Of a stretch of 64,000 bases of DNA, positions 1 to 64,000 are shown piece after piece. The notes beneath the pieces are model-generated. The model ran no database searches and was not told the origin of the DNA. It was given only the letters and a program-made list of their open reading frames with translations. The DNA is from Alopecurus myosuroides. Its lineage: Eukaryota; Streptophyta; Magnoliopsida; Poales; Poaceae. The translations under genes were made by a program, and so were the position numbers. How positions within the stretch are numbered: the first letter of the stretch is position 1; the number at the start of each line of letters is the position of its first letter. Location of the stretch: positions 311,536,949-311,600,948 of the forward strand of contig CM054060.1 in the NCBI GenBank assembly GCA_028641055.1, read 5' to 3'.

Positions 1-127
1 GGCCCGAGATGCTCGAGAAAATGACGTTGACCTGCTAGAAGAGGCAAGAGAGTTAACTCTGTCACGTTCAACCATATATCAGCAGAGTCTGAGGCGCTAT
101 CATAGCGGGAAAGTAAACCCAAGGGTT

Positions 128-1761
128 TGAAGGGGAACGTGGCATAGAAAACAAAAAATTTCCTACGCGCGATAAACCAGAATGGCCAAGATCTAATCTA
201 TGAGATGAAAGGCAACGGGGAGAAAGAGAGTCGTGAGATAACATACCCTCGAATACTCAAAGTGGTATGAGATAAAATCTCGTGGCTGGCGTAGTCGTAC
301 TCACGCCGATCCCGAGCGAGAAGAAGTGCACCGCAATTCGGCGGTGCCTCCGTAATCGATCACACGTTCAGCTCGATGAAGACTTCCGTTCCCTCGATCC
401 AGCGGGTAGCGGAAGTAGAGGATCCCCGCGGAACTCCAACAGCACGACGACGTGGTGGTGGTGAAGAATCCCACGGTCAGGGCTTCGCCAAGCCGGAGAC
501 CATGGAATGGAGCAGCGGGTGGAGGGAAAAGGGAGTGGGCAAGTGTGTGTAGAAGAGAGAGCCCTCACCCTCCTTTTATAGGGGAGGGGGGTGCGGCCAG
601 CCATGGGTGCCCCCACCCCTTCCTCTCTTCATGTGAGTGGAAGCCCCACTCACACCCACTCAAAATTCCTTAATTTCCCACTTAGAAAATCCAAAGGTTT
701 TTCTTTAATAAATAAATAAAACATTTTATTTCTTTATTTATATTTGTTAATTCCATTAACAAACATTTGCATGCAGCACCTCGAACCATTTGTTAATTCT
801 ATTAACAACCGTTCAACGAAAAACCCATTGAACTATTTCAATTTTCCCCGAAACAATTTCGGAGCTGCCCAAAATATTCTTCGGTGTTCCGTATCCTCTC
901 TAACGCTTCATCGAACCTTAAGTGTGTCACCCTACGGTTCGTGAATAATATAGACATGATCGAGACTCTTCTCCGATCAATAATCAACAACGGGATCTGG
1001 AGGTCCGTGATGACTCCCATATATTCAACGATCACTCTCGTGATCGTGTGAACGTTTCAACGTCGTAACGATTTCCCTTTGTCTCGCGATATTTTACTTG
1101 CCCAAGATCCGATCATCGGTATCCACCAGACCTTGTTTGATCTCGTTATCCGACAAGTACTCTTTTCTCGTTACCGTGATATAACATCCTTGTGATCATA
1201 TCGCTTGCTTGCAAGCGGTGTCGATGTGATATTACCAAGAGGGCCCTGAGTATATCTCTCCGTCATATTGGATGGACAAATCCCATTCTTGATCCATGAG
1301 CTTCAACTAACACTTTCCAAATACCTAATGCCATATTTATAGTCACCCTGTTACGGTGTGACGTTTGATGTCATCAAAGTATTCTTTCGGTATTAGTGAT
1401 TACCATGATCTCATGGTCTAAGGAACAATGTTACTCCGAATGTAAGACATAACAACAAAACTAAATGACTTGATCGTATTGTTATACTTAGTTAGGGTCT
1501 AAGTTCATCATGTCATTCTCCAAATGACATGATCCCGTTATTAACAACATCCAATGTCTATGATCAGGAAACCTTGATCATGTATTAATCAACGAGCTAG
1601 TTAAAAGAGAGGCTTCACTAGGAACGTCGGTTTGTTTATTAATCACACATGTATCAACGTTTCCGGTTAATACAATTCTAGCATGAGAAATAAAAATCTA
1701 TCATAAACAAAGAATAACATAATAAACACTTTATTATTGCCTCTCGGGCATATTCCCTTCA
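128..1761 (-). repeat. Copia 3' LTR
   Basis: This 1634-bp long terminal repeat is the 3' LTR, because the element runs on the minus strand. A TATA box (CTATAAAAGG on the minus strand, 572-582) lies in a GC-rich stretch and matches the one in the other LTR. It is bounded by TG...CA ends and the gggtt duplication on the left. Confidence 0.92.
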
Positions 1762-1772
1762 GTCTCCCACTT
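1762..1772 (-). other. Copia polypurine tract
   Basis: On the minus strand a purine-rich AGTGGGAGAC directly precedes the 3' LTR. This is the expected plus-strand primer for cDNA synthesis. A CTCCCACTT stretch at this place is typical of BARE-like elements. Confidence 0.75.
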
Positions 1773-1794
1773 GCACTAGGGGCAATAATCTATA

Positions 1795-3770
1795 TTACAT
1801 AGTGATGAATCTAACACTCATTGAGTTCTGGTGTTGATCATGTTTCGCCCTTGAGAGAGTTTTAGTCAACGGATCTGCCACATTCAGATCCGTATGTACT
1901 TTGCAAATCTTCACATCCAATCCGCGACATGCTCACGGATGGAGTGAAAACGGCGCCTGATATGCTTGGAATTCTTGTGAAACCTTGGTTCTTTAGCATT
2001 GGCTATGGCACCATTGTTGTCACAATAGATAACCATTGGATCCAACGCACTCGGAACCACACCTAGTTTGGATATGAACTCGTTCATCCAAACTGCTTCC
2101 TGTGTTGCCTCCGAGCCAGCAACATATTCCGCTTCTGTTGATGATCCCGCCACCACGGATTGCTTGGAACTCCTCCAGCTTACAGCTCCTCCATTCATAA
2201 CCAATACGTACCCGGACTGAGACTTAGAGTCATCCGGATCAGTGTCGAACCTAGCATCGATGTAACATCTTGCGACGATCTCTTCTTCACCGCCATATAC
2301 GAGAAACATATCCTTAGTTCTTTTCAAGTACCTCAAGATATTCTTGACCGTAGTCCAGTGTTCCAAACCTGGATTGGATTCGTACCTACTAGTCGAACTA
2401 ATAGCATGTGCCACATCCGGTCTTGTACATAGCATAGCATACATGATAGAACCTATGGCTGAAGCATAGGGAATCTTATTCATTCTCTCTCTATCTTCTG
2501 CTGTAGTTGGACATTGAGTCTTACTCAACGTTTTGCCTTGCAACATTGGTAAGAACCCCTTCTTAATCTCTTCCATTCTGAACTTCTTCAGAATCTTGTC
2601 AAGGTATGTACTTTGCGAAAGTCCAATTAAGCGCCTTGATCTATCCCTGTAGATTTTGATGCCTAATATATAAGCTGCTTCACCAAGGTCTTTCATCGAA
2701 AAACTACTGTTCAAATAACCTTTTACGCTTTTCAAAAGTTCAATATCATTTCCCATCAACAATATGTCATCCACATACAGTACTAGAAATGCTACAGAGC
2801 TCCCACTCACTTTCTTGTAAATACAAGCTTCTCCGTATGTTTGGACAAATCCAAACCCTTTGATCACCTTATCAAAACGGAGGTTCCAACTCTGGGATGC
2901 TTGCTTCGGTCCATAAATGGAACGTTGAAGTTTGCACACCTTGTCAGCATCATTAGGATCAACAAAACCTTTGGGTTGCATCATATACAACTCTTCCTCA
3001 ATGTCACCATTAAGGAACGCCGTTTTGACATCCATCTGCCAGATTTCATAATCGAAAAATGCAGCAACTGCTAACATAATCCTAACTGACTTTAGCATCG
3101 CTACTGGTGAGAAAGTCTCATCATAGTCAACTCCTTGAATTTGTCGGAAACCTTTTGCGACAAGTCAAACTTTATAGACGGTCACATTACCATCAGCGTC
3201 AGTTTTCTTTTTAAAGATCCATTTGTTCTCAACGGCCTTGCGGTCATCGGGTAAGTCCACCAAAGTCCAAACTTGGTTTTCGTACATGGACCCTATTTCG
3301 GATTTCATGGCTTCAAGCAATTTATTGGAATCTGGGCTCATCATTGCTTCCTCATATGTCGCAGGGTCATCACCTCCATCTACCATGAAGTTTAATACGG
3401 GATCTCCGTACAGTTCAGGAGCTGTACGGTCCCTAGTTGACCTGCGAGGTGCGGTAGTTTCTACTTGAGTTTCATGATCTTGATCATTAGCTCTCTCTTC
3501 AACTGACGGGGTCGGCTCCGGAACAACTTCCGGCGCTGCTCTACTCGCCATTCCAAGAAGAGAAGGTTCAATAACCTCGTCGAGTTCTACCTTCCTACTA
3601 TTCACACCTTTCAAGAGAAACTCCTTCTCCAAAAAGGATCCATTCTTGCCAACGAAAATCTTGCCTTCGGATCTGTGATAGAAGGTGTACCCTATTGTTT
3701 CTTCAAGGTATCCCATGAAGACGCATTTTTCCGCTTTGGGTTCGAGTATATCAGGTTGAAGCTTCTTCAC
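1795..3770 (-). pseudogene. pol: Copia reverse transcriptase and RNase H, broken
   Basis: The minus-strand frame encodes the Copia linker and RT fingers (3770-3165), then the RT palm with the YVDD catalytic box, then an RNase H domain with a TEAEY motif and a CDNNGAI motif. It would copy element RNA into DNA and remove the RNA strand. Defects seen: an in-frame TGA at 3165-3167, where the family has an arginine (a CGA to TGA change), and a frameshift near 1915 just before the conserved C-terminal tail. The shifted tail ends at a TAA at 1795. Upstream, a one-base expansion of an A run near 3860 breaks the link to integrase. Function is lost. Confidence 0.9.
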
Positions 3771-3846
3771 ATAAACATCGCATCCCCAAACTTTTAGAAA
3801 TGATAGCTTAGGTTTGTTTCCAAACCATAATTCATACGGTGTCGTT

Positions 3847-4191
3847 TCAACGGATTTTAGATGGTGCCCTATTTAAAGTGAATGTAGCGGTCTCTAGTGC
3901 ATAACCCCAAAACGATAGTGGCAAATCTGTAAGAGACATCATCGATCGAACCATATCTAATAAAGTACGATTACGACGTTCAGAAACACCATTACGCTGT
4001 GGTGTTCTGGCCGGTGTGAGTTGTGAAACTATTCCACATTGTTTCATATGCATGCCAAACTCGTAACTTAGATATTCTCCTCCACGATCAGATCGTAGAA
4101 ATTTAATCTTTCGGTTACGATGATTTTCAACTTCACTCTGAAATTCTTTGAACTTTTCAAATGTCTCAGATTTGTATTTCATTAAGTAAAT
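3847..4191 (-). pseudogene. pol: Copia integrase core, C-terminal piece
   Basis: This minus-strand piece carries the end of the DDE integrase core: an SDRGGEY stretch and the catalytic glutamate context NGVSERRNR. It continues, in the same frame, the piece at 6799-7524 once the CACTA element and one aat target copy are removed. A one-base frameshift in an A run near 3860 ends the frame. Integrase would insert element cDNA. This copy is inactive. Confidence 0.85.
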
Positions 4192-4551
4192 CACTGGTAG
4201 AAAACAGGCCTTTAGTCCCGGTTCGCAAAGGCCATTATTCCCGACCGTGCAACCGGGACTAAATATGCGCGACTAAAGCCCCCCCCCCCTCGCCTTTAGT
4301 CGCGCCGCTTACGGACCGGGACTAAAGGCCCGTCCACGTGGGCGGGTGGCGTGCGCCGGGGGCGGAGGACCTTTAGTCCCGGTTTTTAACACGAACCGGG
4401 ACTAAAAGCTATTTCGTAATTTTTCTAATTCATTTGGGTTTCTAATTATTTTCCACTCCCTTTTTTATGTCCCTTTTCTAATTCAGAATTTGTATTATTT
4501 GCTTAGTGTCTAACTATAATTATCTCTAGTCAAATTACATACTCGTCGTCA

Positions 4552-4632
4552 TACTTCCCGTTCGGTCACCCATCATCCCACTACTGTAGCACTAGCACGC
4601 TTAACTTCCGAGTTCCATCCCGCCCCGCATCC
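4552..4632 (-). ncRNA. 5S-rRNA-derived segment inside CACTA A
   Basis: The minus strand contains GGAACTCGGAAGTTAAGCG, a TGCTAGTGCTACAGTAGTG stretch and GATGGGTGACC, then CGGGAAGT. These follow the order and spacing of the plant 5S rRNA internal control region (A box, intermediate element, C box). A GGATGCG at 4632-4626 matches the 5S start, but the first third of the 5S gene is shortened. I see no run of four T immediately downstream, so it is a derived fragment rather than a normal 5S gene. Whether Pol III uses it is not known. Confidence 0.75.
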
Positions 4633-4807
4633 AAGTGTTTCGCACGCATGTATGTGATAGTACTATCATATCAATCCTATTAACATGTTGGTCGATGCCA
4701 CATTACTTTATTGTTTGAATTTCAAATAAATCTTTTAATAAACAAAAGTAATAATTTTGAATAAATAAATAAACATTAACTTTTTAATTTGTATTATTTC
4801 TAAAAAA

Positions 4808-5027
4808 TATTCAGGAAAATAAAACTAATTCATTTTAAAATCTAAAAAACAAATAATATATCAAAATATTCAGAAAAATAAAACTAATTCATTTTACAAT
4901 CTTAAAAATACAAATAATATATCAAAATATTCAGAAAAATAAAACTAATTCATTTTTAAATCCTAAAAATACAAATTGTATATCAAAATATTCAGAAAAA
5001 TAAAACTAATTCATTTTCCCCTTTCCT
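4808..5027. repeat. AT-rich tandem repeat in CACTA A
   Basis: About 3.5 copies of an AT-rich unit of roughly 60 bp, each containing AAAATAAAACTAATTCATTT. The same array occurs in the related transposon at 40890-41115, so it belongs to the element. Confidence 0.8.
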
Positions 5028-5619
5028 AAATGCAAAATAAAATCTGATAAAATTCATGAACCAAACCATATAAAATTTGCAGATCCAAGTTTGGACTATT
5101 ATTTTGGACACAAGAACTGGTTTGGCAATGACTATCTGTGAGAATGATTTGAACCTAACTTTTAAAATACATAACCAAAATGGACAAACTAAAATGTTCT
5201 GGATAGATATTGAAAAGATCTATCCATAGAACTTAGCCTCACATCAAGGTTAGCAACCAAATGAAAATACCATCCTTTTTAATAAAAGATCAGTATGCTC
5301 TTCTATGATTTTTAGAATGAGTTCAAAAATGAATTTTGAAGTAAATCCAACTGGATGAGTTTGGTATTGACTAGATCTATGTTTTATGGCTTAGATTAAT
5401 TTTTGGAGCTCTAGATTTATTTTTGGTGAACAGATATATAAACAGTAGTTTTTCTGTTTTGTTTTCTTGATGTGTTTTTGTTTGTTTTGAAATGTGTGTT
5501 TGATCTTATCTTGTTTCCTAGCTTGTATAGAGTGTTAGGACTTGATATTAGGTTGTTTGCTTGCAGAACATCTACCTTAGAAAGTGTGTGCATGATTGGA
5601 AACCAAAATAAAAATGGAA

Positions 5620-6429
5620 CTAGCATTTGTTAATTTCTAGTTTTATAATATATCCATTACATATATGGAACGCAACATAGCGGTACATAGATGCGGTACA
5701 CACAAACAACATGTACTCGAGCTCTGAAGAGTAGATGCGAAACAACTCGAAGGCAACGTATGCATCTATTGCTGCATACTCGAGATTGATCCGGTCAAGT
5801 GGGTTATTCCCCCAATAAAAGTGATTCTTCGAGGGGAAACAAGTCTTCATGGTTTTGTAGTCGGGGTGGATGAAGGCAGTTGCCATCTGAGCCATCCCGG
5901 TCTTGTGCCTGTACAGCTCATCAAAATGGATCAAGTCCTAAAGATCAATGTAGTGATCTTTAGGTATCTCAATACCCAACGTGCGCATCAACTTCTGCCG
6001 GTCATTTGTGATGTCAACGCTACAGAAGTCGTACCCTTTGTTGATAAGAAAATCAACAAGTTCTGGAGATTGCTTTGAACTACTGCAACAAAAAATCAAC
6101 ACGTGTTAGATATTGTTGCAAACATGTATTCTTCCAATGCAAGAACAAATCGAAATTGCAACAAGAGATTGTACGTGTGCGTACCTTGCCCATTGGAAGA
6201 CCAAAACGGTCTCCTTGTAGGCAATATGGATGACGGCCACATCCCGTTGATTCGCCGTGTACTCTAGATCAAGCCCGAAGAACTTGTGGTGTTCATCGGC
6301 GGCTTCATAGAGATTGCTCAAACGGCGAAGAGCTTCGGGGAGCCTCTCGCATATATTGGTATAGGCGACATGGAGATTCTTGCCGCATGGTGTGGGCACA
6401 TGGAGAACGTTCCAAACGGGAGAATCCAT
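5620..6429 (-). pseudogene. Captured DEDDy-type 3'-5' exonuclease-like gene, copy in CACTA A
   Basis: Two exons are visible: exon 1 from the ATG at 6429 to 6185 (donor AAG|GTACGC) and exon 2 from 6082 (acceptor TTGTTGCAG). Exon 1 carries FFGLDLEYT, matching the DxE Exo I motif. Exon 2 carries a VDIT-D-QKL region consistent with Exo II and LEYAAIDAYVAFELF, matching the YxxxD Exo III motif. The fold is that of WRN/RNase D-like exonucleases, which remove nucleotides from 3' ends using two metal ions. An in-frame TAG at 5938-5940 interrupts exon 2. Compared with the sister copy, the frame runs past the end to 5620. It was probably a plant gene or fragment captured by the transposon. Its activity is unproven. 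Confidence 0.75.
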
Positions 6430-6798
6430 GGGTGGTGGGTGGAGGAAGAAGAGAGGATCAAGAAGAGAAGAGAGGAAGAAGAACAGAGAGCGCACTGTAG
6501 CAATGGCCTTCTGCCTCTCGCTCGCGAAATAAAACCGCGCGGGTGGCGAGCAGTTTCGACCTTTAGTCGCGGGTGGCCAGGCCACCCGGGACTAAAGGCC
6601 GGGATACCAGCAGTTCGGACCTTTAGTCGCGGTTGGCCAGGCCAACCGGAATTAATGCCCTCCGCGCGCTTCCCCAACTGCCATTCATGACGTTCAGTCG
6701 CGGGTCGCCTCGCGAACCGCGACTAAAACTCATTTAGTCACGGTTCGTATAGTTTGGGGACTAAAGGGGGCGTATAGAAGGCCTTTTTTCTACCAGTG

Positions 6799-7524
6799 AA
6801 TATACCCATATCTACTCAAATCATCTGTGAAAGTGACAAAATAACGATATCCACCGCGCGCCGATACACTCATTGGTCCACACACATCAGTATGTATGAT
6901 TTCCAGTAAGTCTGTCGCCCGTTCCATGGTTCCAGAAAACGGGGTTCTAGTCATCTTGCCCATAAGGCATGGTTCACATGTTTCAAATGATTCACAATCA
7001 AGTGATTCTAAGAGTCCATCTGAATGGATCTTCTTGATGCGTTTAACACCAATATGACCTAAGCGGCAATGCCACATGTAAGTAGCAATATCATCACTTA
7101 ATTTAATTCTTTTGGCATTCACATTATGAATATGTGTATAAACACTATCAAGATTCAAAAGAAATAAACCATTCTTCTTAGGTGCATGACCATAAAAGAT
7201 ATTATTCATATAAGTCGAACAACCATTGTTCTCAGACTTAAAGGAATAACCATTCTGCATTAAGCAAGATCCAGAAACGATATTCATGCTTAATGCAGGC
7301 ACCAAATAACAATTATTGAGGTTTATAACTAATCCCGATTGTAGACGTAGAGGCAGCGTCCCGACGGCGATCACATCAACTCTTGATCCATTGCCGACGC
7401 GCATCGTCACCTCATCCTTTGCTAGTGGTCGCTTATTCTGCAGCTCCTGTTTCGAGTTACATATGTGAGCAACCAAACAAGTATCAAATACCCAGGTGCT
7501 ACTGCGAGTACTAGTAAGGTACAC
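6799..7524 (-). pseudogene. pol: Copia protease and integrase N-terminal part
   Basis: The minus-strand frame starts with a retropepsin-like region in which the expected catalytic DTG reads DTC (WVFDTC), likely inactivating the protease. It continues through the pre-integrase H-H-C-C zinc-binding region (a WHCRLGH stretch and CEPCLMGK) into the integrase core with the first catalytic Asp (IIHTDVCGP) and the second (FTDDLSRYGY). The frame then meets the CACTA insertion at 6798, and the coding sequence resumes in frame at 4191. Confidence 0.87.
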
Positions 7525-7599
7525 ATCAATAACAAGTATATTATATATATACCTTTGTTCACTTTGCCGGCCTTCTTATATGCCAGATATTTGGGGCAA

Positions 7600-8201
7600 T
7601 TATGCTCCCGGTTGCCAGCGCCTAAGCATTGAGAGAAGCTCAGGAAGAGACTTCTTCATGCCTTGCATATTATAGTTCATCACAAAGTTCTTGTAACTAG
7701 GTGGTAGAGATTCAAGAACACGATGTATCCCTAGCTCATTGGGGATCAACATTCCCAAAGCTATGAGTTTATCAGCGTACTCAGACATTCTGAGTATGTG
7801 CTCACTAACGTAGATGTCCTCTTCCATTATGCAGCTAAAGAACTTTTCCGAAGCATCATAAATCTCCATTGCAGCATGGGTATCGAAAATCAATTTAAAT
7901 TCTCCAATTGTGGCATAAGCAGTGCTTTTCTCGAAACATTTTCGCAGCTCTGGCTCTAATCCATAGAGGATGCCGCAATGAACTATACTGTGGTCTTCTT
8001 GTTGAGTCAGATAAAAAAATTATCTTCATCATAAGCATCATCAGCGGGCTGGTCACCTAGAGGTGCATCAAGCACATAGAGCTTCTTGCAAGCGGTGAGG
8101 AGAATCCTCAGGTTAAGTGTGCAGTTGGTAAAGTTTCTCCCATTGTTCGCTAATTTCTCTCTCTCCATGAACATATTGAAATTGAAGGTAGGTGGTGCCA
8201 T
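7600..8201 (-). pseudogene. gag: Copia gag remnant
   Basis: The start MAPPTFNFN at 8201 and the later stretch ending in a YNMQGMKKSLPELL motif (down to 7600) match BARE-type gag, the capsid protein that packages element RNA. The middle (about 8006-7894) is out of frame with stops. After the second part the sequence jumps to a fragment of the CCHC zinc-knuckle region (a CPKYLA stretch near 7590), so the RNA-binding part has been deleted or shortened. Confidence 0.8.
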
Positions 8202-9343
8202 GATCTACAACATATTTTCAAAGACTATTTAGACTATGTTTATGATAAATTAAGTTCAAGTTAATTCTAAAATTATCCCATGAACTCCCACTCAAAAACA
8301 ACATCCCTCTTAGTCGTCTTTAGTGATTACACGAACCAAATTCACTACACCGAAACTGATCATCACGTGAGACGGTGTAGTTGCAAAGGCGAACATCAAC
8401 ATGTTCATCATATCATCTATATGACTCATGCTTTACCTTTCGGTTACGTGTTCCGAGGCCATGTCTGTACATGCTAGGCTCGCCAAGTAGAACCGTAGTA
8501 TTGCGTGTGTTTCAAGGCCATGTTTGTACATGCTAGGCTTAAAAACACCCGTTGTATGCGAACGTTGAGTCTATCACACCCGATCATCACGTGGTGTCTC
8601 GAAACGACGAACTTTCTTAACGGTGCATACTTAAGGAAGAACACATTATTATCTTGATATTAAGTGAGAGGGATCATCTTATAATGCTACCGTCGCGATC
8701 TAAGAAAAGTAAGATGCATAAAAGGATAAACATCACATGCATGGATAATGTGATATGATATGGTCCTTCTTGCACTTGATCTCCATCTTGTGCATCATGG
8801 TATAATCTCCATCATTCCACCGGCGTGGCACCTCCATCTTGATTGTCCATTACAACATATCACATGGATATGATATACAACACGCAGGCCAAAAAATAAG
8901 ACAACCATATGGCTCCAGCCGGTATGTCAATAATTTACAAAAGACATCATCTCATACATAACGTTTGTAACATTGACCATATCACATCACATGCCCTGCA
9001 AAAACAAGTTAGACGCCCCTAATTTATTTTTGCATATTTTACGTGGCTTTGGGCTTACGAGGACAGAACCGTTCATACCTACGTACAAGAACCACAACGT
9101 TGATAAAACATATTTTAACAACCCTTTGTAGATTAGATCTTAACTATAGTAGGAGAAACGGACACCCCTCAGTCACATGTGAGACAATTCTCGCGTACAT
9201 AGTACACGTAAACTTAGTCCGGGGAAACTTCATCCTACTATGCCACTAAGATCATAAAATACTCAAAGAGGCAAAAACATGATCATCAATGCCCACATAC
9301 TCCTATGTGTTCTACCCGTACAATTCATCTACGCATAGATCCG
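8202..9343 (-). other. Copia 5' leader, non-coding
   Basis: This stretch between the primer-binding site and gag is the untranslated leader of the Copia element. It has no convincing frame. Two tandem-like copies of a segment ending CATGCTAGGCT are seen around 8455-8540. Confidence 0.6.
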
Positions 9344-9355
9344 GCTCTGATACCA
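9344..9355 (-). other. Primer-binding site, initiator Met tRNA
   Basis: The minus strand reads TGGTATCAGAGC one base inside the 5' LTR. It is complementary to the 3' end of plant initiator tRNA-Met, the usual primer for Copia reverse transcription. This fixes the element's orientation as minus. Confidence 0.92.
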
Positions 9356-9356
9356 C

Positions 9357-11008
9357 TGAAGGGGAACGTGGCATAGAAAACAAAAAATTTCCTACGCGCG
9401 ATAAACCCGAATGGCCAAGATCTAATCTATGAGATGAAAGGCAACGGGGAGAAAGAGAGTCTTGAGATAACATACCCTCGAAGACTCAAAGTGGTACGAG
9501 ATAAAATCTCGTGGTTGGCTTAGTCGTACTCACGCCAATCCCGAGCGAGAAGAAGTGCACCGCATTCTGGCGGTGCCTCCGTAATCGGTCACACGTTCAG
9601 CTCGATGAAGAGTTTCGTTCCCTCGATCCAGCGGGTAGCGGAAGTAGATGATCCCCGCGGAACTCCAACAGCACGACGGCGTGGTGGTGGTGAAGAATCC
9701 CATGGTCAGAGCTTCGCCAAGCCGGAGACCATGAAATGGAGCAGCGGGTGGAGGGAAAAGGGAGTGGGCAAGTGTGTGTAGAAGAGAGAGCCCTTACCCT
9801 CCTTTTATAGGGGAGGGGGAGGCAGCCCAAGCGGGGGTGTGGCCAGCCATGGGTGCCCCCACCCCTTCCTCTCTTCATGTGAGAGGAAGCCCCACTCAGA
9901 CCCACTCAAAATTCCTTAATTTACCACTTAGAAAATCCAAAGGTTTTTCTTTAATAAATAAATAAAACATTTTTATTTCTGTATTTATATTTGTTAATTC
10001 CATTAACAAACATTTGCATGCAGCACCTCGAACCATTTGTTAATTCTATTAACAACCGTTCGACGAAAAACCCCTTGAACTATTTCAATTTTCCCCGAAA
10101 CAATTTCGGAGCTGCCCAAAATATTCTTCGGTGTTCCGTATACTCTCTAACACTTCATCGAACCTTAAGTGTGTCACCCTACGGTTCGTGAATAATATAG
10201 ACATGATCGAGACTCCTCTCCGATCAATAATCAACAGCGGGATCTGGAGATCCGTGATGACTCCCATATATTCAACGATGACTCTCGTGATCGTGTGAAC
10301 CTTTCAACGTCGTAACGATTTCCCTTTGTCTCGCGATATTTTACTTTCCCGAGATCCAATCATCGGTATCCACCATACCTTGTTTGATCTCGTTATCCGA
10401 CGAGTACTCTTTTCTCGTTCCCATCATATAACATCCTTGTGATCATATCACTTGCTTGCAAGCGGTGTCGATGTGATATCACCGAGAGGGCCCTGAGTAT
10501 ATCTCTCCGTCATATTGGATGGAAAAATCCCATTCTTGATCCATGAGCTTCAACTAACACTTTCCGAATACCTAAAGCCATCTTTATAGTCACCCTGTTA
10601 TGGTGTGATGTTTGATGTCATCAAAGTATTCTTTCGGTATTAGTGATTACCATGATCTCATGGTCTAAGGAACAATGTTACTCCGAATGTACGACATAAC
10701 AACAAAACTAAATGACTTGATCGTATTGTTATACTTAGTTAGGGTATAAGTTCATCATGTCATTCTCCTAATGACATGATCCCGTTATTAACAATATCCA
10801 ATGTCTATGATCAGGAAACCTTGATCATCTGTTAATCAACGAGCTAGTTAAAAGAGAGGCTTCACTAGGAACGTCGGTTTGTTTATTAATCACACATGTA
10901 TCAGCGTTTCCGGTTAATAAAATTCTAGCATGAGAAATAAACATCTATTATAAACAAGGAATAACATAATAAACACTTTATTATTGCCTCTCAGGCATAT
11001 TCCCTTCA
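9357..11008 (-). repeat. Copia 5' LTR
   Basis: This 1652-bp LTR pairs with 128-1761. The minus-strand TATA box CTATAAAAGG lies at 9801-9811 and should drive the element transcript. A short insertion near 9825-9845 and scattered substitutions separate it from the other LTR. It is flanked on the right by the gggtt duplication. Confidence 0.92.
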
Positions 11009-11157
11009 GGGTTTTTCGAGAAGGAGACATGGTTCTTAGGCTCGTGCAGCGCACAGCCGGGATGCATAAGCTATCCCCGCCGTGGGAAGGGCCCTTTATT
11101 GTGAGCAAGGCTCTGCACAATGATGCCTACTATCTAGTTGACGCACAGGCACCCTAG

Positions 11158-11873
11158 AAGAACAGACCAGATAGAGCAGGAGAGGAATCAAAGCATCCTT
11201 GGAATGTAGCTCTACTCCGCCGTTTTCATTCATGAGCAAACATTGTATGTATCTCCTCAACCGAGTTAACATTCTAGTCGGCACTCCGAATTCGAACTCG
11301 GGGACTGTCCTTGTCCAAGTTTGCTCTGTGTCTTTTTTACTCTGCTTTACTTTGTCTACTCGGTTGGTTTACTTAGAATTTCATATGCATATCTAGTAGT
11401 GTGTTTAAACCCAAGGGTCAACTCTTCGACTCTGCTGCTATCCGCAACCCGGCTTCATGGCAAGCAAGAGAACAAGCCAAAGGTCAATAAACACACGAAA
11501 ATTGTTAAGGAAAAGAGGAGTGTAGCAACCGAGTAGGGTGTTCTTTACTTTCCTGTATCTCTTTTCGGCCAAGTGGTGGGCAGCATTAACATGCAATTTT
11601 CTAAGGGGCTAAGTATCTGAAACTTGGTCTAGGAAATCTTGTGACTCGACTACCAAAAAAGCCATAAGTGGCAGGTAAGAGCAAAGACGAATAGACTAAG
11701 TGAATGAAAAATGCAACTCGGGGACTTGCATAATAACGCAATCCGGCATTAAGCCCGAATTGCTAAATGTTGATCAAATAAAACTGAGTACCAAGGAACT
11801 TAAACGTATGTGTTACATTTGCACCCGGCATCCCGGGGATCTGATAAGTGTTTGAGATAAAAACTGCAGGAAT
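11158..11873 (+). other. Gypsy non-coding spacer after pol
   Basis: This DNA lies between the integrase stop and the 3' end of the antisense gene. It holds several short frames, none resembling a known protein, and repeated ACTCGG/CCGAGT hexamers like those in the rest of this element. Confidence 0.55.
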
Positions 11874-14800
11874 TTAGACAACAGTGGAGGTAGTGGTATC
11901 CGAGTTGGTGTTGGTAGGCGCCACTGGCTCGGAGGCAGCAGTTGTAGAGGGTGGCTCGGCTGCAGAAGGAGTTGGAGTAGTGGAGATTGGCTCCGATGCG
12001 GAGTTGGAGGCTTGAGTGACTGAAGCGCTGGGAAGAGGGTAGAGCTCGTGGGTCGCAGTCCCAGTCGCGCCCAGCTCGGGAGCGGGGTCATCAATCACCA
12101 TCTCGGTGGTGACGGCCGCCTCCTGCGCGGCAGGTTGCGAATGCTCAGTCTCTGGGTTGGCTCCCATCCCGGAGTCCTTTGTGGTGCCGCGTTGCTCGCT
12201 CTCCTCGTGCTCGGACCCTTCTTGCTCCGCTTCCCCGTCATCCTGGCTTTGGTCTTCGCCGGCATCTTCCTCGAACTCAGCTTCTCCTTCATCCTCCTCG
12301 TCCTCAACATATGTATCCGGCTCGGTGGGGCCGTCGATGTATTGGCTGGTGTCAGCGTAGGAGGCAAGCTCATAGGACACTTCCTTCCGGCGAGAGACGC
12401 ACTCGGGACGTCCAGTCCACTTGGAACCATTTCTGCGAGTGCCAATCCTGTCAAGATCTAGATTTTCGTACCAGGACAAGATGAAATGAAGGAGCTTGTC
12501 AGCTCCTGCCCGAGCTGCGAAAGCACGCCATTTCTTCAACTCCACCTTGACGTGGTCCAGGTTGGCTGCGATATCGCGGAAGGTCTCCGGAACCTCTTTT
12601 TTGGGCCAGAACAGTTTGTGCAGCTTAATTGCAGTGGACACCATGGAGGTGCCCAAGCCTTTGAGGGAGCGTACTTGGGTCTTGAGATTGATGAGATGAT
12701 CGTCGATACTGGAGGTATCATCAACACTCAGACCAGCTGCTGCCCTGGCCTTCCTAGCTTCATCGACAGCAGTTTCACCAGAACCACGGAGTTCCGGGAA
12801 GATATCTGTATCAGGAAATGAGGATTTGCGTCAGAAAGAGTGGCCGAGAAGAAGAGAGACCGAGTAGAAGAAGGCAGAAAGAAAAAAAAAACTAAACAAG
12901 GCGAAGAGTAGCGGCAACTCACATTATATTTCCAGCACAAGGGCCCCCAGCTTGGTCCTCCAATAATCTGATTCTCGGATTTTCTTATCCTGGAGGCGGC
13001 GCGACTCGCTGACTGCGACCTCGAGAGCTTGATTTCTCTCCTTCAGAGTTTTGATTTCTAGCTCGAGTTTCCGCTTCTCGGCAGCAGCTGCTTTCTCAAA
13101 ATCTTGCTTCTCGCGGACAGAGTTGATTGCAGTTTCGAGTGCGCTTGCAAGATCAACCTGGAGTTTCTCAAACTCCGCCTCTCGGCCTCGCGCGCCTTCT
13201 CTAGCTCGACTTCCCGGGCCTGCACTTGCTGATGTGCCTCAGCAGGAGTGAGACATTGCAAATGCTACTGCCCGAAGTTCTTGTATTCTTCTGCGGGAAG
13301 AACAGCGCTCATTAGCAGAGTAGCCAAATGAGAGAAGGAAAATGCAGAAAAGAAAGAAGAGTGCTCACCTTCCAGAGAAGAGATTTTACTCTGCGCTAAG
13401 GCATACATAACTTTGCAATCCTGGTGTTTCTCCACCAGGGCCTTGAGCTCCCCTACAGAGATGACAGCAGTTGAGCAGAAAGCAAAAAACGGGCGTAAGT
13501 ACAAAACGCACAAACCAACATGCTAAAAGCTTACTTTAAATAGCAGAAAGCTTGAGGGTGCGGTCCAGGGCGCTCTTCTCTAGAGCATCCTTGTCTCTCT
13601 TGTCAGATTCCAGAACCCGGTTCCGGTCTCTTAGTTGACGGTGGGACCAGAGAAGCTGCCGGAAAATCTTAGTCCTTTCCTGTACGCTATCCTGCAGAGA
13701 AGAAGGTGAGATTGTGAGTTTTTCAAGATTTGGTCCGAGTAGATATCAACTCGGTTGAGTTTCACCTACTCGGCCCGAATCTCGGAGACTGGGGTAATGG
13801 CTAAGAGAAGAAAAAGAGGAAAAGCAACTGGCAACTCGGAAAGTTCAGAAAAAAAAGAAGAACACTTACCACATAGCTTTGCTTGATATCCTCAATGGAC
13901 TTGTGTAAGACAAACAGCTTGCTGGCCAAAGTGCTGCTGGGAGTAGCTACAACCATGCCAATAGGACCAATGTCGGCCTTGTTCCACTCGGTCCAATAGT
14001 TGTCGAGTTTGCCCAACTCAACACCGTCCCAGAAGGCATGGCTGAGTACCTTGCTGTCCCAGACCTTCTCGATGTGGCCTACTCGGTCCAAGATAGCCGC
14101 AATACCCTCTTCGGGAACCACCTCGTCATCTTCTTTGCAGGAAGAGAATTACTTTATAACAAGGGAGTCTTTCTTTCCCTTTGACTTGGAGCGGGTCACG
14201 GCCCTTCGCTCTCTCAGAGAAAATATCCGCTACTCTTCATGTGCCATGTGGAGCTTGTGGCGCTCCTGCAACTGTTTCCAGTACTCTGGAAAGTCGGGCT
14301 CGGTCTCCTTCTCGCTGACACCCGCGCCGGCATCCTGCTCCTCCACAGGACCAAAGGTGACGTGGGCTGGGACCAGCGTGACGTTGGGGTTGGGAGGTTT
14401 CTTCTTTTGATTCAAGGCCCACTTGGTGTTTCTGGCCGACTGCCCAGCCTGTCCACCTTGCGGCGCGCCCGGCTGCTGGGGTCCGGAAGGCTGGGGTCCA
14501 GATGGCTTGAAGGGCATCAGCTGCTGCCCAGCCTGCGCAGCGCCACGCTTTGGCTGTTGCCGAGTTGGCACAGCAGCTGTCTTGGCAGGCTTCTTGGTGC
14601 TGGGCGTGGGAGTTGGCTGAGCAGGTGGAGGTAATTGGCGGACTGGCGGAGGTGCTTGCTGAGAAGGAGGCGGTACTTGTTTGGTTGGTGGAGGCCCCTG
14701 CTAGGTTGGTGGTTCTTGCGGCTGGCTAGCCGGTGCGGCATCTGGCCGCACGGCGTCTTGGCGTGGTGGCTCCACCACAGGGTCTTCTACCCGCTGCTCG

Positions 14801-17156
14801 GCAGCGGGGTCTGGTTTCTCTGCAGCGTTATCTTCTACCCGCAGCTCGGCAGCGAGGTCCGGCTGCTCTGCAGCGTGGTCTTCTGGCAGCTTCTCGGCAC
14901 CAGCATCTGTCTGCTCCACGGCTATGTTATCCTTCTGCTGCTCGGTAGCGCGCTCGGTGGTCTCCCCAGCTGATGTAGCTGGAGGAGTTGGAGTGCTCTC
15001 GGTATTGGTGGCGCCTTGAGCAGCCGGCTGCGCATCGGGCTGCGGCTGCTCGGAGGCGCGTTCAGTATCGTTCCCGACGCCAGTGTTCTCGGCGTCAGGG
15101 TCTTGCTCTTCTTTAACTGGGGAGGACGTACGCGTCCTACCCTCCGGTTCCTGGTCTTCATCATCATCCGACAGCTCCACGAGCAGTTCTCGGGGCGGGG
15201 CCTGTTTCTTCTTGGGAAGTGGTGCAGTGGTGGCATCGGCATCAAGTGCCTCGCTGAAGAGAAACGTACAAGTGAAGAGCAGAGTCAGAAGGAAGGCAGA
15301 AAAGGGAACAAGGAAGAAACACAGCAGAGAACCAGAGTGTACTCGGAGGTACTTACCCGTCTAAGGTGGGGGCGCGTCTCTTGCGGATGGGCTTGCTGGC
15401 CGGTGGTTTGTTTCCCGGCTTCTTCTTCTGTTTCTTGGGAGGAGGAGCCTGCGCACCGCTGCCCGTCCTCTTCCGAGTGGTGGGAGCGGCCACGGACACA
15501 GGAACCACGTCCACTGGTTCTTCTCCCTCCTCCGGTGCAGGTTCCTCTGCAGAGAAAAAGGAAGGGTTCAGAATAGACAAAAGAAGAAGAGCATAGCATA
15601 CTACTGAGAAGCAGAAAGATGAACCCGATCACCTTCATCATCCTCTGACCAGTCCCGAATAGAGGCGTCAACGCGGGACTTACCGTCCTGGCCGGCACGA
15701 GGGGTGCAGAGGGTGTCTTGGATGTCGTACGCTGTGGCGTCATGCTCCTTCATGTCCTCCTCCCAGTTACCCTCGAAGTTGGGCTGGTCCTATGACTTCT
15801 GGCGGTTGATGTGCTGGTAATGCAAACATAAAGCATAAGTAAGTTGGTTTCGAGCAGAGTAGGGACCCTACTCGGTCTAGCGTGCAAACAAAAGGCATAA
15901 AAAGCTAAGGACCAGAGGAGGCAAATAAGTAGTCTTTCTACTCGGTTAGCGTGCAAACACTAAGCACAAGAAGCTAAAAACTCTAAGGAAAAGCATATAC
16001 AGAGGGAATCTATTCGGCGCAGCATGCAAGCATAAAGCATATCAAGCTAAGTGTTAACCAGGAGGTTCTACTCAGTGCAGCGTGCAAGCATAAAGCATAT
16101 AAGCCTAAGAGACAACCTATTCGGCATAGAGTACAAGCAGACAGCATACAAGGCCAAGAGGAATTCTACTCAGTGTCAAATACAAACAGTAAGCGTACAG
16201 AGAAGGAGACTCACCTGCGGTATGTGCTTGGTGCGAATATACGGCACGCCGTATGCCCAGTTCTCGGTGAGGGTGGTCTGCATGACAGACTTGGCCCAGA
16301 TGGTCACCTATGCCTTGTTGAGCTCAAAGGTCGTGGTCCGGGTGCAATCCCGAGGGCCTCCCATATAGCACATCTTGTGTGCTCGGTCCTGGAGCGGGAG
16401 CACTCGGCGTGATATCCAGCAGGCAATTGGGTCGTCCTGCAGTAGTCCTTGCTCAACCAGCTGCGTCAGGCGCTTCTCTACCTGGACGACATCAGGCACC
16501 GTATTCTTGGGATTATACCCCCAGTTCTGTCTGGTGGGCAGCGCGTTCTGGAACTTGGGGAGCCCAATTCGGTCTTCAGCGGGTTTTCCTTCTTCAGGAG
16601 GAACGTTCTTCACGTACAGGAAGCCGCGCTGCCACTTGCGCACGGTCTCCAATCCGAGAACCCGCGGGTGGTGCCCGGTGTCGCACTGCAGCATCATCGC
16701 GTTACCCGTCTGGGTCATCACGCAAGCTACAAGAGGATTGCTGGGGTTTGGAACGCTCTGCTGGCGAAGGAAGAAGTAGCGGGCCCAAGTCTGGACTGTT
16801 GGGTAGACGCCCAGGAAGGCTTCACAGACAGTGGCGTGGGTGGATAGCATGACTATGGGATTTGGAGGAAGGTGATGCGGCTGGAGGCCGAAGTGGCGGA
16901 GAAAGTCCGAAAAGAACTTAGAGATGGGGAGGCCTAGGCCACGTTTGAAGTGAGAAGAAAATACGACGTACTCATCGGCTTCAGGTGCCGGAACGAGCTC
17001 GTCGCCGGGAGGCCGGCAAATGACGCCGGGAGGGACGCGGCGAGTGTTCACCAGCCACTGGCAATCAGCGGCGGTGACATCCGAGCCCTCCCAGCCGGCT
17101 CGGGCCGGCGCCATCTCGTTCTCGTGCTCATCCGCGGCGGCGTTCGCGAGGTCCAT
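11874..17156 (-). pseudogene. Antisense multi-exon gene of the Tat/Retand Gypsy element (gypsy-type transposon domain protein)
   Basis: A long minus-strand gene starts at the ATG at 17156. Exon 1 (to 16215, donor CAG|GTGAGT) encodes the domain known in grasses as a putative gypsy-type transposon or Transposase_28 domain, with stretches such as FFSDFLRHFGL and LGVYPTVQTWARYF. Clear splice pairs give exon 2 (15813-15633), exon 3 (15546-15357, basic, Pro/Lys-rich) and exon 4 from 15253, which is acidic then Pro/Gln-rich. Later pieces near 14120-13870 (a WDGVELGKLDNYWTEW region) and 13700-13050 (coiled coil) lead to a final exon ending at 11874-11876. In-frame stops occur at 16308, in exon 2 near 15795, at 14701 and at 14230, so the copy is dead. 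Its role in the element is not established. Confidence 0.75.
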
Positions 17157-17378
17157 AACGGCGTGGGCGCTGGTGGAGTTGCGGGCGCTCGTCGAGGTCG
17201 AGGTTGATGACGAAGACGGAGGCGCGCGAGGTGCAGTTCTCTCTCTGTCCCTCTACGCGTGGAGCGGTGGCGCGTGGTGAGTTTGCAGCGGCGTTGTGCT
17301 CGATGGCGGAGGCGAGGGCAGAGAGGGAGCAGGATGGGGGAAAGTGCGAAGGAAGAAAGTGATTTGGGCGGCGCGGAG

Positions 17379-17388
17379 GTATTTATCT
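17379..17388 (-). promoter_or_regulatory. Candidate TATA box of the antisense gene
   Basis: The minus strand reads GATAAATACC in a GC-rich context about 225 bp upstream of the antisense start codon. Spacing and context fit a plant core promoter, which would make the antisense gene an independent transcription unit. This is an inference from sequence only. Confidence 0.45.
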
Positions 17389-17900
17389 CTCCGCGAGTTG
17401 CAGTTACCAGCGGGATCGATCGTGGCCTGAGATCGTGCGGCATGGATTAACTGCCCATTAGAAACGCACACAGCGCAATCCGCGCGTGTAACGGGCGTAG
17501 TTAATCCGACGACGTGGATCCCGGGCTCTCGAGTACCTGCTCGAAGTGACCTAACGGGTTGTGGGCCCCGGGTGCAGTGACAGGCGCGTGGACTGCCGCA
17601 GCACTAGAACCGAGGCACCGGGGGCGTGTGTGTGACACGTGCCCCACATGGACACGATAAGATGGATTTGATCTGGACAGAGCGGGATCGTGTTGAAAAT
17701 TTCGCTAAGTGTAAAGTACTCGGCACCACTGTGCATTGGGTGCTCTACTCGGCTCCAAGAGGATTTCTCCTATAACTATAGTTGGAGAAGTTCGAGTAGG
17801 AGTTATGGGTCCGAGTTGAGGAGCAACTCGGCCTCGCTCCTTCACAAAGGCAAATTGGTTTAAGCTGGCAGGGCCCAACGAACCAGTTCGCTAGACTCTA
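17389..17900 (+). other. Gypsy 3' non-coding region before the purine tract
   Basis: This stretch has no supported coding frame. It holds more copies of the ACTCGG-type motif and leads into the polypurine tract. Confidence 0.5.
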
Positions 17901-17917
17901 CCAGCTTCGGGGACTAA
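17901..17917 (+). other. Gypsy polypurine tract
   Basis: The stretch CCAGCTTCGGGGACTAA directly precedes the LTR start TGTCATGGGG. Its purine-rich core GGGGACTAA is in the expected place for the plus-strand primer. Confidence 0.65.
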
Positions 17918-18796
17918 TGTCATGGGGCTACCCCCGTGTAGGCGTAAGGCAAGTGGTAAAACAGATGTCAAAGTACTGTTGGCCGGGTAGGCGGCTACTC
18001 GGGTGTTTGGTACCCGGTAGACTCTACTCGGTGATAAGTACTGAAGGCTGGGAGAAGATAATAAGGAAGATCATAATCGTCCGAGTAAAGAACAAGTGGT
18101 CCGAGTAGATGGACTGCAATCCTACTCGGGCAACAAGTCAATGGAGCCATTCAGACGAGATCCCGCGTATCCCGCAGCCGTACATGCGTGCGGTTCAACT
18201 TACTAGGTACATGATTATCCGCGCTACGGCGTGGACACAGTGAGGGTAGGCGCCTGTCACGTCTTGTCACTGACAGAGGGGACAGGACGTGTCGGGGGGC
18301 CTACTCTGTGAGACTGACAGGGTGGACAAGTCCTGTCAGCCGGACGGCGCGGCGACTTCTCGCCATGGCGTCAGCGGGAACCCGGAGGCGTGCTCTGCGT
18401 GCCACAGTAGAGACGTCCCATCGTGTACCTTTTATTCATTGTTTACTCGGCTGGGTACCAGTATATAAGGTGCCCAGCCCCCTCCTGCGCGAGAGAGGTT
18501 GGCCCTGAGAGCATTTTTTGCAAGAGCCAGCACTAGAGGTAGAGAGAGCAAGAGATTGGCTACTCGGCTGAAGGCCTGATTTGTACTGTGGCTACTCGGA
18601 TATCATATATACAGAGAGATAGGTAGGAGTAGGGGTGTTACCTCCACACGAGGGCACCGAACCTGGCTAGATCGAGGTGTTTGCAGTGCTTTGTGCGCGT
18701 CTACTCGACGTGCGATCCCTCCCCGGATACCTACAGCGTCCATCGGCCCCAACTCATTAGCCATCCCATGGCATCTGTCTTTCCCATCCTACGACA
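17918..18796 (+). repeat. Gypsy (Tat/Retand) 3' LTR
   Basis: This LTR runs from TGTCATGGGG to CTACGACA, so the ends TGTC and GACA are inverted copies. A TATA box (GTATATAAGG) at 18461-18470 marks the promoter, followed by a GCCC-rich initiator region. The 5' LTR lies outside the window, so the right boundary is inferred from the inverted tips and from where homology to the neighbouring Gypsy LTR resumes. Confidence 0.75.
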
Positions 18797-19212
18797 CAGC
18801 TGTAATTTGTTCACCCATCATGTTATTTTTATGGAGAGACACCACTAGTGAACCTATGAAACCCGGTCCATTTTCAACAGTGTTAAACAAACCACAACAA
18901 TTTCCTGCTCTCTTTACTTACTGCAAGCATACACTGTTTTCCACACTATACGTTTAATCCTTGTTTTTAGCAAGACCGGTGAGATTGACAACCTCACTGT
19001 ACTGTTGGGACAAAGTATTTTGCTTGTGTTGTGTGCAGGTTCCACGTTGTTGCTAACACCGGTGAAGCGCCAGCACCACCATCAGTGGCGTCAACCTTCC
19101 GAATGTTCTCTTTCTCCTACTGGATTGATAACCCTGGTTCTTAACTAAGGGGAAAACTCCTACCGTTGTGTTCATCACACCCTCCTCTTGGGGTTCCCAA
19201 CAAAGCGCATCA
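18797..19212 (+). repeat. Second Gypsy element, 3' end of its 5' LTR
   Basis: This segment aligns by eye with 20935-21359, the end of the LTR at 19826-21359. Shared landmarks are CTGTAATTTGTT, GGAGAGACACCACTAGTGAA, GTGAGATTGACAACCTCACT and GGTTCCACGTTG. It is the remaining right part of a 5' LTR. The left part should lie beyond the window, separated by the inserted Tat/Retand element. Confidence 0.75.
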
Positions 19213-19825
19213 CACCCTTACTAGTTCCATTGGAGGGCTTTCATACACTTATAGCTCTATGTGCATCCATTGTGTGGCAATCACTACTCCTTACATAACT
19301 TCGATTATAAGACTTACTCTTGTCTAATGATCACTTTCAATTGTGTGATACTTTCTTCCATTGACCATACAAACCCCCATAATGTTCTTTTAGCCATAAC
19401 ATCCTGGTGCCAGCGACCAATACAGAACGCTTGCTTGTTATGAGTGCACAAATATCTTAATGTTTTTTCACGTGCATATTGTTGTCTCTTGACTTGATCC
19501 TAATAGGAGTTGTTGTGAGAGTTTGATGCCTTGGATGATTATATTGTTTTTCTTGAAGCTTAAATCATCTTAATAAACCATTGCACCGATTATTGTCTTT
19601 TAGTATTGAATCACTGAAAAGTTTTACCTTGTTATTCCTAATTTTTTATACATTATTCTATTTGATATCAACTATAAACCATAGCCCTTATTTGTTTGAT
19701 CGTAGTTTACATGCTTTACATTACAATGATGATCAAGTTTATGTTGGTAGCATGTCACCTCAGAAATTATTTAGTTTTTATCTTTTACCTACTCGAGAAC
19801 GAGTAGGAACTAAGCTTGGGGATGT
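19213..19825 (+). other. Second Gypsy element, residual interior and purine tract
   Basis: Only about 0.6 kb separates the two LTR parts, so nearly all coding sequence is deleted. The right end is recognisable as the 3' untranslated zone of a Sabrina/WHAM-like Gypsy element: an ACCTACTCGAG stretch, then AAGCTTGGGGATG as the polypurine tract (19812-19824). No gag or pol frame remains. Confidence 0.65.
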
Positions 19826-21359
19826 TGATATGTCATAAACTTATCCATAATTTCTGATGTTCCATGTTGTTTTCATGCCATATGCTACATTTTTCCTTTA
19901 AACTTTATGCCATTTTTAACGATTTTTTGGGACTAACCTATTGACAAGATGCCATAGAGAGAGTTCTCAAAATATTCTCGAAATTGGACGATTCGAAACC
20001 CGGAAGTCTTAGAAATCTGTCGCGCACACAGAGTCTGGAGGGGGGCCACAGGGTCCCCCCACCATAGGGAGCCCCCCCCCTCTGGTCGCGCCTAGGGGTG
20101 GTGTGGGCCCCTGGCTGCCCACCGACGTAGCTCTCCCGCCTATTTAGACCTTTCAGGAGGTTAACCCTAAAAACATAAGACTTTTCCACGAAAAACAGCC
20201 GCAGCCACCGTCATCGTCAACATCAAGAGGGTTCTGGAGCTCTCCCCAGTATCCTGCCGGGAGGGGGAATCATCACCGGAGGGCTCTACACCACCATCCC
20301 CGCCTACGGAATGATGCGTGAGTAGTTCATCCTTGGACTATGGGTCCATAGCAGTAGCTATATGGTTGTTCTCTCCTCTTTATGCCACATGATTAGATCT
20401 TGTGATCTGCCCTACATGATAAAGATCATCTATTGTAATGCTACATGTCGTGTTTGCTGGGATCCGATGAATATTGAATTCTATGTCCAATGATCATCAA
20501 TCTATCATGTTTTATTCATGTTTATGTTATTTATGATCTTGCATGCTCTCCGTTATTATTAGATGCTCTATCCAAGTAGATGCTAGTGACTCCAAGAGGG
20601 AGTATTTATGCTCGATAGTGGGTTTATGCCTCATTTTTACTTATGCTCGAGTGACAGAAACGTAACGGGTGGGGGCTGTGTTGTTGCCATTAGGGAGAAA
20701 ACAACGATGTTTACATTGTTTACATTACACATTTTTCTTAATGCAATTATCTGTTGCGTGAACTTAATACCCAAGGTTTGCTCGGATGACATTCTAAGGG
20801 TGGATTATTAGTCATAGATGCAGTTGGATAACGGTCTATGTATTTTGTTGTAATGCCCACATGAATCACGTAGTAATCATCATGTCATGCATATGCACTA
20901 CGGTGCAACCTTTATATCTATCAATTTCCCAACTGTAATTTGTTTACCTAACATGATATCTATCTATTTTGGAGAGACACCACTAGTGAACTATGGACCC
21001 CGGTCCATTTTCCTTACACTAATAATACAACCATTTCCATCACTGTTATCATACTATTACTACTATTTTCCTACTGTTTTCCACACCATACGTTTAACCT
21101 CTTTGTTTACAGCAAAACTGGTGAGATTGACAACCTCACTCTTCGTTCGGGAAAACTGATTTGATTGTGTTGTGTAGGTTCCACGTTGCTTCTGAACCGG
21201 TAGTGCGCCCTGCCAACATCAGCTGCATCAACTTTCGGAAGTGTTTTCTTTCTCCTACTGGTCGATTCAACCTTGGTTTCTTTGTGAGGGAAATTTGCTG
21301 ATGTGCTCTTCATACCTTATTATTGGGGTTTCCCAACGAGTGCGACCCATGCACCATCA
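19826..21359 (+). repeat. Second Gypsy element, 3' LTR (Sabrina/WHAM-like)
   Basis: This LTR begins TGATATGTC after the purine tract and ends near GCACCATCA. It is about 1.53 kb. A related but truncated LTR lies at 56681-57723, with shared stretches such as GGGACTAACCTATTGACAAG (here with one base different) and GATGCGTGAGTAGTT. The family name is a best guess. Confidence 0.75.
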
Positions 21360-21927
21360 GAATGCATCGTGTATTTAACTTGTTAACTGTCGGGTTGCCA
21401 AAGCAACAGAAACTTGAACCCCATTGGTAAGTTGGTTCACGAGGGAGTGTAGTATCCGAGAGGTTAAGGTTATGGTTATATTTATCTTAATTACTTTCGT
21501 GTAGTTGCGGAAGCTTGCAAGGGGTTTAATCACAAATACATGTTAGTCATATGAAGGGAAGTGTGTTAGCATAGATTCCCCCACACAACACGTATCAAAA
21601 TATTAAAGATTAACCAACTGCACGAAACAAAAGCATTAGACAAAATCCCCATGTCTCCTCGGGAACGTTTGGTAATCATAAGTAACACAACTGGATTGTC
21701 CTTTGCACCGAAAAGGATCGGGCCACTTGCTGCAATTATTATTGGGCTCGTTTATCTGCTCGTACTTTTTTATCCGTTGCTTTTGAAACTACTAAAAATC
21801 TGTCTTCTAAGTGTTACAGTGAATCCTTGTTCAAAACTACTTGCCAGCACATTGTGCTCCTCGTTGGGTTCGAAACTCTTATTTATCGAAAGTACTACGA
21901 TACATCCCCTATACTTGTGGGTCATCA
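21360..21927 (+). repeat. Gypsy LTR remnant
   Basis: The right end reads CCCCTATACTTGTGGGTCATC, a tip common to several Triticeae Gypsy LTRs. The rest is degraded and non-coding. It is not part of the LTR to its left and is cut off by the tandem array on its right. Confidence 0.5.
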
Positions 21928-21929
21928 GT

Positions 21930-23655
21930 GTGCTTGCACAACTCTTCCAAAGATCCCCTCTGTTTCCTCTGAAGTGGGAGTTGCCACCTATAAGTCCTAA
22001 AACACACTAGAGAGAAGCATACGTCTGTGAACCCACCCACATACCGGAGTGGGATCTTGGACATCTAGGACCTAAAACACACTTGGGAACATGTGATATG
22101 GAACCACATGTCATGTTGTGGCATTCCGATGCTCCGGAGCCCCTCTCCGGTGAAACTCTAGCCTTGCTGGAGAAAAACCCAGACTTATGCATCTACAATC
22201 GGTATCAGCGTCAAGAGGGGGTAGAGAAGTGGAACCAATTGCTTGGTTTTGTTTTGTTATACATAAATAACACCAAACAACAATGGTCTACCACATCTCT
22301 TGAAAAGATTCCCTCTATTTCCTCCGAAGTGAGAGTTCCCACCTATAAGTCCCAAAACGCACTAGAGAGAAGCATACGTCCGTGAAACCACCCACATACC
22401 GGAGTGGGATCTTGGACATATAGTACTTAAAACACACTTGGGAACATTTGATATGGAACCACGTGTCATTTGGTGGCATTCCGATGCTTCGAATCCCCTC
22501 TCCGGTCAAACCCTAGCCCCGCTTGAGAAAAACCAAGACTTATGTGTCTACAGCCGGTAACAGCGTCAAGAAGGGGTAGAAAAGTGGAACCAATTTCTTG
22601 GTTGTGTTTCTTTAGCCCCAAGGAACACCTACAATATTGGTCTACCACAAGTCTTGCAAAGATCCCCTGTATTTCTTCCGGAGTGGGAGTTTCCACCTAT
22701 AAGTCCTGAAACGCACTAGAGAAAAGCATACGTCTGTGAACCCGCCCACATACCGGAGTGGGATCTTGGACATCTAGGACCCAAAACACACTTGGTCACA
22801 TGTGATGTGGAACCACATGTCATTTGGTTGCATTCCGATGCTCTGGAGCCCCACTTCCAGTGAAATCCTAGCCCCACTGGACAAAACCCCAGACTTATGC
22901 ATCTACAGCCGGTAAAGACGTCAAGAGGGGGTAGCAAAGTGGAACCAAATTCTTGGTTGTGTTTGGTTAGCCCCAATGAACACCAAAAACAAATTTATAC
23001 CACAACTCTTGCAAAGAACCTCTCTGTTTCCTCTGAAGTGGGAGTTTCCACCTATAAGTCCTTAAACGCACTAGAGACAAGCATACGTCTGTGAACCCTC
23101 CCACATACCAGAGTTAGATATTGGATACCTAGGACCCAAAACACATTGGGCACATGTGATACGGAACCACCTATCATTTGGTGGCATTTCGACGCTCTGA
23201 AGCCCCTCTCCGTTGAAACCCTCGTCCCGTCGGAGAAAAACCCGGCTTATCGTTCTATCCCCCATACATGAGCCGGATGGGTGTAACAAAGTGGATACGA
23301 TTGCTTGGTTGTGTTTGGTTAGGCCATAGAAACACCCAATACAATGTTCTACCCAAACTATTGACAAAATTCCACCCCCCCCCCGTTCGACAGATCTGAG
23401 AGTTTCGGGCTATAAGTAATCCTGAAACCAGACAGAGAGAAGTCGATGACGGTGAAGCCCTAACACAAATGGTGAGGGAATCTTGGACATATACAATCCA
23501 AATCACACTTGCAAACACATGTCATGGAAAACATTAGCTTTTGGTGGGGGCTCATACACTCCGGAGCCCCTCTCATGCGAAACCCTAGACCGGTTTGATG
23601 AAAGTCCAGCACGTCGAAAAAGGGTAGCGAAGTGAAACTAATTTCATGCTTGTGT
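21930..23655. repeat. Tandem array, period about 354 bp, nearly five copies
   Basis: A unit recurs with its CTCTTxCAAAGAT...CCTCTGTTTCC marker at about 21941, 22297, 22648, 23003 and 23357, so the period is close to 354 bp. Other landmarks repeated in each unit are GAGAAGCATACGTC, CACATACCGGAGTGGGATC and GGAACCAC followed by CATGTCAT. Copies differ at several percent of sites or more, and the last is partial and more divergent. No unit keeps an open frame. The array may be a small satellite or the repetitive interior of a transposon. Confidence 0.85.
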
Positions 23656-23740
23656 TAGGGTAAACAAGGGTTTTTATTATAAATTAATAAATAAAATTAT
23701 ATTTAATTATTATAAAAAAACAAGCAAATTTCATAAGAAA

Positions 23741-23845
23741 AATAAAAAAAATGATAGTTCTTTGCTGTGAGCATGCACACGACAAAGGATGTATGTTTGT
23801 CGTGTGCATGCACACGGCAAAGCACTGATGTGACGGCGCTGTTGG
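23741..23845. mobile_element. CACTA-type transposon D, left fragment
   Basis: The motif TTTGTCGTGTGCATGCACAC with inverted partners (CACACGGCAAAG) is a CACTA subterminal pattern. It matches the zone at 32552-32750 on the other side of the inserted LARD-like element. The target duplication gttgg (23841-23845) marks the insertion point. The left terminal repeat of this CACTA was not found. Confidence 0.55.
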
Positions 23846-26800
23846 TGTAACATCCCTGATTTTTTGAACGTGCAAAAAATCACTAAAAATTAAACTTTTT
23901 TTTCATGTTTTGCAAGTCACCAAAAACCAAATCAGAAGCAAGAAACAAAAGGAAACAATACATTTTTTCAATGAAATTGAAAATTGCCAATCAAATTATA
24001 CCTCTATTCCATAAACCCCAAAACCCTCTCAAAATGAATTTTCCTTGGATAAAGAAAACCATTTTATCTTTATCAAACTTTGTTACATTAAATGTTTTCA
24101 CTTCAAATATTACTTTGAAATTAGTTTATGGCAACAAATAAAATTGAAGATTTATAACCCTTAATAAAGTTCTAAGCCTCAAAAATATTTGATGAAAATA
24201 AAATATTTTAATAATAACTTTTAGTTGTTATTCCAAGTTTTAAACATAAAGGAGTGAATATAAAATGCTTTGCTTTGTAAATAACATAAAATAAGACTTA
24301 GAAAACAATATTTTGACTTGTGGGGTTTTTCCCAAATTTTATTAAGCCACTTTTATATTTATTTAATTTTTCTATTTTAAAGATGGAATTAAGTTACTAT
24401 TAGTAAATCACTGAAATGTTAAATTTATAAAATATGAAAGTGGGGTAAAATGACTTTCAAAAATAGTATTTGACATGTTTATTATCTCTGAAATTTTATT
24501 TAATCAAAACCTCATTTTATTATTTTTCTTATTTAAAAATATACATTAAGTACTATTAATAATTATTTGTGTTTTCAAAAATATAACAAGTGAAATATGT
24601 TCAAATGTTTATAACAATATTCTAAACAGAAAGATATTATTTTTACAAATTTTTAGAAATTAATTTGAGGTCAATTGTAATATTAAAACTAAAGATATTA
24701 AAAACAGGACTTAAAAGAAAAACAAAAAAAATGTGATGATGTCTGCCGTTTCTACCCGAATTGAATCGGAATCAATTCCTAGATTCCAGGCGTTACAAGC
24801 ATTCAATCGCAGAACCGTTTGCTCTCCTTAAATTTCCTCCTCTCCCTCGTCATTTTCCCTCCCTTAACCTCTCCTTACAAGCCCCCAGGCCGTCACAATC
24901 GCTCGCCGGAGATCTCTCTGTCCGCCATCGTGGAGCTTCAATTCCGGTGAAACCCGAGGGCCCCTCTGCCTCTCTTTGGTCTCCTCTTGTTCCCCTCGAG
25001 CAGGCGCACCTCCTAATGCCCTTTATCTATTTTTTTGTGCAGCTAATCGACCGCACCATCAGCTCCCGATGGTCGTCGTTGGTCATGCGCCTCCGTCCGC
25101 TCCTCTCCGCACCTACAGGAAGGAATATGCGACACTGTCGCCTCCATCAGCTCCTCCAGGTCGAGATGCGTCTCATGGTGGCTTCCCCGCATCCCCATGG
25201 CCACCGTAGGCACGCCGCCGACGACGAAAGAGCCTCCGCCGCCTCGGATCTTCATCGTGCCACCAATTGGAGCCACCTCGAGGACCGTCGTGGCCACCAT
25301 CGACCTCTCCATGCACCGCTGCGCCTTTTGGTCATCTTCACGAGCCCAGGGAAGCATCAGAGAGCCGCCGGCGTCGAGTTCTGCGTCGAGCACCGCTGGA
25401 GCACCACCATCCTCGCCATTTCCGGCAAACCCTGTGCCGCTCGGTGAGCTCCTTGATCCCTTACCGTTCGATTTGATTCCTACGGTGGAGATTAAATCAC
25501 TTACGCGAAGAGGTAGCAACGAATCAAAGAGCACCACGTCGGCCACGCGTTAAGTAATTAATTTTCCGCTTCACGCAGCACACATCAGGCCCAAGCCCAA
25601 GTCTTATATGTCACCTTGCGCGACAAATAGTGAATCTGAGCCCAGTCAGCCTCTGGATTTGTTTCCGGAATAAAATTAAAATGGCAATTTTGCAGAATAG
25701 TCCCTGTAACTTAGAACATTCATATCTTTTTAACCATAAGGCCAAATTTAGCAAACTTGGACTTTTTTGGAATCATCACATCATTTAGAAACGTTTGGAA
25801 CTGGCCAAATTTAAATTTGACCATTTTAAATGCGTTCAAATTCAAAGATGCTTGTTTAATGAATTTTGGCATAATTCAAATTCTACAAACCCAAAAATTG
25901 TAAATAAAATATATTTACAAACCTTACGGTGTGCACTTTCATATCCTCTGTTCCAAAATAATTTTTTAACAAGTTAAATTTGAATTTAGTATTAAGTGGT
26001 ATATTTAAGTATTTTTGACATAGATTTAATTCTAGAAATAATTAGAATATGTTCCCTTAAGCAAAATTGCTCCATTTGGTAACCTTGGACTAGAGACCAC
26101 TTTGTATAAACCGCTTGACCATATTAGAACCATATTCATGAATACTTGGCCAAATTATCACACATATGTTCCACCTCATGATAGCCATGTCTTAGAAATT
26201 GTTTAGCCATGTCTTAGAAATTGTTTCCATCTTTGATGTTATGGCTATTTGGAGCCATACCAAGTCCCTAAAATGACCAAGTAGTGAACCTAAAACACTA
26301 GTACCATAATTTTCTATCTACTTATCCATTCCCCTCTTCATGCTTCAAGAATCCATGAAGTTAGCAAAATGGAAAACAAGACTCAACCACAAGAAGGAAC
26401 TCCATCTTCAACTTGGTGACAACATGAAGAGCTACAAAGAAGATCATTGAATAATTTGAAGTAAAAGGAATTGGACTTCACAACAACTAGAAGAAACTCA
26501 AGAAAGTGCAAATTCATGAAGGGATCAAGAAGAAGACAAACCCCTCTCTTTCTATCTTTCTTCTTATTTTCTTTCTTTTCTATTTGACTTACAGTTATTT
26601 GTGTCCATCTCATACCCAAACCAATTAGTGAAGTGAAAGCCATGAAGAATCCATCCAAGGAAAAGACTACAATAGAAGCATGAAGATGATCTTCAAGAAG
26701 ACAAGCATGTGAAGACTTGGAGCCATCCACACATGTTGAAGAATAACAAGTTGATTTTGTCCAACCATTGACCCAAATGGAAAATCCCAAGACTTTAACT

Positions 26801-28635
26801 TGTTATCTCCATTGTTATTAAGTTAGTTGAACCTATACCTACCCTAGACCAAAATGGAAAGACTAACTTAGAGTACTCAAATGTTTTGATGAAAACAACT
26901 AAGTGTTACACTTTATGATGTGATACTTTAGTTGAAATAGTGAGATCACATTGGTGAACTCTTGGAAATTCTTAGATGAGTATGTTTTCAATAAAGTTTG
27001 TTTACTACCAACTCAACCTAAACATCCTTAGTGAACTCTTGGAACTTCCTCGACAAGTACGGTTAAAATAAAGTTAGATTTCTACAAAACTAAACCTAGT
27101 CCTTCCCAAGTAAACCCTTGGAAACCCCTTAACAATGTATTGAACCATTATAGAATGAATCTTTAAAACTCAAACATTGACCTTGTCCTATCCAACTTGG
27201 TTAGGCCTCTTTTGATATGTCAATTGCTTTGTATGTTTTCTTCCCTGGTATGTTTGTTTGGTAGAATGTTTGTTTATTCTGTTATTGTGTTTTCAATGTA
27301 TAGATTGTACGGAGAGCAATGATCTTTTGTGAAGAGAGTGTGATTTCTTCACCAACTTCAACAAAGCAAGTAACACACCATCAACTACCCATTATTTTAT
27401 ATATGCATTAGTTGATTTTTTAGTAGTATGCATGATAGGAAATTCTACTAAGTTATATTATGCTATGCTATTATCCTAGTAGTGTGTAGCCATCCCTTAT
27501 ACCTTGTTATTTTGATAGCCTTTGAACTTAGTAGATGCTATGAAATGTTACACATTGTTCTATTAGATGTTGAGGAAAAATTCAAAGTATAACTTTCAAT
27601 GAAACACCTGGGTGGATTTTGGATGTGATTGGTTTTTGTTGAGTGTTTCCTTAGGGCCCTTGTATAAGGGTTATTCCACTTGAGGTTGTCACTTGAGGAT
27701 GGCCACCCAGGAACAAAGAGATTACTATGTCCTTCTAAGTTTAGTAGCTTCCCGTGCAGCCTTTAGTCACATGGGCTCTGTCTTGATCAACTAAGTTGAA
27801 TGAACTCACCAGGCTTACAAGAAAATGTAGCATAATTATAGGTGGAACGGGTAAGGCAAACGGTGGTGGAATTTCTTCTGAAAGATCTAGTCTCAATCTT
27901 CTACTTTCCTTAATGCACTCAGAGTGTATAGGATGTTTGGGCTGATCTGAGTCTGAAGGTGAAAGTGCACAAACACTGCAGAGTCATCAAAGTAAGATCT
28001 TAGCCGTGTCCCCGCTTATGGACAACTATGAGCAGGTCGACAAGGATTCACGGAAGAATCTCATCACTAATTTCAATAAGTAAAATTTGACCAAGTGAAC
28101 AATATTGTGGTGCTTGGATCTTAATCCAATGTTTCTACCCCTTTGAAAATAAAAGTTTGTTTTACAAGAGAGATAGGAAAAAATTGGCTTTATGCAAACT
28201 TAGCCAAAAACTCCACTCAGCCAAATAAGCATGTAGTATTAGTACTGCCATTTATATCCACCATAGTGTTACTTGCCAATACATTAAATTGTATTGACTC
28301 CTTTGTGGCTACATATTCCATATTGTGGATGTTTCTGAAGACGAGTGAGGATTTCGTTTAGGATCTCGAGACTATCGCCAACATGTTTTCCCTATGGCAC
28401 ATGAAGAAGATGGGCTCAATGGTGTACTATGTTTTCTGTTGTATTTCTTGTTTTCTGCTAGTCTTGTAAGACTATGCAAGTTGTAATCCTATTTTGTAAA
28501 TACTGGATCATGCGATGTAATAAAATTTGATGCATTGCATGATATTTCATTTTGTACAGTGGTGCTAGCAATCGATCCAGGGACTAGCACACTAACACAG
28601 ATGTTCTTACACTATTTAAATGTGGGAACGCTACA
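23846..28635 (+). repeat. LARD 5' LTR, about 4.8 kb
   Basis: This LTR is bounded by TGTAACATCC and GAACGCTACA. Most of it is AT-rich and non-coding. A GC-rich island lies at about 24735-25560. Its last 0.87 kb aligns with the end of the element (31678-32546), including CTTGATCAACTAAGTTGAAT and the ACTATCGCCAACATG stretch. Confidence 0.8.
24735..25560 (+). other. GC-rich, open-frame island inside the LARD LTR
   Basis: This roughly 0.8-kb block is sharply GC-rich within an AT-rich LTR. It contains overlapping open frames on both strands, up to 228 codons at 24761-25447 on the plus strand. CT-rich runs and Pro/Arg/Ser-rich translations suggest a transcribed leader region rather than a conserved protein. 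I recognise no domain. It may hold the LTR transcription start, but no clear TATA box was found. Confidence 0.4.
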
Positions 28636-28638
28636 AAA

Positions 28639-28650
28639 TGGTATCAGAGC
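28639..28650 (+). other. Primer-binding site of the LARD element (Met tRNA)
   Basis: TGGTATCAGAGC starts three bases after the LTR end and is complementary to the 3' end of initiator tRNA-Met. It confirms the plus orientation and the LTR boundary. Confidence 0.9.
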
Positions 28651-30151
28651 ATTGTGTTGCCTGTATAATTCGAGACCCTAAGTTTGGAAAGGACCCTAGG
28701 ATTAAAAAAAATCTATGTTCAAACTTTGTAGGAACAAAACAATCATCTTAGTTCTTCTCATATCATCTCATCTATTATTCACCTTCAAAATTTTCTAGAT
28801 GACCTACCTCTTCCATACCATCAAGACATGAATGTTGATGACCATACAATGAAGTGCAAGAAGTATTTTCACCACATGAAGACCTACACTCAATAGTTAT
28901 TGAAGAACTTGAAGAAAAACGTAGAATTCAAAACAATCAAGAACACCTCAAGACACTGAGAGAAGGATTTGAAGAAACTCAAAGAAGATATAGATGAGAC
29001 CAACAATCTAGTTTGTTGGAACAACGTTAACGTGTTAGTGTATTGATCATACCAATGAGTGTGGTATGACAATAATAGATGTTTTTGAAAACTTTATTGA
29101 TTGGTGTGATGAATGAGTTGTTATATGTTTGTTATGTGCAAGATGAGTTTCCTTGATCTGATGTGTTGGGGTAGGAATTTCTTTAGTCTCTTTATAATCT
29201 CTACTCTTTCATGCTAAGCCAAACCAAAACCCATACCCATTTACCAACCATATTGGGCTACCATATGAAGTCCAACAACAAACCTTTCACCCAAGAATGT
29301 CATGGCTAGTTCTTTATACAGACACAAGCCATACAATTGAGGAATGTCACAGATTTCAAGATCCTTTTGTGTGAAGGAACAATCACATACATGATCAATG
29401 CCAACTACATCATAAGGAGCAGCAAGCATATCAACAAGTGAAGAAAGACAAGTGAAACCCAAGTTGCATGAGCTATGAAGATTTCAGAGCCAACTACACG
29501 AAGAGAAGAAATAATGAAGAAACACAACTATCCAGTTTGTGTTACATAGGATTTTTACGCAACCCACTAGTTCAGAAATGATAGTTAGCTCAAGTTTGTC
29601 TTACGGACTGGAAACTTTTTGTTAGACAAGTTAGGTGACCTAGTGTTATTAAACAAGATTCATCAATCCAAGTACAAGGTAATGATTGAGTGCAACATGG
29701 ATTGGCCCCCATGGTGACTACTCTCATTATTTACTTTTGCTATGAGGAATGTTAAATTTGAGTGACATACCTAGTAGAGAGACGACGATGTTAAACCTGA
29801 ACCATAGAATGGTAGATTACAATAATGATCCTATGTTAGTGTTACTGAAAACGTACTATTTTTTGTGAGGATCAAGCCAACCTTGGAGCTATCAAGCAAT
29901 GGAATATTTTGCCTACCATGAGAGTTTCTTTAGAAATGGCATGGTGTTTTCCTTCAAGGATGACAACAACAAGATGGAAGATTGCCAAGGATATCAAAAG
30001 ATCAAGTTGAGAGTGAACCAAAGGCTTTTGATTGACCCAAAGAGTGACCCCTCAATGTCAAAGGTAGTTCAACAGAATTCTGTTGGTTTGTAACTCTACC
30101 ATGAGGGAAAGTTCTACTAAAACAATCTTAAGTAAAACCACACACTCCAAG

Positions 30152-31373
30152 CACTACTACAAAAGGCCCATAGCCGCATCCCATAGCGCTGGCGCACATG
30201 CAATGGTCTCCGCCAGCGGTATTTACCGCCGGCGCGCAAAATGCAGGTGCGCCAGCGCTAGCTGGTTACCCCCGGCGCGCACGCAACGCCACGCGCCGGC
30301 AGTAAAGCCATGCCACCCCCGCCCCCTCTGGTAAACTTACCCCCGGTGCCCTGCTTCCCCGCACGCCGGCGGTAACTGCAGTTACCCCCGGCGCGTTGCG
30401 TGGCCACTGCGCCAGCGGTAACGCTGCACTTACCCTCGGCGCCCATGCATGCCTACGCGCCGGCGGTAAGTCCAGGATTTTTCCCTCCACAACCCCCCCC
30501 CCCCCCAGTGGACCGCCTTTTTAGTTTTTTAAAGCAGAAACGAAAATGATAAAATGTTCAAAAAATAAATTCCTTTGATATGTGGGTAGGGTGTACTGTC
30601 TAGTTGATATAGAAAATTTGAAATACTCCATTTGACCTTTTATGCAAAATTCAAAAATAAAACGTAAAACGGCCATAACTTTTGCATACGACGTCGAAAA
30701 AACGCGTTCAATATATCAAACGGCCTGTGAGGTTTTTTCAGAATCGGCAAATTCCAAAAGGAAAAAAAGTTATTTGAGACAGACTAAATTTTCCTACATA
30801 ATCAATTTAATTAAATAAATTCAAAATTAAAAAGAAATATAAAAAAATATTTTTTTTTCATAGAAGATAATAAGGATGTCATATTTGGATTCCTCGTATT
30901 CTTCTAATCAATTTAGACATATCATTTGTCGAATTTGGAAATACGGATTTGTAGATATGGTGCAATAGTTAAAAGGATTGATAGTACTATACTAACAAGA
31001 AAGAATGAGGGAGTCATAGTTAGAGTAGTGGGATGGAACTAAGAAGTTAAGCGTGCTCGGGCTAGAGTAGTGGGAGGATGGGTGACCGAGCGGGAAGTTG
31101 ACAAAGGGGACCTAGAATGATAGAGAGAAAAATCAAATAAATTGAATATATGTTTTTCTTTGTTTTCAAAAACAATTTTCGAAAAAAAAAACCGAATGTT
31201 ACCGCCGGCGCGTGGGATGTTGGTGCGCCGGCGGTAAGTTTTTTACCGCCGGCGCGTTGAGCCAGCGCGCCGGCGGTAACTTCTTACCACCGGCGTGAGC
31301 ATCGCCGGCGCGCGCCCATGCGCCAGCGGTAAGCCCATTTGGAGCGCCGGCGGTAAGCCTTTTCCTAGTAGTG
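30152..31373. mobile_element. CACTA-type transposon B (small, non-autonomous)
   Basis: This 1222-bp element has tips CACTACTACAAAAGG and, on the other strand, CACTACTAGGAAAAGG. An exact 3-bp target duplication aag flanks it (30149-30151 and 31374-31376). Both subterminal zones are packed with direct and inverted CGCCGGCGGTAA-type repeats. The AT-rich middle holds a 5S-rRNA-derived segment at 31031-31098. No protein is encoded. Confidence 0.92.
31031..31098 (+). ncRNA. 5S-rRNA-derived segment inside CACTA B
   Basis: The plus strand reads GAAGTTAAGCGTGCTCGGGC, then TAGAGTAGTG, then GGATGGGTGACC and CGGGAAGT. These match the plant 5S A box, intermediate element and C box in order, and match better than the copies in CACTA A and C at the GGGC step. 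A TTTTT run about 55 bp downstream (near 31153) could act as a Pol III terminator. The 5' third of 5S is missing, so it is not a normal rRNA gene. Confidence 0.78.
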
Positions 31374-31677
31374 AAGCTATGTGTATCCAAACATCCTATT
31401 GGAAGATAATATTAACCCATGGAACCGTAAAAGTGGTATACTTGGATTCAAAACCCCAAATACCAACAAGGAGTGGATGAATGTTATAGAAGAATATTAT
31501 GGATTATGAAGTGTGACTCCAACTGAAGATATGGTAAAACCAGCAACCAGTTAGAAGAATTTTTAGACTACCCATAAATGTTTGTTTTAAGGGTGGTAGC
31601 CCACCCAGTTGTTCTGGAACCAAGTTACCCAATCTTTCTTTCTAGCCTTCCCAAATCTCGGGACAAGACTTCTTTTA

Positions 31678-32546
31678 CCATATGGGCGTTGTCTTGATCA
31701 ACTAAGTTGAATGAACTCACCAGGCTTACAAGCAGATGTAGCATAATTGTAGGTAGAACGGGTAAGCCAAACGGTGGTGGAATTTCTTCTGAAAGATATC
31801 GTCTCAATCTTCTCCCTTCCTTAATGCACTCAGAGTGTATAGGATGTTTGGGATGATCTCAGTCTGAAGGTGAAAGTGCACAAACTCTGCAGAGTCAACA
31901 AACTAAGATCTTAGTCGTATCCCTGGTTATGGACAACTATGAGCAGCTCGACAAGGCTTGACGGAAGAATCTCGTCACCAATTTCAATAAGTACAATTTG
32001 ACCAAGTGAACAATATTGTGGTGCTTGGATCTTAATCCAATGTTGCCACCCCTTTGAAAAGAAAAATTTGTTTTACAAAAGAGATAGAACAAAACTGGCT
32101 TTATGCAAACTTAGCCAAAGACTCCACTCAGCAAAATAAGCATGTAGTATAATTTTTGCAATTTATATCCACCATATTGTTACTTGCCAATACATTAAAT
32201 TGTATTGACTCCCTTGTGGCTGCATATTCCATATTGCAGATGTTTCTGAAGACGAGTGAGGATTTCGTTTAGTATCTCGAGACTATCGCCAACATGTTTT
32301 GCATGTGGCACATTAAGAAGATGGGCTCAATGTTGTACTATGTTTTCCGCTGTATTTCTTGTTTTCTGCTAGTCTTGTAAGACTATGCAAGTTGTAATCA
32401 TATTTTGTAAAGACTGGATCATGCGATGTAATAAAATTTGATGCATTGCATGATATTTCATTTTGTACTGTGGCGCTAGCAACTGATCCAGAGACTAGCA
32501 CACTAACAGAGAAGTTCTTACATTATTTAAATGTGGGAACGCTACA
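31678..32546 (+). repeat. LARD 3' LTR, only its last 0.87 kb
   Basis: This aligns with 27768-28635 with scattered differences. The other roughly 3.9 kb of the 3' LTR is missing. Since the outer target duplication is intact, the loss was an internal deletion after insertion. Confidence 0.8.
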
Positions 32547-32750
32547 GTTGGCCAGTGCGATGGAACGGCCACGTGGCCAGTATTTTTGTCGTGTGTAGTC
32601 GTTTCCGTGTGTTTCCGTGCTTCTTTGTCATGTACCGATCGTTACCGTGTGTTTTATTGTCTACTACGTCGTATGTTGGGCTCTGTCGTGTGCCCGATAT
32701 CCTGCACACGGCAACGCGCCTCGCTCACGGCAAGCGTGTATCCCGTAGTG
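32547..32750. mobile_element. CACTA-type transposon D, right end
   Basis: Read on the minus strand, the tip is CACTACGGGATACACGC, followed by GCCGTGAGCGAGG and other GCCGTGTGC-type subterminal repeats. It is the right terminus of the CACTA element that hosts the LARD insertion. The left tip is not in the region examined, so a target duplication cannot be confirmed. Confidence 0.65.
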
Positions 32751-33549
32751 CGAGATGAGCAAAGATTACAACAGATGAGTACGTCCTAAGAATCCTAGGT
32801 TCAGAATAGACCGGGATTTCGAAGTTTAGAGTGCGAACAACCGGTATTTCGAGTTCAAGGTTTGATTTTTCTAACATATACCAGTTCAAGGTTTAGAATG
32901 AAACTTTTCCTTTGAAATTATACTAGATCGACTCCGGAACCGAACCATAGTTTAAAAAACTGGAACGGTCAGTGAACCGGTTAGGCGGCTGGTTCACTGG
33001 TTCAATGGTCCGACCACCGGCTCATCCGGTTTGTTTGCGACAAAAACCACTATTTTTAATTAAAATTTAAGCATTTTTTGTGTGTGGGGGCGAACTAAGG
33101 CAGAAGGTCCGAAATTCATTGCTTGCTAATCGCGATTACGTGAAATGTGGATCGTTAAGGGGAGGGTCTCGGCCCCGCTTGTCCCTCCAAGCTTGTCTCC
33201 ATCCCCGGCAGAGTTTCCGGTCATAGTCGGAAAGCCAGGCACTGTGTACCGGTCCCTAGGACCGCGGGAACTAAGGCAGCAGCGGCATAAAACTCCTAGG
33301 CAACGATGGTGTTGGCGAGGCCAAGGAAGCGTCGGGAAGAGGAACTTGCCTCCCTAGCCGACAAGAGTGGCCCGGCTACGTCGTTGGCGAGGAACACTCC
33401 TCCGCAAGCGTGAGACACTCCTTGGCCTCCTCCAAGTTACGCCCATTGGTCGCTGCCATGCTGGTGCCCTAAAGTGTGTGGTGAAATATTGCGAAATATA
33501 ATATCGGATGTGTAGCATGGCAACAAGTGCAAAATATAATATATTTCTT
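32751..33549. other. Unassigned DNA
   Basis: No supported gene. A segment around 32935-33035 is rich in AACCGGTT/GGTTCACTGG dyads, as in some small grass repeats. 33145-33357 has an open frame of 70 codons with no recognised similarity. Confidence 0.35.
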
Positions 33550-34340
33550 TCAAACAAACAATAATGCTACGTCTACGGATTATTTAATCTTACACTGACG
33601 TGTCCCCTTTATTTTGACTACTCCAAATAAAAACTGACACTCTCGTGATTGCCCATTGTGCCTCCACATTGATTCATAACAAAAATGCCAGTAGATGTAG
33701 CATTGTTCGTTCGCAAATATTTTAACAATCTGATCTACCAACTCCAATAACGTATGGTTGATAAGGAAATTTATTATGTGCTTTCATTATAGAAAATTGG
33801 TTGTGTTTGTATGTATCGTCATTGTAGAGTGGCATGCACCGAACCAGTTAAACCTGAAAACTTCATGCCAATGCCTATACCATTTTTTTTATTTATTCCG
33901 CCAGCTGCGATACCATGTAGACCCGAACGAGTTTACCAAAAGTTCATAGCGATAGAACGATGGGAAAGGGGGCAAATACACTTATACTTCAACAACCGCG
34001 AATGTGAAATAATGATATAGCAGTGTATTGTTACACAAAAGGAAATAATTAATACTCATACCATAGTACTATGTGAGAGGTCGCACCACTACATATATTT
34101 TGCAAGCATCAATAGCTAGACATCATTGGGCTCCCTTGCACCGCGTTCGTTTTCCAATACTCGAAGGGACATGCAAATACGAAAATGAAAGAGGGGAAAG
34201 GGATAGTAGGTTGTAGAAAGGAGGAACCGTTAAACAACACTTCGAGACTAGTAGATCAACATAAAATAGAGAAAGAGATATTGAACTATGGTGATCATCT
34301 TCTACTATGGGAATAGGAGACGTTGGAAAATAAATATATG
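33550..34340 (+). repeat. Dispersed low-copy repeat, copy 1
   Basis: By eye this shares an ordered set of landmarks with 42360-42854 and 53540-53990: ACGTATGGTTG, a TTATGTGCTTT/TTACGCACTTT step, an AGAAAATTG-TTGTGTTT stretch, GCAAGCATCAA.TAG, CAATACTCGA, and finally GGGAATAGGAGAC-TTGG. Copy 1 appears to hold an extra 200 bp around 33830-34020. No frame is conserved across copies. Its nature is unknown: it could be an old transposon or a local duplication. Confidence 0.5.
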
Positions 34341-34499
34341 TTTGTGCACAAACCTAGGTAATAGTTTGTGCAGTGGAACTAAGACTCAACCAAGCAGACA
34401 ACATCTGGTACATTTAAGAGACCATGAAGTTTAGTTAGGGAGTCAATATGGCTAGATAGGCAAATTTCATAGGAAACTATATAATAAGGAGTGGAAACA

Positions 34500-35960
34500 T
34501 GTAGAGGCCCGCTTCCCGTAAAAATTGGGTTGTTGGGATGGAAAGTTGCTATCTTATGGGGCTCTCTTTGTTTTAACTAATTATGTATTAACAAGCCTCC
34601 CAATGTTCCTGTTGTCATTCTTTGAGATTCCCAAAGGGGTTAGAAAAAGATTGGACTTTATATCACTTTTTTTTTTGCAAAGTGATAATAAGAAAAGAAA
34701 AGGTATTGCATGTGCATTGAGGTTCTTAATATAAAAAAATAAGTATCTTCTGAGTAAACAAGTTGTTGCATCAAGAGGGGTTTAGCAAGAACTCCTCTAC
34801 AACAAATACTTAGATGATAAAACTTTATCTCAAGTACAGGTGAAACCAATAATTCCCCCTCCTGGAAAGTTATGATGGGGGTTAAACAAGAATTTTTCTC
34901 GTGTGGATCCTTTCGACTTGGTAATGGTCAACAAATTCTGTTTTGGGAGGATAGATGGTTAGGTGATGAGATGTTATCACAAACGTGTCCCTCTCTTTAT
35001 AGCATTTCTTATCACAAGCATGTCATGGTGGTTGATGTATTTTCAAATAATCCACTTAATATTCAGTTTAGAAGGTCCATCATAGGGGATAGAAAACACA
35101 TTGGCTACATTTGGTGGAGAGACTAATGTTGATCTCGTTGTACCAGGAGCCAGATTCTTTTCATTGGGGTTTGACAACCAATGGGATGTTTTCGGTTAAA
35201 TTATTGTATGCTAATTTTCTTAATGGTAACACGAGAACTTTGCGAAAAAATATGTGTAGAGTATTAAAAACCATTGAAAATTAAAATCTTCTTGTGGTTT
35301 CTTCATCGTAAAGTGATTTTAACTAAGGATAATTTAATAAAGAGGCGTTAGAATGGATGTGAAGAATGTGATTTTTGCGCGGAGGATGAGCCAGTTAAAC
35401 ATCTATTTATATCTTACCCATTTGTACATAATAATTGGAGACTAATTCACTTTACGTTTATTATCTCTCCGCTCACTTCCTAAACAATATGTCTAGTAGT
35501 TGGTTAAATCGAATTGATAGAAATACTAAAGCACGTATACGTGTAAACGTCTCATCTTTTTTTTTGGGGGGGCAATCTAAAATTGTCGTCATGATGTGAT
35601 TCTTAACAAGAAGGAAGATGCTCACTTTATAAAGTTTATTAACAAAGGGGCCTGCTGGATTCACATCTGGTCTTTTCTCTCTCCCATGGAGTAGAGAAGA
35701 CCTCTGGATACTGGATGTGCTCGACTGATGGCGGTTGTTCAGAATATTTACAGTATGGCTGGCTCCATGCTAAGAGATTAGATGCACAAGGTTGTGACTT
35801 CTGAGTGGCTAATCTTTGTGGACACCTTGAGTGCTCCGTCGGTTGTAAGATGATGATACTTTTTTTGCTACATTTTAAATAAATAAAAATTGTGTGCGTC
35901 TCTTTGATGCAGAGGTTGGGGCTAAACTCCCATTGGAAAAAAGAAAGATAAGCAAAGTTC
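34500..35960 (+). pseudogene. LINE (non-LTR retrotransposon) 3' fragment 1
   Basis: The plus strand encodes the end of a plant L1-type RT protein, with a KLLSYGALFVL...LTSLPMF region, LSFFEIPKGV, FWEDRWLGDE and NPLNIQFRR, followed by a zinc-finger-like CDFCAEDEPVKHLFIS stretch of the zf-RVT domain. Several frameshifts and stops interrupt it. The RT active site lies upstream and is absent, as expected of a 5'-truncated LINE. I see no clear poly(A) tail at the end. Confidence 0.75.
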
Positions 35961-37140
35961 AAGGATTGGGTAGATTTCTAGAAGATTTAGAAAATTATCC
36001 GACCATCCTTTTAAAGGGAAATTCTATTGTGTCATAAATATATCTTATTTCCAATTGAACGTCAATTAGTATCTTTTCAGTAGTCTAGGCCTTTCTTAAT
36101 ACAAACAAGACAAAGCTTTGGTAACACATAGATAAATGTGCTACAAGAAAAATATGCTAACACATAAATTGTCTTGCAGGTCTATACCATAAAACGTAGT
36201 TGATAAGATCCAAAAAGGTGTTACATGAATATTGGTTTAGTAACGTATTCATTAGCATGCCTCATAATGTGTTGCCAAAAGTTATTTACGGGGAAAAGGA
36301 GAGAACAAGAATTTAATCATTTTTTAAACAACGCCAATGCATGACAGATCAACATAGAAAAATGACATGATAAGGGAACTTCATTTACGTCAATTAGTCC
36401 CTTTTTTAGTAATTTACACTTTTCTCCGACATATGATCGTAATCTATTGTATTGCTCGGTCACTAGATGTGTCATACAAACATAGAAAAACACATAGATG
36501 AACCACCTAAGAACCTAGCACCTTCACTGCGAACATAAGTACATAAGTATCTAAACATGACTACTACCAGTGTTAAAATAGTTCCAAACGGTAAATCTAT
36601 CACATGGAGACACATTCAGCTATCTATCATTCAACAATTGGTAGTTTCGAAGTGTGCATAGTTCTTTAAATAATAGCTTCCAAGTTGTGCGGACAATTAT
36701 ACTAGCCGGCGTGTACAGATCCTAAGTATTATCTGAAGCTCTTAGTTTTGTCTATTCCGGATAATGTTATAGTACAACATGAGTCAAAGTTACGGTTTTC
36801 ATTGGGGATATCTCCTACTCAAATTGATAATTTGGTTAATGGTTGAAAGGAGTTGGAAGAGCCATGTCATTTAGTTTTGTTGAGTAATTATTTGGGTAAT
36901 GATGCTTGTAGCGGCTCACATAGCACAGTGAAGCGTAGAGCTTCAAATCTATGTGATGATCACGTTGGTGATGAAGAAGAGGGTCTGAGGGATCATTTGG
37001 ATTCTCTTGTATACAGGTGTGAAAGTCACATGATCCCGCAAAAAGAAAACAAGTGCTAATCACAAACTTAGAAGAAGTGCTAGAATTAAACTTTGAAAAA
37101 GTAAATCAAAATGAGAGGATATTTTTGGAACACCAACGGT
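35961..37140. other. Unassigned AT-rich DNA
   Basis: About 1.2 kb without a recognisable gene, terminal repeat or tandem structure. Short frames (for example 36853-37059) show no known motif. Confidence 0.4.
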
Positions 37141-37590
37141 ATGGGAGTGAATAATAAAGTGGTTATTATCTTATTCTATGTTTATGATAAACGTTTATTT
37201 ATCATCCTATAATTGTATTAGCCGGAAACATTAATACGTGTGTGTCTAATAAACAAACAGCAGTTCCTATTAACGCATCTCATTTAACTAGCTCGTTGAT
37301 TTACTGATGATCGAGATTTCCTGATCATGAACATTGGATGTTGTTACTAACGGAATCACGTCATTAGAAGAATGATGAACACATAACCAAAGAAAGTATA
37401 GCAATGTGATGAAGTCATTAAGTTTACATTGTTATATACATACGAAGTAACCCTAATCCTTATACTATGAGATCATCTCAATCACTAACACCGGACAAGT
37501 GATTTGATGACATCAAATGTCACACCGTAGCAGAGTGATTATAAAGGTGGTTTTGGCTCTTAAAGTAATAGTTGAGTCTCATGGATCATG
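37141..37590 (+). repeat. BARE/Angela-like Copia LTR fragment
   Basis: The sequence aligns in reverse complement with the Copia LTR at about 1300-1745: AATAATAAAGTG, TGTTTATGATA, TTAACTAGCTCGTTGATT, CCTGATCATGAACATTGGATG and TTTGATGACATCAAATGTCA. The tip is lost and the rest of the element is absent. It directly abuts LINE fragment 2. Confidence 0.75.
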
Positions 37591-38645
37591 GGACCACATT
37601 TTGGGAGGATCCATGGTTAGGCAACACACCTCTTTCCGGTCAATATCCTTCACTTTGTAATATTATGCGTCAGAAAAATGTTCTTGTCTCACATGTACTA
37701 GATAATTCACATTAAAATATTGAATTTTGACGATCTTTAGTGCAGGATAAATGGGATGCATGGCTTCATCTTGTAGAGAGACTAATGGGAGTATATTTAT
37801 CAGATGAACCAGATTCTTATTTCTGGAAATTAACACTGTCGGGTGTATTCTCGGTTAAATCTTTTTATGGGGACCTAATGAACGGTAGAACTAGGTTTCT
37901 CTGTAAGTATCTATGGAAATTGAAAGTACTAATAAAAATTAAGATGTGTGGTTTCTTTATAGGAAAGAATTATTTACTAAGGATAATATCGCCTAAAGGC
38001 GGCAGACAGGTTGTAAAAAGTGTGTGTTCTTTGGTACAGAAGAGTCCGTAGGGCATCTTTTTGTATCGTTTGAACTTGCCCGTAAAATTCGGAGAATTGT
38101 CCATTTTACTTTTAGCATTTCTCCCCTATTTAGTATTGCTAACATGTTAAATTCATGGCTCAATGGTATAGATAAGTCTACAAAAGCTAGTATACGTATA
38201 GGAGTATGTGCTTTTCTTTGGTCTATTTGGAACCGCGGGAATGATGTGGTTTTTAATAATGCGATACATGGTAATTTTTTGCAGCTTGTTCACCATGCTT
38301 AATACTGGATCCTCGACTGGTCATTTCTCCTTCCAGAGGATTAGGAGAACGTTTGGACACTGGATCCACTCGGCTGATTGCACACTAGGCAATTGCAATA
38401 TGTATAGTTGTCCTATGTCTGGGTTGTTTGGGTGGATTATTTAGGTGGCCACTTTGGCATTTTTGTGAACTGTAATGCTTGTCATAATTTAGAGTTGGAT
38501 ACTGACACTCTTTTATTTAATGGACAATGTTGTCTGCACGTTCTGACACTCTTTTATTTTATGGACAAAGTTGTGTGCATCGCTCCCATGCAGAGGCTAG
38601 GATTACCCGTTCGAAAAAATTGTTCGGCAACTAAAATTTGTTATT
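37591..38645 (+). pseudogene. LINE 3' fragment 2
   Basis: This is another plant LINE C-terminal region, with FWEDPWLGNTPLSGQYPSL, then an LTLSGVFSVKSFYGDLMNG region, then FGTEESVGHLFVS in the zf-RVT domain and a SIWNRGNDVVFN stretch. It overlaps in content with fragment 1, so it is a separate copy. Frameshifts near 37980 and 38030 break it. The truncated 5' end meets an LTR scrap. Confidence 0.75.
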
Positions 38646-39256
38646 CCATCTGAATTGTCATTTTAGTATTCAACTAGTATTATAAGAACATGAACACATA
38701 TTTAACATGGTTAAGTTTGTGCATGGGCATATGTTTGTAACGTGTCATATCTACATGTAATTAAAAGCACAAATGCTTGACGAGAAAAAAAAATACATAC
38801 ATTTTTTCACAAACTAATGTTGACTAAAGATGTCACTCACATATAACATCTCTTATTTAGTATCACACCATCATACACACCGGTAAAAAAAAGGCCTTCC
38901 ATACGCCCCCTTCAGTCCCCAAAATGTCTGAAACGTGACTAAAGGGGTCTTTAGTCGCGGTTCGGGACGCGACCCGCGACTGAAGGTCTTGAGTGGCGGT
39001 TGGGGTAGCGCGCGAAGGGATTTAGTCCCGGTTGGCCTGGCCACCCGCGACTAAAGGTCGGAACTGCTCGCCTCCCTGTCTTTAGTCCCGGTTGGCCTGG
39101 CCACCCGCGACTAAAGGTCGAAACTGCTCGCCTCCCGCGCGGTTTTATTTTGCGAGCGAGAGGCAGAAGGTCATTGCTACAGTGCGCGCGCGGGCTCTCT
39201 GTTCTTCTTCCCTCTCTTATCTTCTTGATCATCTCTTCTTCCTCCACCCACCACCC

Positions 39257-39988
39257 ATGGATTCTCCCGTTTGGAATGTTCTCTATGTGCCCACACCATG
39301 CGGCAAGAATCTCCATGTCGCCTATACCAATAGATGCGAGAGGCTCCCCGGTGCTCTTAACCGTTTGAGCAATCTCTATGAAGCCGCCGATGAACACCAC
39401 AAGTTCTTCGGGCTTGATCTAGAGTACACGGCGAATCAACGGGATGTGGCCGTCATCCAGATTTCCTACAAGGAGACCGTTTTGGTCTTCCAATAGGCAA
39501 GGTACGCACACGTACAATCTCTTGTAGGATAGTTGTTGCATTTTCGATTTGTTGTTGCATTGGAAGAATACACGTGTTGCAACAATATCTAACACGTGTT
39601 CCATTTTTGTTGTTGCAGTAGTTCAAAGCAATCTCCAGAACTTGTTGATTTTCTTGTCAACAAAAGTTACGACTTCTGTAGCGTTGACATCACTCAAGAC
39701 CGGCAGAAGTTGATGCGCACGTTGGGTATTGAGATACCTTAAGATCACTATATTGATCTTCAGGACTTGATCCATTTTGATGAGTTGTACGGGCACAATA
39801 CCGGGATGGCTCAGATGGCAACTGCCTTCATCCACCCCGACTACAAAATCATGAAGACTTGTTTCCCCTCGAGGAATCACATGTATTGGGGGAAGAACCC
39901 ACTTGACCGGATCTATCTCGAGTATGCAGCAATAGATGCACACGTTGCCTTCGAGTTGTTCCGCAACTACTCTTTGGGGCTCGAGTAG
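39257..39988 (+). pseudogene. Captured DEDDy-type 3'-5' exonuclease-like gene, copy in CACTA C
   Basis: Exon 1 runs from the ATG at 39257 (MDSPVWNVL) to 39501, with donor AAG|GTACGC. Exon 2 runs from 39619 (acceptor TTGTTGCAG) to the TAG at 39986-39988, giving about 204 residues, the size of a WRN-type exonuclease domain. Exo I (FFGLDLEYT), a putative Exo II (FCSVDITQDRQKL) and Exo III (LEYAAIDAHVAFELF) are all visible. Two stops interrupt it: TAG at 39494-39496, where copy A has tryptophan, and TAA at 39740-39742, where copy A has lysine. Exon lengths and splice sites are the same as in copy A. Confidence 0.78.
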
Positions 39989-40889
39989 ATGTTGTTTGTG
40001 TACCGCATCTATGTACCGCTATGTTGGTTCGATATATGTAATGGATATATTATGTAATGGATATATGTCTTTCTATTAATTCCTATATTATTTCTATATT
40101 AATTCTTAGCTATATTATTTCTATATTATGTAATGGATATATGTACCTCTATGTTATGCAATGGCTCAAATAAAATCACGGGTTAAACATAGCACAAAAT
40201 TTACTAAAGCAATCACACAAAGATCTAGCTCACACACAATTCCAAAATAATAAAACTAGAAAGTAACAAATGCTAGTTCTATTTTTATTTGGGTTTCCAA
40301 TCATGCACACACTTTCTAAGGTAGATGTTCTGCAATCAAACAACCTAATATCAAGTCCTAACACTCTATACAAGCTAGGAAACAAGATAAGATCAAACAC
40401 ACATTTCAAAACAAACAAAAACACATCAAGAAAACAAAACAGAAAAACTACTGTTTCTATATATGTTCACCAAAAATAAATCTAGAGCTCCAAAAATTAA
40501 TCTAAGCCAGGAAAACATAGATTTAGTCAATACCAAACTCATCCAGTTGGATTTACTTCAAAATTCATTTTTGAACTCATTCTAAAAATCATAGAAGAGC
40601 CTACTGGTATTTTATTAAAAAGGATGGTATTTTCATTTGGCTGCTGACCTTGATGTGAGGCTAAGTGCTATGGACAGATCTTTTCAATATCTATCCAGAA
40701 CATTTTAGTTTGTCCATTTTGGTTATGTATTTTAAAAGTTAGGTTCAAATCATTCTCACAGATAGTTATTGCCAAAACAGTTCTTGTGTCCAAAATAATA
40801 GTCCAAACTTGGATCTGCAAATTTTATATGGTTTAGATTTCATATGGTTTGGTTCATGAATTTTATCAGATTTTATTTTGCATTTAGGA

Positions 40890-41115
40890 AAGGGGAAAAT
40901 GAATTAGTTTTATTTTTCTGAATTTTTTGATATATTATTTGTATTTTTATGATTTTAAAATGAATTAGTTTTATTTTTTGGAATATTTTGATATATTATT
41001 TGTATTTTTAAGATTTTAAAATGAATTAGTTTTATTTTTCTAAATATTTTGATATATTATTTGTATTTTTAATATTTGAAAATGAATTAGTTTTATTTTT
41101 CTGGATATTTTTTAG
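40890..41115. repeat. AT-rich tandem repeat in CACTA C
   Basis: Nearly four copies of the roughly 60-bp AT-rich unit with AAATGAATTAGTTTTATTTT, the reverse complement of the array at 4808-5027. Confidence 0.8.
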
Positions 41116-41294
41116 AAATAATACAAATTAAAAAGGTAATGTTTATTTATATATTCAAAATTATTAATTGCATCATTACTTTTGTTTATTAAAAGATTTA
41201 TTTGAAATTCAGACAATAAAGAAATATGGCATCGACCAACATGTTAATAGGATTGATATGATAGTAGTATCACATACATGCGTGCGAAACACTT

Positions 41295-41374
41295 GGATGC
41301 GGGACGGGATGGAACTCGGAAGTTAAGCGTGCTAGTGCTAGACTAGTGGAGGATGGGTGACCCAGCGGGAAGTT
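41295..41374 (+). ncRNA. 5S-rRNA-derived segment inside CACTA C
   Basis: The plus strand has GGATGCGGG, then GGAACTCGGAAGTTAAGCG, a GCTAGACTAGTGG stretch, and AGGATGGGTGACC with GCGGGAAGT. This is the 5S A box to C box order. It lies downstream of, and on the same strand as, the exonuclease-like gene, the same arrangement as in CACTA A. No T-run terminator follows closely. Confidence 0.76.
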
Positions 41375-41865
41375 TGACCACGAGTAGGTAATTTGACTAG
41401 AGATAATTGTAGTTAGACATTAAGTAAATAATAAAAATTCTGGAAAAAAAAAGGTGTGAAAAAAAAGGGAGTGAAAAATTGGAGTGAAAATAATTAGAAA
41501 CCCAAATGAACTAAAGAAATAATGAAATAGCCTGTAGTCCCGGTTCATGTCAAAAACTGGGACTAAAGGTCCTCTCGCCTCCGGCGCACGCTAGCTGCCC
41601 ACGTGACGGGCCTTTAGTTGCGGTTCGTAAGAGGCGCGACTAAAGGGGGGGCCTTTAGTCGCGCATATTTAGTCCCGGTTGCACGGCCGGGATTAATGGC
41701 CCTTGCGAACCGGCACTAAAGGCCTATTTTCTACCAGTGTGTCGTGGTGGTGTAATGGTTGTATAACTATCTTATTTCTCATCATATAATATGATTTAGC
41801 TATTAAATCATAGATTTATTCCTCACCTAATTTTCACACCAAAGACAATGCTCCCGTATTTCTAA

Positions 41866-42335
41866 GAGCAACTCTAGCGGAGCACTTATAACGCGAACCG
41901 AAAAAACCCTTTTTAGTTCGTGTTTTGCCTGCTTCGTCTACGGGTTGCGGAGAGAGATGGTAGCAGAACCCGTATAACCGAACTGGAAATTCGATTTTAT
42001 TCATAAGCGACGAACTCGCAGCGGGAATACATAGAAATTAAACATCTAAAAGCGGCGATGAACTATGGTTCATCGCCGCACCCTACCCCGACTAGCCTAC
42101 GCACCTATATTCAGTTGGAGGCGTCGGAACTGGAGGAGGAGGAGCAGTTGGAACTTGCGCCGGTGTCCTCGAGCTGCGCCGCGGCAATAGCTTCCCACTG
42201 CCGCTTCTTCCTCTGCGCCTCCTCGTATGCGTGCAGGCCGCGCTCCTAGCGTTGCACGCGTCCAGGTGACGCTGATAGCGGCGGTGGCGGATGGCCTGCC
42301 GGCGCTGGTGGCGGAGGGTACTGCTAGAGTTGCTC
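41866..42335. mobile_element. Harbinger-like MITE with GC-rich core
   Basis: This 470-bp element has terminal inverted repeats GAGCAACTCTAGC and a taa target duplication (41863-41865 and 42336-42338), which fits the PIF/Harbinger superfamily. The middle (about 42060-42300) is GC-rich with an open frame (42058-42249) ending in Ala/Ser/Cys-rich sequence. No transposase is encoded. Confidence 0.8.
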
Positions 42336-42359
42336 TAAGGGCCTTAGTTACGACAATCA

Positions 42360-42854
42360 ATTGGCTAGTAAATTTCTTTAGGATTCTGGTAATCTTTTAC
42401 ATGAAAACAAGACATATCTGCAAACATTAGTTGCAACAATCTCTGATCGGTCGAGGTCCAGAAAGATGACTTCAGTGACGTGAATATGGTAAGACAGTTA
42501 ATTACGCACTTTGGTTGCAGAAAATTGTTGTGTTTATGCTTACGGTTGTAAGCTTGCTTTTCTCTCTACATAAGAGGTCAATGGTGTCATAATATCTTGG
42601 TACCTACCATGAACAATACACCCACGATAGCACTATGAGAGAGCTAGCACCCTTATATATATTGACAAATCAGTCTCCAGTAGTGCACCTTGGAGAGGTT
42701 TGCCAATACTCGATTGAAGCAACATGGAAATGTGGAAACGAAAGGAGGGAGTGTGTGTGTGCAGCTACAGAAAAATGGAGGATAAAGAGCTATGCCGTGT
42801 AGTAATTATAAATCTTATGTATCGGAGCAGGAGACAATGGGGAAGAAATCTCTG
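42360..42854 (+). repeat. Dispersed low-copy repeat, copy 2
   Basis: This shares ordered landmarks with copies 1 and 3: CTGCAAACATTAGTT, a GATCG-TCGAGGTCCAGAAAGATGA step, TTCAGTGACGTG, ATGAGAGAGCTAGCA, CAATACTCGATTG, GAAAAATGGAGGA and GGAGCAGGAGACAATGGGGA. It is cut on the right by the long-TIR transposon at 42861. Confidence 0.55.
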
Positions 42855-42860
42855 TACATA

Positions 42861-44067
42861 GGTCACAAAAACCGATCGGTAGCCTCGCTAAAAAAAACCA
42901 GCGCCATACATCATAAAAACCGTTCCATAGTGCGATCGCTAAAAAAACCAGCGCTCGTTCCGTTTCTCTTGTTTCCTAAGTCGCTATAGGCAGCCCCTGG
43001 CTTGCGATCGATCAGTTGTGCCAGATCCTTAATCGAATAGGAAAAAAGAATGCGCTTGATGGCCACGGCTCCGGTCGTTCCGCTGGAGGCAGCGGACGGC
43101 CGGACCCGCGTTTGGTACCGTTCCCACGGGCACTGACACTGCCGCAATTCAGCTTTCTCAAGACAGCCATCGTGGCCACCGTAACCTGGCACCCGGCTAC
43201 GCGGGAGATCCAGCGGTTGCTAGGCCTTGAGCGTTCGAAGTAGCCACGTGCGATTGATCTGGGGGGGAGAGCAGACTCAGCAAACGAAGAAAAGGATATC
43301 ATGATGTGTGTGTGTGGGTTTCTTGCGTTGATTCATTTTGGGTAATCTGCGGCAGAGTGTTCCTGGACAGAGTCTGCTCAGATCCGCCTCTCTTGATTGT
43401 CTGACATTTTTCTCAAGGAAGAGCTGCAGTCAGGAGCTCTCTGTAACCTGATGCTCACGGACACAAAGAACAACAAGCCGAACTGTTTTCTGATTGCAAA
43501 ATCTGTACATGTTACGCGTCTATGTGTGTATTGCAATACTTATTTAGGATGATGGTGTCATGCATATTGAATATACACATGTACTCCCTCTGTTCCAAAA
43601 TAGATGACTTTCACTTTTCCATATATGCATGTATGTAGACACTAAAACATGTCTAGATACATGCATGTATGAACAAATAGAAGTCATCTATTTTGGAACG
43701 GAGGGAGTAGTTGTAAGAAAAAATACTGCTAAATTTGATTAATGCTACAAGGTTAGCTAACACTTGATTGAATTGCGGCAGCGGCAGTGCCCGTGGGAAC
43801 GGTACCAAACGCCGGTACGGCCGTCCGCTGCCTCCAACGGAGCTTGGTGCTCTCCGGCCGGAGCGGTGGCCATCAAGCGCATTCTTTTTTCCGATTCGAT
43901 TAAGGATCTGGCGCAAGTGATCAATCGCATGCTAGGGACTGCCTATAGCGACGAAACAAGAGAAACGGAACGAGCGCTGGTTTTTTTAGCGATCGCACTA
44001 CGGAATGGTTTTTATGATGTATGGCGCTGGTTTTTTTTAGCGGGGCTACCGATCGGTTTTTGTGACC
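42861..44067. mobile_element. DNA transposon with long (about 0.3 kb) terminal inverted repeats
   Basis: The arms 42861-43155 and 43770-44067 are near-perfect inverted copies starting GGTCACAAAAACCGATCGGT. A direct tacata flanks both ends (42855-42860 and 44068-44073). Long arms suggest a Mutator-like or foldback element, though the duplication seen is only 6 bp, not the usual 9. The arms contain GC-rich coding-like sequence. The 0.6-kb centre holds a Stowaway MITE. No transposase was found. Confidence 0.8.
43584..43707. mobile_element. Stowaway MITE
   Basis: This 124-bp element starts CTCCCTCTGTTCCAAAATAG, ends in the inverted copy, and is flanked by TA duplications. This is the Tc1/Mariner-type Stowaway signature common in Triticeae. 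Confidence 0.93.
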
Positions 44068-44089
44068 TACATATGGTCGTTAGCCCGTA

Positions 44090-44250
44090 CTCCCTCCGTA
44101 TCAAAATATAGGATGTTTTAGCATTTCCTAGACAATATGTACCTAGACATGTTTTAGTGTAAGATGCATATGAATCTACACACTAAAACATGTCTAGATA
44201 CATTATATCTACAAAATACTAAAACATCTTATATTTTGATACGAAGGGAG
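44090..44250. mobile_element. Stowaway MITE
   Basis: This 161-bp element starts CTCCCTCCGTATCAAAATAT, ends with a nearly perfect inverted copy, and has TA on both sides. Its interior is palindromic around ACTAAAACATGTCTAGATAC. Confidence 0.93.
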
Positions 44251-44279
44251 TACTATATAGTAGAGATTATAAGTTTAAC

Positions 44280-45412
44280 CAACAAGACTGAAACTAGCAT
44301 GTAGAGATCATTGGTGGTATCGCTTGGATGTTGTCCTCCTCCCACGTCAAGCACTCCCAGGCCTCTCCTTCACGTTGCGCCCGGGGGGGTCATCCTCATT
44401 TCCCCCCTTCGTTTTCTCTCTCATCTAGGCTTTGAGAGTCGTCCCCGTTTCGTCCCCGGGTCGGGCCGAGGCCTCCCCCGCCGGCGTTGCCGGTAGGAGA
44501 TGGCTGAGGTTAGGCTCCGGTGTAGATAGGTTTAGTAGCTGTAGGTGCTTCCCCGTCGTGGAGTTTTGGAGTAGAGCGACAGGTTCCATCGGCCGGATCT
44601 GGCGCGCGCTGGTCTTGGTGTTCATCGCTGCTCAGCCGTGGTGGCAACGGCTGTGGCAAGCGGTGGAGCCGCGGCAAGAGATCTCCAAGCATAAGGCCGT
44701 CCTCCCTGCTTTCTTCAGCTTGTTTGATTTGCCGTCTAGGCGCGGCGGCGGGCAGAGGTGGTGCTTCTTCTCATCCAGGCTTCCATGGAGGAAGTTGGAC
44801 CGGGAAGTTACTGCTACAGGTTTTCCAAATAAGCGCCTCCATCTTTGGAATCGTGGTACCTGCTCTTCTTTCCTGTTCTTGGCCGGCCTTGGTGGCGAGG
44901 AAGAAGGGAGAAGAGGATCGGGGGCTGCTGGTTCTCGAAGATGTTCTTTGGAGGCATGCTGCGGAGTTTCGATTTGTTGGGATCGAGCTGTGTGGGATGC
45001 CATGGAAGTTGTTGATCAAGGAGAAGTTCATCAGCTTTGTGTGCTCTACACCGAAGCTATTCATGGTGAAGGGAACCAATCCGCACGGGGAAGACTAGTT
45101 CTTCCTCGGTTGTTCTTCCTCCTCGTGAGGATCTTCGTCGACCTTGGCTTGGTAATCATCGTCAACACTGCCCCAAGTGGCTTGTTCCCCGGTGGCGGTG
45201 AAGATGCCCAGACCTGCAGGTCTCCGATGTCAAGCAGCGGCGGAGCAGACCAGGGACTTGATCGCATTTTCCCCTTTCTTTTTAGGGTCTGCCTTGTTAA
45301 TTTTGAGGCCCTCGATGTAATTATCCCTGCTGGGGGTCTCCTTGTAATTTGGTACATGTTGCATGAATATTAGCTTCCAGGCCCTTCGGGAATTCTTTTG
45401 TTCAAAAAAAAA
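44280..45412 (+). other. GC-rich sequence ending in an A-run, with a 313-codon open frame
   Basis: This GC-rich stretch contains an open frame at 44432-45373. It ends CAGGCCCTTCGGGAATTC, then TTTTGTTC and an A9 run. The conserved-looking tail and terminal A-run suggest a non-LTR retrotransposon derivative or a retrocopy. The translation shows no domain I recognise, and overlapping open frames on the other strand suggest GC bias. No target duplication was identified. Confidence 0.4.
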
Positions 45413-45785
45413 CGCTGCGCCCGTCAGCACCCCACTGCCATGCCGGTTATGGATAGGGGCGGAATTTTCCTGCGCACGCGCGTGGTGGAGTGGAGCGAGA
45501 ATCGACGCATTCCGGAGTAGCAGGAAGGCAGCATCAGAAAAAACATATATATGCACGACACCGAGTCTGATTCGTATCGGATTGTATTCCAAAAGAAAAT
45601 TTACGTCCTTTCATTCTGGTCGATGGCCTCGGCGGCCAGTTGTCTCTTCCATGTGTGCACTAATTTCTTTCTGGAGTAATAGGAGTACATTATAACACAC
45701 GCCAAAGATACTGCTCGTCTCCTCATCGTTGTGCATGTGGCTTCTTTTACGTTACCTACCCAGATATCTACGAAAGTTTGGTGGT
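45413..45785. other. Unassigned DNA
   Basis: No gene, terminal repeat or tandem structure recognised between the A-run and the target duplication of the Mutator-like element. Confidence 0.4.
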
Positions 45786-45794
45786 GATTTTATA

Positions 45795-46014
45795 GAGATA
45801 GTAGCATAAAACCACCACATTTCTGCCTAAATTCCGAAAAACCACCACTTTACGTTTATTTCCTCAAAAACCACCATTATTGTGCAGATTTTTTGCAATT
45901 CACGCTAAAAGTCGATTTGAAGCCAATTGATGATGGAACTGATACGCGGGGCCCACCAGGAGGTGCTGACGTGGAAACGGTGGGAGACCCGTGAGCTGGC
46001 GTTAACGGCCGTAT
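45795..46014 (+). repeat. MULE left terminal inverted repeat
   Basis: It starts GAGATAGTAGCATAAAACC and pairs with the right end over about 220 bp, including ACCACCACTTTACG, GGAGGTGCTGACGTGG and GTTAACGGCCGTAT. It ends 83 bp before the transposase start codon, so it probably contains that gene's promoter. Confidence 0.9.
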
Positions 46015-46097
46015 CATAAGCGGGAGGGGAAGCAGTTTAGGTTTCAGTTCCCCTCATTCATGCGCGCGCTTTCCTCCCTCGCGCGCCTCCTCCCCCA

Positions 46098-49000
46098 ATG
46101 GCGACGCCGACTCCCGCTGCCGGCGGCGGCTACCCTCTCGGCGGCGACCCTGGCGGCGACTCTGGCTGCGGTGGCCCATCCCGGAGAACTGGATTTGTAG
46201 GCGATGCACACGTCGGCGCACAAGGACTGTGCCCGCCCCCGTCCTCTCCTCCACTCGGCGAGGTGTCCCTGGAGCGCTCAACGGCGGCTGGGCTCGCGGC
46301 GTTCGAGTCCTTGAAGGCGCAGACAGGCGAGCAGTGGGCACCCCTATTCAAGGGCGACATCATGCAGTGAGTACTTTCTCTCTCCTCTATCTCTTCGTGT
46401 TGCTATAAATTAGTAGGACAGTGGCTAGATTAGTAGGACTGTGGCTGGATTGGTAGTGTTAGGTAGAGATCTCTGTTAGGTACTGATTTAGGGGTTGGAT
46501 TAGTACTATATGAATCCTAATTTCTGAATCCTAATTTCTGAATCTAGGGTTTAGGCCACCTCTGTTAGTGTTTTTTCCGAATATAGGGCTACTATTGTTA
46601 CTGAATATGTGCTTAGTATTGCTGGTAGTGGCTAAAAATATTGGTGTTGTGCTTAATATTGGTGTATCTTCGGTAAAATTATTTTTAGGTGTCTAAAATG
46701 AATTTTCATGTGCAGAATGGATGATGAGATATGGGAAATTTGGTTTTATTTCCCTGGTGGAGACAATGTAGAGAGGTTCAGTTGCAGGAGTGACATTACA
46801 TTGAACAATTTGATGACCATGATTGAAGAACATGGGTTTGGATATGAAAATAGTCTGTATATGTTAGGGAAAGGGGGGCAGGATTTGCAGGAATGGAAGT
46901 TGTTGACAACATTATAAAAGTGCAGGAAATGCTTGCCTTATTTGAGGATGACAAGGTGCTCCATTTTACTGTACTGAAGGACAATGCAACAATACCATCT
47001 GGACTGAACATGGTGGAAGTGCAACCAGAGCTTCTTCCTGAGGAAGTTAAACTATGTGTGGACAAGGAAGGAGTGGCACATATAAGTGAGGATGAATGCT
47101 TCATGCCAGTTGCAATTGATGTTTCAGATGTTCTATTCATTGGTACTCGGCAGAGCTGTAACATGGCTAAGGGAAAAAAACAGTAGTTGGGTATGAGGTA
47201 CCTGTTGATGTCCTGGACTCCGATGATGATGAATTGATGTTTGACATGGGTGAGTATAGGCCTGCTGAAGATGATGCAGCATTAGCAGAGCAGCTAGAAT
47301 TAGTGGAAAATTTCAAGAGGGCCAGGGAAAAGGGCAAAGAAGCTGAAGAACAACTACTCAAGAAGCAAAAGAAGGATTCTTCAGTACACTTTGAAGGTGA
47401 CACAGATGTAGAAGAGTTTTATTCTGGAGAGGAAGAGTCAGAGCATGAGGAAGTGTGTGAAGAGGATTTTCTTTCAAGCAAGAAGATTATTCTGCATCCA
47501 GGGCCATCAACAAGGTCTCATCATGAGCCTGAAGGTGAAGAAGATTGTTTCTTTATGCCTTCAAGTGATGAGGAGTGCAGCTCTGATGGTTTGGCTGGGA
47601 GTGACAATGATGGATGTGTAAGCAAGTTTGTCCTGGCTAGTGGCAGGAAAAGGAGGCTCAAGAAGTTGAAGAAGAGATTATACTATGATCCAGATAGGGA
47701 AGATGCCCATGATCAGTTTGCCATCAAGTTATGCTTTAAAGATGTGTACCAGTTCAGAGTAGCTCTGAGGAACTATCGCATTGCTCAGCTAAGGAATTTT
47801 AGTTATCACAGGAACAATAGCGATATGATTATTGCTAAATGCAGTGGGGAAGGTTATCCATTCATGCTTACTGCTTCTATAATAGCTCATGAGAAAACTT
47901 GCTGCATAAGAAAATTCAAACCCCTCCACACTTGCATGCCCCATGGAGAGAACACCAAGGTGTCAATAAATTGGTTTGCAAGTCACTCTGGGCAAGAAAT
48001 TAGAGCAAATCCTAACACTACTGTTCACACACTGATTGACAATGCAAAGCGGAAATTTGGAGTGGAAGTGCCAAAGAGCAAAGCTTACAGAGCTAGAAGG
48101 AAGGCATTCAATAAAGTGATTGGTGACAAGAATAAATAGTACACAAGGCTGAGAGATTACCTGCAAGCTATCTTGGACACAAATCCAGGTAGCAGGTGCA
48201 TTGTTACAACCAAGGAGGTGCTGGGACACCCTAGTATGAATCCAAGATTTCACAGACTTTTCATTTGTCTAAATGCTTCCAAGCAAGGTTTTATTAATGG
48301 ATGCAGGCCTTTCTTAGGTAAGATATGGCTTAATATATGATATAGCATTGTAGGCTACCACAATAGGTTGTTCAATGTTTTTAATATGCTTATTATTGCT
48401 GGCCTAGATGGATGTTTCATCAAATTGAGAACAGGTCAACAAATACTGGCTGCAACTGGGAGAGATGGGAATAACAACATTTATCCAATTGCAGACAAAC
48501 AAGGTACTGTTAGATGGTTATGGTTTTTAACCCAGCTTAAATATTGCATTGGAGAAGCAGGAAAATTTGGCACTTACACAATTATATCTGACAGGCAAAA
48601 GGTACATAAGATAGAAAAATGCTAGCTGGTTTCTCACATGTTTCAATTGTGTGATACATAATTTTCTTGTTTGCTAAGATAGTGCTAACTGTTTTGTTTC
48701 CAATTTTTTCCAGGGTTTGCTGAAAGCAATAGGGCATGTTTTCCCTAATTCTCCAAGCAGATATTGCCTTAGGCATATCTTTGCCAATTTTGAGAGGGCA
48801 GGGTTTAAAGGAACAGATCTTAAGAAAAAACATGTTTGGGGCTAGCTATTCCTACATTAAGAGTGGGTTTGACAAGTGTATGGAAGCCATGAAGAGTGAT
48901 TGTGAGCCAGCCTATAATTGGCTAATGCAGATTCCTGTTGAAGCATGGGCTAGGCATGCCTTTGACACTGCAAGACAGATCTAGTGGTGAACAACCTTAG

Positions 49001-50216
49001 TGAAGTGTTCAATAGGATGATATTAGATGTCAGGAACAAGCCAATTCAAACAATGATTGATGGCATAAAGGACAAGCTTATGGTGAAATATAGTGGGACA
49101 AGAGAGAAAGCAGAGAACACTAGATGGGAGATCACACCTTTCTACTCTAAGCAGTTAGAAATTGCCAAAAAGTTTTCTAGGGAATGCAGGGCTAAGAATG
49201 CAGACATTGGTCTGTGGCAAGTTAGCACCACTGGGACTACAGTACATGCAGTTGACCTGAGAGCAAGAACATGTGGTTGCAGAAAGTGGGATGTAACTGG
49301 AATCCCTTGAAGCCATGCAATCTCTGTAATAGTAGAGCTCAAGCAACATCCAGAAGACTATGTGCATGATTTTTTCAAAAAACCAATGTACAAGGAAGCC
49401 TTCAAGTATGTTGTTTACCCTGTTCCTGGAGCTGAGGATTGGCCTAAAACCAACACAAGATATATTGAGCCTCCTGTCTTCAAAGAAGGCCCTGGCAGAA
49501 AACAAACAGTAAGGAGGAAAGGCCCTGGTGAGGTGCCAGCTCCTAGGGACACTTCAAGGATGGCTAGTATCACTTGCAGGAACTGCAACCTAGTGGGTCA
49601 TAGGTACCTTAACTGTCCAAAACAGTTAAGGCCAGAGCTACAACTTAGAAAACAAGGGCACATGGTTAGTTACTCTATTTTTGTTTTCATTGCACTCATT
49701 GCTTCAGCAGGAACTAACATTTTTTTCTACCAGTCAACTAGGGAGGAGGCCTCTACATCACAGAGTACTTCTGCTGCACCAGCTACTCCTGCTCCACCAG
49801 TTCCAGCAGCTCCAGCAGAAAGGGCACCAAGAGGTAGTGCTGATAGCTCTACCCCTGCAAGGGCACCAAATCCTTCTCCAAGTGCAGGTGCAGTTTCAGG
49901 TGCTGCTGAAAGTTCCAGGCCTTCCTATGCACCAAGGGCAGCAAGTCCTTCTCCAAGTTCAAGTGTTGTATCAGGTGCTTCTGAAAGTTCCAGGCCTTCC
50001 TCTGCACCAAGCGCACCATTTTCTGCCCCAAGAAGTGTTCATGATGAACCAGCAACTAGAAGGGTCAGCACCAGGACAAGTAAGAGGACAGGGAGGATGG
50101 AGAGTTATTTGAATGCAGGGAAGGCTTCCTCATATAAGAAATGTGGTGAAAAGAATGTGGTGAAAACAGGACAGGGAGGAAGACACAGAGGAGGACAGGG
50201 AGAACAACAGGTTTAG
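46098..50216 (+). pseudogene. MuDR-family transposase, five exons, inactivated
   Basis: Splice sites give exons 46098-46366, 46716-48317, 48408-48601, 48714-49664 and 49734-50216. In order: an acidic N-terminal region, a MuDR DNA-binding domain (a LRNFSYHRNNSDMIIAKC stretch), the MULE transposase core, a SWIM zinc finger (TCGCRKWDVTGIP), a CCHC knuckle (CRNCNLVGHRYLNC) and a Ser/Pro/Ala-rich basic tail. The catalytic D, D and E contexts are visible: LDGCFIK across the exon 2/3 junction, IISDRQK, and NNLSEVFN. Defects: shifts in a G6 run (46873-46878), an A7 run (47174-47180), an A6 run (48825-48830) and near 48970; TAG at 48137-48139; and TGA at 49308-49310, exactly at the third SWIM cysteine. 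The enzyme would bind the TIRs and cut and paste the element. Confidence 0.9.
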
Positions 50217-50493
50217 GTTCTGGATGAAGACAATGTGGTGAAAAGAATTGTGGTTTGCCTATTGTGATGTTTAAGACTATGTTTTAATCTGTTTGGGACT
50301 ACTCTATGTTCCTGTTTCTGTAAGACTATGCACCAGTTTGTGTAAGACTATGTTCTATTTTGATGTTTAAGACTATGTTTAAATTTGTGTTGTTATCTGG
50401 TTCACATCATTCTGGCATTATTCATTTTTATAGTTATTATGGCATTATTTAAATTTGTAAGACTATTTTCTGATAGTTATAAAGCAATAGATC
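50217..50493 (+). other. MULE transposase 3' region
   Basis: AT-rich non-coding DNA with four copies of a TAAGACTATG/TTAAGACTATGTT motif, probably the 3' untranslated region. No clear poly(A) signal is singled out. Confidence 0.5.
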
Positions 50494-51515
50494 ACCTATT
50501 TTAACTACTAGAAAATAGTTCCGAGAAACCCCGGGGTTCATCGACAACCCTAAGACACCCTATTTTAACTACTAAAAAATAGTGCCGAGAAACCCCGGGG
50601 TTCATCGACAACCCTAAGCCACCCTATTTTAACTACTAAAAAATAGAGCCGAGGAACCCCGGGGTTCATCGACAACCCTAGGCCACCTATTTTAACTACT
50701 AGAAAATATTTGTCGATGAACCCCGGGGTTCACCGACAACCCTAAGACACCCTATTTTAACTACTAAAAAATAGTGTCGAGAAACCCCGGGGTTCATCGA
50801 CAAGCCTAAGCCACCCTATTTTAACTACTAAAAAATAGTGCCGGGAAACCCCGGGGTTCATCGACAACCCTAGGCCACCTATTTTAACAATTAGAAAATA
50901 GTTGTCGATGAACCCCGGGGTTCACCGACAACCCTAAGCCACCCTATTTTAACTACTAGAAAATAGTGTCGAGAAACCCCGTGGTTCATCGACAACCCTA
51001 AGCCACCCTATTTTAAATACTAAAAAATAGTGTCGGGAAACCCCGGGGTTCATCGACAACCCTAGGCCACCTGTTTTAACAATTAGAAAATAGTTGTCGA
51101 TGAACCCCGGGGTTCATCGACAACCCTAACACACCCTATTTGAACTACTAGAAAATAGTGCCGAGAAACCCCAGGTTCATCGACAACCCTAAGCCACCCT
51201 ATTTTAAATACTAAAAAATAGTGTCGGGAAACCCCCGGGGTTCATCGACAACCCTAGGCCACCTATTTTAACAATTAGAAAATAGTTGTCGATGAACCCC
51301 GGGGTTCATCGACAACCCTAAGCCACCCTATTTGAACTACTAGAAAATAGTGCCGAGAAACCCCGGGGTTCATCGACAACCCTAAGCCACCCTATTTTAA
51401 CTACTAGAAAATAGTGCCGAGGAACCCCGGGGTTCATCGACAAACCTAGGTCACCCTATTTTAACTACTAGAAAGTGTCGATGAACCCCGGGGTTCATCG
51501 ACAACCCTAGGCCAT
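50494..51515. repeat. Palindromic minisatellite, about 64-bp unit, 16 copies
   Basis: Sixteen copies of a CCCCGGGGTTCATCGACAA core are spaced about 64 bp apart. Each unit joins two dyads: CTATTTT and GAAAATAG around an 8-base spacer, and a GAACCCCGGGGTTC palindrome. Where the unit reads GTTGTCGATG before the core (for example 50709, 50902, 51093 and 51286), the second dyad is a perfect 30-bp palindrome. The array lies between the 3' ends of the two convergent MULE genes. Confidence 0.93.
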
Positions 51516-51812
51516 CTATGAAAACATCCAAAAAAATGCACAAATAATTTGTACCACAAATATTGTTACACTCCAACTAATTGTCAATCATCCACAACAG
51601 AAGTTCAATAAAATCCATACAACCACTAATTCAACCACACAGATGATAAATTCACAGCAGAACCAGGTCCACAATTAACTAACTTGTCTTAGCAGTACAA
51701 CAACATCAGAAATAGGTCCAGAATTAAAATGCAACACAAAGTCATTGCTTACAACATCACATAGTTGAACACAACACTGCCATTCCAGCTAACATAACTC
51801 CCTGCACTCACA
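51516..51812 (-). other. 3' region of the MULE companion gene
   Basis: AT-rich DNA beyond the stop codon of the minus-strand gene, probably its 3' untranslated region. Minus-strand AATAAA-like stretches are not obvious. Nothing else recognised. Confidence 0.4.
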
Positions 51813-53138
51813 TCACTCATCACAGATGGACTTGATTGTCTTCAGCTTCTCCTTGTTTTCATCACTAACTTTGAGCAGGTCAAAGATTATGTACTCAATC
51901 TTCTTCTTCTCTTCCTTCAAAGTCTCTTTCTCTTCATCTCATTGCTTCTGCTTGTTCTTCGTCACCTCTGCATGAGTCATGTGCACATTCTTGCGTATTA
52001 GCAGTTCAGCCCTAAGAATTGACACTTCCTTCTTCAACTCCTCCATTTCATCCTCAGTATTTGCCATAATCTTTTTGTAGTTTTCAGCCATCACCCTCTT
52101 CTCGGTGTCTTCAACAAATTTCTTCACATCAGCCATAAGTTTGGCATAATCCTTCTCAGCCTTGTTTTTCTCAAAGAGAGTTCCTCAAACATCTTACCAT
52201 TTTTAATCTTGTCATCAATTCTGCCACTGTTGCTCTCTTCATACATTTGCCACAACCTACAAATAGCATGCTTCATACTTGGTGGCCACTCTCCGTCAAC
52301 CCAGGATACAAATCCACAGTTGTTCACTTGCTACAATGGCACAAGATGGCACAAAATGGTTCAGTTTCACAGTCTATTGATTAACAAAACAGAGAAATTA
52401 ACAACCACACTACTATGGCACAAAATGGTTTTGTTTTACGGTCTATTAGTTTTAACCTAACAGTACCTCTCCATGAAGTGGAGACAATTGAGCTAACCTA
52501 ACAGTTTTACAGTCTATTAATTAAGAAAACACTATGCATGAACTAGCATTATAATCCAGTAGAGATAGCACTTACATTAACAGTATGCATGAACTAGCAT
52601 TATAATCCAGACACACTACTATGGTTCAGTGGAATTGCACTGACATTAACAGGGAAATTAACCTAACAGTATGCATTAACACAGTAAAACACTGACAGTA
52701 GCTTTCCATTAACAGAGTAATACACTCACACTAACCTAACAGTAGCTCTACACTAACAGAGTTATACACTGACACTAGCTACAAATCGAGCGAGCTTTGA
52801 ACTTATGTTTGCAACTGAGCACATGTGGAATCGCATGCCAGTGTCAGACCCACCAAATGCCACACACCTTTGTGGCATGAGCTTGTGCCCGCGGCACACC
52901 TCGGTGCAACCCACCGCTAGACCATTGAAATTGGGGTCTTCGATCGTATCAGGCGCATAATCAGCCTCCACGACGTCCTATAGAAGCACAAAATCGAATG
53001 AATCTTCAAATCAGCCAACAAATCGAAGCAAAATCGAAAATCCCCAAATCGGAGAGAGCCAAACCCTAACCCTAGGAAATTGGAGAAACTTACCGATAGC
53101 ACTTCTGTCTCCGACCACTCGTCGTCCCAGCTTGGCAT
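51813..53138 (-). pseudogene. MULE companion gene: putative GRF-type zinc finger plus coiled coil
   Basis: Three minus-strand exons are supported by splice sites: 53138-53094 (MPSWDDEWSETEVLS, donor TCG|GTAAG), 52977-52816 (acceptor TATAG, donor TCA|GTTGC) and 52330-51813 (acceptor TTGTAG). Exons 2 and 3 encode a C-x(n)-H-x(n)-C...C pattern around RGHKLMPQRCVAFGG, MRFHMCS and NNCGFVSWVDGEWP. This fits a GRF zinc finger, a nucleic-acid-binding domain. It is followed by about 100 residues of Lys/Glu-rich heptad-like coiled coil. A one-base shift near 52178 and a TGA at 51939-51941 interrupt it. The gene starts just inside the right TIR and faces the transposase gene. A role as a transposition helper is inferred from position, by analogy with mudrB. 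Confidence 0.7.
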
Positions 53139-53307
53139 TGCGGCGGCGAACGACGAGGAAGAACGGGCGGCGGCGGCAATGTCTCGTCGACGGCGGCGGC
53201 GGCGGCGGCACGAGCTTATTCGCGGGAGAGAGGGGAGAGACTGAGCGGGGAAGATAACGAGCGGTGCACGACCGGTTAACGACCCGCGTCTGACAAATGG
53301 GCCCCGC

Positions 53308-53530
53308 ATACGGCCGTTAACGGCAGCTCACGGTCGTCTCCCACCGATTCCACGTCAGCACCTCCTGGTGGGCCCCGCGTGTCAGTTCCAGCGTCAATTG
53401 GCTTCAAATCGACTTTTAGCGCGAATTGCAAAAAATCTGCACAATAGTGGTGGTTTTTTAGGAAATAAACGTAAAGTGGTGGTTTTTCGGAATTTAGGCA
53501 GAAATGTGGTGGGTTTATGCTATTATCTCT
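53308..53530 (-). repeat. MULE right terminal inverted repeat
   Basis: Inverted copy of 45795-46014, ending GCTATTATCTCT. It lies about 170 bp upstream of the minus-strand companion gene and probably drives it. Confidence 0.9.
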
Positions 53531-53539
53531 GATTTTATA

Positions 53540-53990
53540 CAAATTGACCTCTCCCTGTTTTTATTCGAGTTGGAGATTGATAATATTTTATAAAACAAGC
53601 CATGTTTGCAGACATTAGTTTCTATATTCTGATTGATCGATGTCCCTGAAGACGATTTCAGTGACGTATGGTTGCCAAGGGAATTAATTATGGACTTTGT
53701 GCACTACTGTTACCTGCCAAGCAATAACACCGGTGCCACTATGAGAGCTAGCAACTAGCATGACTATATATGACAAGCATCAAGAGTTAGCCAACATTGG
53801 TATGGCTTGCGTCTTCTTTGTTTGGTTAGGCCTTGGGTTTGGCGATACTCCAGGCAACATAAATATATAGATTTGAATGACTTTAAGGAGAGAGTAAGCT
53901 AGAACTATAGCAGTAGAAAAATGGAGGAGCTGGTATTCATAAAGCTTCTAGATCATATGGGAACAGGAGACTTTGGGAAGAAATAACTAT
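53540..53990 (+). repeat. Dispersed low-copy repeat, copy 3
   Basis: This has the same order of landmarks as copies 1 and 2: GTTTGCAGACATTAGTTTC, GATTGATCGATGTCC, TTCAGTGACGTATGGTTG, ATGAGAGCTAGCAACTAGC, GACAAGCATCAAGAGTTAG, GCGATACTCCAGGCAACAT, GTAGAAAAATGGAGGA, GGGAACAGGAGACTTTGGGA. It begins right after the MULE target duplication. Confidence 0.55.
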
Positions 53991-54222
53991 TTAGGCACAC
54001 GGCTGGCACGGGCAGCTTATTCGGATAAACTCCAAGCATTTTTATTGTAGTCAGGTTGATGAACACAATTGGTGGGAAGAAGGCCCATGAGTCGTGGCCA
54101 AATTCACCCACCAATCCTGGTTCTCTAGTGTTTTCTGCTTAACATTAATTACTTTTACTAACTATTCATTTAACCCTAGCAAATATGCCCCGTGCTTCTA
54201 CAAGGTGTTACTGCTGAATATA
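53991..54222. other. Unassigned DNA
   Basis: No gene or repeat recognised between the dispersed repeat and the Helitron-like terminus. Confidence 0.4.
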
Positions 54223-55947
54223 CTAGACGATACCCCGCGCGTTGCTGCGGGGATTCAATGCAGACAATGTAAAGCAGTTTAAATACACTATTGGTTGTTC
54301 AATGATATAAGAATTTGAAAATGGGCAATGGACAATATGTCAAATACAATTTTGACTGTTACGATCGTTAGAAACTATATTGGATATACTTTTGAACCAT
54401 ATAAATAATTTATGGCCTGATTGCATATATTACTTAGAAAATGAGAACAATTTTGATCACTACTGCAGTAATAAGGTGATTTATAAAAATCGCAGTTCTG
54501 GTCTGTTCTGATACAATTTCAATCACCATTCATTTGGTCGTATATTCCACGATCTCTTCTAGAAAGGAAAGAACGAACCAATGTAGTTGAGCTTCCAACA
54601 ATGCATCGTCAATATTGGTTCGTCAAAAGGTGCTTAAGGAAGTAGCAGGCATTCCAACAGAATTGACGATTGTTGTAAGAGACAACACATGAGCTACTGT
54701 CGGTCGGTGAACTTGTATAAACCTGCTATTCAAGTAAACAAAGACCAACGTAGGATCAAATTGCTTGATAAAAAATATCAACTTCGGGTAGGATAGGTGC
54801 AGGGCAGAAGTCTACAAATTGCTCACAATGAAGCTGAATGAAAATGCATCGGGAACGAATGAGTCACAAAATAGAAAGAAAGCAAAACTGAATATTTGAT
54901 TACACGAAACACAGAAGAAAGAAAAAAGAGTACGCAACTCTGGCTTTCGAACCGGATACTTTTTTCGAGTCTTGCAGGTGTTATCTCCGAGATAAAGACG
55001 CGGCTGGACCAACGATGATAAGCTATGTTGCCGGTCTGCAGGCTGCAGCATCGTCCTTATACATAGTACATGAACAGGGCGAGAAGAGGGCAAGAAACTA
55101 CGGCGCGCAGATATGACCCGCAACTGCATACTGCAGTGGAGAGAGACGACGGAATGGAGTGGCTTTCCTCTGCTTTAAGAGAGCAGATGATGTAATGCAC
55201 GCCACCGTAGGTTATGCTTGCTTGGAGGCACTGGTACATGATGAAGAGACGAATAGATCGGCAATTAAATCAATCAGTGTCTCGATCTCTTGCGTCAGTG
55301 GTGCGTGAGGCACTGGTACATGAAGAGACGAATAGATCGGCCGTGAAGAAGCGCACCGTGAAGAAGACGACCTTACATAAAAAAATAAAAACAAATCTAA
55401 TGGCCTGGTAGTGACTTGTCTTCACCAAATCGCAGCAAAATTAAGTCGAGCCGATGGGGTTACACTAGCCATAGTGGGAGTATCATAGCTAATATCATAT
55501 ATGCCATGCTGTCAAAAATCTGATGTGGCACATTAATTAATGAAGAAAGAGATGGTAGTGGTATCTACCTATGTTACGGTATCATAACTTATAAAACTAA
55601 ATATTTTATTAACAAGCAAATCTTGTTCACATACTTATATTAGGATTCTACAAAGCAATAAATAGTGTGTGGCTATGATACTACTATATGATACTATACA
55701 TTATAGGGATAGTATCATACGTTAGTATCATATGCATGATACTAATATATGATACTCCCCACTATGAGTAGTCTTATGCAAGCTGGAAAGTGGGAATTGA
55801 AGGCAACACCACACGCTTGGTCTGCATGCATGCAATGACGTGGACTCAGGTTGCATGATGCGAGTGATGTGGTGGGTTGCTGATGTGGCATAGCTGCATG
55901 TTGAGAGAAATACCTCTAGTGGGGTGTTCCTATTTAGATATAGAAGA
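54223..55947 (-). mobile_element. Candidate non-autonomous Helitron
   Basis: On the minus strand the left boundary reads a CCCCGC...GCGGGG hairpin, six bases, then CTAG, followed by a T in the flank: the 3' signature of Helitrons inserted between A and T. A matching 5' end would be TCTTCTATATCTAAATAG at 55947, preceded by A. No Rep/helicase gene is present. A Harbinger-type MITE is nested inside (55463-55773). The 3' end is well supported and the 5' end less so. Confidence 0.5.
55463..55773. mobile_element. Harbinger-like MITE
   Basis: This 311-bp element has inverted ends around ACTAGCCATAGTGGGAGTAT and GATACTCCCCACTATGAGTA, flanked by tta on both sides (55460-55462 and 55774-55776). It is AT-rich inside with repeated TGATACTA motifs, and has no coding capacity. 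Confidence 0.8.
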
Positions 55948-56680
55948 TTTTAGGCCATGAAGGATTTCATGAGTGGAAATTAGTTTTCCTAATGATATGA
56001 AGCATTCTTGCCAGGGACGCAACTACCGTCAATAGGGACGGGTCGTGCAACCATCATGAATAGCAGGTCTTTCTTGTTGCTGGTTGTCTTCCTACGGTTA
56101 ATAAATGTGTTTGCATTAGAATAAAATTGGGACATGGTTCCCGTTTAACCAATGGTTAGGTTAACCTGACCTAAAAAGAACCCAATGGGCCTAATGGTTA
56201 AACCAAAAATCCATTAGGTTATTTAGGTTGGATCCAAATTAACCAAAGATTTCTCTGTACATGTCTATCGGGTGATACCTCCGTGTGCTGGAGAGCGGCT
56301 TCTCTCTCGCGCCATCGCGCCGCGCTTTCTAGCCTGCCTCCAAGCCGTAGTCCCCGCGCCGCCCTGCAAGAGCAAGCACCTAACTGCCCCATGGTACATA
56401 TTCTCCTCAGCTCCGAAGCCCACAACACTGACGGTCATGAACCTTTGTCTTGTTTTTTGGACGTCCAAGTTGGCACCGACCATCTACGGTCCGCCTTCGA
56501 GGTTATTGCTAGGCCTCGTGTTCGTGTGCACTCTTGATGATGAGCACACCCCATTCCACCAGGCCCTACATCGATACAAGACAAGGTGAACTCACTCCTC
56601 TCTCTCTATATGCCTTCGGTGTCTTGGTGAATGGTGCGCTACCTCATGGAAATACCCTGTGTGTGCTCAGATTTGATCCA
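55948..56680. other. Unassigned DNA with a GC-rich patch
   Basis: A GC-rich patch at about 56270-56530 has overlapping open frames of 84-105 codons with no domain I recognise. The rest has no gene or repeat I can name. Confidence 0.4.
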
Positions 56681-57723
56681 ATGTTTCTTATACACTTTAT
56701 GTCATTTTTATGGATTTTCTGGAACTAACCTATTGACAAGATGCCATAGAGCCAGTTCATATTTTCTGTTGTTTTTTGTTTCAGAAAAGTTGTTCTGAAA
56801 ATATTCTCGGAATCGGACAAACAAAATCACAGAGTCTTAGAAAGTCGTCATGTATACGGAGTCCGGAGGAGACACGGAGGGGCCTCAAGGGCCCCACACC
56901 AAAAGGCGGCGCCCCTGGCTGAGCTAGCTGGTGGTGTGGGCCCCCTGGCCACCCACCGACGTAGCCCTCTCGCCTATTTAACCTCCTCCTCGGGTTAACT
57001 TTAAAGACCCGATTCTTTTCCACCAAAAAGATATGTAGCTTTTGCCATCGTCAACCCTAGTCCACCGGGAGGGGAATTCATCACCGGAGTGCTCTACATC
57101 ACCATGCCTGTCTCCAGAGTGATGCGTGAGTAGTTTATCCCTGGACTACGGGTTCATAGCAGTAGCTAGATGGTTGATCTCTCCCCTGTATGCCTCGTGT
57201 TTAGATCTTGTGAGATGCCTAACATGATCAAGATCATCTTATTGTAATGATACATGTTGTGTTTGCTGGGATCCTATTAATATTGAATGCTATGTCCAGT
57301 GGTTATCAATCTATCATGTTTATGCTGTTTTTTATCTTGCATGCTCTGTGTTACTAGTAGATGCTCTGGCCAAGTTGATGCTTGTAACTCCAAGAGGGAG
57401 TATTTATGCTCGATAGTGGGTTTATGCCTCTCTTTCACTCACGCTCGAGTGACAGAAACGTAACGGGTGGGATATGTGTTGTTGCCATTATGCAGAAAAG
57501 AATAATGCTTTATCTAAGGACAATTTTATTGTTTGCATTACACATTTTGCTTAATGCAATTATCTGTTCCTTGCAACTTAATACCCAAGGTTTGCTCGGA
57601 TGACACTCTTAGGGTGGATTATTAGTCATAGATGCAATTGGATAATGGTCCATGTATCTTGTTGTAATGCCCGCATGAATCACATAGTAATCATCATGTC
57701 ATGCATATGCACTACGGTGCAGC
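56681..57723 (+). repeat. Gypsy LTR fragment related to 19826-21359, truncated by the Sirevirus
   Basis: Homology covers about 19885-20900 of the other LTR, including CTAACCTATTGACAAGATGC, GCCCACCGACGTAG-type sequence, CCAAGAGGGAGTATTTATGC and GTCATGCATATGCACTACGG. The Sirevirus interrupts it at 57724, with gcagc (57719-57723) as the likely target duplication. Its other half should lie right of the window. Confidence 0.8.
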
Positions 57724-59178
57724 TGAAAGTGCACTATGGTCAACTAGAGGGGGGTGAATAGGTTGACTACCAATTTTTCTTTTCTTTTCCTTTTAGTGGG
57801 GCTTAGCAAGATAAAGTAAGGTTCTCTAGATGTGCAACTAGGTGAGCAACCTATGTGGACAAAACGATATGCGCAACGGAAGTAAAGCGTAAGGTAGTAA
57901 AGCAAACAACAAGTGTAAACAAGGAGACAAGGATATGATTCACCGTAGTTCCTTCTCAAAGAGAAGTACGTCTACGTTGGAGAGGTGGGGAGCCACCTAG
58001 GCGCTCCTCAATAGCACGGTTGTGCACACCTTGTTCTCCTTGAGCTTCTCCGGTGAGGGAGATGCTCGTTTCCACTATGAGGTCGACTTGAAGGCGTTGA
58101 CCAAACCTTTACAAGGACTTGAGGTCACTCCACAAGATGGATGGAGGCTCTCAAGCAATCCGTAGCTTCTTGCAACAAGGTGGAAACTACAAGCACGAGA
58201 TCTACTAAGGTTTCTAGGCCTCAAGTAGGATTCTAGATCTACTAGGTTGTGGTGGATGGATTTGAGATTCCTTTGGTGGAAGTGTGGATCTAGGTCTCCT
58301 CTAGCTCTCCACCAAGTTTGGGAGTGTTTGGGTGGACGGAGTGGGAGATCTAGGTGGTTGAAGCTTTCATTAATGGCTAGGAGAGAGAATGGGAAAAGCT
58401 TGGCATTTAAGAGGTAAGGGAAGGGGTATTTATACCCCTTGCATTTAAGTGACCGTTTGCAGTCCAGGGGCACCGGAGGCTCCGGTGGTTTCACCGGAGG
58501 CTCCGGTGGTCTTCAGTCCACTCCATAGCTGCGCAGCGCACCAACTCGTATGAGGTGGAATACTGGGCGGAGGTTCCGGTGGATCCTGCGGAGGTTCCGC
58601 CCACCGGAGGCTCCGGTGGAACCTCCGCTCTGCTCAAACAGAAAGGCAGTTAAGCGGAGCTTCCACCGGACCCTCCACCGGAGGCCATGTACACCAGGAA
58701 AAGAGAGGGCACCGGATGTCCACCGGAGGCTCCGGTGGAACCTCCGCTCTTATCAAACAGAAGAGCATTTAAGCGGAGCTTCCACTGGAACCACACCGGA
58801 TCCCTTTTTGCGTGCAGCACAGGTGTTGGAGGATGGCGGAGCCTCCGGTGGAATTGGCGGAGGTTCCGCCCACCGGATCTCCACCGGAGCTTCCGCTCCT
58901 GGGTCCGCTCGTTTGCTCCAGAGAGGGGTTTTAGCAGAGCCCCCACCGGACCCCCACCGGAGCCTGGGCGGAGCCTCCGGTGGATTCACCGGAGCCTCCG
59001 CTCCTGCATATTGCACTTTCCTGGATTCCTTTCTCCTTGCACTTTTCATATAAAGTGATCATTTGCCCCATAGAATAAGTGAACCTGTTTAATACCTGGG
59101 CATTTCCATCTACTGAACACACATTAGATCAAATAGTTGTGTTATCATATAATTACCAAAACGGACGATGATCTTTCA
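57724..59178 (-). repeat. Sirevirus 3' LTR
   Basis: This 1455-bp LTR starts TGAAAGTGCAC and ends ATGATCTTTCA, with inverted TGAAAG/CTTTCA tips. A TATA box (GTATAAATACC, minus, 58426-58436) sits in a small GGGGTAT palindrome. The right part holds a dense palindrome array (58470-58995). Confidence 0.92.
58470..58995. repeat. Sirevirus palindrome cluster in the LTR
   Basis: More than ten copies of CACCGGAGGCTCCGGTG and half-variants such as GCGGAGCCTCCGGTGG. Such palindromes near the LTR promoter are a conserved Sirevirus feature of unknown function. They create long spurious open frames on both strands. Confidence 0.88.
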
Positions 59179-59193
59179 TTCTCCCCCTTTTTG
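59179..59193 (-). other. Sirevirus polypurine tract
   Basis: The minus strand reads AAAAAGGGGGAGAA directly before the 3' LTR. This is the expected plus-strand primer and is characteristic of Sireviruses. Confidence 0.88.
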
Positions 59194-59615
59194 GTAATTG
59201 ATGACAACATAACTATTTGTATGATTATAAACACAATATGAACGGAGCTCCCCCTAAAGGTATGCTCCTTTCATATTGAGAGCATTTAGGCATGATATAT
59301 AAGAATAACATGATAACAATATCACAGCACACATATAACACATAAATAACATCAAACGAGGTTCACACGAACATAATATGACATACGAGGTTCACACAAA
59401 CATAATATGACAAAGTTCACGATAGATAGGAATATTGTAGATAAGACGAAGTTCCAAATGATCCAATGAGAAACCAAACTCCCTCAAGCAAAATAAAAGA
59501 TGCAAATAAAGAAGCTTGAGGGAGACCCATTCAAATGCATGTTCCTAATATAAATCTCTCCCCCTTTGGCATCAAGATACCAAAAAGAGAGAGACCAAGA
59601 TGCAAACGTCCCAAA
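59194..59615 (-). other. Sirevirus non-coding region before the purine tract
   Basis: AT-rich DNA with two copies of a CGAGGTTCACAC motif near 59360-59395. No coding frame recognised. Confidence 0.5.
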
Positions 59616-61388
59616 TCACTCGGAGGAGGAGGAGGCTTCCGGAGCCGGGGAGGGATCACGGCGGTGAGAGATAGTGGCTTCATCTCCTTCTTCCTCAGAC
59701 CACTCAATAAGCTTGCCCTTGGAGTCCTTTGCTTGCCAATCGTCCCAATTGGTGATGCTATCAAGAACCGGGGAGTCAATGGAGAGGCCTTCCTCACGAA
59801 GACGTTGACGAGAAGCTTGAGCTTTGTTGCGGTTCTTGAGTTCCTTATCATAGTGTTCTTCCCATTGATGTTGCTCTATTTTCTTGTTCAACCGAAACAC
59901 TTTCTTGAGAGCTCTTGCCATCCATTTGAAGGCATTGCTAGAGGGAGGAGGTTGAGATGGACCCTCGTCTTCTTCCTCATCAACAATGATGCGAGGCCTA
60001 GCCTTGTGCTTGCGGATGGAGGGAGTGGGATGCACAACGGGTTATGTGTGATCTTTCATGAGAAGCCTCTTTTCCGTGTGAGAGATCCAATGCTCATCAT
60101 CAAGAGGTTCATTCGGAAACTTTTTATTCCATACGTCAAGGATGATCTTCATGATGAACGGCCCAAAACAAGCATTCTTCCGGTTGACAATGGCATACCA
60201 CAACTCATTCCAAATATAATCAAGCACATCAAGCTTGCGAGGAGTGTCATCCATCCGGTGTTCATGAGTAAGGAGCATAAGGTTCTTCAAGAAGCCTTGA
60301 ATCTCATCCACATTGCCCGCCTTTGGGTTGATGGTCTCGCGATAGATGCGCAACATGATGTCATATGTGCGATAGAGACCCTTCACGAACCCAACGGCGT
60401 ATTTCTTCCAATGATAGAGAGGAGTAAGTCCATCCTTTGGAAGTGACGAGGTGTTAATGACATGAACTCGGAACCATCCGTTAGCAAACTCTTCTCCCTC
60501 AGCAAACGGACCAAAATCTGGGTAGCCACCAAGAATGATACCAACATATTTCCATGTGATGTCAAGTTGTCTACCCTTAGTCATCCAAATCATATTACGG
60601 TTGGTCTCATTGGAGAGATGAACCGTGGCTAGAAACTGACAAACGAGCTCTTCGTCGAAATCTTGTTGAAGAGTAATAATGGGACCAAGACCAAAGTACT
60701 TGTGATTTCTTTCCATGTGCCCAATACTAATGGCGTGTTGAGGGACGACATTGTCCTTCGGCTTCCTCATCAAAATCTCACTATAAATCTGCCCTTGGAA
60801 GACGGTGTGAAAGTGTGGATCCTTACCCCGGAATTGGGGCATCAAACGATCGCGGGCAACCACATACGGGTTCTCACGCCTTTCCTTCAAGAACATAGCC
60901 TCAGACATCTTGGAGGCGGTTGGTGCGGTGTTCCTCCTTGGCAAAGTCTTCTCGGGAGCCGGGAAGCGCTTGCGCTTGCCCTGAGAGCTGTCAAGTTCTG
61001 CTTGAATCTCATCCACGGGTTGAGGCTTGCGGCGGCCGGTGGTCTTGTACCGTTGCCCTTTTCCCTTGGAACCGGAAGCATCTAAGAGAGAAAGCAAGGA
61101 GATCATGAACAAAGAGTAATGCTCGAGTTGGCAAGGCACGCACAAAACCAAGAAACCTAGATACACGGGGTGTTAGGGTTGAATAATCTAGGGTTAGGGC
61201 AAAAACTCCCAACAACCGCAACGATTCAAGCCTAACAAGCCTTACCTAGGTTACTAGGGTTTGTACTTGAGGAATTCCACTCCTAAAACTCCAAATCCAC
61301 GAATCTAGAGGCAAAGAACATGAACTCCTATGCATCCCATCCATCAACTAGATGAGAGAGAGAGAGAGCACGTACCCGCGTCATCCAT
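59616..61388 (-). pseudogene. Sirevirus env-like gene, spliced, with an in-frame stop
   Basis: The gene lies between pol and the 3' LTR, where Sireviruses carry an env-like gene of unproven function. A 13-nt first coding exon (61388-61376, donor GG|GTACGT) joins exon 2 at 61081 (acceptor CTCTTAG) in frame. Exon 2 encodes a basic Lys/Arg-rich N-terminus, then a globular region with a YFGLGPIITLQQDF stretch and a DYIWNELWYAI stretch. A TAA at 60042-60044 interrupts the frame, which then continues in phase to 59616 with an acidic, Lys/Glu-rich tail ending in a serine-rich stretch. I see no clear signal peptide or membrane segment. The protein's function is unknown. Confidence 0.7.
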
Positions 61389-62288
61389 GGTGAAAAAGGA
61401 GGGAGGGAAGGTTCTCGGAGCGTCCCAAGGCGAGGAGATGGCCTTCCCGCGGTGGAGCACTCGAATCCGGCGGCGAAAAGCTTGGGGCGGCGGCGGTTCT
61501 TGAGGAGGAAGATGGGGGCGGGTGGGGGAAAGTGAAAGTGGATCTCACTTACCCCCGCACGCCCATCACTTATCCACAGAAATTTTCCGCGGCGGAGCCT
61601 CCGGTGGATTCACCGGAGCCTCCGCTCCCACCTGCGGAGCCTCCGGTGGTTCGCACCGGAGCCTCCGCTCCCTGTCCCAAAACAGTTAAGTTTTGGCCCG
61701 CTGAGCCACTGTGGGCCAGCGGAGCATCCGGTGGTGTTCCGGTGGACAGGACCAGCGGAGCCTCCGGTGGGTTCACCGGAGCCTCCGCCCTTGGCAGCGG
61801 AGCCTCCGGTGGGTTCACCGGAGCCTCCGCTCAACCAAATTTTCGCGCGCCAAGATTGGAAAAACACGAGCATTTCGATGGAAGCATTGGTTTGGGCAAA
61901 GGAGGCTTGGGTTGGAAAAACGTCACTGATATACGAGAGACATTACTCGAAGGGGTCCGCAAAAAGCAACAAAAAGATAGAAGACCAAACCCGTACGAGT
62001 TGTCAAGACGGAGATATGATAAGCATGAAAGATCCAAAACACAAAATGGTCGATGGCCGAGGCCACCATGTTTGAGTGTGTAACTTGGCACCGCGAAGAT
62101 ATATCTTGGGTCCAAAATTACTACTCACAATTAAGCACAATAAGTCACAAATGACTAGATATGCAATGATGATTTAATTTTCGCATAATAGGAGGAGTGC
62201 ATATTCATGAGTTGAGTAGTGCTCCCCCTATGTCCATGCCTACATCTAAGCCTAATAGCATGCATAATGAGGGTAGATATGCAAGGTT
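61389..62288 (-). other. Sirevirus spacer between pol and env-like gene, with palindromes
   Basis: This non-coding spacer contains a second cluster of CACCGGAGCCTCCGCTC-type palindromes at about 61590-61835, like those in the LTR. The long open frames here (for example 61532-62083) come from these GC-rich repeats. Confidence 0.75.
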
Positions 62289-63998
62289 TCAAGTGAAGTT
62301 GGAGGAATCTATGACATTTAGTTCATTCCTCAAAGCTCGAAATCTTGGTTCATCAAGGGCCTTCGTGAAGATATCAGCAAGTTGATCTGTTGTGGAGACA
62401 TATGAGAGATCAATATCACCTTTCTCAACATGATCCCGAATGAAATGATGACGGATCTCAATGTGCTTCGTCTTGGAATGAAGAACCGGGTTGTAGGCGA
62501 TCTTGATAGCACTCTCATTGTCACAAAGAAGAGGCACCTTGTCAAAATGAATACCATAATCCTTCAAGGTTTGCCTCATCCATAGCAATTGGGCACAACA
62601 ACTTGCCGCGGAGATATACTCGGCCTCGGTGGTGGAGAGAGCAATGCAATTTTGCTTCTTAGAAGACCAACATACCAAGGAGCGACCAAGGAATTGACAA
62701 CCCCCGGATGTGGACTTCCTATCCGTCTTCTCTCCCGCATAATCCGCATCCGAGTATCCAATGAGCTGAAAGCTTGAACCCTTGGGGTACCAAAGACCGA
62801 AGTTTGGGGTATGAACTAGATATCGAAAGATCCGTTTCACAGCTTCCAAATGACTTTGCCTTGGGGAGGCTTGAAACCTTGCACATTTACCTACGCTATA
62901 CATGATATCGGGTCTAGATGCACAAAGGTAGAGCAAAGAGCCAATCATGGAGCGGTATACCTTTTGATCTACCTCTTTACCGTTGGGGTCGGGTTTCAAG
63001 TCGGTGGTTGTGGACATAGGAGTCTTCATAGGTTTGGCATCATTCATATTAAACCTCTTGAGCATGTCTTGAGTGTATTTGGCTTGTTTGATGAAAGTCC
63101 CTTCATAATATTGATTTACTTCAAAGCCAAGGAAGAATTCCAACTCTCCCATCATAGACATCTCAAACCTATCGGTCATAAGCTTGCAAAACTCCTCATT
63201 GAACAAGGTGTTAGTAGACCCAAAAATGATGTCATCCACATAGAGTTGGCATATGAACAAGTCACCTCCAACCGTCTTGGTAAAGAGGGTGGGATCGATT
63301 AAACCAACATTAAACCCGCGATCTACTAGAAACTCTTTAAGGTGCTCATACCACGCACGTGGAGCTTGTTTAAGTCCATAGAGCGCCTTATCAAGTTTAT
63401 AGACATGATCGGGGTGGTTGGGATCCTCGAAACCCGGAGGTTGCTTGACATATACTAACTCATTAATGGGACCATTAAGGAAAGCACTTTTGAAATCCAT
63501 TTGTTGTAACTTGAAGTTATGATGAGATGCATAGGCAAGTAAGATACGAATGGATTCAAGGCGAGCTATGGGGGCAAAAGTTTCACCGAAATCGATACCT
63601 TCGACTTGAGAAAAACCTTGGGCCACCAATCTTGCCTTGTTGCGAATGACAATGCCATCTTTGTCTTGCTTGTTCTTGAACACCCATTTGGTGCCAATGA
63701 CATTTTTGCAATCCTTGGGTCTTGGCACTAATTTCCACACTTTGTTGCGCTCGAAGTTATTGAGTTCATCATGCATGGCTTCAAGCCAATCTTGATCTTC
63801 GAGAGCTTCATATACCTTCTTGGGTTCAATGAAGGAGACAAAAGCATGAGCCTTGCTAAAATCCGCCAATTGCCTTCTAGTGACCACTCTTCCACGAACT
63901 TGTCCAAGAATCATGTCCTCCGTATGACCCGCTCGTTCAAGATTCTCTAGCCTTCTCTTTGCTCTACGAGCTAGTATCTCCTCCAAAGATTCCTTGGA
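62289..63998 (-). CDS. pol: Sirevirus reverse transcriptase and RNase H, partial, open in window
   Basis: This frame enters from the window edge and stays open for about 569 codons to the stop at 62289-62291. It starts in the integrase-RT linker, then gives the RT domain with a [11 protein letters not shown] stretch, [14 protein letters not shown] and the YVDD catalytic box. RNase H follows, with [15 protein letters not shown], a CDNESAI stretch and HTKHIEIR-type sequence (here [15 protein letters not shown]). All catalytic motifs visible are intact and there is no frameshift, unlike the other retroelement genes here. The protein copies element RNA into cDNA in virus-like particles. The upstream gag, protease and integrase are outside the window. 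Confidence 0.93.
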
Positions 63999-64000
63999 TA

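Follow-up and report, generated by a model that had tools for sequence, protein, structure and literature searches.

Several CACTA transposon families in the genome of Alopecurus myosuroides share a core that resembles the internal control region of 5S rRNA. In this one genome the core has been inherited together with alignable flanks across CACTA families, and it is under a constraint that is specific to its boxes: individual copies decay after insertion, but the lineages that propagate retain the A and C boxes. We favour, as a reading whose probability we judge to be about evenly balanced, that the core is a putative TFIIIA/Pol III promoter that was passed down within a group of DNA transposon families with its boxes kept.

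5S-like cores in three CACTA elements

The window, i.e., the whole stretch of DNA that was analysed, comprises 64,000 nucleotides of A. myosuroides (GCA_028641055.1, CM054060.1, positions 311,536,949-311,600,948). An earlier note had reported 5S-derived segments inside three CACTA elements, A, B and C, and these were confirmed: in each element 63 bp resemble positions 41-103 of 5S rRNA, which form the internal control region, and in local alignments with wheat 5S rRNA (a query of which the first 67 nt occur exactly in the host genome) only those positions matched, with the A and C boxes in 5S order. Element A (4192..6798, minus strand, the orientation being set by the 5S core, which reads towards the terminus at 4192) has ends CACTGGTAGAAAA and the target site duplication (TSD) AAT/AAT, and its core (4553..4615, minus strand) lies 361 bp from that terminus. 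Element B (30152..31373, plus strand, 1222 bp) has ends CACTACTA and the TSD AAG/AAG, with its core (31036..31098, plus strand) 275 bp from the right terminus. Element C (38878..41739, plus strand) has ends CACCGGTA and CTACCAGTG and flanks, ACA/TGT, that do not match as a TSD; its core (41312..41373, plus strand) is about 365 bp from the right terminus. The A-box 15-mer, GAAGTTAAGCGTGCT, is exact in all three, at 4594-4608 (minus), 31043-31057 (plus) and 41319-41333 (plus), and the C boxes are at 4564-4575 (minus, with one mismatch), 31076-31087 (plus) and 41351-41362 (plus), respectively.

The segments do not represent three independent cases. A and C, both of the terminal type CACTG, are inverted copies with 93.7% identity (2,595 aligned sites) and belong to one family, AC, so that the window holds two families; the family of B differs from AC, and in direct comparison B has only ~74 bp in common with A and C. 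Both window copies of AC are damaged, A being altered between the boxes and C one base short there, a state that we counted against the promoter reading, and the strict motif of box A, 18 nt and box C is present in B but not in A or C. A search of the window with Rfam gave 27 matches at E up to 1, none of which was to 5S, as expected where half a gene is present. Three reading frames of A and C matched no Pfam family; one reading frame of another copy, L049, had a Pfam match to an exonuclease.

The carriers are assignable to the CACTA (En/Spm) superfamily based on the CACTA/CACTG inverted repeats and 3-bp TSDs of A and B and on subterminal repeats, which are TTTAGTCCCGG in A and C, CGCCGGCGG in B and TACGCCGACGG in family D. 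Ends matching at 13/13 positions and a TSD were found for 7/17 AC loci, the other 10 being five 3-kb cuts and five 5-kb cuts in which no matching ends were found. Families D, E and F were examined at their right ends only, and the distance from A box to right terminus was 366-583 bp in 7/8 D loci and in the single E and F loci (the remaining D locus, L058, had no end within 900 bp). Different families have different CACTA/CACTG ends and the same core orientation, with the core finishing 275-365 bp from the terminus in A, B and C.

Distribution and inheritance of the core

The exact A-box 15-mer occurs 5,430 times in the 3.57 Gb host genome and the reversed pattern 15 times, which indicates that its abundance is not due to chance; genuine 5S gene matches were found in 462 places. 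The 100 A-box and 93 C-box places sampled all lie within the initial 28.4 Mb of a single chromosome in this one genome. Ninety-nine of the 100 consecutive A-box places were in related CACTA families (AC 63, D 16, E 9, B 7 and F/F1 4) and one was in a 5S-like copy, L005, which was excluded from family tests. In one of the classifications, the class labels of the more divergent copies denote the nearest reference only. The spacing of box A, 18 nt and box C was found in 66/99 copies under a strict definition and in 78/99 with bases 1-3 of box C relaxed; the distance between the boxes was constant in most copies and altered in a B subfamily. There were 0 matches in viral contigs.

The earlier note had named family copies without the segment as evidence against its interpretation, and none was found among the 39 B and 20 AC copies picked by flank, these being the best-scoring copies after 40 of 2,358 and 40 of 1,205 first-look candidates, respectively, were scored (for AC, 20 of 39 other AC places were read). 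Both boxes were recognisable in 35/39 of these B copies and one box in the other 4, and the segment was present in 20/20 AC copies, with its middle deleted in one.

Since the flanks of AC, D, E, F and B can be aligned between families, the core was inherited, in agreement with the note's alternative of a shared ancestor. We propose that a common ancestor of several CACTA families of grasses would have gained the promoter half of 5S (~41-103) at a site close to one end, directly internal to the subterminal repeats and oriented outward, and that AC, B, D, E and F, and probably other families, would have inherited it while ends, subterminal repeats and flanks diverged. The core of B is AC-like but its upstream flank is nearer to D and E, so some exchange between families probably happened. 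That discrepancy, like the resemblance in extent to the core unit of Cassandra, would also suit repeated separate captures from Cassandra or a 5S SINE, an explanation to which we give the least probability of those considered, and which is disfavoured for most families by the alignable flanks, by the absence of the primer binding site (PBS) TGGTATCAGAGC within 2 mismatches on the core strand of A, B and C, and by the finding that the flanks of 100/100 places were most similar either to those of a CACTA family or to those of the 5S-like copy, albeit with no Cassandra among the references.

Box constraint on propagating lineages

Slower decay of the boxes had been predicted, and between two copies it was not found: A and C differ at 8/74 core sites, more than the 163/2595 overall. 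Counts of shared variants were mixed, with AC boxes low (1 in 26 box sites versus 12 in 74 downstream) and B boxes not low (0.46 per site in the intermediate element, C box and GGGAAGT together, 0.35 upstream and 0.88 downstream).

Trees were derived from the flanks only and changes were counted on internal versus tip branches. For the A-box-chosen sample (all 36 non-AC copies plus 15, 15 or 30 of the 63 AC copies in three subsamples), the internal:tip counts for the C box and GGGAAGT were 5:43, 5:40 and 3:53, versus 337:310, 328:300 and 323:307 for the flanks (Fisher 5.6e-9, 3.3e-8 and 8.6e-13), and 0 of 20,000 column draws were as low in each subsample. The spacers and loop within the core were flank-like (34:29, 36:25 and 34:28). 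Tip rates per column for the C box and GGGAAGT (2.0-3.1) were not below those of the flanks (1.2-2.2), which argues that these positions are not mutational cold spots. In the C-box-chosen sample, 15 or 25 AC copies were drawn, with L141 and L173 left out and L146 barred since they lack the A-box region or have other sequence in its place; if included, they would be expected to add A-box losses on tips. There, the GTTAAGCGTGCT part of the A box gave 3:15 and 3:20 versus 401:298 and 410:348 for flanks (p 0.001 and 8e-5), and the whole 15-mer a weaker contrast (9:19, p 0.011; 7:24, p 7e-4), its bases 1-3 (GAA) not being kept (6:4 and 4:4). In the flank-chosen B copies the A box, C box and GGGAAGT together gave 3:40 versus 198:430 (p 2.5e-4); the A box alone was not significant in this sample (2:10, p 0.36), and it survived exactly in 28/40 B copies, other 15-mers ranging from 5 to 36 with a mean of 22.7.

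The note's other condition against its interpretation, boxes decaying at the rate of the flanks, holds after insertion but is false along propagating lineages. The trees also disfavour a neutral relic, i.e., a hitch-hiking 5S fragment that decays like its surroundings. The A versus C comparison, the B shared variants and a multicopy subfamily without the intermediate element are as a relic would have them. A relic would not, however, leave the boxes depleted of internal changes at ordinary tip rates, as they are in three samples selected by different criteria, and we regard it as improbable.

A and C boxes kept on the trees are what a type 1 Pol III promoter calls for. The intermediate element, for which slower change had also been predicted, was rejected as a kept box: in the C-box-chosen sample its counts (14:9 and 13:9) were like the flanks, and in the A-box-chosen sample it had 0.62 internal changes per column, below flanks, with the bin set at 5S 70-77. 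The classical element is at 5S 67-72. Family D has GAGCAAT at this position, and in a subfamily of B, with at least 6 copies, a 9-bp deletion spans it and brings the boxes closer together. A terminator was likewise rejected. TTTT was present within 140 nt in 24/99 copies versus 29.5 expected, so that it was not depleted overall, and it follows the core after 145 nt in A and 54 nt in B of the window; in 14/17 AC copies the first TTTT is at least 323 nt past the core, near the terminal repeat. An upstream element at -90..-50 seemed conserved between family majorities, but this block was not slower on the tree (one tree: 14 of 44 AC copies, 23 non-AC and 7 added B copies).

Lack of constraint on terminator and upstream positions is as expected if the boxes are a protein-binding site without useful transcription, either a TFIIIA/TFIIIC chromatin boundary or a site adopted by a CACTA transposase cofactor. 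Also in keeping with such a site are the placement of the core just inside the subterminal repeats, the region in which CACTA DNA-binding proteins act, and the retention of GGGAAGT, which extends past the classical C box. However, the positions that are kept coincide with the A and C boxes of 5S, usually with the 5S spacing, and the same boxes recur in families with different ends and presumably different transposases; we consider this explanation possible but unlikely. GGGAAGT could alternatively point to an RNA-level mimic of 5S, an element transcript binding L5 or TFIIIA through its 5S-like part, since it and the C box lie on opposite strands of helix IV of 5S, and the loop between them varies freely. 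Against this, only half of 5S rRNA is present, Rfam reported no 5S match, and the bases past GGGAAGT (56-90) are not kept (about 2.0 internal changes per column), which makes a mimic very improbable.

The promoter reading and known 5S-derived elements

Under the preferred promoter reading, lineages that continued to transpose would have kept GTTAAGCGTGCT, the C box GATGGGTGACC and GGGAAGT, with decay setting in once a copy has inserted. The boxes would be retained as binding sites of TFIIIA, which in turn brings in TFIIIC, TFIIIB and Pol III; the resulting complex or a short transcript would act on the region of the terminal repeats, e.g., by holding it accessible to transposase. Transcripts would then be predicted to start ~47 nt ahead of the A box GAAGTTAAGC. 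The box constraint on propagating lineages fits the note's suggestion that a 5S Pol III promoter may be, or may once have been, in use in these transposons; its interpretation stood as regards a 5S region shared across different ends and a common ancestor, and fell as regards three cases and slower pairwise decay. Judging from the sequences, it is somewhat short of evenly probable that a class II clade domesticated the 5S internal promoter and maintains, under purifying selection, a working TFIIIA/Pol III site beside its terminal repeats, handed down through five or more families whose ends differ, with a copy number probably in the thousands. If so, we know of no earlier case of a DNA transposon with a selected Pol III promoter.

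The elements that we know to carry 5S promoters (Cassandra, Ajax and SINE3) are all retroelements, which must be transcribed to move. Gene-less cut-and-paste elements need no promoter of their own, and lasting selection on the boxes of a DNA transposon moved in trans therefore implies some other benefit, which could lie in opening the chromatin, in forming a boundary or in a terminal transcript. This raises the testable question of what role Pol III factors have for DNA transposons. For the host, the several thousand sites that resemble 5S boxes but lie outside any recognisable 5S gene matter for TFIIIA titration, 5S probes and annotation, and bear on the proposed role of En/Spm in moving 5S loci.

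The note knew of no CACTA equivalent of such elements, but it has already been stated that CACTA elements sometimes carry 5S-like sequence (PMC5688495, citing Wicker 2003), a work on Triticeae CACTA families; the constraint, the cross-family inheritance and the counts come from the present analysis. Clone Aesp34 of Ae. speltoides, with an En/Spm fragment (47 nt) and a 5S rDNA-like part (201 nt), is presented as a composite of fragments and not as part of an element (PMC6178165). SINE3 has a 5S-derived 5' head from the transcript start, whereas similarity here begins at 5S position 41. Ajax TRIMs are described as containing only the promoter part of 5S (PMC10886601), as do the elements here; Ajax and SINE3, however, are retroelements that need transcription to move, and a non-autonomous CACTA element does not. 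Cassandra is reported to have a 5S core of about 70 bp with kept boxes and variable stretches between (PMC10853983) and the motif of box A, 18 nt and box C (PMC7215508), both of which are shared by the CACTA cores. Cassandra, however, is a class I element with LTRs, which contain the core, and the PBS, whereas the carriers described here are class II elements with inverted ends.

The 5S-like cores of CACTA elements A, B and C

The claim of the earlier note that three CACTA elements of the window carry 5S-derived segments stands in that all three hold a core matching wheat 5S rRNA 41-103, but two of them, A and C, belong to one family (AC) and are inverted relative to each other. CACTA A (4192-6798, core 4553-4615, minus strand) has the target site duplication AAT on both sides, CACTA B (30152-31373, core 31036-31098, plus strand) has AAG, and CACTA C (38878-41739, core 41312-41373, plus strand) is without a matching duplication. 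In the alignment, similarity was limited to those 5S positions, which are the internal control region, and the A-box 15-mer was exact in all three cores (3/3). Each core points to the closer end of its element, at a distance of 275-365 bp, and direct comparison of B with A and C gave a common stretch of only ~74 bp.

CACTA A is nested in a copia-type LTR element (128-10232; direct repeats 128-985 and 9357-10232) and interrupts its coding region, copia-like frames being seen by eye to flank the insertion. Both AC elements of the window, and the genome copy L049, also contain apparent 3'-5' exonuclease-like gene fragments oriented as the 5S core, by appearance a captured host gene; one L049 frame matched PF01612 (E 0.0014, under the curated cut-off), and no Pfam family was identified in the window AC frames examined. 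Other features of the window include a MuDR-type element (45794-53530) with 195-nt inverted ends, a PF03108 frame (47171-48139) and 64-bp tandem repeats (50394-51559), a tandem array with a unit of ~355 bp (21923-23363), and two foldbacks (43583-43708 and 44087-44253) with MIR1120/MIR1862-like scores under the curated cut-off, which look like Stowaway MITEs.

Occurrence of the core among families

In the host genome (3.57 Gb, seven large contigs) the exact A box occurred 5,430 times (15 times in reversed form, as a control) and the exact C box + GGGAAGT pattern 5,555 times (control 0). Since a 67-nt pattern with at most 3 mismatches found 462 genuine 5S genes (among the matches listed, in arrays on two chromosomes), less than 10% of the A boxes can be attributed to recognisable 5S genes. 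Of the first 100 places with an A box (L001-L008 and L048-L139, within the first 28.4 Mb of one chromosome), 63 belonged to AC, 16 to D, 9 to E, 7 to B and 4 to F/F1, and 1 was 5S-like. Family D has a terminus of CCCGTAGTG type and repeats TACGCCGACGG; families E and F have the terminus CTACTAGTG and repeats unlike those of D. Ten divergent relatives with a C box and a varied A box (L140, L144, L156, L157, L164, L165, L166, L169, L171 and L172) are probably additional families, and L156 and L157 have a second A-box-like motif immediately downstream.

Family copies lacking the segment, which the earlier note had named as evidence against its proposal, were not what we found: no empty site was seen among 39 further B copies picked by upstream flank only and 20 flank-chosen AC copies. 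Both boxes were recognisable in 35/39 of the B copies, the losses being an A-box half (L022) and the C box (L024, L028 and L029), and the core was present in 20/20 AC copies, in one with its middle deleted (L179). At least six of the B copies (L019, L035, L037, L038, L044 and L046) have a common 9-bp deletion across the intermediate element; this subfamily, still multicopy, also includes L108 and L109. With the window copy counted, the A box was exact in 28/40 B copies and the 12-nt C box in 27/40, which is unexceptional because other B-family 15-mers survive in 5-36 of 40 (mean 22.7). Among the AC copies, 12/20 had an exact A box and 13/20 an exact C box + GGGAAGT.

Flanks were alignable between E and D (~75% over 480 bp), E and AC (~70% over 245 bp), F and AC (~65% over 550 bp), and B and D (75/89 upstream columns), indicating that the core is part of an inherited stretch. 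The B core is nearer to AC than the B flank is, so there was probably some exchange.

Constraint on the boxes

Whether the boxes evolve more slowly than their flanks had two answers: between elements A and C the core does not, being changed at 8/74 sites versus 163/2,595 overall, but on internal branches the C box and part of the A box do. Copy pairs are a poor test of constraint because non-autonomous copies decay freely after insertion; selection on still-transposing lineages is expected on internal branches. Trees were therefore built from flanks with the core excised, and changes were placed by parsimony, in three subsamples (n = 51, 51 and 66) of the A-box sample. Internal to tip changes for C box + GGGAAGT were 5:43, 5:40 and 3:53, versus 337:310, 328:300 and 323:307 for flanks (Fisher p 5.6e-9, 3.3e-8 and 8.6e-13; the p values of all tree tests treat steps as independent and are too small by an unknown factor). 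Equal-number random draws of flank columns had as few internal changes in 0/20,000 cases per subsample, and internal changes in the C box numbered 4, 4 and 2, versus at least 7 in the lowest contiguous 12-column flank window (198, 183 and 198 windows). With the alignment anchored at both sides, the spacers and loop within the core were flank-like (34:29, 36:25 and 34:28). Low mutability is not the cause of the few internal changes, given that tip rates of C box and GGGAAGT were not lower than those of flanks.

As the first sample had been picked by the A box, this box needed a separate test, based on the 93 places with an exact C box in that 28.4-Mb stretch (59 already known, 34 newly examined). 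L141, L173 and L146, whose A-box region was missing or replaced, were excluded. In this sample GTTAAGCGTGCT of the A box gave 3:15 and 3:20 versus flanks of 401:298 and 410:348 (p 0.001 and 8e-5); flank-like variation of its first three bases made the contrast weaker for the entire 15-mer (9:19, p 0.011; 7:24, p 7e-4). Bases in the region of the intermediate element did not differ from flanks (14:9 and 13:9). In the flank-chosen B copies, A box, C box and GGGAAGT together gave 3:40 versus 198:430 (p 2.5e-4), or versus 114:334 for upstream flanks only (p 0.0046); the A box alone was not significant there (2:10, p 0.36).

Possible function and known counterparts

The retained bases correspond to the A and C boxes, which in most copies have the spacing of 5S genes, and the likeliest reason for their retention, judged from sequence, would be TFIIIA binding and Pol III assembly. 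Given that the intermediate element is not kept, and that neither an upstream element nor the terminators showed constraint in the CACTA copies of the tree and terminator tests, a predicted bound site with no defined transcript is a serious rival to this promoter reading. 5S-like sequence in CACTA elements is already in print (PMC5688495, citing Wicker 2003), and a clone described in PMC6178165 carries En/Spm and 5S fragments together; among the papers listed from a collection that lacks most subscription literature, no title or abstract opening reported selection on, or use of, a 5S promoter in CACTA elements. The Cassandra motif (box A, 18 nt, box C) was met strictly in 66/99 copies and in relaxed form in 78/99. 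As in the CACTA cores, Cassandra keeps the same boxes with variable stretches between them (PMC10853983 and PMC7215508), and Ajax TRIMs likewise have only this promoter part of 5S (PMC10886601).
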